64,000 nucleotides of DNA from Pseudeuparius sepicola (taxonomy: Eukaryota; Arthropoda; Insecta; Coleoptera; Anthribidae), in assembly GCA_963920635.1 (NCBI GenBank), contig OY987298.1, positions 128,659,735 to 128,723,734 of the forward strand, written 5' to 3'. Shown piece after piece: positions 1-64,000 of the stretch; position 1 is the stretch's first letter; the number at the start of each line of letters is the position of its first letter. The translations under genes and the position numbers were made by a program. A model generated the notes under the pieces. It saw only the letters and a list, made by a program, of their open reading frames with translations, was not told where the DNA came from and did not search any database.

Positions 1-1787
1 TTAAAGTTGTTATTAGCATTATTTCCTGGAGAAACTATGTAAACAATCAATAATTATTCGTGATAATAAGTATACATTATAAATTGTTTGAAAGGTTTAA
101 AATTAGCAAGAGGATACTATAAAAAATAATAAATGGAATAAAAGCAAAAATATACAAACTGCACAATGGGAAGATCTAGGAGTAACCTACACTTATCTAT
201 GAAGTATGCTTGCTGTGCCTTTCCTTTTTCGTTTTTGAAATATATCTACATTCGTCCTTCGGATATGATGTTTAAGTAATAAATAAAGTTTATCCTTATT
301 TTATATTGCAAAAATCACAGAAGCCTGGTTAAGTGAAAATTAATAATTAATAGGTATGTATGTACTTATTTTTTGTCAAATGTTTCTAGAAATTCCTTCG
401 ATTCTGTAAGCAGACGCTATTTTTTTGGGACAATACTTACCCATATTGCCGTTTAATTTGTATAATATTCCTAATAAATGTGGCCTAACCATCAAGTAAT
501 TATAATCATAATAGCATTATTATATAAAGTCTTGATAATCGTGTCCTCGGAATATTATACCTAATTTGGCTTTTTGATTATAATAGGTAGGTACCTACAC
601 AATAATGAATACTGACTTCGATCATTGGTAGTCATGAGAAAGATTTAGTAATAAATCAAAACATCAAGCTTTAGGGCATAAAGTAAAACCTTATTTACCC
701 CCCGTCCTATCGCCGAAGAAATAGCATTATTCGATATTTTCATTATTATTTAAAATAACGAACCTTTTAAATTCCGGAGCTTGATATCTACACGCATTAA
801 AAATTCACTTAGCCAATTCCAAATAAAACCCATTGTTTATTAAGCAATAGTTTAAAGTTAGTCATTATCTAAATAGCATTCCACCTAAAATTATCTGTTA
901 TTATTGTATTTAATGATAGCATATTTTATTAGTCATATAATAAGTACCTATTTTATAAACAAAAGAGATTGTTGTGATGAATTTGTCATCAACTGGGGTA
1001 GCTATAAGCGAATAAAACGAATAGGAAAAACTTTGTCTTAGCTTAAAGAAAATATGCGTACATTTATGCAATATGCAAACAAGAAGCAAGACAGAAGAAA
1101 AAATGAAAGCAATAACGCACTATCATGTGTCTTAGATAACATATTTTTAGTTCCTGAAAAGCTTGCAATTGTTTGGTTTCACATAACCCAATGTCGTCCA
1201 TGGGAGGCAGGAAAAATTAATCATGGTATCAAATTACCAGGATAGACGTTATCATTGTTCTTTTTCTCAGATTCCAGTTTTAACGAATAAAAATGGTGAA
1301 TTTTTGTCGTATTACGTGGAAAAAAGGTTTGGCCTAATTTTCACCGCCTTCTCCAAAATTGCGCTCTATAAATGGAAGATATTAAACTGTCTATTACCGA
1401 AACCGAAATAGTTGAGCCACATTAGCATCGATGGCAATAATCACATTAATTACGCAGAACACGTTCAGCTAACAGTTAAAATATATTTTCTGTTTTTATT
1501 CTGTCGGTGCTGAACGTCAGTGAATGTTTTATTGCACACGAAAGCACTGCCAGGAAATAATTCTTAGGCACGCTAAATTATTATATTATACTGTTTATCT
1601 ACATACTGGCTACTGCTTGAGGTTTAGTCCCCATCACTTTTATGTATAGCAAAATTATGCAATTTCCAAAATGAAAATAAAAGAAAGAACAAAAAGGAAA
1701 AGGAAGAAACATCTCTGGCCTTGTTTCAATTTTGTATATTAGAGGTGTTGGCACTCATTGTCTTGATCAACAATTTAAATTTTAAAA
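1..1787. other. AT-rich intergenic DNA, no gene seen
   Basis: No credible coding exon or RNA gene is visible. The only structure noted is an imperfect hairpin at 1461-1517 with 9-bp outer arms (ACGTTCAGC / GCTGAACGT), without flanking direct repeats. The short open frames around 1.05-1.4 kb show no recognisable protein feature. Confidence 0.6.
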
Positions 1788-2609
1788 AATACTTTATTCG
1801 CCAAGCTCGTGTTTTTATATCAAAATCATTTTCAAATGTTCTGTATTATAGACCTAGTCGTTCGAGAAAAAAAGCATATTGATCTTTCCTAGACCTATTA
1901 TATACCTATATTCCGTTTTAAAATTAGCCATCATTTGTAAGGCTTTAATTCATTTTCTATATTATTTAAATTATTATACCTACTTACCTCCATTTTTGTA
2001 TATAGTTACAAATTGATCCATCTTTGTTAGTTATTGGAAATTTTGTTGAGTAAAACCTGTTCTCAATCTGCCTTAATACATAATTGGAAATTATTAGTAG
2101 ACACACCTATTACCTATGATCACAGACGTATATTATAGCTGAAGCTATAGGTCTGTGCTATGATGTATTGTGAGACTCCCTTCTAGAGCGTTTGTCTTAG
2201 GTGCAATGTGCAATAAAACTTATAGCTGCGATTCTAAATATTAGGTATTCAGCCAATTTCATATATTATGTACGAGTATAAGAATAAGAAGACTCATTTT
2301 GTTGATTTTGAAGTTAACCGTCGTGTACTACAACTATATTTCTTTAACTAATCGACATAAAATAACAAATAAATAGAAACTACAAACTGCCTGTAAAACT
2401 AAAGATCATATCATGATCATTGGTAAAACCTATTTTACAAATGGCACAAATTTATTAAAATTTTAAGAAGAAATGCATTTATAAAATTATTTCACAAAGT
2501 TGTTAAAAACTAAAAAATTATAAAAAAACTCAATATAGTTGTATGTATGTATACGTAGGTACAATACCCATAATTCAGTAACATAATTATGGTTTACACA
2601 TTACAAAAT
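1788..2609 (+). repeat. Tandem duplication, copy 1 (about 820 bp)
   Basis: This segment starts at ...ACTTTATTCGCCAAGCTC and is repeated in the same orientation directly downstream (landmark at 1792 and 2611, so a unit of about 819 bp). It carries one private insertion, the 37-bp palindrome at 2121-2157. It serves as the empty-site reference for two large insertions in copy 2. No coding potential is seen. Confidence 0.9.
2114..2164. mobile_element. Micro-palindromic insertion 1 (37 bp) with 7-bp TSD
   Basis: The insert is 2121-2157. It begins CACAGACGTATA and ends TATAGGTCTGTG, and an inner TAGCT/AGCTA stem makes it almost one complete hairpin. It is flanked by CTATGAT at 2114-2120 and 2158-2164. 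Copy 2 of the local tandem duplication has the uninterrupted site with a single CTATGAT at 5775-5781, so this is a real insertion and not a chance palindrome. Confidence 0.88.
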
Positions 2610-4179
2610 ACTTTATTCGCCAAGCTCGTGTTTTTTTATATCAAAATCATTTTCAAATGTTCTGTATATAGACCTAGTCGTTCGAGAAAAAAAGCATATT
2701 GATCTTTCCTAGACCTATTATGTACCTATATTCCGTTTTAAAAATTAGCCATCATCATTTTAATTCATTTTCTATATTATTTAAATTATTATGCCTACTT
2801 ACCTCCATTTTTGTATGTAGTTACAAATTGATCCATCTTTGTTAGTTATTGGAAATTTTGTTGAGTAAAACCTATTCTCAATCTGCCTTAATATACCGTG
2901 TGTCCCTCTTAAGGACTGACCACCCCTGTAAAATTTTTATTTATAGCTCGATTTTCAGAAACTTTTTTTTGTTGGATAGAGCTTTAAAAATGGCACTAAA
3001 TGCATAATTCATGTGACTCCTGCGTTAAGTTCATGGCTCACTGAGACGGTGTTTTAGTGCTGAAATTTCGAGAAGTACTATTAGGGATTTTTTTTAGAGG
3101 AAAATTAATACCGGATTCTTATTCAGCGTTGTTCGAAACCCAAACGTACCAATTTACATTACCTTAGCTCTACAGGGTGCTTCAAAAATTTTAATACCCC
3201 ACTTAAGGACTGGCCAACCCTGTAAAATTTTTATTTATAGTTCGATTTTCATAAACTTTTTTTTGTTGGATAGAGCTTCAAAAATGCCATTAAATGCATA
3301 ATTCAGGTGCCTCGTGCGTTAAATTCATGGCCCACCGAGACGGTGTTTTAGTGCTGAAATTTCGAGAAGTATTATTAGGGATTTTCTTAGAGGAAAATTA
3401 ATGCCGGATTCTTATTCAGCGTTGTTCGAAACCCAAACGTACCAATTTACATTACCTTAGCTCTACAGATTACTTCAAAAATTTTAATACCCCACTTAAG
3501 GACTGACCAACCCTGTAAAATTTTTATTTATAGTTCGATTTTCATAAACTTTTTTTTGTTGGATAGAGCTTCAAAAATGCCATTAAATGCATAATTCAGG
3601 TGCCTCGTGCGTTAAATTCGTGGCCCACCGAGACGGTGTTTTAGTGCTGAAATTTCGAGAAGTATTATTAGGGATTTTCTTAGATGAAAATTAATGCCGG
3701 ATTCTTATTTAGCGTTGTTCGAAACCCATGCTTACCAATTTGCATTACCATATCTTTACAGGGTGTTTCAAAATGTTCAATGCCCCACTTAAGGGGCTCG
3801 ATTTTCATAAACTTTTTTTTGTTGGATAGAGCTTTAATAATGGCATTAAATGCATAATTCAGGTGCCTCGTGCGATAAATTCATGGCCCACTGAGACTGT
3901 GTTTTAGTGCTGAAATTTCGAGAAGTACCATTAGGGATTTTTTACAGGAAAATTAATGCCGGATTCTTATTAAACGTTGTTGGAAACCCAAACGTACCAA
4001 TTTGTATTACAAAATGGAGGACTAATCGAAATGACTGAAATTTGAGTTTATCTTATGTTGTGTTGTTTGTTCATATAAATGGCAACGAAGACAAAATAAT
4101 AGTAATTGCCCCCCTCCTTCGCACAAGCATGTGGTTGCTTCTGGGGTACTCCTAGTTTGGAGTATTGTGAGCGTGAGAA

Positions 4180-4955
4180 TTATTATTATTATTATTATAT
4201 CGACTTAGCCAAAAGGCATTCGCACTCCCTCTCTGGGGAACATTCACTCAGATCCCGGGTATCCCGGATACCATAAGGATCTGGCTCCTGACGAGACCCT
4301 TGCCATGTTATCGGGCCTTAGGTGACATTGATGTTGTTGGACGTTCCTGGACTCCCCATGAATTTCCTGACGGTTCGGGCTGTCGCAAGTAGTACCGCTT
4401 TCTGCATGGACCTGTAAAGATTATCAGTTAGACCCAGCTCTTTGATGTTTCTCAGCAAACTCTTTGGTGTGACACCAGTTGTTGACACGATGATTGTAAT
4501 CGTCTGAACGTTGTCCATTTCCCATTGCCTACTAATTCGTTCTTCTAAGTCTCTGTACTTCGCGATCTTCTCGACTTGCTTCACACGCAGGTTGTTGTTG
4601 TTCGGGATGGCCACATCAATCAGAGTTGTCTTCCTAGAAATTTTATCAACTATTATAAGGTCCGGTCTGTTATGGGCAACTCGTTGATCTGTCAGAACTG
4701 TACGATCCCAGTACATCTTGTAGTTGCTGTTCTCAAGAACAGGCTCCGGTGTGTAGCTGTAATATGGGATCCTCTCTGCCTGCACAAGCAGAAGTTTTTC
4801 CGCCAGTTCCTGGTGCAAGATCTTGGCAACCGAATCGTGTCGTTCCTTATATTCCGTTGATGCGAACATCTGACATCCTCCTGTTATGTGCTGGATTGTT
4901 TCTGAAGTTGGGTACCCGTATCTGCATCTGTCATCCACTACCGATACATCTCCTA
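4180..4955 (-). mobile_element. 5'-truncated RLE-type non-LTR retrotransposon
   Basis: The 3' end, at low coordinates on the minus strand, finishes in an (AAT)n run at about 4180-4198. The 5' end breaks near 4955, where similarity to a coding frame stops. The remaining body encodes the zinc-finger plus restriction-like-endonuclease end of an ORF of the kind seen in R2/R4/Dong-like elements (family-level inference). It sits in the middle of the foldback element at 2896-5739, so it inserted after that element or was carried with it. Confidence 0.8.
4318..4938 (-). pseudogene. C-terminal endonuclease fragment of a non-LTR retrotransposon ORF
   Basis: The fragment has 206 codons, open at the 5' side (the first codon here is GTG, not a real start) and ending in a normal stop. 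Near the N-end is a degenerate zinc-knuckle-like run, CRYGYPTSETIQHITGGC, in which the usual second cysteine is G. Around residues 89-112 the frame reads HNRPDLII...LIDVAIP, matching the PD...D core of the restriction-like endonuclease found at the C-end of site-specific LINEs. In the family this domain nicks the target for target-primed reverse transcription. The reverse transcriptase is missing, so the copy is dead. Confidence 0.83.
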
Positions 4956-6127
4956 CAATGAATTTTAGGTATCATTATATTTGTCTATGTTAATAATTGA
5001 AAAACAATAATTTTGTTTTTTAATACATTTTTAAAAGAATATGATTTCCTCATGAATATTTTAGTGTAAAACATTACCAGAAATTAAGAAAATTAATTAC
5101 AAATTGTTAAGTTTTTGTTTCTAACATCTCACTGCGTATAAGAATCAGGCTTTACTTTTCCTTTTAAATTTTTTGGAACACCGTGTAGAGCTACGGTAAT
5201 GCAAATTGGTACGTTTCGGTTTACAAGAACGCCAAATAAGAATCCAGCATTAATTTTCCTATAAACGATCTCTAATAGTACTTCTCGAAATTTCAGCACT
5301 AAAACACCGTTTCACAATGGGCCACGAATTTAACGCACGAGGCACCTGAATTATGCATTTAATGCCATTTTTGAAGCTCTATCCAACAGAAAAAGAAGTT
5401 TATGAAAATCGAACTAAAAATAAAAATTTTACAGGGGTGATCAGTCCTTAAGTGGAGCACTAAAAATTTTGAAACACCCTGTAGAGCTACGGTAATGCAA
5501 ATTGGTAGGTCTGGGTTTCGAAAAACGCTGAATAAGACTCCGGTATTAATTTTCCTCTAAAAAATCCCTAATAGTACTTCTCGAAATTTCAGCATTAAAA
5601 CACCGTCTCAGTGGGCGAGGCACCTGAATTATGCATTTAATGCCATTTGTTAAGCTCTAACCAACAAAAAAAGTTTATGAAAATCGAGCTATAAATAAAA
5701 AATGTACAGGGGTGGTCAGTCCTTAAGTGGGACACACTGTATAATTGGAAATTATTAGTAGACACACCTATTACCTATGATGTATTGTGAGACTCCCTTC
5801 TAGAGCGTTGTCTTAGGTGCAATGTGCAATAAAACTTATAGCTGCGATTCGAAATATTAGGTATTCAGCCAATTTCATATATTATGTATAAGAATAAGAA
5901 GACTCATTTTGTTGATTTCGAAGTTAACCGTCGTGTACTACAACTATATTTCTTTAACTAATCGACATAAAATAACAAATAAATAGAAACTACAAACTGC
6001 CTGTAAAACTAAAGATCATGTAAAACCTATTTCACAAATAGCACAAATTTATTAAAATTGTAAGAAGAAATGCATTTATAAAATGATTTCACAAAGTTGT
6101 TAAAAACTAAAAAATTATAAAAACTCA

Positions 6128-6733
6128 AAATTTTTAAAAAATACTGTACTGTATCTCAATAATCACAGACCAAATTCGTTGCCTTGGTTACCAACTTTAT
6201 TGTTTAGCCTTCAAAAATCACAAATAAACTTGTCAGATTACTGTCACTGTCTAAGAATATTCTTTCTGCTCCAAAATTCACACAAAATCGCTTTTTAACC
6301 TTTCACTTCCCCCAGGCCCAATTCCCAGGGCTTATATATTCAAAAGGAAGACTGGAGAATAATCTAGAATATTCCTGGTCAATGACAGTTCACAAATCAT
6401 AAAGTTCTAGCAAACTTTCTAGAAAGTTATGGAAGCTCTACAGGGAAAACAATGAAAACTAAAGGAAAATGGGGGCCTCAGGCCTCAGGCCAACAAAGAT
6501 GTGACGGAAAATGCCTGCCTCTAAATTAATTACAAAAACTATAAAACTGTAAGTAGAATACCCAAACTTAAAATTTATCTGCTAAATCTTTGAGTAGGTT
6601 AGAAAACCGTGCAGACATATTTATTGAAAGCTGATATAATAACAACTTTAGAGGCATTTTTCGTTACAATACTATACGCTCTAAAATACACTCCTAGAAG
6701 AAATTAAATTTTAACTAAAAAATATAATTAAAC
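6128..6733. repeat. ~600-bp insertion in copy 2, includes a dispersed repeat
   Basis: This stretch is absent at the corresponding point of copy 1, where ACTCAA joins TATAGTTGTATG directly. Its part at about 6160-6325 is an inverted copy of 38100-38290; both contain GTAACCAAGG...ACAATAAA...TTCTTTC-type text and a GGGCCTGG block. This suggests a dispersed repeat of some 190 bp. The class is unknown; no ORF is seen. Confidence 0.65.
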
Positions 6734-6813
6734 TTATTTATAGTTGTATGTATGTATAGGTAGGTACAATACCCATAATTCAGTAACATAATTATGGTTT
6801 ACACATTACAAAA

Positions 6814-9273
6814 TTTTTATTATTACATTATTACTCTACCTGCAGGTAATATGTTGTAAATGATGCACGGATGAAAAAAAAATCGAAATAAAAACTTATA
6901 TAGTACATCATAATGTAGTATAGGTATAAACCTAGCTCTATATGTCACTTAAAAAAGTTAAGTTAAAAAGATAGACTTTTAATTTATGAGTGAAGCAGGA
7001 GGTAATCGTCAGTACTAGGATGAAGTTATCATCGGCAACTATGACTAGGCAGAGTCTAAATTACCTACTGCAATGATTTTTTTACATCGCCATTGTGGAA
7101 ATGAATTAACAAGGCTAACATGTCTTGAGTTATGTATTTTCACTGAGCAGGTCAATAGTCAGTGCATAATCTGATAGTGCTTACGTAACGTCTGTCGTTA
7201 ATAGATACGTACTTGTATTTAAATTTTAACACTAATAAACTAGCACTGCTATAGATAGGTATATACAAATATTTTTTATTTTTTAACATACCTATACCAT
7301 AGTAGAAGATTAATCGCCTTTTTTCTTGGAGGAAAAATGGAATAATTGACAAGAGTTTAAGTTTAAATCTTCACCCAACGGTTTAAGATTAGCCTCGCTA
7401 GATCTTCTTTTCAGTAATTACTTTATCGCGACAAGGTCATGTCACGAAATACTTACAAAGATATTATTTTTAAATGTCTCAATAATAACAAACTCTAGGC
7501 ATAGATATTTAAATTCCTCAATTTAATAAGAAAAAAGACTAAAAATTAAATAAAATAATATAAAAATGCTTTGGATATAGAGTTTGGTTATCTATGTACC
7601 ATCGCAGTTAAAAATTAATTGTCCAGTGTCCAACATTTCAACGGATATAATATTATACAATAAAACATAGATTTTTCAAACAAGTTTTTTTTATACTGTT
7701 TATAAATATTTTCTAACATGTTGATGTTTTAATTTATTATCTTGTTGATCAAATTCCTTAGATGCAGCAACTGCATAGAATTCTTTGCTTGCGTTTTTAA
7801 AATATCACCTATAACAACAGGATATGTTATGAACCATTAATGAGCAATTAAGATAATTTATTATTTTAACTAATGTGGTCATTTATAAATTAAATTCATA
7901 CTGGGAAAATTGTTTAAATAATCGTTTAAGGACATAATTCTTTTGTGGTTTAAAAATAAACTATTTTAAAATACGTGAAACTTTGAAACTTCGAATCGGG
8001 TATATAGAATTGCAATTTTCCAATATTAGAAATTGTGCATTAATTAGAAGAAATTTTAATATCTATAGCCAATAAATCGTTTTAATAACGGAGATTATTA
8101 ACGGAATATTATAAATACTAGAGAAATTAGTCTGTCTTCAAAACCCACAGCCACAGCAGAAAACACAATGGCTTATCCGTGGGTATAAAAAAGAGTCGAT
8201 ACTGTTAAAAGCCTTTACACTTCAAAGTTAATCAAGTGTGAAAATTTAAAGAAACTATCACGAGAAATCTATTAATAACAAAACTCAGGCGGTACAATGA
8301 TCTAAAATCTTTAATAACAAACATTGATGTCCTTAGTAAAGAAAGCCATTAACAAATAACAATCGGAAAACGCTAGATTTTGTGTGATTAACATGTACCT
8401 AAATCTAGGGCATTATTCTGTTAGTATAAATAACTTTCGAAAGATCATTGGAATGATACCTATAGCTACACGATGTCTGTTTTGCCAAACAACTGAACGA
8501 GGGGACTACTATGAGCACCATCGTAAGGGGTGTTTATTGGAAGTTAGAAACTTAATTAATTGAAATTAATTACCCGATAATTATTATAATTGATTGTTAA
8601 AAATATTTTCCATTTAATTATGTGGCACATAATCTTCGGTCGTTGAAAATGTCAGTAGGCTAGGCTGTAATATCGGTTCGATTCTCGACCAAGAGTGACG
8701 ATTATGTTAATACAGTTTTGGTCTAATGGCCCTTCTGCTGAAATATGCGCCTTTAAAGGTGATCCATAATAAGAGTTTTTTTAATGACCCCTTTATTTTC
8801 CTATTAATTTAGAACATGTTTGCGCCAGATGCCAGTTTGATTTTAGTTGTAGTAGGGAAGGAATAATTTCACTCAACGGTGATGGAACCCGGCAATTTTT
8901 CTACATTATGAAAAATCAGATATCCTAATATTAATTAAAAATGAGGTGACTTCACCAACCACCATAGGATATACTTCTTAGGTTCAATATATTTCTACAT
9001 CGCAACCCGCTATCCCCAAAAAAGGGCTTCGTGAGATGTACAGTCATAATGTAAAAACTGTCAACCGAAGGTGAAAAAACAACAGCTTAATATGAATCCG
9101 AAATTTAAAAAATCAGAAAGCAACAAAATATAATATACACTTGTGTCTACGGATGGACTTAATGGACTTGTAAAAATTGTTATCTTGAATTTTTCGAAAA
9201 AGTCATTCTTGATAAAAAAAAAGTCTGCTTGTTCTTAAAATAAGATTCGCATAGAAAAAGTTGAAATTACTTA
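6814..9273. other. AT-rich intergenic DNA, no gene seen
   Basis: No exon, RNA gene or complete transposon could be recognised in this 2.4-kb stretch. A box-B-like string GGTTCGATTC at about 8675-8684 has no matching tRNA fold around it. Confidence 0.6.
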
Positions 9274-9275
9274 TA

Positions 9276-9822
9276 CTGGGTGACCAGAAAATTGAAGAAA
9301 CCTTAATTCATATAAGAGTAAACTGCTCATATTTTAGAGGTATTGAAAAAGGAGTTAGGCCTACTTTGTTTTTTTATATTTTCTTGTTTCCCTTCGATTA
9401 AATAATTTTCTGTATGTAGTTCGGCAAAACTGTATAAATAAAAGTTACTCAGAATAGGAAACTGTGTATGACGAAAATTTTTTTGCCAATCCTTGGCCTA
9501 CTTTGAATTTCCTCCAATATTTTCTAAAATACAGATTAGGCCTAGAATTATTACATTTTGTCATCATGCGCAGTTCTCCATTCTGAGGATGTTTGCTCAA
9601 TGTAGTTTTGTATAGTACTATTTACAGAAAACCATTTATTTGAAAAAAAGAGAGAATAAAATTTAAAAAAATCAAAGTACGCCTAATGCTTTAAAATTTT
9701 GCTTTCTAAGTAACTTCATGCTGAATAAATTTTCTTTATAACTTTTTTCACTATCTTTACAAATAATAGGGGTAGTTTTCTCTTATGCAAATTAAGGTTT
9801 CTTCAATTTTCTGGTCACCCAG
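9276..9822. mobile_element. TA-flanked MITE, ends CTGGGTGACC
   Basis: The 547-bp element has long terminal inverted repeats that begin CTGGGTGACCAGAAAATTG on the left and run in reverse at the right end. TA lies on both sides (9274-9275, 9823-9824), and the flanks TTACTTATA/TATAAGTAA extend the symmetry. There is no coding capacity. It is consistent with a Tc1/mariner-type MITE; the superfamily is inferred from TA only. Confidence 0.88.
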
Positions 9823-10053
9823 TATAAGTAATGATAACTTATTTTGTACTTTTTCCCCATATATCTAAAAATATGATAAAAGTTCGACCATTTTTCTGGA
9901 GTTTTTAATTTTAGCTATTTCAGCATTACCTACGGTTAGAAATAAAACGTCATCAAAAGTATGTTTGGTTGCCTATATCCGTTCAATAGGAACTAGCTAG
10001 AAAAGCTAGTGGTCTTGAAAGGTTTATTTATTTGAAAGGGTATTTCTTATATA

Positions 10054-11345
10054 CAGTGTGTCCCGTTTTTCATGTTAACACCCCTGAAAATCTAAGTAGG
10101 CTGAAGGAATTGAACGGGGCAATTTTTTTATAGATATGTCCCTGAAAGGTCATCATTTGCGAAGTATTGGTTTGGCATTGCCGAGAAAGCCTGGCCTACT
10201 GCGATTTTTTAAAGGGGTGCGTTTTTCGAAAAACCATATTAAGCATTTTTTTATTTAAAATCTGACACCACAGCGTTAATCAGGGCACACCGAAACCCCC
10301 ATATACCAAATTTGAACAAAAAATATACAGGGAGTTCCATTCTGCAGGGTGTCAAAGTTGAGCAAAATAGGAATTTTAAAGGCATCTGGCGAGTCAAGTG
10401 TGCCATGGAATTACCTCAAAACAGTTGAATGGTCAATAGGACCACTGAAAGTGTTGCTGTGCAAGAATTCAATACACAAATATACAGGGTATTTTTCTCT
10501 GAGCCATCTCAAAATTCTGAAATTTTATGAAACTTCTACGGATCAAGAGTGCTCTGGAATCATTGAAAAAATATTGATAAACACAAAAGTAATGTATTTC
10601 TTTACAAAATGCCAACTAACAAATAAAAACAATTTAAAATATTGGAATTTTTCAACAAAGTCACTGTCTAAGATGATACATTTTCTGTGCGTTTCCTGTT
10701 GTGGCACACCAGCCACCTTAACTGATATGGACCATTGAGTAAAGGAATAAATTATTCCTTTACTCAATGTATGGACTTACTAACTGGCAGGCTTCTGTAT
10801 TTTTTAGATTTAGTTCATTTATAGTGTGTGGAGCGGTTTTGATATACTCGATTTTTGTCCCGTATAAAGTTCCAAAAATTCAGTATTTTGAGATGGCACG
10901 AATAAGAACACTCTGTATATTTTGTATTGGACCTTTGCACACCAACACCTTGAGTGGTACTATTGATCATTCAACTGTTTTGAGGTAATTCCATGGCACA
11001 CTTGACTCGCCAGATGCCTTTAAAATTTCTATTGTGCTCAACTTTGACACCCTGCAGAATGGAACTCCCTGTATATTTTTTGTTCAAATTTGGTATATGG
11101 GGTTTCGGTGTGCCCTGATTAACGCTGTGGTGGCAGATTTTAAATAAAAAAAATGCCTAATATGGTTTTTCGAAAAACGCACCCCTTTAAAAAATCGCAG
11201 TAGGCCAGGCTTTCGCGGCAATGCCAAACCAATACTTCGCAAATGATGACCTTTCAGGGACATATCTATAAAAAAATTGCCCCGTTCAATTCCTTCAGCC
11301 TACTTAGATTTTCAGGGGTGTTAACATGAAAAACGGGACACACTG
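10054..11345. mobile_element. Long foldback element, ends CAGTGTGTCCCG
   Basis: The two arms are each more than 480 bp: left from 10054 and right ending at 11345, flanked by TA at 10052-10053 and 11346-11347. The arms contain further CAGGG-type motifs (for example ACAGGGAGTTCC), as if elements had nested and been copied into both arms. A large internal part is shared with the element at 38641-39509. The loop holds a 37-bp palindromic micro-insertion. The apparent ORFs are by-products of the repeat. Confidence 0.9.
10726..10776. mobile_element. Micro-palindromic insertion 2 (37 bp) with 7-bp TSD
   Basis: The insert is 10733-10769. It is a perfect palindrome with 18-bp arms beginning CATTGAGTAAAGGAATAA, one central base, and the reverse arm ending CAATG. 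It is flanked by TATGGAC at 10726-10732 and 10770-10776. It sits in the loop of the foldback element at 10054-11345. A shorter relative with the same end sequence is at 36071-36101. Confidence 0.88.
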
Positions 11346-11350
11346 TATGC

Positions 11351-11427
11351 ACACTATTTTAAAAGTAATAGCTGCTAAATTACTTATATAATTTTTTAAA
11401 TTATAGCTATAAGTTTTAAAATAGTGT
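11351..11427. repeat. 77-bp hairpin next to the foldback element
   Basis: The outer arms ACACTATTTTAAAA (11351-11364) and the complementary run ending at 11427 pair, and inner AATAGCT/AGCTAT runs pair too. No direct repeat flanks it. It begins a few bases after the end of the 10054-11345 element, so it could be a small separate foldback or a residue of an older one. Confidence 0.6.
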
Positions 11428-11429
11428 CC

Positions 11430-12420
11430 TTAGTATCTTTGAGTATTTTGAAAATATCCGTAATTTTTGTAAACCATTTAAATTCACTGGATTTTCCAGC
11501 TAGTTGTAAATAAAATTCTATTGATACAGGCAACCGAATACTATACTTTTTTTTATGACGTTTTATTTCCAGCCTTATTACTTCCAGCGCGCCAAAGACA
11601 ATCCCATCTAAGGGCGCGCTTTTCTCTGCCTAAGTATTCTAATTTTTTCCCTAGCAACTTCGCCAATTTTTGCAAATATTAGCAAGTAATAAAGTGTTGA
11701 ATACACTTCTGCTTCTGGCATTTCTACCAGATGCGCAATCCACTATACATATAGGCGCTAGAAGATATGGCGTAATCCACAGACTTATTATTTCTCGTAA
11801 TTAATAAAAAAAAAGAAAAAAAATCGAAATCGTACAAAACAGATCGCCGTGTAGACGTTCTTACGATTTTGTATAGTATTTCACCGTTAGCAATATTATC
11901 GTGTACCTAATATAGAAATTGCGAAAAATGTGTGTGCGAAACTCGCTTAAAAATCTTCAAACAAATGCTGCAGCTTGTCATGTGAGTACAGTAATACAAT
12001 GCTTGCCATTTGTAAAATCAAGATTGACAACACGGATAAAATGCAGAGATTAGTATTATTTTTTCTTAATATCTTTCAACCGAGCAACAATGATTAAAAC
12101 TGTACAATGAAATATGGCAACAACACTCGTGTTCCAACTATGAGCGTCGATTTACTCGGGTTTTAAGGATGATTTGCCCCACGTTTTAAACTTCGACAAA
12201 CAATTTTTTTTTCGCATTTTCATTTTTAATTGCTCTTTCACTAAGTGTTTATTGTTTTTTAGTTCATGACTGAATCACACTCAATATACCTACTCTCTTT
12301 TTATTAGGTACCTTCTACCGATATCTTTGACCTCTAACTTGATATAGATAATTTTTAATCTTAGGACTCATCACACGGCAGAAACAATCCCAATTTAACC
12401 GTCATTCTAGAGATCCTGTA
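11430..12420. other. Intergenic DNA, nothing recognised
   Basis: No exon or element could be supported. A short GC-rich inverted pair (AGCGCGCC / GGGCGCGCT, 11588-11620) is present but has no clear role. Confidence 0.55.
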
Positions 12421-12456
12421 TTGGCGGCATAGCTTAAACTTAAGCTATGTTAGCGG
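12421..12456. mobile_element. Micro-palindromic insertion 3 (22 bp) with 7-bp TSD (6/7)
   Basis: The insert is 12428-12449, reading CATAGCTTAA, two bases, then TTAAGCTATG. It is flanked by TTGGCGG (12421-12427) and TTAGCGG (12450-12456), one mismatch in seven. Ends and duplication length agree with the other micro-palindromes in the window. Confidence 0.75.
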
Positions 12457-12467
12457 TTGGTCAGTAC

Positions 12468-13215
12468 GGTAACTGAAAGAAGACTCCCAAAAATCACAAA
12501 ACCATATTAGGCTTTTTTTAAGAATTGGCCATAGTGTATATTCCTTGGTACAAAATTTCAATATTCTATGTTATACCAAATGGGGTCAAATTTCGAAATA
12601 ATTAGGTTTTCTGGAGTACCTTGGTATAAACTATCGGGCATATTTTGGTGTTTTTTTTGTGAATCGATTATGTTTTTCCTAAGGTATTATTTTACCTAGT
12701 ATAGCCAGTGTAGCTCATACAGACTCATACAGGGTGTTCGTAAAAAAAAACAAATTTTAGGAAAAATTTATTTATTTAAAAAAATTAAAGAAACAAATCA
12801 GGGTTTTACATTTACGCTAGGTACCTAAGTAACTGGCGAATAATATGTAGATGATACTGTTTTTTTCATGGCATTCATGGCATGCTTTATTTATTTTTAT
12901 TCTTAAACTTGTTGAATAAAACAGAAATAATTAAGGATGGAGGATAATGCCTAAAATTGTTAAGGAAATGTTAAAATTAAAATATTTTTCCAAGGGAGAT
13001 TAATAGTATTAATAATAATCATCAAATTTTAATGTTTTTAAGAAACACCCTGTATGAGCTAAGCTTAATCGATTCACAAAAAAGATCACCAAAATATGCC
13101 CTTTGCTTTATACAAGGTACTCCGAAATTTAGCTCCATTTGGTGACTTTAGAATATGGAAGTTTTGTAAAAGGGGTTATTTGATGATTATGTCATTTTTG
13201 GGTGTCTTCTTTTAG
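12468..13215. mobile_element. Outer foldback element, split by an inner MITE
   Basis: Arms of about 200 bp at 12468-12690 and 13065-13215 are inverted copies; both carry CCCAAAAAT near their outer ends, AATCGATT inside and ATATTTTGGTG between. The middle is occupied by the TA-flanked element at 12730-13052. No ORF. Superfamily not determined. Confidence 0.72.
12730..13052. mobile_element. Inner TA-flanked MITE, ends CAGGGTGTTCG
   Basis: The 323-bp element has CAGGGTGTTCG at the left and an AACACCCTG-type right end, with TA at 12728-12729 and 13053-13054. Inverted subterminal text (AAAAATTTA... and TTAATGTTTTTAAG) is weak. It is inserted in the older foldback element. Confidence 0.72.
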
Positions 13216-13690
13216 TAACAGTAGGCCATGGAATACGACTAAAAATTATATCCCAAAGTGTAGAGCTCTTCGAGTACTATAGGTTGAAAAAAGTTCGGCC
13301 AATCTTTCGAAAAATACGGAACGTGAAACACAAAGAAATAGGCTAATAACTAAGATGCAAAGAAAATAATATAAGCTTCGCCAATGACCTATTATCTGCT
13401 TAACTAGATGTTGGCAACATGTAACATATTGACACATAGTTTTTAAGTTTACTAGTTTGAAGACTATAGGACACCCTGTAGCGAAATAAATTTATATTTG
13501 TATGCCTCGACACACAATACATATTCCGGGAAGAAAACAGTCATAAATAATTTGATAAAACAAAATTGCACACAATATCGCACCTTAACTCAAGGTTCTG
13601 CAACCTATTCGATAAACGTTTAAAAAGTTTAAGGTGATGAACGTTTGTACTTGCATTACAAGTTGTATATACCTATATTTTTTGTTTCAG
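13216..13690 (+). other. Upstream region and intron end before the four-TM gene
   Basis: This stretch ends in a good 3' splice site, a T-rich tract with TTTTTTGTTTCAG at 13678-13690 directly before the exon. The upstream exon, presumably 5' untranslated, was not identified. A lone GGACACCCTGTA string at 13469-13480 marks the end of an otherwise unrecognised repeat. Confidence 0.6.
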
Positions 13691-13728
13691 GTAGTCTGCA
13701 CAGCTTATGATTTGAACAGTCAATCGAC

Positions 13729-14655
13729 ATGGAGAGAATCTTCAAGATCAGAACGAAAACAAACTCAGATCCCAGAGGACTGTATCCATCCGAACGAAGA
13801 TATTCATCTTCTATAGTGATAGGATTAAGTGTTGTGTTTTTCCAGTTGGGACTTTACTCCATTCTTATGGGATCGCTAATAATTCATAAGGTAAATCTGC
13901 ACCAAGCTCTTATTTCTGGTAGTGACAACTCAACCTTCACTGAAGACAATGCTACTGATAACGAAACCATTGTTGCTTCTACCGAAGATTCCTTAAGAAG
14001 ACTTGATGCTCTCCTCGACAAAGATTTAGCGGACAACGACAGCTATGAAATGCATTATTACATAGATATACCGGCTCTAGTTTGCGCAGGATGCTTTGTG
14101 ATGGCACTGGGAGACATCCTTTCGTCCGTTTCAGGTGCACTAGCCTGGAAAAGATGGTATATAGACCACAACATAACGTTCTTCTTCTTAACTTCAAGTT
14201 TCTCAACGCTGACGTCAACAATATGTTTGCTAATATCTCTTTTGACCACCTTCCACATGGATTTTTACAACTTCGAAAGATACATTGAAAACCCCGCGTA
14301 CAAATCTCCAATTACATTCAGCTTGGCAATGAATATAATCATTCTGTCCCTTGTGAGTTCCATTTGGTCATTTGTATCGACAAAAGTGGCATTCAGAGGG
14401 ATGAAAAACGAGTATCCAGACGATATAGAGTTAGGAAAGGGTGGAGGAACGGTGGCAGTAAGTGTCATAAGAAAGGGAAGCAAGCACGGCAGTATCTATC
14501 CACCAGAAATTATTAACAGCTATCACTTCGGCAAGTTGGCCAAATATTTACCAAAACAAGATAACAACAGCAATCTTCCTAATGAAGAAAGTAATGCAGA
14601 ATATGAACAAAGAGTGAATAAATTCTTAAACGGAGAAAATGCGCAAACAAAATAA
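13729..14655 (+). CDS. Four-pass transmembrane protein, family unknown (308 aa)
   Basis: A 308-residue frame with one of the best coding signals in the window. The exon begins after a splice acceptor at 13690, and the chosen ATG (CGACATGG, G at +4) is the first in it, so an upstream exon is probably only 5' UTR. Four hydrophobic segments lie at about residues 28-52, 113-137, 149-173 and 195-218. The first loop (53-112) is acidic and has four N-glycosylation sequons (N67, N74, N78, N103), which places it outside the cell and both tails inside. The C-tail (219-308) is polar, with a GKGGG turn near 236. There is no signal peptide and no enzyme motif. Tetraspan groups such as MARVEL or MS4A-like are possible, but I see no diagnostic motif; I do not recognise it. 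Confidence 0.82.
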   Translation: MERIFKIRTKTNSDPRGLYPSERRYSSSIVIGLSVVFFQLGLYSILMGSLIIHKVNLHQALISGSDNSTFTEDNATDNETIVASTEDSLRRLDALLDKDLADNDSYEMHYYIDIPALVCAGCFVMALGDILSSVSGALAWKRWYIDHNITFFFLTSSFSTLTSTICLLISLLTTFHMDFYNFERYIENPAYKSPITFSLAMNIIILSLVSSIWSFVSTKVAFRGMKNEYPDDIELGKGGGTVAVSVIRKGSKHGSIYPPEIINSYHFGKLAKYLPKQDNNSNLPNEESNAEYEQRVNKFLNGENAQTK

Positions 14656-14714
14656 AATATTAAATATTAAATAACGAGTATTTGTGACGTCGCAAAATAT
14701 TTTACGTAAATTAA

Positions 14715-14720
14715 AATAAA
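14715..14720 (+). terminator. Candidate poly(A) signal AATAAA of the four-TM gene
   Basis: AATAAA lies 60 bases after the stop codon. A second AATAAA at 15265-15270 would give a longer 3' UTR. Which one is used cannot be told from the sequence. Confidence 0.5.
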
Positions 14721-15529
14721 ATAGGTATGTAGCTTTAGAAATGCCATGTGATACATTAAACTATGTACTGTAAAATAGGCTCGTGAGAAGGGCCTTGATA
14801 GTTTTCCAATGTTTGTAGAATTTGAGTAAACATACGGCACATACGTGGCGATTCAATATTTTGGCCCATAAAATGTTTTTTTTTTTCGATCTGTAGTGAA
14901 CAATTCGCATAATTTTAAACTTTTGATCAATACAAATTTGAATCTAAGTAATTATTTTAAAAAAAAATTCGCAATGGCCGTACAGTGAATTTGAATTCAA
15001 AGCATTTGTCTGAAGCCATCCAGAAGTGCTTATTTATAAGTTATATAAGTACATAGAGAATAATCCAACTTAAACTTTGTATCGTGTTGCGTGTTGCTCA
15101 CTAAAGATCGAAAAAAAGCGGGCCAGAATGTTAGATCACCACGTACGTTTACTCTTAATAGGAAAATTATAAGTTACAAAATAAACATAAGATAGTATTT
15201 TGCATTTTTATATAACCGACTGTGCTGTATTCGAATATACATTGTACTGAACGAATACAGAACTAATAAATCTGCGAATTGTAAAATGTTTATTTCATTT
15301 CCTTTTTTCAAATTAAAACTTAATTGCTTATCTACTTATAACAACAAAATATTAATGGTCACTTCAGTGCTCCACAACCAAAGTTATATTGGCTTATTAA
15401 AAAATCAATACAGCAACACAAGTCATCTAATATTTGATGCGATCCTGGGACGTAGTTTCATAAAATTGATTTTTATCTCTAACATCAATGTTTACTGGAG
15501 TTTTTCGCTAAAATAGGCTGACACATGAT
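14721..15529. other. Downstream of the four-TM gene, possible 3' UTR
   Basis: AT-rich, no independent gene seen. It may be partly 3' UTR up to the AATAAA at 15265-15270. A short frame at 15286-15516 has no recognisable feature. Confidence 0.5.
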
Positions 15530-16402
15530 TGATATGTTTTGAACTGAGGGCAACAAAAAGATTTTGACGTTAGTTTGTTAGTGGTCCATTGGCTGCAAAA
15601 GGAAAGGTAGGTATTTTTATACTTTTGTATAAATGAGTTCTCTTTTGTGAGGTGAGCGTGGATGAATTTTAGTCGAGGTGTTTGAAACTGGAATCTTCAG
15701 ATTTATTATAATATAATAATTGTTACCCTTGGGTTACGATTTTATTTTAGGTCTGTGTTGCCAGACGACCAGACCTCTATAGTGTGGGAACTTTTGAAAA
15801 GTTCATCCAAATCATCAAATCGGTAAAAATTTGGAAAATATTAAGTAGAACATTTGAATGTGTGCCAAAATATTACGATCTTAACGACCACCAAAACTCA
15901 ATAGTTACTGAAATGGGCATTGCGCAAAATGTCATTGGTTTTCTTGAATTAGGGTGTCCAAATTTTGTCGAATTCAATCTGTTCCATTTTGAATGTGAAC
16001 AATTTTTGGTAGGTACGTGTTGTTGACAGGGAATTCTTTTCTCGCATAAACTGGTAGGTAAGTAGGTAAATTAATCTGTAAAATTAGAAAGTGGCAGATT
16101 AAAATTTTATTTTTCGAATTTGGGATTTAACAGGTATTTTGGGAACATTTTGCCAATTTCAATGCAAACGGTTAATTTTATGGTTTTGAAACAATATACA
16201 TTTTGTTTGCAAACAGAAAATATACACTAAAATGACTTGAATATTTTGTTAGATAGTCATAATTCAATTTAAAAAAGAACTTCAACTTGGCAGTCTCAGT
16301 AACTATATGACCGGTAGATGTTAAGCTCAATCGTAATATTTTGACCCAAAAGATATATATGCAGTTGCTCTATGACCCATTAATATTGAAATACCCTGTA
16401 TA
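15530..16402. repeat. Degenerate copy of a dispersed element family
   Basis: Blocks such as GGTTTTCTTGAATTAGG, TCCAAATTTTGTCGAATTC and CAATTTCAATGCAAACGGTT recur, diverged, at 48480-49165 and inside the foldback at 50383-51549. It ends in an ATACCCTGTATAAT string near 16391-16404, the usual terminus of the CAGGGTG-ended elements. This copy is old and has no intact ORF. Confidence 0.7.
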
Positions 16403-16530
16403 ATACATATATTAGTAAAACACTTTTTTTCATGGTGCAGTAAGCATAGAAATATAATGTCCTGGTGTATAAATCTGAACCACAGAAAATATACGCTGTA
16501 TATTTATCTAAACGAATGGAGCTGGGGGTA

Positions 16531-16780
16531 TTTGGACTGTTTTACGGCCATTTCGGTCGCATTAGAAGTAGAAGTTACGTCACGTTTTGCTCTTGGAGAT
16601 ATGAAGAAATTTTGTCTGAATTAGATCGTTCAAGTATTTGTTAAGAAAATCAGTGTTTGGACTCTTTTACGGCCATTTCGGCCGCATTAGAAGTTACTTC
16701 AAGTTTTGCTCTTGGAGTTATGAAGAAATTTTGGCTGAATTAGATTGTTCATGTATTTGTTAAGAAAATCATTGCTTGTT
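16531..16780. repeat. Two tandem copies of a 125-bp unit
   Basis: TTTGGACT...TTTTACGGCCATTTCGG starts at 16531 and again at 16656. Both units continue through GTTTTGCTCTTGGAG and a TGTTAAGAAAATCA end. About 90 percent similar by eye. Function unknown. Confidence 0.85.
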
Positions 16781-16887
16781 AAGAAATTATAGCAATATTG
16801 TGTTAATTTTTTCATCAAATTTTTAATTTCTGGTGGAAGCACTGGGACGAGGATAAAGAAAACCAGCTGCTACTAAAATAGAACAAC

Positions 16888-16893
16888 TTTATT
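16888..16893 (-). terminator. Candidate Cdk4 poly(A) signal
   Basis: On the minus strand this reads AATAAA, 211 bases downstream of the Cdk4 stop codon. It is the first good signal after the stop, giving a predicted 3' UTR of about 230 bases. Confidence 0.55.
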
Positions 16894-17103
16894 CCTAAAG
16901 AAGAAAAACACTTCAAAACAAACAGATACATATTCAGTCTTAGACTAAAAAACCTATATATTGAATAATGTTGCATTGGGTAAAAAGGCACACCAGGGTA
17001 TCATCTCCCGACTTCCTTAGTGCACTTCGAAGCGCAATTCAAATCTGTTCCAAGGCAGTCTTTGTATATACAGTTGCAGAACACAAAATCGGCCAAACCT
17101 CTT

Positions 17104-17193
17104 TCACGTGTTGATAGGCTCTTCGTTAAAATATGTGTGGCTGAGTGCATCCAGTGCAGATATTCTTTTCCTCGGGTCAAATGTCAGCATGCT
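17104..17193 (-). CDS. Cdk4: Cdk4 last coding exon (90 nt incl. stop)
   Basis: The acceptor is TTTTTTCCAG. It encodes [19 protein letters not shown] and a short tail ending EEPINT before TGA (17106-17104). [12 protein letters not shown] is the standard last-helix motif of the CDK family and confirms that the gene ends here. Confidence 0.95.
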   Translation of the reverse strand, partial: SMLTFDPRKRISALDALSHTYFNEEPINT

Positions 17194-19083
17194 CTGGAAA
17201 AAATATTTTCGTACGTTTTATTTATTAGAATGGTCCCGAAAGTAGACAATATTCGATAAATAATAATTCAAATGATTCCCCTAATTAAATTATAAAAAAT
17301 CCAATTTTAATAAGGTGTGAAAAGAATAAAACAACTTCTTGCTCTTTTCGTTTATAAGTAAGTTCAATAGCTGTACATATGACAAACACAATCCTAAAGA
17401 GTAAGGATAGAACATGAGAACTCTTTGAGCGAAGTCAAAGCACAGAGCCGTGTTTCATAAATTTTGAATATTAGAAGGCTAATCATTGTTCTTACCATTA
17501 TCATATCAAATGCAGTATCACAAATATTTGGAGATAAATCCTTGATAGTTTTCTTTCCTTGTATTTCAAAAGAATCCCATTTAATTGAGACTCTTTCTTC
17601 CGGCCACTCTTCCCGCGGTGGTTTTCCAAGAATTCTGTAAAACCCAAGGCAAATTAGTACTTTCTACATTTTGGATATACATCTAAATGACCATGAGAAG
17701 CAGAAGCAGCGGAGCAGTATTTTCAGTTTCCATAAGAATTGATGTAAGCAGTCGAATATTGACGAGTGATGATTGTTAAGTTTAGGTAGGTAACTAATTA
17801 ACTTTAGAAAATAATTTATTGTTTCTTAAAAGTACTTAGTCGGTGAATTACTAAGTCATTGGAGTAGGTACCATTATTGTTACTCACGAGAATATCTTGC
17901 TGAGTTGGTCGCCTTCTGAAGTTCCACTAAATACTGGTTTCAAAGTGTATAATTCCACCATAATGCAGCCTATAGACCAAATGTCGACAGGCGTTGCGTA
18001 TGATAATCCCAGTAGCACCTCTGGAGCTCTATACCATAAAGTTACTACCTGGAAGGTATAATTTATTTGCAGTAAAGTTTATTTATATTTACTATAAAAA
18101 ATGATTCCAAAAGAAATTTTGTCAATGTTTTCTCTCCTTTTTCTCACAACGAATGTATTTACTTCAATTCTTCATGACATTGCAATTATTGCAATCGATT
18201 AAATTGGTCATAATGACAATAATTGTAGGGGCGCTCTTAGATCTGGCTTACTTAAAAAATTTTGATGATATTTCTACCTAAATACGAAATTGTAACTTTT
18301 CAGAAGTATGCTCCAGGAAACGGTATTTATAAAATAATAATAATAAAATATTAACAAGAGAGCGACAACCAACTGAAAACTGCTGAGTACAATAATTAAG
18401 TGATGGTTATAAGAATATTTGTAATTTTTATGAGTATGCTACTTACCACTGACGTCAGTTTCATTTCGAAATCGTACGTTTTAGCTAGTCCAAAATCAGC
18501 TAACTTTACATGCCCGTCATAACTAACCAACAAATTCTGTGGTTTCAAATCCCTATGAACTATCCTATTGCTATGCAGAAAATCAACACCATTCAGAATC
18601 TCCCTGGACATGCTCCTTATCTGAATCGTGCTGAATCCTCTCGAGTGCTTTTCTATATACATTGCTAAGTCTTGTTCGACATGCTCAAACACCAAGAACA
18701 TCACCAGTTGGTTGGCAATCCTTTGGCCATAACAAATATCTAGTAGCTTTACTATATTTGGATGGTCATGGGTGTTGAGCTGTTTCAACAGTGCTATTTC
18801 ACGCACTGTATTCACCGGTATTCCATCATCTGTCACTGGTATGCAAACTTTTTTGAGAGCTACATCCTTCCCAGATTTCTTGTCTCTTGCTTTGTATACC
18901 GTGCCATAAGCTCCTAAAACACAATTGATAATATTACTTGACATAATCCAAAAATGTTGGATAAAGAACGGCAATTTAGCTAATTTAACTAATGGAATCT
19001 TTGTACAGTACCTATTTACACTAACCTCGTCCAATTTTACTTATTGGTTCGTAGACGCTGTTCTTGTCTTCGATTTGGGCCAT
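17104..19083 (-). CDS. Cdk4: Cyclin-dependent kinase 4/6 (five coding exons, 304 aa)
   Basis: The joined exons are 19083-19026, 18913-18447, 18048-17888, 17634-17496 and 17193-17104 on the minus strand: 915 nt, all GT-AG, frame kept throughout. The product has 304 residues, close to the ~303 of CDK4. Landmarks: glycine loop GRGAYGTV (18-25), ATP lysine K40 in VALKKV, PVNTVRE (52-58) in the place of the Cdk4/6 cyclin-contact helix [15 protein letters not shown] (139-146) with catalytic D141, DFG D159, T-loop T173 in [14 protein letters not shown], and a C-end at EEPINT. In the family this kinase binds cyclin D, phosphorylates Rb and drives G1 growth and division in the nucleus. The [11 protein letters not shown] run argues for Cdk4/6 over Cdk1/2. 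No defects seen. Confidence 0.95.
17496..17634 (-). CDS. Cdk4: Cdk4 coding exon 4 (139 nt)
   Basis: The acceptor is GTTTTACAG, the donor GTAAGA at 17495-17490. It completes the split serine ([16 protein letters not shown]) and runs to DTAFDMIM, a C-lobe segment typical of the kinase family (ILG.P...WP). Confidence 0.94.
17888..18048 (-). CDS. Cdk4: Cdk4 coding exon 3 (161 nt), APE motif and C-lobe
   Basis: The acceptor is CCTTCCAG, the donor GTGAGT at 17887-17882. It encodes [33 protein letters not shown] and [14 protein letters not shown]. The joined reading [14 protein letters not shown] across the exon 2/3 boundary confirms the splice. It ends two bases into a serine codon. Confidence 0.95.
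18447..18913 (-). CDS. Cdk4: Cdk4 coding exon 2 (467 nt), N-lobe to T-loop
   Basis: The acceptor is TTTTAG before 18913 and the donor is GTAAGT at 18446-18441. It encodes residues 20-175: rest of the glycine loop, K40, the PVNTVRE helix, the hinge [16 protein letters not shown] and DFGLA, ending at LTSV directly after T173. Confidence 0.95.
19026..19083 (-). CDS. Cdk4: Cdk4 coding exon 1 (58 nt)
   Basis: Encodes [19 protein letters not shown] plus the first base of the next glycine codon. The ATG context is CACAATGG. The donor is GTTAGT at 19025-19020, a little weaker than GTAAGT. The exon ends inside the glycine loop, which the next exon completes as G-AYGTV. Confidence 0.93.
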
Positions 19084-19110
19084 TGTGTAGTTTTCTCGTT
19101 TTCATTTATG

Positions 19111-19140
19111 AGTTTCTGAAACAATGATTGCTATTGGACA
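19111..19140 (-). promoter_or_regulatory. Cdk4: Possible 5' UTR splice acceptor of Cdk4
   Basis: On the minus strand, CAATCATTGTTTCAG ends at 19116, about 30 bases before the ATG. It looks like a 3' splice site, which would make the leader spliced, with the promoter further upstream (higher coordinates). The pyrimidine tract is only moderate. Confidence 0.45.
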
Positions 19141-19794
19141 ACGGAATTATTGCTATTGCCGACATCTATAAATTCCAGGGAACTTACGATAGGAAGCAGA
19201 ACAAAAATGCAAAAGGAAATAGTTCTAAAAATTATTGGACTGTTAGTTAAACTAGCATATTTTTTATTTAACAGTTTTTAAATCTGTTACATTATTCGTT
19301 CAGGGCTACACCAGCGTATTTATACATTGTCCGCAATGGTTCGAGGGCCAATACCTAATTATTACAGGAAGTAAAAACATAATGTTCTAATTATACAGAA
19401 AAAAGTCAACATAGTCAGGGAATGGCAGGTAGATGTAGATGGGTAGAATATAACATTTTATTCGTCATGCAAAAATTCACTAAGCACTCACAGTACCGGT
19501 ATATCTACTAGTGAAAACTTTATAGTTGTTTGTTCAGGTGTTATCGAATAGAAGGTACCTACAGCATAGCATCATTGAATTATTATTTGTTTTCTTCATT
19601 ATTCACTAAAGCTTTGATCTAGAAAGCCAAATTATTAATTATAGGATATTAAACATTCCTTTGAACTTGTAATTGTTCACTGATTGGCATTTGTATTCTT
19701 AACATACCTACACAGTAGGTCGTTTTTTTGTGTCGCATTCGCATTATACAGGTTGTCGCTAAAATATTTTTACAAAACTCTCTCAGACATTGTG
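19141..19794. other. Intergenic or Cdk4 5' intron, nothing recognised
   Basis: AT-rich; no promoter element or exon could be named. It would be the end of the first intron of Cdk4 if the leader is spliced as suggested. Confidence 0.5.
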
Positions 19795-20342
19795 TAGTGC
19801 AAAGTTGATTCCTTTGTTCGCAATCCGGTCCCGCAGTTTTAATTTTAAAATGCTTTATGTGTTCTAATTTTTGACCGTCAGATTTGATAGCATTACTGAC
19901 ATTACCGTAAAAGATGCAAAGGCCTGTATGTAGTAGCATATCGTTGGAATCCGGATAAAGCGTAGTTTCCGAAATTTCTATAATACACAGGCTGTTTGTC
20001 CAGGTTTTACGGAACACCCTGTATCAATTCCATCAAGACAGTGGAAAAGCTGTTGAAAAATGTTACGTGGTTTAGCCTGTATATGTACAACCCGCTTTAA
20101 ATCCAAGAAGCTACTAAATTTAATAATGCGATTAAAATAACGGCGAAAAATTGTTAGTGTTAGCGGAAAGCCAAATATCTCGCAAACTAATGGCAATGCT
20201 TTTTTGATGGTGAAGGGGTTGTTTAAAGTCCAAACTACTGTAACTTTCAAACCGATATTTCCAGTGGAGTAGAAGTTCGACAAATGTAATCTCCAGGAAA
20301 ATTCGAGTTCTGCGCCCATGGACCAATTTGCAACATCTGTTA

Positions 20343-20381
20343 CTACAGGCACAGAATAGCCACCCTATTCTGTGCTACAGG
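20343..20381. mobile_element. Micro-palindromic insertion 4 (25 bp) with 7-bp TSD
   Basis: The insert is 20350-20374: CACAGAATAG, five bases (CCACC), CTATTCTGTG. It is flanked by exact CTACAGG copies at 20343-20349 and 20375-20381. Confidence 0.88.
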
Positions 20382-20494
20382 CCTTTCGAGAGCCGGATTA
20401 AGTAGTGATCGGGCCCTAGGCCCTATTGCTTTTGCAGTTAAAAACACACAATAAGCATGCCTGATAAAACATTTTTAATATATCTATCTAATTA

Positions 20495-21404
20495 GGGTTG
20501 CCACCTTTTTGCAAAGTGAAAAAAGGACATTGCCAAAAATTCTTCTAGAAATTTTCTTTCAAAGTTTAAATTTTGTCAAAATTCGAAGTAATGTCACCAG
20601 AAGATATACCCAAAACGGCATTTTCTACACACATAGGTCACTATCAATTTAAAAGCATGCCATTTGGTCTCAAAAATGCACCCAGCACCTTCCGAAGAGT
20701 AATGAATAATATTCTCCGAGGCCTTCAAAATTAATTTCTTGTATACCTCGATGATATTATCATTTTTTAATTGTAAAACAGGTGAAAATTAAAAAAATGA
20801 CTTCTTTTTGTCCATAATAATTATTCACTTTCCAATTGTAAACGTATTGTGTCCATAAAACTTCGTGTACTTAACAACATTGTAAATGCCATTGCCTTTA
20901 AAAAACTTGTGATTATTCCAGGTAAAAATATTGGAAGTACTTAGTGTTACAATGTTTTAACAGTTTAACAGTTGTTCTAGAAATTTTCTTACAAATTAAA
21001 TTATAAATTATAACAAAACATTAAAAAGTTTAAATTTTGTCAAAATTCGAAGTAATTAAATCACTAAAGTGGGCGAAAATTGGGTTACATTTTCATTTTC
21101 CTTGTCAAACACATTCTCTGAATATCTAGGTTGGATAGATCTTTGAAAATGTCAATATAGTAAAATGTACTTGGGCACCAGTGGTACCAGTAATCCAGTA
21201 AAGTCGACAACGATGATAATAAAGATAATCGAGGAGTCAGGTCACCAGGAGCTAGTAGAGCATATGCCGCTTTCCGAACTCGAACTATACCGACCCCGTC
21301 ACCCCTAAGGTTATTAAAAAGGACATTTTAGGGCTAAAAAAGTCGCAAGAACAATTTGTTTGAAAAAGGGACTGTCCTTTTCAAAAAAGGACAGGTGGCA
21401 ACCC
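20495..21404. mobile_element. TA-flanked element, ends GGGTTGCCACCT
   Basis: The terminal inverted repeats GGGTTGCCACCTTTTT and AAAAAAGGACAGGTGGCAACCC sit with TA on each side (20493-20494, 21405-21406). A second inverted motif, AAAGGACA/TGTCCTTT, lies just inside. The 910-bp element encodes no transposase but carries a scrap of Ty3/gypsy reverse transcriptase at 20591-20770. Confidence 0.82.
20591..20770 (+). pseudogene. Ty3/gypsy reverse-transcriptase fragment
   Basis: Read in one frame from 20591, the DNA gives [23 protein letters not shown] and VYLDDIIIF, the palm motifs of a Ty3/gypsy reverse transcriptase, including the YxDD catalytic pair. An in-frame TAA at 20732-20734 falls just before the YLDD block, and nothing of protease, RNase H or integrase is present. 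It is a dead 60-codon scrap inside a TA-flanked non-autonomous element, so it was either captured or inserted there. Confidence 0.85.
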
Positions 21405-22232
21405 TACCACTAATTTTTCTTGTCCCATAGTCAACCTTAAATAATTTTCAGTTCTCTTGAGAACAGAAAACGACCTCTTTGCTGATGCATTCAATAGGGG
21501 AATTGTGAGGAAAATTTCTAGGACTGTCATTTGTTATTTTAGGAAGTTGTGTCTTTTGATATTCTTGCTGTTTACGTTTTTCAGCGCCAGAAGCATATTT
21601 ATAATTCATTATGATCCTGAAACAAATTTCAGAGATTAAAGCTGGATCTAAATTTTCGATTTGCATTTTCGTGTCTTACCAATTTAAGGTTACTTTTATT
21701 TGCATATATACTAAACACATTTTACACTTACATAGGTTTGCTTGCGGCTTGCGAGTTGCGGGCAGCACTCAAAGGGCCCAATCCAACCAGGCGTAAAAGA
21801 AAATAAACATAAACATAGAAAAAATTATTTTTGACTTTTCAAGTTTATTTTTTATTCACCTTTACCCCCTAATTGGGGACCTGCCGGGCCCCCAATGGGT
21901 ACTGGCCCTGAGGCGTGCGCCTCATGGTTAATCCAACACTGGCCTTTGCATCTTTTACAGTGATGTCAGTAATGCCATCATATTGAATTTCAACTCGTCC
22001 AAAAGTTATAACACTTATAGCATTTTAAAATTAAAAATGCAGGACCGGATTGCGAAAAATCGAGGCAACTTTGCACCAAGGTAAATTTAGCTAAGTCGAT
22101 TTTTCTTGGGCTACACTAATATCTGGTAGGATTTTGTAAAGACCTTTTAGGGACATTGAGATGAAGTAAAACAGCCAAGAATATAACTATTCAGGACGTT
22201 TCACAACTTATCCGACAAATTTTAACCACATA

Positions 22233-22541
22233 TGCAGTGTTACATAAGAAGTCGGTTTGTCAAAACAAATTTAATAAAAGCCCAACAGAAAACAAATTAC
22301 AAAATAATAAAGTTTATAACAGACCATGCACTTATTTTACAAAATCTGTTCAAAATTTGAACCAGTGCGCCGAAATTGAATTCGAGGAGTCCAAGCTTTC
22401 GTTCAAGTCAATGGAAAACAATTATTTTGAACAGCTTTTGTAACAAGAAGTGCATGGTCCTTATAAACTTTATTACCTTTTATCTCGTTTTCTGTTTTAT
22501 TATATATTTGTTGACAAATCGACTTCTTATGTAACACTGCA
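22233..22541. mobile_element. TA-flanked MITE, ends TGCAGTGTTACATAAGAAG
   Basis: The 309-bp palindromic element has arms of about 120 bp: left TGCAGTGTTACATAAGAAG, right CTTCTTATGTAACACTGCA, and inner GACCATGCACTT / AAGTGCATGGTC. TA lies at 22231-22232 and 22542-22543. The frame across it is a by-product of the inverted repeat. Confidence 0.88.
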
Positions 22542-22543
22542 TA

Positions 22544-25500
22544 TGATTTCTTGAAAAGCTGAGTCCACATTTTAAGATATTAACTCCCCATTTCCTCCAA
22601 TTTCCCTGTGGTCTCTAAACGCTCTCTTAGAAGTTCCATAACCAAGTCCATAGCAAGGGCAGTGGCGTGTAGGTACATCTACAGTCAAACTTATCCAAGG
22701 GCAGCTATGATATAGAAGAAAATGCATTAAAATCTAGTTTAAGGCATCTATTGGTTTCTTACTCGGTTTCTTCTTACGGTATAAAAGCAATTTGTCAAAG
22801 ACTTGCCAGGGAGGACGGTAAACCTTTCGATGTCTGGTTACTCCACTCACCATTAATGGCAAAATTTTCTCAATGGGTTCCTCAGTCGACAAAAATTGCG
22901 CCGCAGGCGAAAATTCTTTAAATATCTACTCATAGTCAAGCGGTTTATTTGAAGGCCAACTAATTCTTATTATAAGTGCCATAATATGAGCATCAAATAT
23001 TACCTAAGTTAAGGTATGCACGTAGTGTTAATTTTTTCCTGTCGCATTTTAATAAAGCTGTTCTCATAATTACTTGTGTAGTAATCAACAATGACACTTC
23101 TTGGGGATGGGGAAGTAAAAATACAAGTTGGTAGGAACCTATAAAATATTTACGATGTCCTATTAATTCTAGCATGCGTCTATTCAAAAGCCCACATTAT
23201 TTCGGCAACTTTTAACTTCTAACATTCTTCACGTGTCGTAAAACCTATACTTTTATTTTGAGGTGGATAAGGACATATCCATAATGTTTATTGTTTCTTT
23301 ATTTAGCGGGCAAAAAAGGTAGAGATGCGTCTATTTACTAAAATGGGGCCCTCCCCAACTCCCTGGTTGAACACCCCAAACCATCCCTTTATTTACGGCC
23401 CTGATTAGCGTTGAGTGAAAGAAGGCATTTCAGTAGGTTTTGATATCGGGATTTTATGTACCTAGTTACCATTTTATTGTGGTATAATAATTTATTGCCC
23501 TGCGTGGATGGTAGTGCCATTGTTAATATTTTCTTACAAATATTAGATTATAAGAGCATTTAAAAATAATTCTCTTCTTACTTCTTTTCAATTGTTGCCC
23601 TTTCGTGTTTAATTTGGCTAATTATTCTGAGCTTGTGCACAAATTATTGCTGCCTCTACCCATAGACAAATCGTTTTACCGACGTTTTTCCAGTTGATTG
23701 ACTCGACTACTTCTATCAACAAAGGAATTATATTCTAATATCCGATAGTAGGTATTTCCTAAGCATTTGCAAAAGCTACCTACCTACTTGACATTCAAAT
23801 TATATTTTCAGCCATTTTTGCTTTTGCCTAGTCTAGTATTATATGGATTTTTATATGCCAGAACAGTTCCGAACATGACAACCGCAGTAGAAACTTCATC
23901 AGGTACCACAACACCACTGCCAGTTTCAAGAATTCTCATCTATAACTAAAAACTGTGGTTGGCAGTCAGAATGCACGTGTCATTATATTATGGGAATTTA
24001 ATAAATAACTTGATGATGACCTTGCAATGTCGAGACCTAGGTAAGTTCTTACCAACTTATCTGAAAGATCATTGTTACTTAACTAAACAGGTTTTGCTCT
24101 TCATAATTTTAACATAAAAGTACGCACATCCGCAGACCAAAATTGGGAGGTTTTCTTCTTTATACAATTCGGCAGGTGTATAGTTTAATGATTTCCTCCA
24201 ATTAGGCACATGCAGAACGCAAGCTGTATTTCTGAGTTTCAGGTCTCGTCGTTTTTCTAGAATGTACATTTATTGACTAGTCTTTTTCCCAGTAAGAAAA
24301 TATAATATTCTCAACAAACCATTGTGAGCCTCAATATGAGCTTCAGCTTCAGGTTGCTAGTTAATGAAAATCACTTTTGAAACATACCTACTTTTTCTGT
24401 AATAATATTGAGGATAATAATAATGGCTATTGCAGTACCCGAAAGGTGGTGTCGAGGGCAGAAATAAATTTTCGCCAACGATCAATCTTCGGTTCAGTTT
24501 AGAGTTATAAGTGTCACGAATGTAAATAGTAGTCGAGGTATAAGTTATGCTATACCTAAGAAAATGGAGTCTATAATCCTCACCCAACGCTCTAATTCTG
24601 ACGTTTATTAACGTTTATAACACAACATATTTTACCACACAACAAACCAAGAGCCGGGCACCGTCGTCAAATGTGTCAGAATCGTCTTTATTCACATGTG
24701 TCCGGTATGAATTTAAATGAGAGGTGTCGTATAATTGACAACCTTGTCGTCAATGAGCGATCGAAGGATCGAAGTAGGGATAGATAGAAGGCAGCTAATT
24801 CCCCACGAAGATGCATTCTAAACATGATATACTGGGTGTACCGTGATCATGATTCCGAACATTCCTGCGAAGTGTCTAGTTAATTTGCCCGATTGCCCAA
24901 ACTCGAACTGCAAGTTAACGGTTGTTTGCGGGCGTATTTTCTACTGGGGGGCTGTAGCCCCTATGGACAAGCGGCCACTGTAACACTCGGCTCAAGACGC
25001 TTATTGTAACGCGCATGCGTAGCTGTGTTTTCTACGCCTACGTATAGGGCTTTTCTTTCACTCTGTCGTTACGTCAACCGTAAACTAGAAATTGAATTTT
25101 GAAAATACGTCAAACGTCTAAAAACTTATTATGAGCGATTTTGAGAGAAACAAAAAACGGCCAACAAAGGGATATAAGCAAAGTAATCTTCAAGTCTCCT
25201 TCAGGAGACGTCTTGGCGTTACGTTTTAAAACATGCTTTAACTGTACTTTTGAAACTTGACATAAGTATTCGATCTTTGCTGCACCCTTACGTCAGTGTG
25301 TTTCGTCTACGTAATACGTAGATATTATTGGGGTTTGCTTTAATTGTCTGGATGGAAACCGTAGGGTATATCCCGCTATCCCTACACTTTCCTGATTCAA
25401 AGCCAAAGCCTGGAGTATTTTTACTTACTTCCAAATGACAAACTTTTATGAAATGTCCTGGTTCGGTATTCAGCGAAAATTTTATAGCGTTAGTCCATTA

Positions 25501-25608
25501 GGAAAGTACTTACTATGGATAATAAATACCAGACTGCATTCATTCAAGTTGGCTTTTATACAGTATACGAGTAGGTACAAAAATGATGGGGACCAATAAT
25601 TATTGAAG
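22544..25608. other. Intergenic stretch with orphan element ends, no gene seen
   Basis: No exon could be supported. CAGTGGCGTGTAG at 22658-22670 and TACGGCCCTG near 23394-23403 look like isolated hAT-type ends without a partner. Perfect short hairpins include GTCTCCTTCAGGAGAC (25193-25208) and GGGGCTGTAGCCCC near 24947-24960. The 24.6-25.4 kb part is richer in CpG than its surroundings, but no promoter could be named. Confidence 0.5.
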
Positions 25609-25808
25609 CCCCTGGCTTAAAAAGGGTGTAAGCCACAAGTACACTAATATTGAGATTTCTGATTTAACTTAATATTTAATAAGGGTAGAAGCCACACAAT
25701 TAGTTTTTCAACTATTAGTTGACATATGGCGCCACCGTATCAAAATGACCTTATTCATATTACTATTTTACCGGCAAAAATTTCAGAATAAAGCTATTAG
25801 CCACCGAT

Positions 25809-25970
25809 ATGGATGCTCAACATGCTAGACCGTCTCGCGAAAATTATTATTTTTCTAGTGGCTTGGAGGATGATAATGAGAATCTGTGGGATTCGGATGA
25901 TAGCAATGATAGTATAAAGGACAGGGACTATTTTGCAAGTGATAGTAGTGACAGTTCTTCGTTATCCTGA
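25809..25970 (+). CDS. Small acidic Ser/Asp-rich ORF (53 aa) inside element
   Basis: The ATG at 25809 opens 53 codons beginning MDAQHARPSRENYYFSSG and ending in a Ser/Asp-rich tail, DSSDSSSLS, before TGA. Acidic, Ser/Asp-rich N-termini are typical of piggyBac-like transposases, so this may be the remaining N-terminal stub of a deleted transposase (inference from composition only). No catalytic residue or domain is present, and the protein is not recognisable by sequence. Confidence 0.4.
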   Translation: MDAQHARPSRENYYFSSGLEDDNENLWDSDDSNDSIKDRDYFASDSSDSSSLS

Positions 25971-25997
25971 TGCACAACAGGCAGGAGTTTATCCTAC

Positions 25998-26144
25998 TGT
26001 GGCATATACCCTTTTACAGAAATTATTTCTTATTTAATTTTGACTTGTTTGAGGCTTACTCCTAAATTTCTGCGGCATATAGCCTTTTACCGAAATTATT
26101 TTTCTTATTTAATTTTGACTTGTTTGAATCTTACTCCTAAACTT
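25998..26144. repeat. Two tandem copies of a 73-bp unit
   Basis: TGTGGCATATA at 25998 and TGCGGCATATA at 26071 open two units, both running through TTTAATTTTGACTTGTTTGA and CTTACTCCTAAA. They lie within the 25609-26449 element, next to its subterminal motifs. Confidence 0.85.
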
Positions 26145-27512
26145 CAAATTTTATGATTATTTACCTAGAAAACGTCGTGTTCATTTGACAACACCTGAAA
26201 AGGAGGTTTATTTTGGTGTAATAAGGATGCAAGCCACAATTTTTTTAAATAAACCCCCTTTAACACTAATATAGTGCATTCTTTTACTATTGGACTTTAC
26301 ATAAAGCACAATAGGTGCTAATTCCCGTGTTCCTAGAACTTTAAAAATAAATTATTTTTTAAATTGGATTTGACATATTTAAATATATGTTTAAACCTTT
26401 TTTTCTCAAAATATGCCAAATGTGGCTTATAGCCTTTTTAAGCCAGGGTCTTAACAAGAGAGAAGAAATGTATACCGGATACCAGCAGACCAGTCAGTCT
26501 GAGGGAGGGTATTAAATACATGGCAAAATGTTTTCTTTCTGAAATAAAGATTTTACCAGCGGTATCTAGATAAGTCTCGCGGTACCAAGATAAATCTACA
26601 ACTAATTACTTAGAACTAGAACTTACTTACATACCATTATTACATGCCTACATACCTACTAGGTAAACAGACCCTCTGGATCTTGTCTAAATCTATTCAT
26701 GAAAGAGACTCTGGGAATCCCCTATTCTCCTAATCCATTGCGCACGCAACCGCATGCACCACCGTTCACCGTTTACTGTTGTCCAGTGTTTCCAGTAATG
26801 TTTTACTTTATTTGAAAGCATATTCTGATCAGTAGCGTGCCCATGGGGGGGGGGGGGGGTTTCGGGGGTTCAAACCCCCCCCCCCAAGCAGGTTACATTT
26901 TCAAACGAAAAGTGAAGAAAAAAATTGAAAACAAGAGAAAAACCGAAAAACTACTCTACTAAACTACTCTATTAAACAAAAATGTTATCTTTTATGAGTT
27001 AAAACAAATGCACACTTTGTAGTCTAAAAACGGATATTCGGATAATGATAATAATTGCACTGTACAGTTCTCCTTCTGCGGCGTAGCTACAGGGGTAGGG
27101 GTACAGAATACAGATGATCAAATACATCTGTACCGTCAAATGGGACGAATCGGGACGCTGCGCTGGGGTCAATCGGGACTCGGGGCAAACAGGTTTTCGG
27201 GAAAATAACTCGCCGCGGTGTCGCGAGGCTAATCCCATATAGCAAAATTACATTGGCGGAATATTCTGATAATATTTTTTCAGAGAACATGCATATTGTA
27301 GGAATATTCATAAAAACTGTAGAAACAATATCTGATCTGAACATTCAGGCAACATTCAGGTGTTTGTCTTTTGAAGGTACTATTTCACGTATTATAAATA
27401 TCCACAAATATTCATTGAAGATTAATTTGAAACTTCATAGAAGCATTTTTGTATGTTCTATGTATATCCATTTAATATTCACGTGTAAATTATAAAATAA
27501 AAAAAAAATGCT

Positions 27513-27587
27513 AACGCCGGGTGCAGGGTTCGAACCTACGACCATCGATTTACAAGTTCAACGCTGACCAACTGAGCCATCGACGTT
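27513..27587 (-). pseudogene. tRNA-like sequence, Thr(UGU)-type anticodon, likely degenerate
   Basis: On the minus strand a box A (TGGCTCAGTTGG) and box B (GGTTCGAACCC) are spaced as in a tRNA. The loop CTTGTAA presents anticodon UGU, the T-arm pairs (GTAGG/CCTGC), and the outer 7-mers AACGTCG/CGGCGTT pair. Faults: three extra bases between T-stem and 3' acceptor strand, a three-pair D-stem and a mismatched anticodon stem. A T-run follows at 27510-27502 and could stop Pol III. A tRNA pseudogene or the head of a tRNA-derived SINE fits better than a working tRNA. Confidence 0.5.
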
Positions 27588-27618
27588 CTTGGAAATATTG
27601 ACTAAAAATAGTGTAAGC

Positions 27619-28059
27619 CACGATAGACTTACCCACGGTATGTCATTGCGCATGTTGTGACGTCAGTTGAGAATCCGAATTTAAGTTGCTCCGTATGTTT
27701 TACACAGCAATAGATACTTTTTTATGGGTTTTTGCTTATTTCTTTTAAATAAGTGTTGTTAAAAATATGTAGAATTTATTACTAGATAAATGAATGAATA
27801 TTGTGTTAATAAAAAACACATTTAATTTGATATGCTGACTGCATATACGCTGACTGCACATCCCAGCATTTTTGGCCTATTTCAATGCACTGTCGAGCTG
27901 GACTGACGATCAGTCAGTTGTTTACACTCTTTTTCTTGACACATGAAACTGTAAACTATAAAAAATCGTAAAACACAACCGCAGCCGCTGCATTATTTAG
28001 AATTCGTGTTGCCTTGTTTTCGGATTCGTTAGTTACATACCGTGGGTAAGTGTATCGTG
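27619..28059. mobile_element. 441-bp element with 8-bp TSD GTGTAAGC
   Basis: Terminal inverted repeats CACGATAGACTTACCCACGG and CCGTGGGTAAGTGTATCGTG (one mismatch plus termini) are bounded by exact GTGTAAGC at 27611-27618 and 28060-28067. The 8-bp duplication points to hAT or P-like transposition. No coding capacity. It lies inside two older elements. Confidence 0.87.
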
Positions 28060-28889
28060 GTGTAAGCTACAATCTCGGTGACGTCATGATATTCCAGTTA
28101 TCGCCACTCGTGAACATTCATAAGATATTTGCTGTATGAATATACTATTTAACATGTTCCAGCAATATTCCAAAATTGCACATTCCTACGTGCCTGTAAT
28201 GTACTTAAGTTAAATGTTCAATTTGTAAATATTTATAAGAACCACTAAGTTAGGAATATGTTACACAAGATATTGTGAAAATATACATCATTTGGACATT
28301 CATCGAACATATTTGTATCTACGCTTAACAAATCTTGGTTATATTATGCACTTACTGAACATATTTCGTAAAATATTGTAACAATGTTTTATAAATATGG
28401 GGGAACATTTTTTGCACATTAGGAACTTATTTTGTATATTCAAAAAATATTAGATGCTATATGGGATGTTTTCAGGTCGGATATAGTAGTCGGAACTCTT
28501 AGTCCAAGTCCAAATCCAAAAAACGAAAACTTGATTTTGGATTGTAGGTTTATTAAAATAAGTTTTGTTCCTTTTTAAGAAGTTTTTTTTTTAATTTTTA
28601 GTATATTTTTTAACTACCAGTCTTAGATTTTTCTCCCCCCCCCCCTTCCATTCTTCCTCCCCTAAACCTCCATTCGCTTAACCCCCGAACCCCCCCAGAC
28701 ACAATTTCTGGGCACGCCACTGATTCTGATGATAAAACTCGGTAGGTACTGCAGTGATCCAAAAATTATGTTTTGTTGGCAGTTTTCGGGCGGGTTTCCA
28801 TGCTCTACTGGAAAACCAGTTTAATAAATTATTACACTCACTGATGCTCGGGGAGCTCGTTCTAGTGGTGGTGCAAAAGCTCATAAAAT

Positions 28890-28956
28890 GATGGTATTTC
28901 GGGGGGGGGGGGGGGGGGTTGAACCCCCAAAACCCCCCTCAGATACGGCCCTGAGT
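28890..28956. repeat. Remnant of a hAT-like end with G-run
   Basis: A G19 run is followed by TTGAACCCCC...CCCCCTC and AGATACGGCCCTGAG, the style of sequence seen at the ends of hAT elements here (CAGTRGCGT + G-run + TTCAACCCCC). No matching left terminus was found. Confidence 0.5.
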
Positions 28957-30958
28957 GAAAGTATCTTCGGAAAAAATGTTAATTGTCCCAAATTCTTTTT
29001 TTTTTATAATTCTTATCTTAGCACCAAACTTACTGGTTTTGGGATACAATTTTTCTTTTCTTCTATATCAAGTTAGGTACCTATATTTATCCGATTGTGC
29101 AAATTTAGTGCCAAATTAGGACCAATACACTAAAATATAGCCAAAAAATTGCCTACCGGAAAAACTGTTATTAGAGTAAAAGGATTTAAAATATTTCCCA
29201 AAACAGAACACTTTTGCGTACAATTTTTTACTTAGGTACCTAATAAGTTCATACATACGACACAGCAATACGTTTCAAATTTGTCTTTAATGGACTGGAA
29301 GCCACGGAAGAAGCAGAATACTAAGTAGGTATTCTCGTTTAATTATATAGGTAGGTACCTACTCCGTAATTCATTTACTTGAATACGTTTTATAACCAAA
29401 CTTTACAAGAACCCGAAGGAAAAACAGTATACTTTTAGGTACCTACTTATAACTATTTATAGGCCAATAGTCACTTCTTTGCTAGAGGGCATGAATTTAA
29501 ATTAAAATTATGTAAAATAGAGTTGAAATGACAATGAAGCAGCTTTCAAACAATATTGGCCCTTCTTGTTTATTAGAGGTATGTACATCCAAGTTCAGGC
29601 AACACCCCCTGTATTATCGGTGGTACCGGTTCAGGTAGGTAGAAATATAAGCCCATGAAGCGATGTAGCCAACTTGAGCGTATCTATACTTATTTAAACT
29701 ATTCTTCTTTCCTCGTTTCTTAAGTATCTACCTTTTAGGTATCTTGTAAAGCTCTAAATATAAACAATTCACTTCCCTAATTTTGATTAACCTTCATTTA
29801 AGTAATTATATTTAACAATTAGTCAATTTATTATCGGCAATACATTTAGAGCAAAGCTTATAGTCCGATAACTACATCTACTTTTACTTAAAATAAAAAT
29901 TATTCCAAACTTGTGAGGCTCCCGTAAGGTTATAGGAAACGGTTCGCTATAGAGGAAGGACATCTTCGAGGACGTGCTATATTATGTTTGCAAATAGCAA
30001 ATATAGGTTTAAATTTATTTTATAATTACATTTCATAATTTCTAAGCTGTATCATGGGACATACCTACGCCTTGCTATTATTGGCGAGAAAGCATTTTTC
30101 TTCAGAAAAAAAGGGGTATTGAATACGTAAGTAGGCAAGTATTTTTTTACAGAAATAAATAAGCCTAGATACCTTTTTACCAGGCTACTCCCTAGTGGTA
30201 TATTTTCTTTGCCTTTAGCCTTTAAAAAGACATGCATTGTTGAACTGTATCAGGTAGGTATAGGTACCTACCTAAGTATACCTACTAGTTATAACAGAAA
30301 ACCAGTAGGTACCTACATATCTAGTAGGTACCTATCCATATGAAAAAAGAGGATAATTCCTAAAAATTCAAGAGTTTCCAAGTTAGGAATGTAGAGATGT
30401 TTAGGGTTAGAAACCTACCTAAGTATTAAATCTATTGAATTTCAATGATGCACGATAATAAGTTAGGTATACCTACTTAATGGCAAGAAATGTTATTATT
30501 GCTGATTGGGGATTTGTTTTACTTTGGTTTGGGGGTAACTTCGGGTAGGGAAGGTAGGTAGGTACTTATCTCTAGAAATTACTCGTGTTGTACATAGTAA
30601 ATATATTAAAAGAAAACAGCGAAGGATAAAATAGAACTTAGTAATATGTCGTCTAAAAATATGAGCCGTCAACATACCTATGTTAATTTGTGAAGACATT
30701 TAATTTTTAAATGTCCACTATTAACAATTTTAGAGTACCTACGAACGTTTGGCCCACGCATGAACCCGTGCTTTATTAAATCCCATGATGTGTAATCCGC
30801 GACCCACGTTGTTAAATTAGCGGCCGATTAGGTATTTTGTTTCCCTCTGAAAGCTGCAGGCTGCAGACATAGGTATCAACTTATTTAGTTTAGCCACTAC
30901 TATTTAGAAATGAACAAACATATTAGAGCTTAATAATTATAGAATACCTACTACACTC
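28957..30958. other. Intergenic DNA rich in TAGGTACCTA palindromes
   Basis: No exon found. The palindromic string TAGGTACCTA or close variants recurs densely (about 29350, 29438, 30260, 30308, 30325), often extended by TAGG units. The concentration at 29.2-30.6 kb is visibly higher than elsewhere in the window. Confidence 0.55.
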
Positions 30959-31740
30959 AAAAGCTCACCCAAAAACGGTTACAAATTACGAACTGCAACA
31001 AACATTTTGACAACCGCTGTGGCGCACACCGCGTACGAAAACACGTTGTGTTTGGTGCATGCTTACTTACCTTTTAAATAGACATTTAAATCGTGGAACG
31101 ACTGATAGGGGGCACGGGCGCGCACTTCGAAATGTTTTCGCGAATTTTTGCGTACAGGACCGACGTAGATAGGGCGAAACGTTTGGCGGAACGGCGCCAC
31201 TACCGTCCGGTTCGTGCCGATCTTTTTACTTCAACAATCGGGCGACCCAACACGTTCAAGTTATCGCTGAAGGGAGCAGCAAGCTGTCTGTAGACCAAGC
31301 AACAGTTGTTTTGGGAATGCAGGACCGCACTCGGGGCGATTTGTAAATCGTTTGATCGCCCAAATTTCCTTGTTTTTTTTTACGTGGGGAAGGGGAAGCG
31401 TAGAGAGGTGAAGTACACAAACCGGTAAAAATGAATTTTCAAATTAGGCGCGCGCCGAATGTCGGGCGATAACAGCGGACGTATTTCGGTTTTTCCGCGG
31501 TTTTTAACGAAGTGTCGATGTTGCAAAAGGTGAAAAGTAGTGTGGTACAGTTTGAGCTGCGTACAGTAAAAATGCATCCGGATTATATCCACAAATACTG
31601 CAGTGAAATACGGGCGGTGCCAAAAGAAAATTTGAAAATTCATTTTCTCGGAAACTACGCCAAACCGGAAAAAACGAAGGCCAGATTCGTGTTCAGGGGC
31701 CTTGAAAATAGAGGGGTAGCCAAAATTACAAGAAAATAAT
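30959..31740. other. CpG-rich patch; candidate promoter and minus-strand first exon
   Basis: The GC and CpG content (CGCGCGCC, GGGCGCGCAC) stands out from AT-rich surroundings. On the minus strand, TTTAAAAG|GTAAGTAAGC (donor at 31070-31061) is a strong 5' splice site, so 31071 upward could be a non-coding first exon read leftward. Cdk4 is the next minus-strand gene downstream, and its leader appears spliced, so a link is possible (inference). Short plus-strand frames at 31093-31293 and 31512-31739 show no recognisable domain. An exact 18-bp inverted pair (AATGAATTTTCAAATT-type) lies at about 31429 and 31630. Confidence 0.4.
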
Positions 31741-31954
31741 CGCGTGTGGGTTCCACCATTGGAAATAATTACCCAAAAACCTACTATGTAAACTAGGTAC
31801 TTTTATATAAATAAAAAACCCAGTGAATAATTTTGTCTATGCTTAATTTATAAAATAAAAAGCTACAAAGTATAGAGCTAGAGACTACAATCGCAGGCCT
31901 ATATATCGAAGCAAAGCCTTATTCGTTGTTTTGCCAGTACTAAATTTGATTTAA

Positions 31955-32386
31955 CCGATTTTAATGAACGCTGCACGTATGCTTGCAGAAAGGACTGACC
32001 ATTGACAGAAAACTCCAAAATGGCTGATCTTCTGATTTCCAAGATGGCGGCCACACTTGAAAAGTGTGTGTTTTCCTTGGGCTAATTATTTTTGAAAGAA
32101 AAATTCCCGAATAATGCAACCGGAAATAAGCCATAAATTTAAAAAATGTTATTGCGATTTTCCTCACGCTCTCACGTCTTAAAATGTAGAGGAAGGCCCA
32201 TTTAATCGATATTTTATATCGGTTGCATTATATTGACATTTTTTATTCAGGAATAATGAACCCAAACAAAGTTCCAAATTTAAATACCGCTGCCATGTTG
32301 GATTTTAAAAAATTAACCATATTAAAGCGTTTTGTCAATATTTCGTTCTTTTCTGCAAGCAACGATGCGATGTTTTTTAAAATCGG
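31955..32386. mobile_element. TTAA-flanked MITE, ends CCGATTTTAA
   Basis: The inverted arms include CCGATTTTAAT...GCTTGCAGAAA on the left and TTTCTGCAAGC...TTAAAATCGG on the right. TTAA sits at 31951-31954 and 32387-32390, as in piggyBac-type (or Kolobok) transposition. No ORF. Confidence 0.85.
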
Positions 32387-32529
32387 TTAATAACCAATAT
32401 ATAATTTTTTAAGTTATCAATATAATTTTTGCATTTTTGGAAAAATGTACTAAAGTAAGTACCTAAAGAGAAAGAAGAAGACTTAAACCTAAATAGTAGT
32501 AAACAGTACCCCAAGAAATCAGCACATGA

Positions 32530-32885
32530 AGGCGGCCAAAAACAGCCTTCAGCGCCCTCTGGCGGTCGGGCAAAAATGGTGGAGGTGGAAGCCCCATTAG
32601 AGGTCCAGCTTTATTTATATTTTATTTAGGAGGACTATAGCTTTCTATAGTCACTGCCCAAACGCCAAAGGCTTCATCTAACAACCTTTACCCCAACTCA
32701 ACCGCCAACTGTCCCATAACATAAAGCCAGTGACTATAGACATTTCTATAGTCACTGATAAAGCATAATGACTCCGTCTGACCTTGAAGGAGGAGAGGTT
32801 TTAGTGGGTATGCCCCCTCGGGGGTGACTCCCATTCGCGTGGTTCAATAAAGGATTTCCTCTCCTTCCATCCAAAACAAAAAAAA
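32530..32885 (+). mobile_element. 3' end of a non-LTR retrotransposon with A-rich tail
   Basis: GGAGAGGTTTTAGTGGGTATGCCCC near 32800-32820 resembles the text after the LINE reverse-transcriptase scrap at 62.9-63.0 kb, suggesting a shared 3' UTR. An AATAAA (32848-32853) and an A-rich end (AAAACAAAAAAAAG, 32874-32887) complete a typical retroposon 3' end. The 5' boundary is uncertain. A micro-palindrome has inserted within it. Confidence 0.55.
32721..32764. mobile_element. Micro-palindromic insertion 5 (30 bp) with 7-bp TSD
   Basis: The insert is 32728-32757: CAGTGACTATAG, six bases (ACATTT), CTATAGTCACTG, arms exact. It is flanked by ATAAAGC at 32721-32727 and 32758-32764. A related half-palindrome (GACTATAGCTTTCTATAGTC then ACTG) lies 90 bases upstream at about 32646-32669, without a visible duplication. 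Confidence 0.9.
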
Positions 32886-34169
32886 GCTATTAGGTACAAG
32901 TTGCAAGAGGACTAGGTAGGTAGGTAGAAAAATCTGTGATGGTGATGGCCCAAACGTCCAAGCGGAAGGTATTGGAATTATTCCTTATTCAATAGTTATA
33001 GGTGGGCCTAGATAGTCCAAAACAATAAGGACAATAATAATATCGTTCAGTAAATAATATATTTTATGGAGTAAATAATAATATAGCATAGTAAAGGATT
33101 AATATAATCAATATGATAGTATAAGTTTATACACAGCAGGGGCACAAAATTTGGGAAGTTATAAGGGAAATGATATCTGCGTCGGTGCAGATGTATATAC
33201 TTATCTGCAGAAATTTTGAAATTCAGAGAATCTCAGGAAACAGTTAAAATTGTTCATAAGTGGCTTAAATATGTCAAAAAAAGACGATTTTAAATTTTAA
33301 TTTAATGGGAAACCCATTTAAATATGGAAATACAGTGCACGAGAATTTGTTGGAAATATATAGAAAACTTTAGAAGAGAACTTATTCCAGTTTTATGTAT
33401 TTTAGTTTAACATTCCTGATATCTATGAAGAGCTGTGAAAATTCAACAAGATCTCACAGACACTACTATTTTTGTTAAAATGGTCAATTTTCAGAATACC
33501 ATATTAGGGATTTTTTTAATTAAAAATATGACCCCCATGGGTGTAATTTCTAGGAGTGAAGGTTTATTCCTTCCCTAAACGGTAAAGGTACAAAGGTGAA
33601 GTTCCTATAGATACATAATACCTATAAGTATTTCAATTTAACGTAGGGTACAAGAAAATTGGGGGTTGAGAACTTGAGTTTAGAATAGGGCACCCTTGTT
33701 TAGAAGAAGACAATAAATGAATGCTATAGAAAGATTTACAATTTTATGAACCTAATTCACCATTTTTGTTTTCATAAATTGATATTTTTTTTCATAATTT
33801 AACTTTTATTTTCATAAAATATTTTTTGCGAGGCACAGAATACTGTTGAAAATTTGTAGCTTTTGACAAGTAGTGACTAATAATGAAAATTGATACCTAT
33901 AAACGCAGAAATTTATATTTTATGAACATCCCTAATTTGGTAGAGGCTAAGAAGAAGAAACGGGAGATTACGGAAAATACTTAGGTCCAAAGGGTGCGGT
34001 AATGAGTACTAACGAGTTTCAATATACATATAAATATCTATTTTGGTAATTTTACCAAATATAATAAAATTATGAAATATGTAAGATGCTTTTTTAGGAC
34101 TACCTCCGCGATTTTCTCCCTTATTTTACGCCTTACAAAAAAAACGTAAGGAACAAAAATGTACCTCAA
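32886..34169. other. Intergenic, nothing recognised
   Basis: AT-rich DNA without a supportable exon, RNA gene or complete element. Confidence 0.55.
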
Positions 34170-34408
34170 ACCTCAAACTGAGCAAAACTATTAATAGCCG
34201 TGGAATGTTTATTTTAAGAGATATAGGAAAACTTTTATACTATATTGAAAATTGATGACAATGAAGTTCATAGCCTCAAGAGAGCCGAAGACCCTGTGCA
34301 ACTTGTTGAGTTGCATAAAGCTTCTTATATAGTGCCATCCCATCAGGTTTCAATATGAAAGTTTTCCTCTATATGCTACGGCTATTATTGTTTTGCTCAA
34401 TTTGAGGT
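34170..34408. mobile_element. Small MITE, ends ACCTCAAACTGAGCAAAAC
   Basis: The 239-bp element has inverted ends ACCTCAAACTGAGCAAAAC and GTTTTGCTCAATTTGAGGT and inner inverted text (AATAGCCGT / ACGGCTATT, GGAAAACTTT / AAAGTTTTCC). Target duplication unclear. No ORF. Confidence 0.8.
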
Positions 34409-35908
34409 GTTTTTTATGTTGCGCGTCAATAAGTTGGCCATGGATGCCGATTTCTTTTGCAGCACCACTTAACTTAGCTGTTCAAGTATTTTAATTAAAT
34501 TAAGGAATGACATTAATTAGTTGTTTCTATGATGGCTAGATATGAGAAAAAAATTGTCATTTGTTGCCGCTCCTGTCTTTTACATTCATATACCTATACA
34601 GCGTGTCCTGCTCTGATGATGTCCGGAAGAGATTTATTCGTGGGTTTACGACAAAAAGTCACTCTTTGTAAAAACTCCTGCTTGTTCCAAAACGCCCAAA
34701 ACTGTTAAAATATTTTTGATTTTTTATACAGAGTATTCAGTATTTCGAAGAATTTAGAAAAATTTTGTTAGTCGCCAAGAGTAAAGGACCGTTGTTTTTG
34801 ACAATATCGAAAAATATTATCAAGGATGTCATTTAGAATCCACAGGGGGGGTTACAAATTGGAATTTCAGCAATTTTTGTTAATTTTTTTTAAAAAGGCG
34901 GGCAGGTAGGTAATTTGTGCGGCTTAGTTTGATATTTGCAGAATTTATACAATAATCAATTTTTTCAATTCTATTACGTCAATTTATTGCTAACAATATG
35001 GAAAATTTACTTAAGCAAACAATAATGTTATTAAAATTTACAAAAATAAATTTCACTCAAATGAATTGCTTCCAACTTCTGCACAAATTTCAACTCTTCT
35101 AATAAATTCTCTATACACATTTTGTATTTCGTATAGAGGAATATTTGCAATTGTGTCCCTGATTATGTTTTTTTAAAGTGACCACATCATTATCAAGGTA
35201 CAGCATAAACTTTTTGTTTCAGGCATTTAAAAAAAATTCACACGCTGTAGATATAATCAATGATACCCATTTTTTGTACCAACATCTACTAAGTCCGTAT
35301 CCTCCACAGACCTTAAAAACGATCTGGTAGATATTTTTATTTGCATTTATGTCTCCCACTGGTATATTTAAACAGCCGGGCGTCTAATGATAACATTAAT
35401 CTTAGTATTTTTGGTAATGTTATTTAATTGCACCAAAGCAATATCTTCCAGAGTTAGTAATGTGGGTCAACACAACATATATTAATATAAGACTCATATT
35501 TCCAGTCACAAATTGCTGTGTTTGCACATAATGGCACGACCGTTACAAAATCGATACTGAAGCGACATCTGGTTGAAAGGAACTAAAGTGTTAAAAACTT
35601 CAAACCTACATAGGGCACTACGACAGAAAACTGTACAAATTATTCTCGTACTACGTTACAGAATACTCAAGAGAAAAGTTCGGCTACATTGAACGTCCTT
35701 TGTTGCTTCAGTCGATAACTAATAGAGCGTGCGGAGAGTCACAAATTAGAAGCTTAGACCAACATATTGAGGATATTACAACAGAAAATATAGCTTGCCG
35801 TAAATTATATTTTCTGGGATATTACCTTTATTATTATTATTATTATTATTACGCATGATATTTAGTTAGATAGGTAATATGACAACAATGATCTTTATGG
35901 CAATTAAA
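34409..35908. other. Intergenic, ends with a (TTA)n run
   Basis: No exon supported. A (TTA)n microsatellite at about 35829-35853 could be the tail of an unrecognised retroposon. A lone TACAGCGTGTCC near 34599-34610 resembles the TA-flanked element ends seen elsewhere. Confidence 0.5.
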
Positions 35909-36997
35909 ACAATCTATAAACAAAAATGTCTAAAGCCAGCTCATGACATTTTAAACCTCCTCTCCAGATAGTTCACTAGTCCACACCTAATTGTTATAGC
36001 TAGGGGCAAAAGGGGGTCATCTTGGCAATCTTGGCATGGTTTTACTTGGGGTCTAACCACAATATGATTCCATTGAGTAAAGGAATAAATTTTACTCAAT
36101 GATGATACCTATTATAGGTATGGTATAACTACTTCAGTAACCGCACTCAATGCATTTCCTTTATTATCGATTTAGCAAACTACTCTTGAGTAAAATATAT
36201 ACAGGGTGGCTTATGTAAGTGGCTCACTCAAAATATTTGGCCGTTTTTGACAAAAAAAAATCTTTGGTGGGTGCGATCACTATTAGCCCTTTCGGGCGGT
36301 ATTCTTTTGTCGTAATAAGAGTTGCTGTCCATGACCACCTACGACAACTATGGGCAAAAATCTAAATCAAAAATTTTAAGCCGCTGGAACTTTTTAATTT
36401 TTTGACATACTGAAAAAAGCTTAACATGAAAATTGTTTGCAAGAAGTGACAGAATTTAAGTATGACATTAGTTTTGTTGTTTGGATTATCCTAAAATTTA
36501 GACCCTCTTGGGCTCGATAATTAAATTATTTGTGAAAATCTTTAATTATGTGTATTTTGTAAAGCATAATGTTTCATTCAATTTGATGTGTCAAAAACAA
36601 CAAAAATTTAAGAAAAAATATTTTTAATATTTGTGTTACCCACGGAATCAACTGTGCAATGATAGCGTTAAAACGTTATTAATGACATCCCCAATGAAAT
36701 TATTCATATGAGGTTACCTAAAAAGAAAAGTTTACTCAGCAGCTCCACAAAATGTAAGCAGCAGCGAAAATGCTATGAAGCTGAAAATATGAAGTGTTGA
36801 AGAATGTGGTGTTGTTATTTTGTTATTACAGTAGTGTGAAAGTAGGTGTAAATACGTACTGGGTGTTCTCCAAGCAATTATTGTAATAGTACCTACAACC
36901 TATAATATTTTGTTATTTTCATTTTTAAGATTATTGCTATGGCATTAGGTACACCTGATAAGTGTTACGTTAAATCAAAAATATTATATGTTTTTTA
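35909..36997 (+). repeat. Left arm of an inverted segmental duplication
   Basis: Starting at CAATCTATAAACAAAAATG, this segment is an inverted copy of 41970-42657. It includes ordinary flanking DNA (TTTTAAACCTCCTCTCCAG, GGGGTCATCTTGGCAATC), the end CAGGGTGGCTTATGTAAGTG of a TA-flanked element at 36202, and sequence up to GCATTAGGTAC near 36943-36953. It has about 400 bp (36480-36880) that the right arm lacks, and it stops at 36997 where another element begins. Confidence 0.85.
36064..36108. mobile_element. Micro-palindromic insertion 6 (31 bp) with 7-bp TSD (6/7)
   Basis: The insert is 36071-36101, begins CATTGAGTAAAGGAATAAA and ends TTTACTCAATG. It is a shorter relative of 10733-10769. Flanks are ATGATTC (36064-36070) and ATGATAC (36102-36108). 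The other arm of the inverted duplication lacks the insertion and shows a single ATGATAC (complement of 42474-42480), so the left flank carries the later substitution. Confidence 0.88.
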
Positions 36998-37077
36998 CGA
37001 AGGCCTGGAAGGGGCACTCGCCTTTTTTCTAGATTCGCTCCTAAAATTTCGAGTTATAAGTCGAAATTTTAAAGTTT
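36998..37077 (+). mobile_element. Half of a palindromic element (CGAAGGCCTGGAAGGG end)
   Basis: CGAAGGCCTGGAAGGGG with TA before it (36996-36997) and the interior TTTCGAGTTATAAGTCGAAA match the first part of the element at 47199-47470. The second half is absent. It marks the inner breakpoint of the left arm of the inverted duplication. Confidence 0.7.
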
Positions 37078-38084
37078 TATTTTATTCTACCCATGTTCCT
37101 CCACTTTCAGCACACATCTCAACTCTGTTCTTAAATTCTTTGTAGCTATTTTGAATGGCTTGAAGGTCAATTCAATTTATAGCATTTGTAATTTTAATGT
37201 TTTAAGAAGAGTAGGCATGTCATGGAAACAAAAATAAAAGTGATCCGTCTTTGTGTCAGAATAACTTATTGTCGGAGGAACACGGGTAGAATAAATTGTG
37301 TTTGTAATGCAAAAAAGTTGTCATATACACCTATAATACCGCTTTGCCGTGGACACATTATTGTATGTACCTAAAGGTAATATCACATTCTGTAGGTATT
37401 CGCATTCGCATACACCAGTTGCTGCACTACCCGGCTAATGGCTTGTTCTCGGCTAACAGAGGGCTTGGTTGTACCGTTGGCTCAAAGTCTATATATACGT
37501 AGAGTTTGACTTTGCCGTTGACTAATATTTCAGTCAACGGCAGTCAATTGTTTGTTGCAGATTGTGTCCGACAGAGATGGGCCCGACACGGCTCTGAGTA
37601 TTATTACCTGAGGTAGAATAGCCTCAAGCCTCAAGCAAAGTAGCAGCAGTTGATAGGTAGTTGTTTCATCGTCGATGGGGGCTTCCTCAATCAACGGTTT
37701 CATTGAGTACAAGATATAGGCAAAGTCTAGAGAATAAGAGAATACTATTATCTCTGGACGCTGATATAGGTATAGCGTTGACTGAAGGTTTAAAGAGAAT
37801 CTACGCCCATGGAACAGCGTGCCGATTTAAAAACATCTCCGGAGCCCGCTGGCACCCTCTACATTCCGGACCAGAAATTAAAGCGGATCGATATCGAAAA
37901 TCTTCTGGCATCTTCGCCGGAGCCATCTTGGGGCTAGCGGAAGTAACAATTATTCACAGTCGGTGTCGCTGACTCGAAAGCAAAGTCTAGAAAACAGCAC
38001 ACTGTTTTCTGGGGTATACTGGGATAGCTCGGTGGGAATTACAGATGGGACATTTCGAGTCTGGCAATATCTTGATTTTGACTT
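37078..38084. other. Region of unknown nature, higher GC, holds a micro-palindrome
   Basis: From about 37.4 to 38.1 kb the DNA is less AT-rich than its neighbours. It has a CTATATATACGTAG TATA-like string at 37489-37502 and hairpins such as CCGTTGACT...AGTCAACGG (37515-37537). A frame at 37661-37972 (103 codons) and a shorter one from 37809 (MEQRADLKTSPEPAG...) are open but not recognisable. A leader region of an LTR or other retroelement is one guess; nothing confirms it. Confidence 0.35.
37714..37770. mobile_element. Micro-palindromic insertion 7 (43 bp) with 7-bp TSD
   Basis: The insert is 37721-37763, begins CAAAGTCTAGAGAATAA and ends TCTCTGGACGCTG. The palindrome is imperfect (AGAGA..AATA / TATT..TCTCT still pair). 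It is flanked by exact ATATAGG at 37714-37720 and 37764-37770. It shares its left end with 40473-40498 and is the most diverged of the set. Confidence 0.78.
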
Positions 38085-38290
38085 TTGACAGGGTTTTACT
38101 TGACATTAAGCCCTGGGAATTGGGCCTGGAGAAAGTGAAAGGTTAGAAAGCGATTTTGTGCGAATTTTGGAGCTGAAAGAATATTCTTGGGCAGTGACAG
38201 TAATCTGACAAGTTTATTTGTGATTTTTGAAGGCTAAACAATAAAGGTGGTAACCAAGGTAACGAGTTTGGACTGTGATTTTTGAGATTC
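38085..38290 (+). repeat. Dispersed repeat, second copy inverted at 6.16-6.33 kb
   Basis: CCCTGGGAATTGGGCCTGG...AAAGCGATTTTGTG...GACAAGTTTATTTGTGA...GGTAACCAAGGTAACGA is repeated in reverse at about 6163-6325. Class unknown; possibly a SINE body, as it has no ORF and no inverted ends. Confidence 0.7.
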
Positions 38291-38640
38291 ATTACAATAT
38301 TATTTGCCCCTTTCACTGCTCCCTTTCGCGACCAGAAATTTACTTGGGGAAAGGACCCGCCCAAATACACTTATTAAACAGGGGTATCATTCCACCCTTT
38401 TCCCTTTAATAGAAATCGTATATTACATCAACCACACACGAGCAGAAAATACAGACACAAAATTTTATATTTCCAGCTCCATAGATGGTGTTTATTTTCA
38501 ACGGGTACGTTGGGATCTATAGTAAACCCTAGAGCTGCGGGCGAGACTTCGAATTTTTTTTTAGCCTTGAAACTCTTTTTACACATTGTGAAACTATTGA
38601 CTAGTGGGGGACTATTATTATTGCCAAAACAAATAACATA

Positions 38641-39509
38641 CAGTGTGTCCAACTTTAAAACTGTACAAATCCGTAAAATCTTCATTTTTGGAGACAATCG
38701 CCCAAACTTTTTTTTGTTTGAAAGGCCTTCAAAAAGCGCTTCTTTTGACCGTCCCGTCATTTTCAAAATGCAAATCCAGGGCCGGCTGCGATTTTTTTAT
38801 ACCCTCGATTTTCACGAAAACCATTTAGCGATTTTTTTATTTAAAATCTGACCCCACAGCATTAATCAGAACACCCAAAAACCCCTTTACACCAAATTTG
38901 AATAAAAAATATACAGGGAGTTCCAATCTGCAGGGTGTCAAAGTTGAGCAAAATAGGCCTTTTAAAGGTATCTGCCAAGTCAAGATTGCCATGGAATCCC
39001 GTCAAAACAGTTCAATGGTCTATAGGACCACTCAAGGTATTGGTGTGCAAAGGTCCAATACAAAATATACAGAGTATTCTTATCTGTGCCATCTCAAAAT
39101 GCTGAATTTTTATGAAACTTTATATGGGTCATGAGTGCTGTAGAATCATTGAAAAAATATTGATAAACACAAAAGTAATGTATTTCTTTTAAAATTCCTA
39201 TTTTGCTCAAATTTGACACCCTGCAGAATAGAACTCCCTGTATATTTTTTATTCAAATTTGGTATATAGGGGTTTTGGGGTGTTCTGATTAATGCTGTGC
39301 GGACAGATTTTAAATAAAAAAATCGCTAAATGGTTTTCGAGAAAATTGGGGGTATAAAAAAATGGTAGCCGGCCCTGGATTTGCATTTTGAAAATAGGAA
39401 GGTCAAAAGAAGCGGTTTTTGAAGGCCTTTCAAACAAAAAAAGTTTAGGCGATTATCTCTAAAAATGAAGATTTTGCGGATTTCTACAGTTTTAAAGTTG
39501 GACACCCTG
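38641..39509. mobile_element. TA-flanked foldback element, ends CAGTGTGTCCAAC
   Basis: The left end is CAGTGTGTCCAACTTTAAAA and the right end TTTTAAAGTTGGACACCCTG, with TA at 38639-38640 and 39510-39511. Inner parts (ATACAGGGAGTTCC, GGGTGTCAAAGTTGAGCAAAAT) are shared with the element at 10054-11345, although the outer ends differ. No transposase. Confidence 0.88.
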
Positions 39510-39511
39510 TA

Positions 39512-41343
39512 TAATAATTGTATATGCGTTAAAATGTTCTTACTTATATAATTTATTTATGTTGACAATATTTCTGGATTTGGTATTTAGGTATTTTTTT
39601 AATAAATGTGTTTTCTCATTTAACTATTTTATTTTATTCCTCTCTGTCAAAAAATGTTCAAAGGTAATTCTGAATGAAAATGGGTAATTACTTTCTGGCG
39701 TGTTCAGTCAATACCTACTTAAAAAATCTCAATTCCTACATGTAGGTACATACATAGTCAACAGTTTAAAAAATCCTTATTTACCTACTTTTACTATTTT
39801 TGTTTATATCACTAATAAAAGTAGCATTTCATAAAACAGTGCTAGTTTTTTTTATTAAGAAATTCATTTTCGTCAATGTAATTTGAGCAAAAACTGCAAA
39901 TTAAACAGTTATAGAGGGCAGGCCGTTACCTTGATTTAACTATAGAGAAAAATCAAACGGCAGAACATAAAAAACATGATCACGTAAATTCAACAAAAGT
40001 GTCTACTTAAAACTGAACTTAGCACTTAGCAGCCAATTTTCTAGGAGCCAAAAATTTCAACGTTTATTTTTTGATGAATATTTTTCTTCATTCTCCGGTT
40101 TAATCTGCTTAGAAGGTTTAATAATAGTTACCCTTTCTACTTTATTTTTATCAAAATAAATTTGTGGAAATAAGGGCGAGGAAAATTTTTTGCTGCCAGA
40201 AAATCGGCTACTAACTTTACACCGGTTTAGTTAGGCACATTGATTTTTAAATGTCTTCCGATATTTGGCCCCGCCTGTTTAAGTTTAAATAGTTACGAGC
40301 CGCCACTGATTAAGTGGTGTGGTATCATAGTTTGGCAGATATAAGCAATAATATCGTTTTAACAATGGCAGGCATTGTCCTAGCTAGCTAGCTTTTAAAA
40401 TTGAGGGTACAGTTTACTCCGGCCTTGTTTTTTTCGACAAAAATACACCCTGTATACACTGTGTACTGATAGCAAAGTCTAGTATTCTCTAGACTTTGCT
40501 GATAGGTTCTTCCAATTATTGGGGCAACACCAAACAGAATGTCAACTTACAATTAGAATTTTTTTATCGTTTACACCCCTTGGGCACTGAATCGCCGGAC
40601 ACACAGTATATATTTTTATTAGTTACTTAAGCTAAAAAAATGAAAATAAATAACAACCTCTTTCTGTATTCAACATTTTTCCAGAAAAACGCCTAGGTAC
40701 ATTAAAAAATACTCCCTAATAGAGGGAAGGCAATCAGTTTTTTCACTTTTCTCAAAGTTTTCATTTTGGACATATGTTTTGTTTTTCAAATCAACGTAAG
40801 AAATTGAAGCAACATAATGTAGATCACTATATCCTAAAAAAGAGAATTTTAAAAATCTGCCAATCCGTTAAAATCGTCAAATATCAAACTGAAATACGCC
40901 CAACCCTGAATCTATTCCTAATTTTATAAAAGCCAAATCGTAGAATTGTTTCACTGGCCCCTTCTCCCTTCTCCCCCCATGTCTATTTTTAGACTTGTTT
41001 GCCCCGCCCCGAACACAAACGAGCCTTTTGGAATACGAAATTGTCGAGTACGAAATCTACCACTAATTATCGATTTTGTTAGAGTCATTGTAATTATCGA
41101 AAATAGATGGTGCTAAACAGTAGTACTGGACGAGAGCTAAATAGAAATAATAATACCGCTATACACCAGTAGATGGAGTTGGTGCGCGGAGGCGAATGAC
41201 TACGATCATTGGAAAAAGTTCGAATATCCATAGTCCTTCGCCTCCAAAAGCGCTCGGCATTTTATCTGGATCCGTGAGAGGTCTTTTTAAACCTTCTTTA
41301 AATCTTCACCCAACGGGTATAGTCTAACTCTATATAGAATACA
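39512..41343. other. Intergenic DNA with hairpins and an orphan hAT-like end
   Basis: No exon supported. GAGCCGCCACTG at 40298-40309 looks like the right end of a hAT element (CAGTGGCGGCTC) without a visible partner. A 20-bp-arm imperfect hairpin with GGAGGCGAA / TTCGCCTCC outer ends lies at 41189-41248. A CACCCTGTA string at 40446-40454 is another isolated end. Confidence 0.5.
40466..40505. mobile_element. Micro-palindromic insertion 8 (26 bp) with 7-bp TSD
   Basis: The insert is 40473-40498: CAAAGTCTAG, six bases (TATTCT), CTAGACTTTG. It is flanked by exact CTGATAG at 40466-40472 and 40499-40505. It shares ten terminal bases with the insertion at 37721. Confidence 0.9.
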
Positions 41344-42385
41344 CAGGGTGGATATGCTTACTCAAATCTCGGCTATCTATTGACAGAAAAATCGGTGGCC
41401 AGTGCGATAGAAGGCACTTCTTGGCGGCCTTCTTTTGTCATAATGAAAGTTGCTGCCATGGCCACGGCCACCTACGAAATTTATGGCTAAAAATAAAAAA
41501 ACAAATTTTTTAGACCGCTTTAACTTTTTTATTTCTAAAGGTAGGTACACAAAAAGGTTTAACACAAAAAATTGTTTGCATGAACTGTCAGAATCCAAAT
41601 ATTAAATCAGTTTTGAAATATTCGATATGACAAATTTTGAGCTCCCTTGGGATAAAAAATTAAATTATCTGGAAAAAATTTAATGATGCATTTATACACT
41701 TAATTACCAGTTTGTTCTGTATTTACTATAAAAATCTGAGAAAAATTATTAATAAAATTTGTGATTGACATAAGATCTAGTTACTCATGGAAATAAATAA
41801 TACCATATGACGTTAAATTAAAGTAGACATAGTAAAAGTGGTTCACATGCACTTAATCGAATGTCGAATAGGTAATCGAGAATTGTTATTTTAAATAATA
41901 AAAAAAATACTAAACACTCGTTGGCATTTTTATATTTTATGAAAATGAATTAAAAACATACAATATTTTTGATTTAACGTAACACTTATCAGGTACCTAA
42001 TGCCATAGCAATAATGTTAAAAATGAAAATAACAAAATATTGTAGGTACTATTATAACTACTATTGTAGGTACTATTGTAGGTACTATTATAACTATTAA
42101 TAATAATTTAATTTTCAATGTCACACTTAAATTCTGTCAGTTCTTGCAAACAATTTTCATGTTAAGCTTTTTTCCGTATGTCAAAAAATAAAAAAGTACC
42201 AGCGGCTTAAAATTTTTTAATTTTTTAGATTTTTGCCCATAGTTTTCGTAGGTGGTCATGGACAGCAACTCTTATTACGACAGAAGAAGACCGCCCGAAA
42301 GGGCTATCGATCGCACCCACCAAAGATTTTTTCTGTCAAAAACAGCCGAAATATTTTGAGTGAGCCACTTACATAAGCCACCCTG
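41344..42385. mobile_element. CAGGGTGG-ended foldback element
   Basis: The left half (41344 to about 41700) and right half (about 41970-42385) are inverted, diverged copies; both carry GTGCGAT..., GGCCACCTACG and TGTTTGCA/TGCAAACA blocks. The right end ACATAAGCCACCCTG is followed by TA. The right half is part of the right arm of the inverted duplication, while the left half has no equivalent past 36997. Confidence 0.75.
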
Positions 42386-42657
42386 TATATTTTTTACTCA
42401 AGATTAGTTTGCTAAATCGAGAATAAAGGATTGGCATTGAGTGTGGTTACTGAAGTAGGTATACCATACTTAGGTATCATACTGTGGTTACCTATAGCCC
42501 AAGTAAAACCATGCCAAGATTGCCAAGATGACCCCCTTTTGCCCCTAGCTAGAACAAAAAGGTGAGGACTAGTGGACTATCTGGAGAGGAGGTTTAAAAT
42601 GGAGAGGAAGGTATAAAATGTCATGAGCTGGCTTTAGACATTTTTGTTTATAGATTG
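41970..42657 (-). repeat. Right arm of the inverted segmental duplication
   Basis: An inverted counterpart of 35909-36997, extending outside the element end at 42385 into plain DNA (AAACCATGCCAAGATTGCC, GGAGAGGAGGTTTAAAAT) and ending at CATTTTTGTTTATAGATTG. Arms are collinear apart from the 400-bp difference and the micro-palindrome in the left arm. Confidence 0.85.
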
Positions 42658-43909
42658 CTAAAATTACTCTCTGTTGATTTTTTCCTGTACACCACTTCCC
42701 TTAGACGTTTGAAAAAATTTAGCTCTAATTAATTGAATTTGTGTAACTCCCGGCTAAGTACGGTGCAACAGACCAAGCGATTATTTGTACATTGTCATTG
42801 TCACTATGAAAGACGATCCGATGATCATGATCGTCTTTGCTTAAATGTGCTTAAACCTTATACATATTATCACATATTATACACATGTATAAGGGTTTAC
42901 GTCGCGAGCTCTTATAGACTACAGGGCGTTTAAAAAATAATATATAGCACTCTAGCGCTGAAAGAACATCAAAACATAATACAAAAAAGTTCATATTTAG
43001 ATGGAGTCGAAAACGCATATCTAAAATGATACAGGTTGTCAAAATATACATTTGATTTTAATTTTTTTTTAAGAAATTTTGTACTTAGCTGTTTTTTTTG
43101 GGACAAGGAATGCTAGTATTGGCATAGCTTTGATGTGATTTTATAGGGCATTTGTCTTGATTTGAAACATCGTAATTTTTTATGTGTAGGTATATTCGTT
43201 TTTCTGACGTAAAGCTCGCATTCATTCAGAGTGGGGTTTGACTATAAGACAAACAACAGTAATTAAACGCTTTCAATTGAATTGTTTGTTATTTAATAAA
43301 TCATTTTTCATTGATTTATCAGTTTTGTCAATATACAAAATAAGAAATTAGCCAATAATATTTATTATTGCTTGTATGGTCCCCGTTCTACATACCTACC
43401 TACCTACCTACCGTCTAGTGAATCAGTCCCATTTCCTTAAAATTATATTATATAGGCGAATAAATTAGAAAAATGTCGGCAGTCTCAATATTCGCATACG
43501 TGTACCTATTAAAAGAATGGATTTTTTCAATTTTCCATGCAGCCATTGTCTCGACTCTCGAAAGCGTATCGCACTGGTGAGGGGACGCCATACGCCTTCT
43601 TTTTGAAGGCAGCGTGGACTTGAAGAAGCAGCGTCGTACACACCACACAGGAATTTATACACATATTCTATGGATGATATAATAGGCCTAGCGAAATAAA
43701 ACGAATATTTCAGCAACCGAAACTTCTTAAATTAATCAAATTAATTTTCTTAGTTAAAACGGTTAGAACTAGCACCGCTCTTGCGGTATCTAGGGGTTCA
43801 GTCTTGTTTTGTTAGAAAGTGATTTGTGTCATATTAATATTTTTTTCAGATAGGGGTCTCGGCAAGAGCTAACAACTTATTTTTGACTTAAGTAAAGTAC
43901 TTACCTCTT
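42658..43909. other. Intergenic, nothing recognised
   Basis: No exon supported. A hairpin AAAGACGATC...GATCGTCTTT lies at 42808-42837, and a (TACC)n run at about 43388-43406. Confidence 0.5.
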
Positions 43910-44290
43910 CTGTACTCGATATCGAAAAATATCAGTACGAAAAATTATTCAGAAAATAAAACTAAGCCCTTGTGTGAAATATGAAGGCAACTGGCAATAC
44001 TGGCATACTTTGATTTTTGTGATTTTTGAAGCGTTTGTTTAGGTAAAGTGCTTTTTGCGAAAAATATATCTTATAAGTAAGAACATGTTTTTCAGGATTA
44101 CATAATATTATGTCCATATATCAGATTTAAAAACATGCGACCACTTTAATTTTTTGGTTTTCGTAAAAGCACTTTAACGCTTGCATCACAAAATCAAAGT
44201 AGGGCAATTATTTTCAAATTTCACACAGGTACCTAATTGTATATTCTGAATAACTTTTCCTAATGAAACTTCTCGATATCTTTTACAGTT
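43910..44290. mobile_element. Foldback element around TACTCGATATCG
   Basis: Inverted arms: TACTCGATATCGAAAAATAT and CCTTGTGTGAAATATGAA on the left; TTCAAATTTCACACAGG and TTCTCGATATC on the right; with inner TACTTTGATTTT / AAAATCAAAGTA. About 380 bp, no ORF, target duplication unresolved. Confidence 0.68.
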
Positions 44291-45032
44291 TTAGGTGCTG
44301 TCAATACATACTTGGTTTCTGAAAATTAAAAATGTGTTTTAAATTAAGTGAAGTCCATCCGTGTACACACTGTATAAGCTTCACTCTTATTGTTTACTTT
44401 TAAAATATAAAGTGGACTACTACCATTTTGAAAGTTTTTGAATAGGTCTAGTTACGCCTCTGGAAAATACTCGATATTGATATGTAAAATATTATGGTAA
44501 GTAACTTTCTTTGTCACAGGAGAAAGTGAAATCTATATTCATTGCAACTTGATAATAACTTCTTATTATAATTTGTTTATTGTTTATTGTTTATTTTAAT
44601 TAAGAAATGAAAATGCTTTATGAAGAATAAACTATTAGACCGAGAGTTAAGTTAATGTATTTTTTGTTTATCCCGTTGTTTCACTATAAGGCCAAATTTC
44701 ATTGTTTATTATAAACATACAAGTTCCTTTAATTTCAAAGGAAACATTAGTTTGATTATGAAACTTTTCAGTGTAAAATCTCTAGTCAAATTTTCTTTAC
44801 CAGTATACGCGACTGAATTTAAGATGCCAACGCCCCGACGGGACTATGCGAACTAATATCTGGGCCATCGTCACCATGGGAACGGTGCTAGCCACCAGGT
44901 ATACACTGCGTTGTTCTTTGTTGTTGTTTTTTGTTGTTGTTCATTGTTGTCAGGGCCCATAGAGGCATAGACTATAATTTAGCATTGAGCCTTCCTTGAG
45001 CCTATAGGGGGCGTATTTCTTATATTCAATGG
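44291..45032. other. Intergenic, nothing recognised
   Basis: AT-rich, with GTT-rich low complexity at about 44913-44950. No gene seen. Confidence 0.5.
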
Positions 45033-45067
45033 CCAATAGCACAGATGTTATCAATCTGTGCCAATAG
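45033..45067. mobile_element. Micro-palindromic insertion 9 (21 bp) with 7-bp TSD
   Basis: The insert is 45040-45060: CACAGAT, seven bases (GTTATCA), ATCTGTG. It is flanked by exact CCAATAG at 45033-45039 and 45061-45067. It is the shortest of the set and lies 150 bases downstream of the tRNA-Pro gene. Confidence 0.85.
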
Positions 45068-45209
45068 CAAAAATTCAACGCCTCTTTTAGTAATAATAAT
45101 AATTATTAAAAATGGCATAAAAAAACGTTGTAGAAGTATATCGAGGTTGGGCAACAACGGTTTCATCAAATCTTACAGCCTGCATTACTTAATATTTTCA
45201 GACGAATTT

Positions 45210-45215
45210 AAAAAA
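45210..45215 (-). terminator. Pol III terminator of tRNA-Pro
   Basis: On the minus strand a T6 run begins 8 bases after the tRNA 3' end, as expected for RNA polymerase III termination. Confidence 0.85.
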
Positions 45216-45222
45216 TTGCGGC

Positions 45223-45294
45223 GGGCTCGTCCGGGATTTGAACCCGGGACCTCTCGCACCCGAAGCGAGAATCATACCCCTAGACCAACGAGCC
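45223..45294 (-). tRNA. tRNA-Pro (anticodon CGG)
   Basis: 72 nt, reading GGCTCGTTGGTCTAGGGG from the 5' end. Acceptor stem GGCTCGT/ACGAGCC pairs fully, D-arm and box A (TTGGTCTAGGGG-type) are normal, anticodon stem CTCGC/GCGAG encloses TTCGGGT with anticodon CGG, and the T-arm CCGGG-TTCAAAT-CCCGG is perfect. There is no intron, CCA is not encoded (as in eukaryotes), and a T6 terminator follows. It decodes CCG proline codons. This appears intact and functional. Confidence 0.97.
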
Positions 45295-45299
45295 AGTTA

Positions 45300-47009
45300 C
45301 TGAAACCATCACCGGTACCGCAATGCTGCCTCGGCATCCATGGCGATGGGCCAACGAAATTGGAAAGCCTACGTCGATCGTACCTGCCGTTATGGTACCA
45401 TCGTGTGATTCGGCGCATACGCTACATCATCGATTTTGTTTGAGTAGAGGTTGATACCGTTACCGTTACACACGATACTTATTCAATATGATAACGCATT
45501 GGTAAATATATTTACACCAATATTTAAATAGTTATTTCTGGCCTGTTTTGAATAATGATAGTCCCGTTTTTTGGCAAAATCTTCTTTAACCGTTTTTAAA
45601 AAGAAATCAAAAGTGGGAGAATACAAGTATCTACCTATGTATCTATATATAGTCCTCCTTACGGCAGAATGCGTGCGGCGTAAGGAGGAAGAACTCGCAA
45701 ATATTATAGAATTAGTCACAGTTCAGGGGCGTAGCTCAATTTTGTGTAACTCACTGACTTAATTTTCATATAATAATTATTGTTATTTAATTTTTGTTAA
45801 TATTATTCTTAATGGTGATGCCTTAGACTATGGAGGAAGGCAAATCCTTATAACATTGACAATTATTTCTCCTGCTTGAGAATGCAACGTTCTTCCCTGT
45901 TTACTCATTTTGCACACGTTAACTCCCGAACATACGAAACGCCACTGAGCTCTCTGAGTCGGCGGAAAAAACTTGCCAGCGGCCTAAAAAATGAGGTCTG
46001 TATGGTAGCCCAAAATGCAGTTAACTTTACGTACCATAGAAACAGGCACAAAACGCGTTGGCTAACTGCTTTTGTCAGCCGACTGCTTGGTAGAAGTGCT
46101 GTGTTGCCGTATTTCAAAGGCGATGGTAGACGCGACGATGTTGAAAAAAATATAAAGGTGTTTTATCACCCCGCGTTAAAAATAAAGGATAAACAAAAAT
46201 GGGTAAGTGGTCCCGTGATGCGAGCTTTATTTTTTCGGTATAACAAAGTTCAGAAATTCGGCTTCAATATGATAAAACTTGTATTCGCCAATAAATAACG
46301 ACTACTCGTATAGGAAATCTCGCAACGCTGCCCGCATTCTTTAGAAACGTTTTCTTTCGTGCTTTGGACTATACTTATTTGTATTTTTTTGTGCACCTGC
46401 AGTGAAGTCAAATGGTTAACACGAAGGCGAATTGGTTGATTAGTCTAAAAGAAAATATTGTTGCAATTAAACTATAAAAACAATTTTGTAAATAATAAGT
46501 AGGTACCTAACTCTAACTACATATATAGGATTGTCCATAACTTTTTTTTTGTTAAAACTAAATTCTACATAACACATAACAAAATGCGTGAGAAACAGTG
46601 GCGCCGACATCGTGGGGGCGACTGGGCGCATGCTCCCACGCAAGGTCCTGAAAAATGTAAAACACAAAAAACAACAATGGTGAAAATGAAGAAAAATATT
46701 TTAATATAGGTTTTCATGCACAGTAAAGAAACTAATTCTAGAAAAATGCACCTGTTTCACATAAAATATGTTTCTTCTCATTTCAGTTTTTTTAATACCT
46801 AAACTTATTTACTTTTGCACTCGGAAATGAAGTGTGCCCTACACGAAAATTGAATAGTGCCTGATATTTTACGAAAAATCGAGTGTCTGGCTGGCTGGCT
46901 GCACAAATTTTAAGCCAAAAGGTTTGTATTAAATAGTTGTTATTCAAGTTTGACGTTTAATTTCATAGCCATCTATTGAATTTTCAAAGATTGTAAATAT
47001 CACATCTGC
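45300..47009. other. Intergenic with orphan hAT-like ends and one orphan ORF
   Basis: CAGGGGCGTAGCTCAA (45723) and CAGTGGCGCCGACATCG (46587) look like hAT-type termini without partners. A hairpin TCCTCCTTACG...CGTAAGGAGGA spans about 45652-45688. Apart from the frame at 45882-46298, no coding signal. Confidence 0.45.
45882..46298 (+). CDS. Open frame of 138 codons, unrecognised
   Basis: ATG at 45882 opens a basic frame (MQRSSLFTHFAHVNSR... to ...MIKLVFANK). No signal peptide, membrane span or known motif. Base composition is somewhat higher in GC than its surroundings. A GGGTAAGTGG string inside (46200) could act as a splice donor, in which case only the first part would be coding. It may be a chance frame in an old repeat; the opposite strand is also open for 70 codons. 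Confidence 0.25.
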   Translation: MQRSSLFTHFAHVNSRTYETPLSSLSRRKKLASGLKNEVCMVAQNAVNFTYHRNRHKTRWLTAFVSRLLGRSAVLPYFKGDGRRDDVEKNIKVFYHPALKIKDKQKWVSGPVMRALFFRYNKVQKFGFNMIKLVFANK

Positions 47010-47017
47010 AATACGTG

Positions 47018-47569
47018 CAGTGGCGTCGCGTGACTTCAGAAACAGGGGGGGGGGGGCACCTTCAATTTATTATTTTCAAGGCAATATTTTTCAATATGTT
47101 TTATCGCAATTTTATTTTACCTGAAACAAAAAATGGTAAAAACAAAACAATTACTCATTTATTTTTCATATTTTTAATAAATCAACGAGACAAATATACG
47201 AAGGCCTGGAAGGGATAAGTACTCGCATTTTTTTTTCTAGATCCGCTCCTAATATTTCGACTTATAACTCGAAGCTTTAAAGTTTCGAGTTATAAGTCGA
47301 AATATTAGTTCAATATTAATTTCGACTTATAAGTCGAAACTTTAAAGTTAAAGTCGAAATTTTAGGTCAATATTTCGAGTTATAAGTCGAAATGTTAAAG
47401 TTTCGACTTATAAGTCGAAATTTTAGGAGCAGATTTAGAAAAAAAAGCGAGTGTCCCTTCTAGGCCTCCGTACAAATAATATATGAAACAAAAAAAATAG
47501 TTTCGAAATAAAACAACTTTTAGTCATTGCCCGTGCCCCCCTGCCCCCCCCCTCGACGCGATGCCACTG
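47018..47569. mobile_element. hAT-type MITE, TSD AATACGTG
   Basis: The left end is CAGTGGCGTCGCG with a G-run nearby, the right end CGACGCGATGCCACTG with a C-run. The exact 8-bp duplication AATACGTG is at 47010-47017 and 47570-47577. The 552-bp element encodes no transposase and contains the palindromic element at 47199-47470. Confidence 0.93.
47199..47470. mobile_element. Palindromic element built of TCGACTTATAA motifs
   Basis: Ends CGAAGGCCTGGAAGGG and CCCTTCTAGGCCTCCG with TA outside (47197-47198, 47471-47472). The interior has at least five copies of a palindromic motif close to TTTCGACTTATAAGTCGAAA in both orientations, giving many alternative hairpins. Half of a second copy is at 36998-37077. 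Confidence 0.83.
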
Positions 47570-47935
47570 AATACGTGTTTTCAGTTATTCGCGTTTTTGG
47601 CGAAAGCGATAAAGAGTATACAAAAGGTTTAGAATCAAATTCTTCATAAAGTAACAATTTTGTAAGTCCGCCAACGGACGAAATAGTTCTGTCACATTTT
47701 TAAAATGGTACAATTAAATTATGTTTTCTGTCGATTAATGCCCTTGGTACACCCACAACGTGTACCAAATTTGGTTTTTCCTAGTTAAAAAATAACTGAG
47801 AAATTTTCAAGGCGTATAACTTCTCAGGGGTGCAACTTAGTATAGAGGAAAGTTGCGTTAAATCACCTTATTTTGGGCTCCCCTGTATGCTCTTGCTCTG
47901 TGTCTTTTCTTATGCGGAACACCCTGTATACAGTG

Positions 47936-48455
47936 TATCCATGGATTGAGTTCACATAAGGTGTAAATAACAACAAACTTTCGAGTTGAAATTTGAGCTT
48001 CTGGGGATCAGCCCTGCTTGGTTTGAAACTAATTTGTGACATAATTTTACTTTCAAAAAATCACGTATGCCTTGGACATTATTATGAAGAAACTAATTTT
48101 CCACCTCAGTAAATAAGTGCCTTTTTTGTTGGTTTGACAGCAAACTTGTTCAGAATGAGAAACTGAGTAGGTTTGCGAAATTTCGAAAGTCTAGGCCTAT
48201 ACTTTGATTTTTTTGGCATTTTTCCCACTTAAAAAAAAGCATTTTGTGTAGTTTTCACATCAAAATGTTATTAAGAAATCTTGTTGATAATGAAAAACTA
48301 AATAGATGTGAAAAATTTCAAAAGCCTAGGTAGACGTAGGTGATTTTTCGAAAGTAAAATTATGTCACAAATTAGTTTCAAACCAAGCAGCGCTAATCCA
48401 CTGAAGCCCAAATTTCAACTCGAAAATTTATTTGTTATTTATTGTTACCTAAGAC
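47936..48455. mobile_element. Foldback element with ~100-bp arms
   Basis: Left arm about 47966-48065 (TTGAAATTTGAGCTTCTGG, CAAATTTGTGACATAATTTT-type text), right arm about 48345-48450 in reverse (AAAATTATGTCACAAATTAG, CCAAATTTCAACTCGAAA). The left end carries CAGTGTATCC; the right end is eroded. Confidence 0.72.
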
Positions 48456-48479
48456 CGCGCCTGATTGACACCAACATTC

Positions 48480-49165
48480 GGAAATCAAAATCACCAACCG
48501 TTTTCACATTTCTTACGGATGAACTGTAGGTACATTCAAAATAAAGCAAAATATCAAATAGGCATTTTCTTGAAATAGGATGTCAAAATTTTATCACATT
48601 CAATCGTTTCCATTTTGAAAGGGATAATTTTTGGTAGGGGGTAAGGGATTTTTTCTCACTTTAAATGGTACAGTTAATACTATAACATTTGAAAGTGGAA
48701 ATTTTATTTCTCGAATCTTGGAGTCAACAGGTGTTTTGGGGCAGATCTTGTCAATTTCAACGCAAATTGTTGATTTTATTGTAATAAAAAATGTACTTTT
48801 GTTGGAAAATTAAAAAATGCGCTAAAATGATGAACCTGTCAAGACCAAAAAGATGACGTCAAAAAAGTTACGAGTGAAAGCACGTGCCAAAAACAGCAGA
48901 AGAAGCGCCACCTGTGCGATACGTAGAAATTAATATTTTCATCTTATTTTCCACCTCCAAAAACACAGGGCTACCAAATTTCAGTTCAGCGGCTTGATTA
49001 TTTTGGAAGATATTGCCATAATTCATCTTCAAAAAATAACTACAATGCTATGTATATCAGTAACTATTGAGATTTGACCAGTAGTTGTTATGCTCGATCG
49101 TAATATTTTTGTCCGAAATATAGTGCAGTTAGTTGCTGTCTGTCCTATTACTAATAAAAAACCCT
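48480..49165. repeat. Copy of the 15.5-16.4 kb element family
   Basis: Shares CATTTTGAAAGGGATAATTTTTGG, CAATTTCAACGCAAATTG-type and GCTCGATCGTAATATTTTTG blocks with 15530-16402 and with the arms of 50383-51549, and ends in AAACCCTGTAAAG. No intact ORF (the open run near 48631-48813 is part of the repeat). Confidence 0.7.
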
Positions 49166-50344
49166 GTAAAGAGCTTTGAGCAAAAAATATAGGTCGCCTT
49201 ATTTTTCAAGTAGAACACCGCTGTACCACGGGTGGCATTTCGATGTAAATCACCCTGTGGGTATATTTCGTCACGTGACGTGACTCTCCAAAGTGACTCG
49301 ATAATATATTTTTTCTTGCCAATCTAATACGGGGTTTTTATTTTTCGCTTATCTTATAAATTTGGAGGTCCAATGATGACATTTTGCATTGAGGAGAATT
49401 TATTTTTTGTTGTCAACTGAAACGCCTTTCCAACAAGTCAACAACGTATCACGTTTCGAAGGGCGAATCTGAGGATTAAGGTTCTAAGTTCCCAAACAAA
49501 ATCGACGAAGTAGCATTGAAATTGATGGGCCACCCTGTATGTAAAAAGCCACCCTCTATGTAAAAACAATATCTTACTTAACACCTCACGTCACTAGCTA
49601 GAGCTAGAGTGGCTATTGGCTAGTCGGGAAGGAACCAATCTTTTTTAACAGGTTTGGACTCATCGTCCTATCATCCGTGATTTGTGTTTTAACACATAGG
49701 CTGTCAGAACATTGTTGAAATTTCCGCCAGGCACACCAATTATCTTTCATAAAATTTTATAACTCGACCCCTAAGAATTGTAGGACATTCCAATTAATCT
49801 GTTTTAATTTGTTTTCGTTGCAAATTAAAGATTGAAATTTAGTGTGCCAGGATTTATTGCGGACAGATTCAACAATGCCTCTGACCTTTTATGTCTCCTT
49901 TATAATCTAAATATGTTTAATAGTTGTTATATTTTATTCCTTGTTCCCAAATAAAAGATGCAATATAATTATATTTATGCAAAGCCATCCGCATTTGTTC
50001 TGGGGGATGCAGTATGCACGCTTGCCAGGGTGTACCTATTTGTTTAAAGCTGATTCGAAACCTCATGAGCTGTGATAATCGAGAGGCCGTAACTAGCAAG
50101 ACTTCGTTATCGATGTGCACAAGCATATCTCAAATATTTTAGTAACGCATCGCGATTTTCATCGTTTCTGTAAATTACTCAGTCAGGTCATAGCCTCAGC
50201 CCCCATTCACTGCATCTTGAAAATGAATTCACTTTAGTTTGTCTTCCTTAATTTTACAAATACAACGAAAGTTGGGGCAGATGGCAGATAATAAATTAGG
50301 GTTTGTGTGTGACGTATTTAACACATTTCTGTAAATAATTCCTA
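49166..50344. other. Intergenic with isolated CACCCTGT ends, no gene seen
   Basis: Isolated termini CACCCTGTGG (49248) and a small tandem GCCACCCT.TATGTAAAAA at 49530-49566. No exon or RNA gene recognised. Confidence 0.5.
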
Positions 50345-50346
50345 TA

Positions 50347-51845
50347 CAGGGTGGCCCACCACAAACTGCATCGATCTATATACAGGGTGTTCCTTAATGA
50401 CATGCTAATACTTAAGGGGGTTATTCTTGGGCCCATTTTAAGAAAAAAACTTCATATGAACGTATGTCGTAACCGTCCTAACTTTTGAGATACAGGGCGT
50501 TAAAGTTCATTTTTTTAAATTGAATTTTGGCTACATCTCCCGAAATAATCAAGCTGCTGAACTGAAATTTGGCACTGCTATGTTTTTGGGGATGGAGAAT
50601 AAGCTGAAAATGACAATTTCACCATATCTCACAGAGGGCGCCACTTGCGCTGTTTTTTGATCACGCTTTTACTCGTAACTTTTTTGAGGTTATCTTTTTG
50701 GTCCTGCAGGTCCATCATTTTAGTGCATCTTTTTATTCTGCAAGAAAAAGGTACTCTTGTTTCATAACGATTAAATCAACCGTTTGCGTTGAAATTACCA
50801 AAACGTGCCCCAAAACACCTGATGATTCCAATATTCGAAACATAAAATTTTCACCTACTGCTTTCAAATGTTACAGATCAACTGTACATTCAAATTGATG
50901 AAAAAAATGCCAGATGGGCATTGGTCGAAACGCCATTGGTTTTCTTGAAATAGGTTGTCCAAATTTTGTCAAATTCAATCCTTTCCATTTTGAAAGCGAA
51001 TAATTTTTGGTACATTGTTCATAGGGATTTTTTTCTCAGTTTAAATAGTACAGTTGATCTGTAATACTTGAAGGTGGTAGGTGAAAATTTTATGTTTCGA
51101 ATATTGAAGTCAACAGGTGTTTTGGAGATCGTTTTGGCAATTTCAAAGCAAACGGTTGATTAATCGTTATGAAACGAGTACCTTTTTCTTGCAGAATGAA
51201 AAGATGCACTAAAATGATGGACCTGCAGGACCAAAAAGATAACCTCAAAAAAGTTACGCGTAAAAGCGTGATCAACAAACAACGCAAGTGGTGCCCTCTG
51301 TGAGATACGGTGAAATTGACATTTTCAGCTTATTCTCCATCCCCGAAAATATAGCAGTGCCAAATTTCAGTTCAGCAGCTTGATTATTTCGGGAGATGTA
51401 GCCAAAATTCAATTTAAAAAAATGAACTTTAACGCCCTGTATCTCAAAAGTTAGGACGTTTACGACATACGTTCATATGAAGTTTTTTTCTTAAAATGGG
51501 CCCAAGAATAACCCCCTTAAGTATTAGCATGTCATTAAGGAACACCCTGTATATGGAAAACTAAAATAAAGAAAATTCTGAAAAGGTTGGATTTAGACAT
51601 AGGACAGGTTGCATGTTTTTGTTCCAAAATGATGCCTAGAATCAAAAAATGCAATAATATATAGGGTGTTCCATTTGAGATAAGAAAGTTGATATCGACT
51701 TCCGGTATAACCGGAAGTGCCAGATTCACCAAAATATTTTAGTTGAGCAGCGCCCATCGGCATTGGTGAGGTGCCAAATTTTCAGAATTTTGCTACTTTT
51801 AGTTTTCCGTATATAGATCGATGCAGTTCGTGGTGGGCCACCCTG
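50347..51845. mobile_element. Outer TA-flanked element, ends CAGGGTGGCCCACC
   Basis: The left end CAGGGTGGCCCACCACAAAC and the right end GTTCGTGGTGGGCCACCCTG are inverted over at least 36 bp, with TA at 50345-50346 and 51846-51847. The younger element at 50383-51549 has inserted 36 bp from its left end. Confidence 0.9.
50383..51549. mobile_element. Inner long foldback, ends CAGGGTGTTCCTTAATG
   Basis: Two arms of about 560 bp run from CAGGGTGTTCCTTAATGAC to the reverse of it at 51549, with TA at 50381-50382 and 51550-51551. Both arms hold the family text AACGCCCTGTATCTC / AAATTTCAGTTCAGCAGCTTG and a copy of the 15.5-kb repeat family. No transposase. Confidence 0.92.
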
Positions 51846-51859
51846 TATAGTGTTTCCAT

Positions 51860-52400
51860 TTTTCATATAAGATATATATTTTTGTTGTTCGGCTCTTAGC
51901 ACAAATGCAGATTCGCAGACCCTTTAGTGAAGCTCTGCCACCGCGGCGCGCGCTTCGTCGGCTTGCTCTCCAAATGCATCCGTCAACATTCCGGTTCTTA
52001 GACGGCGGCCCCACCTGCTGCTACCTCGCCGGTGCCGCGGACAGCAGCGTCACCCGAACCGCCGACCGGCAGTGCGAACATGTCTTCTTCACCGTTACTT
52101 CCTCCGGCTTGCTGACGCATTGCGCGACGTGAAAATCGACGAAAACCACGCGAAAAGCCACCTCCAAGCCCTTCTTCCATACATCGGTGGGACCTCTGTG
52201 AAGATGTGAGACGTTCGGGGGGTGCGAAGTGCGGTACGGCCACGCCAAGGTCCGGTTGTAGTCGTTTGACCTAAATAACTAATAGTGGAACTCGGAGACT
52301 GGATTTAACCGCGTTAATATTAAAAAAAACGTCGAAAAGTGTGTGAAGTGCCTTCCCTCCCTAATGCTTGAAACTGTGGTGTGACTGACCCCCGGCCAAG
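51860..52400 (+). promoter_or_regulatory. GC/CpG-rich promoter and 5' UTR region of the secreted-protein gene
   Basis: GC content jumps at about 51900 (CCGCGGCGCGCGC, GGCGGCCCC) and falls back after 52470, directly around the signal-peptide exon. ATATAAGATATATATTTTTG at 51869-51888 offers a TATA-like element before it. The exact start site cannot be placed. Minus-strand open frames here are composition effects. Confidence 0.5.
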
Positions 52401-52464
52401 ATGGTTACCCTTCGGCGGCTGGCCGTGGCCTTGCTGGCGCTGACGCTGCTCTGCATTTCCACGG
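52401..52464 (+). CDS. First coding exon of a secreted or surface protein (signal peptide)
   Basis: ATG in a fair context (CCAAGATGG) is followed by MVTLRRLAVALLALTLLCIST: two arginines, then a 14-residue leucine/alanine core, then small polar residues, a textbook signal peptide. The exon ends ACGG|GTAAGA at 52464/52465, a strong donor, leaving phase 1. It lies in a CpG-rich patch, as first exons often do. No continuation exon could be recognised up to 64000, so the first intron is probably longer than 11 kb. The mature protein is unknown. Confidence 0.72.
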
Positions 52465-53469
52465 GTAAGATCGTTAATTAGAGAGGAACAAAGCAAATGT
52501 GCAACCTAGAGGATCCGTATGGGAGATTTGACGATAATAACGTTACTTTTAAGTCGGATGGGAAAGACGAGAAATGTGGGTCATGTTTAGAGCGTGTGTG
52601 GGTCTGCAGGGTTTCTTTCCGAGCCGATTGATGTGGGTATTCGTATTGTTGGCCGAAGTTTTCTCACTAATATGTGACCATACGCGTGTGAGATGTTCCG
52701 AACAAATTTATCATTGTTCGTCATGTTACACCACCAGGTTCCCTTGAGTGGAGTTGGAAATCCGATTAGTCGCCATTTCTCCACCACGAACTTCGGGTTT
52801 CTATTGACTAGAACATGTAGATCGTGCGTACAAAAAATAACCTTTATTGCTTAAATTTTAATTTTTTCAAATATCAAAATTCCTTTTATCCAAGGTCCTG
52901 CGCAAAGTTTAGTGTAGTGTTGCGTAACAATGCATATTGCATGCATGCTAGTGGACTTGTATGCACTCGCCTGCAATATGCCCCATTGCTTAACTTGCCG
53001 CACAATATACTATTCTCCGACTGAAAAAAGAGCGAATATGATTTATATATAGTTTGAAGCTTTACAGGCTTTGTTCCTGTTTCTATTTGTAAATAGAAGC
53101 ATTCAGATTCCTTTTAATGATTTGTTTCATTTGGACAGATGGAGGAGACGCAACTTTTCTTTGTAAATTAGATACTCCTTGTAGGGTTTTGCCGATATTT
53201 TTCTTGCTTGCATTATTATGTTCGAAGAAAATGAATTCCTTATTTGAATATAAAAATTAAGGGGTAGCGTGAAGTTTTATTTTTAAAGCAATTTTTTGTC
53301 AAGTAAGTTTTCATTTTACTTAGCGAACCGTGTTTTGTTTTAGTAATACAGTTCTATGGTACTAAAACTGAATCTCTACAAAAAATTTAAAAGTATACTA
53401 AGAATGCATGTTTTCTTTTTTTCTAAAAGTAATATACTTTAATTACAGGAACACATAAAACTAGTCGAT
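52465..53469 (+). other. Presumed first intron, nothing recognised
   Basis: After GTAAGATCG the DNA returns to AT-rich sequence with no exon-like stretch. Confidence 0.5.
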
Positions 53470-54016
53470 TTTAGGCGAATAACCATTAATAATCGGTAAA
53501 TACCAAACACGTTTACGCAATTCGGTTATTGTTGGTTATAGCTCTCTGACCTCACAAAGAAGCCCTTCATACGTCATCGTTATAACCGACAATAACCGCG
53601 ATATTTACTCAACTCGGGAGCAGGGTAATTACCGCGGTTATTGAAAACAGCAAATGTCATTTGCTAGATTTGCCTATTTATGGGCGTTTGAATTTTTCAA
53701 AACTTAAAAATATATTTGCTGATATAGACAAGTGTAGTGATTTCATATTTTCATCTAGATCCATAAAAAAAATAGAAGCAAAAATATCTCTTTTGTGAAA
53801 ACGTTGAAGGCTGAAGGTAAAGAGTGTGAAGATGTCCAGGTTCCAGGTTGAAGTCGGAGATATGGAAATAGTAAGTCTTCTGTTAAATGTAATTTTATTA
53901 CATGCTTTTATTCATTTTTTGTAAGAAATTTAAATAAAACCCAACATACACAAATAATATAAGTGAGGTTATAGACGGGTAGTAGTATGACATTTCTCCT
54001 TGGTTATTCGCCTAAA
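53470..54016. mobile_element. MITE, ends TTTAGGCGAATAACCA
   Basis: Inverted 16-bp ends TTTAGGCGAATAACCA and TGGTTATTCGCCTAAA, 547 bp overall. Inside is a strong hairpin with 18-bp arms CGGTTATTGTTGGTTATA (53522) and its near complement at 53581-53598. No ORF. Confidence 0.78.
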
Positions 54017-54115
54017 TTACTTTTGGGTTAACCATACACATTTAGACGAGATTCAATGGTGACATTTGCTGGTTATTCAAGGGTTAAAACCAAGGACAAC
54101 AAGAAAGATAACCGA

Positions 54116-54137
54116 TAACCTAACCTAACCTAACCTA
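54116..54137. repeat. Short interstitial TTAGG-type telomeric run
   Basis: Four units of AACCT (complement TTAGG, the common insect telomere repeat) in a row. Probably a chance or element-borne run rather than a former telomere. Confidence 0.7.
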
Positions 54138-55657
54138 AAATCGGCTACTGTTTACTGCTGATAAGGTTATAGATGCAATAATTTATATGATAGATAAATT
54201 CTCAGCGTTATAGAGCTCGCTACGAATACTTTGGGTAAAAGATTCGTGACTCATCATAAACAAAAAATCTTCGATTTATATTATATTTTGTCAACAAGAT
54301 GATCACAATGGGACACGTCGACATGTCGTATATCTAGTTACTTTCAATTTCAACACACCTCAGTGACAAAATATTGAATCACCAACGTTGAGTTGGAAAT
54401 CCTAAAATGATATTACAGTGAAAGTTAACGACGTATGAATTTAATATTCTGCAGACGTGTAACCACAGGAAGTATTTTAGACGGATTGTTTTGCTTTCGT
54501 TTCTAATGTCTGCATTTTCGCTGTATTATTACAACCTAAAATCCTCGCTAAAATATGTATGTGGATGCACCGTCGTGTCCGGGCAAAGTTGCAAGATATT
54601 CACATGATCAGTACACATTTTCAGGCCTCTATATTCCTAATCTCAGCAAAACAATACATAGAATGTTTAGAACAGCTAGCTAATATTATTTATTTCAACG
54701 TTCATCGTCAATAAGTGACTATTTTTGTCTACTATATTGTAATACTGTCTCCGTGTATTCTACAAAGACCTTGAAACACTATCTTTTGAAATCAGGCATG
54801 ACCTATGGCAAGATGTTATCAAAAAATCTTCAATCTTCACAGTTCATAGACTTGCTGCTTCTATTCCTTTCATCCACCCTTACAGGTGAAGGTTCCAACT
54901 GTCTGACATCTAAAAAAGGGTTTATTCTCATTTGGAATTCTATGAGCATAACCTGAACCAGCCGGGACGGCCTTGGGCTAAAGTTAATCTAAATCCAGAA
55001 AACTCGAATTAATGTGCAGGCACTCCCTTTTAATATCCCAAATAAAGTTTCTCCGGGCTTTTTACGAGTTATGCACTGGGAGTAAAGCATGCAATTTGGG
55101 AATCGTGCTCGGCCTGACCGTAAAAATTTCTGTATTGCCTACTACGTTTCAAAAGGAGCCAACTTCCGCATTTCTGGCAACCGGACATAAAAATTATTTG
55201 AAGGCTCGGGCCTGGACCGATATAAATTACAGATATGTCAACCGCAGGGAAGGGAGGCGAAGAGGAAAATTACAAAACTAGAAAGGGAAAATTAAGTGTA
55301 TATCCCCAAGTATAACTAATCTTTTGTGGCGAAACTTCGTTTCTCAACAGAAATGGACCACCGGTCAAAGCCACGCGGACGTTTCTATGCTACGGGAAAG
55401 TTATTTCTGTAATTCCAAACAATGCACCTTATAAACGAGTTATAGGCATAAAAGGAGGTTTAAAGACAATGATTTGGCGCAGTCACTTAAATATGGACAA
55501 TATAGAAGAATACATTTTAATAGGAAATGTATTCATTATGTCCGCTGATTGAGCTTACAAGAGGAAAAACTGTTTTAATTAGTTTTTGTGTGAAAATGTA
55601 TTTTTAATGCCTAAAAACATTTGTTTGTAAGATGGGTGGTTGCTCCTCATATTTACC
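54138..55657. other. Intergenic or intronic, nothing recognised
   Basis: A frame at 55012-55281 (89 codons) shows no recognisable domain. No RNA gene or complete element. Confidence 0.45.
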
Positions 55658-55659
55658 TA

Positions 55660-56610
55660 CAGGGTGTTCCAATTAAGACGTTACGTTCAATATCCCGGTA
55701 ATTTCTAATATAAATTGATGCTTCAAAACTAAAGTATCGAATTTTCCGTACTATTTTTTATTAATTGCCCAACCAAAATACAGATATTGCCGAAAGTTGA
55801 TGCATGTTCGATAATCATATTAGGTGCACTTAAAATGGTTGCAAGTTAAACAGCATACAGGGTAGGTCGAAAAATATAAAAATTTTACAAGATAAAGTAC
55901 TTTTATTTATAAAAATTCAGCAAAATATTATTAAGAAAAGTTGGTTAGAATTAAAAGCTATGCCTAAATACCAAAACATAGCCTCCTAAGAAAAATTTTT
56001 TTCATCAATTAATTTCCACAATTTCTTAATAGACATTTAAAATAAAAATTTTGCATCTTAAATGAGAGTTTTTTAATATTCACATTATCCTTACTAATGT
56101 TTTACTTTGTTCAGAAGAATTTTTGCGAAATTTTAATGTTTTGTTTAATATCGTTGCAACACACATGAAGATTGTGATTCCCTAAAAAATTAAAAATCGA
56201 AGTTAATTTTACAAATATTGTTGAATTTGAACAAAGTTATGCGAAATTGATTTAATTTTGATTGATTTATGAAATTGCTTGGCGTGAATAATCAAACAAT
56301 TTTTTTGGGAAATTACTAATGTTTTTCGAAAAAAAAATATTTTTTTTCTTAGGAGGCCATGTTTTGTTATTTAGGCATAACTTTTAATTCTAGACAACTT
56401 TTCTTAATAACATTTTGCTGAATTTTCTGAAATAAGGGTACTTTACTCTTGTACAATTTTTATATTTTTCGACCTACCCTGTATGCTGTTTGACTTGCAA
56501 CCATTCGCCTAATATGATTATCAAACATGCACCAACTTTCTCGAATATTTGTATTTTCGTTCTGCAATTAATAAAAAAACCATATGTTGCACACTTAAAT
56601 GACCACACTG
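55660..56610. mobile_element. Outer element split by the 55858-56481 element
   Basis: Left end CAGGGTGTTCCAATTAAGAC, right end ...TTAAATGACCACACTG, TA on both sides (55658-55659, 56611-56612). Inner flanks are inverted: TGCATGTTCGATAATCATAT / ATATGATTATCAAACATGCA and GGTTGCAAGTTAAACAGC / GCTGTTTGACTTGCAACC. Confidence 0.78.
55858..56481. mobile_element. Inner TA-flanked foldback, ends CAGGGTAGGTCGAAAAA
   Basis: 624 bp; the left arm CAGGGTAGGTCGAAAAATAT and the right arm ATATTTTTCGACCTACCCTG are exact over 20 bp and continue with diverged pairing for about 150 bp. TA at 55856-55857 and 56482-56483. No ORF. Confidence 0.9.
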
Positions 56611-56645
56611 TATATTCCATAACTTTTATCAAATTTGATTTTTTG

Positions 56646-56862
56646 TGTTGAAAATTCACAGGGATAGGACATAAATAAATAAATGCAACCTTTTAAAACA
56701 ATTGCCGACGTTTCGTCAATATATTTTGACTTTTTTAAGGCAAGTTATATAGTTATATATTGACGAAACGTCGGCAATTGTTTTAAAAGGTTGCATTTAT
56801 TTATTTATGTCCTATCCCTGTGAATTTTCAACATGAACACTGAAGGACGTGAAACAACTAAC
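56646..56862. mobile_element. Perfect 79-bp-arm hairpin insertion with 14-bp direct repeats
   Basis: Arms 56646-56724 and 56755-56833 are exact complements over 79 bp around a 30-base loop; a 29-base tail follows to 56862. The whole is bounded by AATTTGATTTTTTG at 56632-56645 and 56863-56876. A 14-bp target duplication suits target-primed reverse transcription rather than a DNA transposon, so this may be a twin-primed or snap-back retroposon (inference). Identical arms indicate a recent event. Confidence 0.85.
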
Positions 56863-56879
56863 AATTTGATTTTTTGATT

Positions 56880-57655
56880 TAAATAAAAAGTCTATATACA
56901 GGGAGCTTCAGAAGTATTTGCTCTATACTATAATACAGGGTCTTGAGCCTAGTCTAAATTTAAATAGATCGAAATTAACAATAAACTTTGTTCTTTGAAC
57001 CATAGAAAAAGGCTATAGTTATAGTTTCTGTGTTTGAAGTTAGGCTAGAGACACAGACACAGAGACCGAGAGATCGGTTAAAGTTATAGGCATCTGTCAC
57101 AAGTTCTGACATTTCTGCCGGACATGCTAAATACGTCCCTGTAGGCGCCCAAAACATTGCTGCCAACCTTGTATTACAAAATTAAGAAATGTCATTTCTA
57201 GTGTACAATTAAAGAGCGATTTTATTCTGGTTGTAATAATGGCTGTCGAAAAAGAGGGGGGCGGTCGAATATGAGGTCCCCAAGAATTTTGTCTTTGCAA
57301 ATAATATTTTGCGTAAATGCCTCAGTCTATTTCCTTATTATCGAACATAATAGCTTACGTGAACAATTTTCAAGAATACTTTAAGTGGTATTTTCTTGTG
57401 CAGTTATTAGATGAGCTTCAATGAGCTTTCGTGACTAGTACTAACAGTAATCAATTTTTTCATATTTCAAATGTTGGCTTTAGTTGCTCTAGATGACTCG
57501 TTAATTTTATATTGCAAATTAGTTCTCCTGATGGTTTGGTATAAATTCCGTATTTTTTCCGTTCCGCGCACAATTTTTTTGAAGAAGCCGTTATTATAGC
57601 TACAAAATGTTTATTCAATTATTTTTAGTACTTATAGTCCTGGAAAGATATAGAC
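56880..57655. other. Intergenic or intronic, nothing recognised
   Basis: An isolated ATACAGGGTC near 56932-56941. No exon supported. Confidence 0.45.
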
Positions 57656-58143
57656 ATAAAAAGATGGAATAAGCGAACTTTTTCGCTCTCAGATTTTCTT
57701 ATAGAAAACATATGTGACACACGCAAACACCAGCAACATACAGCGTTTTGAGATATAAAAACTGCTCATATCTTAAAGAAGATGAATTTTTTCGAAAAAA
57801 AAGTTTCAAATGAAATTAGTTCAAAATTAAATTTTCTATAAGATTTCTCCTATGAAAAATTTCAATTTTCCCAATCGCTTTCCCTTAAAAGCGGAAAACC
57901 GCATGTATATAGCTACTTTAGATGAACTTTACAGATTATGTGAAATTTTATATTTTGGAGCCAAAATAGTTGGTCAATTCATTTTTAAGTAACAAAAGTG
58001 AATTAGAAAAAAAAATTGCCGAAAATTCTTGGAAAATCTTATATAGTTTTCCGAGGTGTGAATATTTATGAGCATCAAAAGTATCATTTTATAGGTTTTC
58101 GAGGGTGTACGTTAGGAATGAATTATATTATTAATGTTTGAAT

Positions 58144-58362
58144 ATGGAAACGGCCATAATAAATTCAGTCCAAGTAATTGATGATATTGAAGATCCAGCA
58201 GATGAAAACAATATAGTTATATCTGATAATGAAGATGTTGAAATTGAATCTGATATGTTTTTATTTATGGAAGATGAAGTTATTGAATTTCAAAGGATAA
58301 CGAAGAATGTGACCCCGATGCATCAGTTTGACATAAGAAAACCTGGATATGGAAGTCCATAA
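58144..58362 (+). CDS. Small acidic ORF (72 aa) in the loop of a foldback element
   Basis: ATG at 58144; METAIINSVQVIDDIEDP at the N-end, a central Asp/Glu/Asn-rich stretch and a C-end FDIRKPGYGSP. No cysteine, no membrane span. An acidic N-terminal stub of a lost transposase is the most natural guess because of its position between inverted arms, but no catalytic domain is present and the sequence is not recognised. An upstream TTG at 58138 is in frame but is not a likely start. Confidence 0.4.
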   Translation: METAIINSVQVIDDIEDPADENNIVISDNEDVEIESDMFLFMEDEVIEFQRITKNVTPMHQFDIRKPGYGSP

Positions 58363-58824
58363 ACAATGTTAAAAATGATCAATAAAAAAGTTGTTTTTAA
58401 TTATAGATAAATAAAAAATATAATTAATAAATAAGTCAAGTTCATATTAATATCTACTAATATATTTTTTTCATTATACCTTTCCATAAAATTTCTTTCC
58501 TATTTTCATCAAATTTAAATTTTTATTTTCATTATACCTATTACAATTATTATTTTTTTATATTCAAAGTAAAAAAATCAAAAAGAGATTTTCCTAGAAA
58601 ATATTAAAAAGCACGTAATTAATTCCTATCGTACACCCTCGAAAACCTATAAAATGATACGTTTGATGCTCATAAATATTCAAAACTCGGAAAACTATAA
58701 AGATTTTCCAAGAATTTTCCGCAATTTTCTTTGCTTTAATTCACTTTTGTTATTTAAAAATGGATTCACCATTATTTTGGCTCCAAAAAAAGATATTAGC
58801 AGTTTTTACTAACGCGAAAAATCG

Positions 58825-58849
58825 TATATATATATATATATATATATAT
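58825..58849. repeat. (TA)n microsatellite, left border of the array
   Basis: About 12 TA units directly before the inverted first copy of the 325-bp repeat. Confidence 0.9.
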
Positions 58850-60060
58850 TCAGTCAGCACATCCCCTATTTTGGGGCTTGTACTAACATCGCCACGGAGG
58901 CTGCTAAAGCGACCTGTGTGGAAATCTTAATAACCCAAGATACAATGACAATAAGGATGTAAGATTAGCGAGTGTAAATGTAATAATTACAAGAAAAGGT
59001 GATAATGGGCAAACACTCAAAGTTAACAAAAAGAAAATCTAGTAACCGCATACACGTGTTTCATGCTATTTGGCAATCATCAGTACGGTGTAACATTAAC
59101 CAAATCAAAAGATAGGCATGATTTGGGAAGCAACAAATGAAGTCCAGGCAGGAGTCAACAGCACATTTGCAGCTTCAGTCGATGTTAGTACAAGCCCCAA
59201 AATAGGGGATGTGCTGACTGAAGCTGCAAATGTGCTGTTGGCTCCTGCCTGGACTTCATTTGTTGCTTCCCAAATCATGCCTATCTTTTGATTTGGTTAA
59301 TGTTACACCGTACTGATGATTGCCAAATAGCATGAAACACGTGTATGCGGTTACTAGATTTTCTTTTTGTTAACTTTGAGTGTTTGCCCATTATCACCTT
59401 TTCTTGTAATTATTACATTTACACTCGCTAATCTTACATCCTTATTGTCATTGTATCTTGGGTTATTAAGATTTCCACACAGGTCGCTTTAGCAGCCTCC
59501 GTGGCGATGTTAGTACAAGCCCCAAAATAGGGGATGTGCTGACTGAAGCTGCAAATGTGCTGTTGGCTCCTGCCTGGACTTCATTTGTTGCTTCCCAAAT
59601 CATGCCTATCTTTTGATTTGGTTAATGTTGCACCGTACTGATGATTGCCAAATAGCATGAAACACGTGTATGCGGTTACGGTTACTAGATTTTCTTTTTG
59701 TTAACTTTGAGTGTTTGCCCATTATCACCTTTTCTTGTAATTATTACATTTACACTCGCTAATCTTACATCCTTATTGTCATTGTATCTTGGGTTATTAA
59801 GATTTCCACGCAGGTCGCTTTAGCAGCCTCCGTGACCATGTTAGTACAAGCCCCAAAATAGGGGATGTGCTGACTGAAGCTGCAAATGTGCTGTTGGCTC
59901 CTGCCTGGACTTCATTTGTTGCTTCCCAAATCATGCCTATCTTTTGATTTGGTTAATGTTGCACCGTACTGATGATTGCCAAATAGCATGAAACACGTGT
60001 ATGCGGTTACTAGTTTTTTCTTTTTGTTAACTTTGAGTGTTTGCCCATTATCACCTTTTC

Positions 60061-60066
<6 letters not shown>
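58850..60066. repeat. 325-bp tandem repeat array with first unit inverted
   Basis: Landmark GGGGATGTGCTGACTG at 59205, 59530 and 59861 gives spacings of 325 and 331; the extra six bases are a duplicated GGTTAC in the second unit. The first unit (58850-59179) is in reverse orientation and pairs with the forward copies to give arms of about 330 bp around a 37-base centre (59180-59216). The last unit is cut off at about 60066 and merges into (AT)n. Unit contains a CCCCAAAATAGGGG hairpin. No coding potential. Confidence 0.93.

Positions 60067-60068
<2 letters not shown>

Positions 60069-60116
<48 letters not shown>
60069..60116. repeat. (AT)24 microsatellite, right border of the array
   Basis: An uninterrupted 48-bp AT run directly after the truncated last repeat unit. 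Confidence 0.95.
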
Positions 60117-60119
<3 letters not shown>

Positions 60120-60225
60120 AAAACTCTGTATGTTGCTGGTGGTTGCGTGTGTGACATATGTTTTCTCACCTCAAAACCTACACTTTTCTATAAGAAAATC
60201 TGAGAGCGAAAAAGTTCGCTCATTT

Positions 60226-61090
60226 TTTCCTTAGTTTCCTATTAGAGTATTAACAGATTTGCAAGAGCTCTTCTAACATGCTCACGAAAATTTAAATATG
60301 TAGATAGCAGCAAAGTCTATTTTAATTTTGTTTATATGTTCAGCTAGTAGAGTTTACGACCGCCTGGCGATAATAAGAGCTCAGTTCGTCGCTGATAGGG
60401 CGAGGTGATCATGCCGTGGCCAGCGTTGTTCTCGATTGACTTTTCAGAACGTAAATGGACTAAGTTATATCTTATGCTGATTTTATTAGTTATCAGAGAC
60501 AAATTAGCATGAAAGAGAACCTTACCGTTACGTTTTCTGTGCTCGGCGCAAGTATGTAGCTCGAAAGAAAATTCAGATCTAGGTAACCGACTGTAAACAT
60601 TATGTGTTTTGTGAATTTCGAAATTCGGAGTAATTAATACATCGTGTACTACCTATATCAAGATAATTTTGGCAATGCAATTTAGGAGTTTGAAAATATT
60701 CGGGTCAGGTTATGGTGGCTAAGTAATTGGGCAGAAGGAGGCAAAAATAAAATGGCACCTTATGCCAAAAAGTTTCTAAGATGTTGATGGCTAACTAAAA
60801 GCTACCATACAGCAAAAACTGAGCTTCCAACTTGTGGCTTAGATATATACCCGCAACCTTCGGGTATCGGTATTGTTGCCGATATATTCACTTTCTAAAT
60901 CTTTCCCTCATCTACGCTAATCCTCATAACTCATAAGTATATATTGGTTTACGATTTTAAATTTGCTTACCTGTTCGCAGTTACCTGTTGCTTCCCAAGA
61001 ATTTTTTTATATAAACGCGCGATTTTGCAAGGAAATCATTTTAACCATTTTATCCATTTTGTGCAGTGCTTTTGAAAGAGCTGCGTATAT
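60226..61090. other. Intergenic or intronic, nothing recognised
   Basis: No exon, RNA gene or complete element supported; a slightly GC-richer part at 60350-60450 has no identifiable feature. Confidence 0.45.
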
Positions 61091-61098
61091 GTTTGGCA

Positions 61099-61723
61099 CT
61101 CAGAGAAATAACCAAGGATAGAGGGAGCAACAGCATCAAAATACATACGTTTGTAGTCAACCAACATCTTATGCAAATTTATCGAAGTAAACAAACATTA
61201 GGACCGTGTGTACAACGTGAGAAATATCAATTTGGCCACACACCACACACTTTCTGCGTCCCATTGTATACAGAATCAGTCACTATATCCTAAATACTAA
61301 TAAATAGCCTATAAATTAACAGAAAAACAAATGAAAACGCGAAAAATGTGGAAAACTTGACTTGCTGGGCAAACACAAAACAAATACCGCCGAGTTAACG
61401 AACGCGGCGCCCACGGAAGCAATGGCGGCGTTGCCATGTTGGGCGGTTTGAGGTATCTGTGACGATTTTAATAAAGTGATAATTAGCTACTATAATTACA
61501 GCGCAATTTATTTTTAGTTTAAAATTGTTACATACAAGAAATTAATAACTACATTTGTTAATTTAGCGTTATGGGAGGAGTGCCTTCATTTAATCCCATT
61601 ATTAAGCCCTTCTATTTTGAAATGAAATGATGTAAACAATGGAGTACGTGGCATCACTCAAGAAGATGTTGGCTCTGTTTACTTTTTGTTCTTACTCCCT
61701 CTATCCTTGGTTATTTCTCTGAG
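61099..61723. mobile_element. 625-bp element with 8-bp TSD GTTTGGCA
   Basis: Terminal inverted repeats of 29 bp begin CTCAGAGAAATAACCAAGG on the left and are exact in reverse on the right. GTTTGGCA flanks both ends (61091-61098, 61724-61731). The 8-bp duplication fits hAT or P superfamilies; the GAAATAAC..AAGG core recalls the Drosophila P-element end, which also makes 8-bp duplications (inference). The interior has no transposase. Confidence 0.92.
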
Positions 61724-61731
61724 GTTTGGCA

Positions 61732-62698
61732 TATGATGAGCTAATTGCAATTTATCCAAACTTTGAGAAACCCCGAATCCGGACAAAGACTCCTTATTTC
61801 CAGCGAGTGTCCCCGCTCTGCCACTCCTGGCACACATTCTTCTTCATTAGGCCAAATAAAGCCTCCGTGCCCGTAAGATTGCTTCCAATAAATTACGCAA
61901 TAAAATGTAGTCTGGCCGTGGTTTGACTGGCAGATATCCCTCGACCGACCTCCGGCCGTGTGTCCCACTTTAGGCATCGGCTCGGCGGGCATAACGGCAG
62001 TGCGACGACGCTGAGAGCGAGCACAGTCGTTTTTCTCAGATCAAAATGTCGTGCACACAAGTTTGCGGCCTTTGTTTAAATAGCGTTTGCACAATGGGCA
62101 TTGGAAACTGCGTTCGAGTACAGAGAATGTTCAAGTTCTGTTGCCCAATGTTTTTTTTTAAATAGGGCCTTTTACTTGGTTAGTTCAGTGGTCAGTTTCG
62201 ATCCCGTTACTGTTTAGGTATCAGCATTGATTAAGGTTTATTGAATTTGAATGGTATCACGTAATCTAATGTCAGCAGAACTGGGAAGCTTTACCCGAAA
62301 CTTGAAGAGGTGTTCTTACTAGTTATCTTAAGATAAGATTTCTTCGCGAGTTCCGGTTTATTTACAGTACAAGTAGGACTAGAAACAGTGGTTGTATCCC
62401 CTCCACAACAACTTGTGGATTTCTCGTCTAACTCAAATGCAACCTGCAACCAAGCACATTACACGATATTCGTAATTATTTTGTTCCAATTTCTATACTT
62501 AACGTAGATTATTTCATCTGTCGCCATCGGTATCCTCGTTTTCTTGCGCAAACGAAGCTTGCTGATTTTGAGCCATTTTGACATTTTTCATGTTGTTTTC
62601 TACAGTTTTAAGTACTAAAGCTACCGGTAAAGTTTAAAGTTATTTTATCTTATATCGAGTTTTCTCAAATTCAAACAAATAAGTCATTCGCCATATCG
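61732..62698. other. Intergenic or intronic, nothing recognised
   Basis: Frames at 61726-61926 (plus) and 61741-61992 (minus) overlap and neither shows a recognisable domain. Composition is a little GC-richer at 61.8-62.05 kb. Confidence 0.45.
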
Positions 62699-62920
62699 TA
62701 TGGTGGGACAAATTGTCACCCTCAAAGCTTACAAGTCGTTCAAAACAAAGTCCTTAAAACAATCACAGGTGGTGATTATCGCCAATAGTCATATTTACCA
62801 CATAACCGCCTTTTAAAAAAGCTCCACGCTGCACTTTCCACATCGATGCCAAGGCTTCGTCCAAAAGCCAACACCCCCTCTCACTACGCCAAATATCTTT
62901 CTCAAATGAGTATTCTATGA
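62699..62920 (+). pseudogene. C-terminal scrap of a Jockey/CR1-like LINE reverse transcriptase ORF
   Basis: One frame reads HPQSLQVVQNKVLKTITGGD, an in-frame TAG at 62786-62788, then SYLPHNRLLKKLHAA and RLRPKANTPSHYAKYLSQM before TGA at 62918-62920. The LQ..QNK.LK.I....Y.....LH motif is the usual end of the reverse-transcriptase ORF in Jockey/CR1-type LINEs, downstream of the polymerase domain. No catalytic motif is present. The following DNA (GGAGAGGTTTAGTATCTATGCCCC) looks like its 3' UTR and matches 32.8 kb. Confidence 0.78.
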
Positions 62921-64000
62921 CTCGCTTACCCCTCAATCGTGGAGAGGTTTAGTATCTATGCCCCATGGGGCATAATACCTAACTTACAGTATCATTATAG
63001 GCTATTAAAGTATCATGGGTACTGGGTATGCCCCATAAGGGAAACACTCCCACACTAACTTTGACCTGAGTCATGTCACGTCAGGGTCAGGTCTGTCATG
63101 GATTTACTCCGCTGCCAATGGAACCACATTATTTCTCCAAATTGAATTTCCTGACCTCAGAATCCAATAACGCTATTATTAATTTCATCTCATTGTACTT
63201 TTGGGTGCATTATTTGTATTTTGGATTAGTAAGGGAAAATATATTTTTTTCATCAAAGAACAATGGACGTGGAAGTGCGAAACCATAATAATCAGTATGT
63301 TATAATTAATTAAGTGCTTGTTGTTTCGAAATCCTTTAATCCACTGAAAAGAATGCTAAGTCACAATTCTCTAGCGTTCTAATTTTAGATGGCGATACAT
63401 TCCGTTCAAGATAGTTTTCATTTTTCTGGAATTTTATCCAAAGTGTGGGTAACAGCTGTTTATATAATAAGTCGAGGAATTAATGCCTTATTGCGCACGA
63501 AATCTAATTCCAAGAGCGACGCGAGGTGGACAGTTTCCGCAACACGAATAAAGCTTTTAGGTAGGTAGTGACTAAATCACTGGCAAAGTTCCTGTAATCA
63601 ATTTACACACAAACGGTGACTCGTTGAAGAATTCAGGTTAAAGAATGGGAAATCCATCATTTAAATGAGCGGGTAATAACTTTTTTAATAAACCGAAACG
63701 GAAGAGATTCAAGAAAGTGAGATGTATAAAATAGGTTGGTTGCAAGCAAAAGCCAAGAAATCGATATCTGATAAACTGTAGTTGCACCAAAGTCTAGAGA
63801 CTGGCAAAGACAAAGATATATGGAATACTATGTATACCACTAGTCTACTGGAGCTTTAGATAGAGAAGTTGGCTTCTGGAAATTCACTCAAGAGAAGAAC
63901 AGGAACCCAGTATAATCTTTGCTTTTAGAGGATAGTCGCTATACAAACAGATAAAAGAATATCTACCTGTTATTTTAGGAACCCATCTCATCAGGTATAC
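62921..64000. other. LINE 3' UTR remnant, then intergenic to window end
   Basis: The part to about 63060 continues the retroposon, including a TATGCCCCATGGGGCATA palindrome. Beyond it, no exon or element was recognised. AATAAA strings (for example 63548) have no associated gene. Confidence 0.45.

What the first reader, a model, noticed from the sequence alone, without database searches (positions are those of the whole stretch)
2114..45067. Nine dispersed 21-43-bp palindromic insertions with CANWG...CWNTG ends and 7-bp target duplications
Inserts at 2121-2157, 10733-10769, 12428-12449, 20350-20374, 32728-32757, 36071-36101, 37721-37763, 40473-40498 and 45040-45060 are each little more than two arms of a palindrome. 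Every one starts CANWG (CACAG, CATTG, CATAG, CACAG, CAGTG, CATTG, CAAAG, CAAAG, CACAG) and ends in the complement. Each is bounded by a 7-bp direct repeat, exact in seven and 6/7 in two. A given 7-mer match has chance probability 4^-7, so nine is far beyond coincidence. Interiors differ, yet ends, size and duplication length agree. Target 7-mers lean to Y at position 2 and R at position 6. Too small to carry anything but ends, they could be minimal substrates of a transposase, or relics of its internal deletion. hAT and P make 8-bp duplications and Transib 5, so 7 is unusual. I know of no described family of this form.
Basis: seen in the sequence. Interest (0 to 1): 0.95.

Follow-up and report, generated by a model that had tools for sequence, protein, structure and literature searches.

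The report
P-transposon excision scars in beetle genome
The tiny palindromes are most likely scars left where P-element-like jumping genes inserted and later cut themselves out of a beetle genome, leaving only the tips of the element and the duplicated target behind, and they are common across the genome.

Summary
In detail: nine palindromes of 21-43 bp with CANWG-type ends and 7-bp flanking repeats, plus a tenth at 57001-57032. In 264 kb, exact flanking repeats of such palindromes were 7 bp in 12 cases and 8 bp in one; 30 shuffles gave none of 7 bp. Repeat copies without the insert carry a single target 7-mer.

They are probably not a new minimal transposon. In the CATTGAG family the arms are the outer ~10-25 bp of long elements. 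Two such elements (12.6 and 13.9 kb, recognised by paired ends) have exact 7-bp duplications. One encodes a P-type transposase (PF12017, PF21787, PF21788, PF21789; matches PDB 6p5a), broken by two in-frame stops. Genome-wide there are 1556 short palindromes of this family and 1291 of a second (reversed controls 0); of 50 listed for each, 31 and 38 are distinct. Retained ends reach at most 20 nt in 46 of 50. That fits a transposase that cuts inside its inverted repeat, followed by end joining.

Galileo (P superfamily) also makes 7-bp duplications, and its GTANTAC target resembles the motif here. New are scale and host. Source elements of the other window families were not identified.

The parts
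2114..2164 (.). scar 2121-2157 (CACAGAC family, 37 bp) with CTATGAT duplicated on both sides
   Evidence: empty copy with a single CTATGAT at window 5730-5830
5730..5853 (+). empty-site copy of the repeat that carries the 2121 scar
10726..10776 (.). scar 10733-10769 (CATTGAG family, 37 bp, commonest junction) with TATGGAC duplicated
   Evidence: empty copy in L018 with single TACGGAC
12421..12456 (.). scar 12428-12449 (CATAGCTTAA arms) with TTGGCGG/TTAGCGG (6/7)
   Evidence: source element not found
20343..20381 (.). scar 20350-20374 (CACAGAATAG arms) with CTACAGG duplicated
   Evidence: source element not found
32721..32764 (.). scar 32728-32757 (CAGTGACTATAG family) with ATAAAGC duplicated
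   Evidence: same family in L017:6874-6898 with GTACTAG duplicated; source element not found
36064..36108 (.). scar 36071-36101 (CATTGAG family, 31 bp) with ATGATTC/ATGATAC (6/7)
   Evidence: identical junction at L037; empty copy with single ATGATAC at window 42406-42557, minus strand
42406..42557 (-). empty-site copy of the repeat that carries the 36071 scar
37714..37770 (.). scar 37721-37763 (CAAAGTCTAG family, imperfect arms) with ATATAGG duplicated
   Evidence: source element not found
40466..40505 (.). scar 40473-40498 (CAAAGTCTAG family) with CTGATAG duplicated
   Evidence: source element not found
45033..45067 (.). scar 45040-45060 (CACAGAT arms, 21 bp) with CCAATAG duplicated
   Evidence: source element not found
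   Evidence: lies in a repeat also present in L045, where the palindrome at 106-137 has an exact CTTCAAA duplication

Best explanation
The palindromes are excision footprints (donor-site scars) of several families of P-superfamily DNA transposons that, like Galileo, duplicate 7 bp of target. An element inserts and duplicates a 7-mer that fits nTWNWAn (shown: TSDs, empty sites, target motif). Its transposase later cuts at the outer end on one strand and roughly 20 nt inside the element on the other (inferred by analogy with the 17-nt stagger of the Drosophila P element and from the cap on retained length). The flanks then keep long single-stranded tips of the element. End joining anneals 0-2 nt or adds filler and seals them (inferred from the junctions). 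What remains is 7-mer, tip, inverted tip, 7-mer: a palindrome of roughly 20-45 bp. Shown for the CATTGAG family down to a transposase-encoding element; inferred by analogy for the other families in the window.
For: (1) 7-bp specificity and shuffles. (2) Empty sites with one 7-mer. (3) Two long CATTGAG elements, recognised by a left and a right end in facing orientation with the same 7-mer outside each: C1:12106857-12119432 (ATTGTAC) and C1:10228621-10242533 (GGTAGAG). (4) The second holds a P transposase between its ends: PF12017 9e-9, PF21787 8.1e-26, PF21788 2.4e-19, PF21789 2.4e-7; PDB 6p5a/6pe2 P transposase E = 8.5e-16. (5) 1556 and 1291 short palindromes genome-wide for two families, reversed-pattern control 0; the listings show no flanks, but of 23 two-armed CATTGAG palindromes read with flanks, 20 have exact 7-bp repeats and one has 6/7. 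(6) Junction spectrum: 31 distinct of 50 and 38 distinct of 50. In the first set 22 of 50 joins have 1-2 nt microhomology, 15 are blunt and 13 have filler (later point changes would also count as filler); the longer retained end is at most 20 nt in 46 of 50. (7) Some scars keep bases found at only one end of the full element (ATAG, ATAGGG, ATAGGGG after the 18-bp repeat; L043, L024, L025), so that tip came from such an element. (8) Target motif T at TSD position 2 in 31 of 37 and A at position 6 in 29 of 37, as in Galileo GTANTAC (PMC4168063, passages). (9) P cleavage 17 nt inside the repeat, and repair by homologous recombination or end joining (PMC7776569, passages). (10) 150 of 150 scored candidates (of 1302) pass the PF21787 cut-off in this genome, with open frames up to 866 aa. 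(11) No two-ended CATTGAG element between 58 bp and full length in the held loci, apart from two duplicated scars in L050 read as one span.
Against: The retained-length cap is about 20 nt, not 17; four of 50 exceed 20 (21, probably by a chance base, and 22, 24, 25), so a P-like 17-nt stagger does not fit exactly. Pattern searches require 9-11-bp arms, so shorter scars are missed and the spectrum is cut from below. The 50 listed places are not all independent: at least one pair is a local duplication (L050), and three places with one identical palindrome lie within or near long elements. Source elements were not found for the other families in the window. 2 of 23 two-armed CATTGAG palindromes have no recognisable 7-bp repeat (L022, L049), and neither has L014:7104-7141. 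No allele pair (element in one genome, scar in another) was available. The transposase copy read here has two in-frame stops. Only 5.5 kb of the interior and about 1.5 kb at each end of the 13.9-kb element were read.
Confidence: 0.9

Rival explanations
1. The short palindromes are themselves mobile: miniature elements of about 20-40 bp that the P-type transposase moves as units and that create fresh 7-bp duplications.
For: The commonest junction (37 bp) occurs at 8 of 50 listed places, with different TSDs wherever flanks were read (L021, L023, L032, L033, L042, L048, window 10733). TSDs are nearly always intact.
Against: 31 of 50 and 38 of 50 junctions are distinct. A complex filler junction recurs in L050 only as a copy 695 bp away with the same TSD, as expected for a local duplication. 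The 37-bp form is the join expected from 2-nt annealing of nearly full tips. In Drosophila P, THAP binding sites lie further in, at bp 53-63 and 41-51 (PMC3688188, passage read), so a 37-bp piece would lack them.
Confidence: 0.06
2. They are internal-deletion derivatives made by interrupted gap repair after excision, in which the two ends were copied back only for a few bases.
For: Gap repair is an accepted route for P-type elements; a passage of PMC4168063 brings non-autonomous copies made of TIRs and a spacer together with inefficient gap repair.
Against: It predicts a broad range of retained lengths. Of 31 ends selected by a 19-mer with no upper length limit, none had a partner end between 44 bp and 1.5 kb away except the duplicated scars of L050. 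Retained ends are at most 20 nt in 46 of 50, though that pattern allowed only up to 48 bp in all.
Confidence: 0.08
3. Chance palindromes or slipped hairpin mutations unrelated to transposition.
For: AT-rich genome with many short palindromes; flanking-repeat lengths other than 7 do occur around palindromes with other ends.
Against: 0 in 30 shuffles; for CA ends only 7-bp repeats are in excess; empty sites; reversed-pattern controls 0.
Confidence: 0.005

Closest known systems
Galileo (P superfamily, Drosophila)
   Same: 7-bp TSD (mostly; three 8-bp copies in D. willistoni) with consensus GTANTAC over six species; palindromic target motif reaching beyond the TSD; P-type transposase; internal tandem repeats in the ends of long elements (PMC2775673, PMC4168063, PMC3688188, and PMC4079207 for the tandem repeats: passages read).
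   Different: Galileo TIRs are 0.5-1.2 kb; here the shared end of the CATTGAG family is 18-19 bp, followed by different left and right sequence with ~121-bp tandem arrays. The target motif is weaker at TSD positions 1 and 7. Excision scars were not mentioned in the Galileo passages I read.
Drosophila P element and repair of its donor site
   Same: Cut-and-paste transposition, transposase with the same domains, cleavage inside the inverted repeat, end joining as one repair route of the donor break (PMC7776569, passages read).
   Different: P makes 8-bp TSDs, has 31-bp TIRs and a 17-nt stagger. Here 7 bp, 18-19 bp, and retained tips mostly up to 20 nt.
1360 (hoppel)
   Same: Named with P and Galileo as a P-superfamily member (PMC4168063, PMC3688188, passages). 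A 7-bp TSD for it is recalled, not read.
   Different: Not compared by sequence here.
MITEs
   Same: Short, non-coding, inverted repeats, TSDs, high copy number.
   Different: MITEs are homogeneous mobile units, usually longer (recalled; the abstract of PMC6850418 in the listing calls them structurally homogeneous); these differ at the centre from place to place and are 21-57 bp.

Membership tests
P-superfamily transposon (source element, CATTGAG family) | Transposase with P-type HTH, split RNase H and GTP-binding insertion domain | tested here: met
   PF12017, PF21787, PF21788 above cut-off, PF21789 above cut-off, PDB 6p5a E = 8.5e-16
P-superfamily transposon (source element, CATTGAG family) | N-terminal THAP domain | not tested
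   The stretch upstream of L051:1443 on the coding strand was not scanned for it
P-superfamily transposon (source element, CATTGAG family) | TIRs flanked by 7- or 8-bp TSDs | tested here: met
   Two long elements with exact 7-bp TSDs
P-superfamily transposon (source element, CATTGAG family) | Palindromic target motif extending beyond the TSD | tested here: met
   T at TSD2 31/37, A at TSD6 29/37; outside the TSD, symmetrised frequency 0.66 for T three bases before it and for A three bases after it. The 37 sites are exact-TSD scars of all families, 37721 and the two long elements; the duplicated scar of L050 is counted twice
P-type excision footprint (the window palindromes) | Both TSD copies kept around truncated element tips with site-specific junctions | tested here: met
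   element tips identified as such only for the CATTGAG family
P-type excision footprint (the window palindromes) | Tips no longer than the 17-nt stagger of Drosophila P | tested here: not met
   Longer retained tip 19-20 nt in 27 of 50, above 20 in 4 of 50; met only if the stagger of this clade is about 20 nt. For this reason they are claimed as P-superfamily footprints, not as footprints of the canonical P element
P-type excision footprint (the window palindromes) | Full element seen at the same locus in another chromosome or individual | not testable with these tools
   Only one genome held
Window families other than CATTGAG as P elements | Full-length source with P transposase and same ends | not tested
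   Source elements not located; counts for two of these families did not complete. 1291 palindromes of the CACAGACCTAT family counted
hAT, Mutator, Transib | TSD of 8, 9-11 and 5 bp (recalled; Tetris, assigned to Mutator by its authors, 8-10 bp in PMC4079207) | tested here: not met
   7 bp is the length in excess; the transposase of the CATTGAG family is P-type
MITE | Homogeneous mobile units | tested here: not met
   31 distinct of 50 and 38 distinct of 50

The most novel reading that the evidence does not exclude
The commonest scar forms (the 37-bp CATTGAG palindrome, 8 of 50; the 39-bp CACAGACC palindrome, 5 of 50) have themselves become substrates and spread with fresh 7-bp duplications, which would make them among the smallest mobile DNA units known.
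Probability: 0.06. Interest if true: 0.85.

Novelty: new member of a known kind. Interest (0 to 1): 0.5.

Why it matters
P-type excision and its repair are known mostly from Drosophila (recalled). Here a 769-Mb beetle genome holds 2847 short palindromes of two families alone (1556 + 1291). The 200-kb sample extrapolates to roughly 23,000 TSD-flanked ones of all families (6 in 200 kb; my Poisson range about 8,500-50,000; a rough figure from fixed positions). Such scars count past excisions, mark past insertion sites, and form a natural library of end-joining outcomes with known starting ends. They also suggest that this 7-bp branch cuts about 20 nt inside its ends rather than 17, which can be tested biochemically. 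For annotation, palindromes of this kind should be read as scars, not as a new transposon family.

Tried and rejected
Rejected: an undescribed minimal transposon family, because for one family long elements with the same ends exist and one encodes a P transposase. Rejected: hAT, Mutator and Transib, by TSD length and transposase. Rejected: chance, by shuffles and empty sites. Tried without result: ORFs in L003 next to a divergent CATCGAG end gave no transposase-like frame by eye and were not scanned. A scan for elements up to 6 kb in the 264 kb found only short palindromes (11 hits, the longest 57 bp); the 12-14 kb elements were beyond its reach. Paper searches on P-element footprints (no paper; three listed; four listed) gave, by their titles, no paper on genome-wide P footprints in the open library; one search listed ten papers, by their titles on other transposons or organisms. 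That is not proof that none is in print. Not obtained: copy numbers of full CATTGAG elements, palindrome counts for the CAGTGACTATAG and CAAAGTCTAG families, and the ends of other transposase families.
Full report
Setting. The window lies at C1:128659735-128723734 of a 769-Mb genome in 16 contigs. The best named protein matches of the window ORF 13729-14655 are beetles (Anoplophora glabripennis 60%, Leptinotarsa decemlineata 55%), so the host is probably a beetle of the Chrysomeloidea; its name is not given.

Observation. All nine inserts are real and placed correctly. One small error: 37721-37763 ends CGCTG, which is not the complement of CAAAG. In 264 kb (window plus 20 x 10 kb taken at fixed places), 73 CANNG palindromes of 16-80 bp passed an arm filter. 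Exact flanking repeats were 7 bp in 12 cases and 8 bp in one, with none of 4, 5, 6, 9, 10 or 11 bp. With one mismatch allowed there were 15 of 7 bp, 5 of 4 bp, 1 of 8 and 1 of 9. Thirty Markov shuffles (mean 38.8 candidates) gave none of 7 bp, even with one mismatch. A scan without an end motif shows no peak at 7 for other ends: of 14 cases with a longest repeat of 7 bp, 12 had CA ends. The signal is not confined to the window: 6 of the 12 lie in the 200-kb sample. The window, with ten cases in 64 kb (two looser cases, 37721 and 57001, among them), is denser than the sample.

Insertion. Copies of the surrounding repeats without the palindrome carry one 7-mer only. For 2121-2157 the empty copy is in the window itself (5730-5830, CTATGAT once). 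For 10733-10769 it is in L018 (TACGGAC once, one base different), and for 36071-36101 in the window at 42406-42557 (ATGATAC once). Three further cases outside the window that I aligned agree (L036, L027, L038).

Same family, many junctions. The 19-mer CATTGAGTAAAGGAATAAA occurs 1114 + 1164 times (up to 1 mismatch; reversed control 0). In the 30 loci fetched it is found 31 times. Twenty-three are two-armed palindromes, of which 20 have exact 7-bp repeats, one has 6/7 (L045), and two have none (L022, L049). Five are ends of long elements (L034, L039, L040, L046, L047), and three have the second arm missing or cut short (L031, L035, L041). No partner end was found within 1.5 kb of these eight, and the only two-ended spans above 43 bp in all held sequence were the 57-bp scar of L015 and a false span across the two duplicated scars of L050. 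The gapped pattern CATTGAGTA-N0-30-TACTCAATG occurs at 1556 places, reversed control 0; flanks were not printed. Of the 50 places listed, 31 junctions are distinct. The longer retained end is at most 20 nt in 46 of 50. By my count from the printed table, 22 joins show 1-2 nt of microhomology, 15 are blunt, and 13 have filler. A second family, CACAGACCTAT-N0-30-ATAGGTCTGTG, occurs at 1291 places, reversed control 0, with 38 distinct junctions of 50 listed. The pattern arms set a lower limit, and the gap an upper limit, on what is counted.

Source element. Left and right ends of long elements pair up by place, orientation and duplication. One is C1:12106857-12119432 (12,576 bp, ATTGTAC on both sides), the other C1:10228621-10242533 (13,913 bp, GGTAGAG on both sides). 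L034 is a further left end without a known partner. The ends share 18-19 bp and then differ, and both sides carry arrays of about 121-bp repeats. I read 5.5 kb of the interior of the second element. It encodes a P-type transposase on the strand that runs from left to right end. L051:832-1443 has PF12017 and L051:1-831 has PF21787 and PF21788. L051:1-831 matches the solved Drosophila P transposase at E = 8.5e-16. L052:955-1500 has PF21789; the next frame, L052:484-954, has no Pfam match. The closest database protein is from Callosobruchus chinensis, 50% identical. This copy has two in-frame stops (L051:832-834 and L052:955-957), so it is probably dead. It also carries a scar of its own family, with ACTAAAC on both sides. 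The genome holds many P-type transposases: all 150 scored of 1302 candidates pass the cut-off, and many frames are open; none of 14 control genomes matched.

Mechanism. Shown: insertion with 7-bp duplication, shared ends with an element that holds a P transposase, variable centres, duplications intact in 20 of 23. Inferred: the cut inside the repeat and repair by end joining. The Drosophila P transposase cuts 17 nt inside its 31-bp repeats and leaves 17-nt 3' extensions, and the donor break is repaired by homologous recombination or end joining (PMC7776569, passages). Sealing such ends leaves both duplications and two inverted tips, which is the observed form. The 37-bp form equals 20 nt of the left end plus 19 nt of the right end sharing 2 nt. 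The cap near 20 nt, with cases at 22, 24 and 25, points to a stagger longer than 17 in this branch, or to some variation. Scars that keep ATAG, ATAGGG or ATAGGGG beyond the 18-bp repeat (L043, L024, L025) show that the tip came from a left end like that of the known elements.

Comparison. Galileo makes 7-bp TSDs with GTAGTAC in D. buzzatii, GTANTAC over six species and GTATTAC in D. willistoni (three copies there have 8 bp), with a palindromic target motif beyond the TSD (PMC2775673; PMC4168063; passages read). Here T at position 2 and A at position 6 dominate (31/37 and 29/37), and one scar has GTAGTAC itself (L012:8698-8730). The statement that 7 bp is foreign to P is therefore not right. 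That P excisions leave parts of the repeats is established knowledge (recalled; the word footprint does not occur in that review).

Limits. One genome only, and no allele comparison. Families other than CATTGAG were not traced to a source element. Several planned counts could not be run because the genome search was mostly unavailable. The genome-wide total of about 23,000 is a rough extrapolation from six cases.

Noticed in passing
L034, L039, L040, L046, L047 (ends of long elements): The long P-type elements carry arrays of about 121-bp tandem repeats that begin about 450-1000 bp in from the ends; Galileo and Tetris ends also hold tandem repeats (PMC4079207, passages).
   Followed up: partly
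L052:247-275 (C1:10233246-10233274): A scar of the CATTGAG family lies inside a long element of the same family with ACTAAAC on both sides. One identical palindrome lies inside or near three long copies (C1:8002227, 10240172, 12111768), so a scar may have been amplified with its carrier.
   Followed up: partly
window 32633-32656: A CAGTGACTATAG palindrome with one outer end and its duplication missing, 72 bp from the intact scar at 32728: possibly a scar with a resected end.
   Followed up: no
L014:7104-7141: A CACAGACCTATATAG palindrome without a 7-bp repeat on its flanks.
   Followed up: no
window 47256-47420: A dense cluster of inverted repeats built on TCGACTTATAA / TTATAAGTCGA, which looks unrelated to the scars.
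   Followed up: no
G000, PF21787 matches: 49 of the 150 listed transposase matches share exactly 118.7 bits, 24 of them with a 313-aa frame, none with stops inside the match: probably a recently amplified P-type family with a short open frame.
   Followed up: no
window 18396-19034, minus strand: Exon-like frame with a protein kinase domain (PF00069, 1.7e-38); looks CDK4/6-like by eye.
   Followed up: partly
window 56688-56791: A longer inverted repeat with perfect arms (ACCTTTTAAAACAATTGCCGACG...): a separate foldback-like repeat.
   Followed up: no
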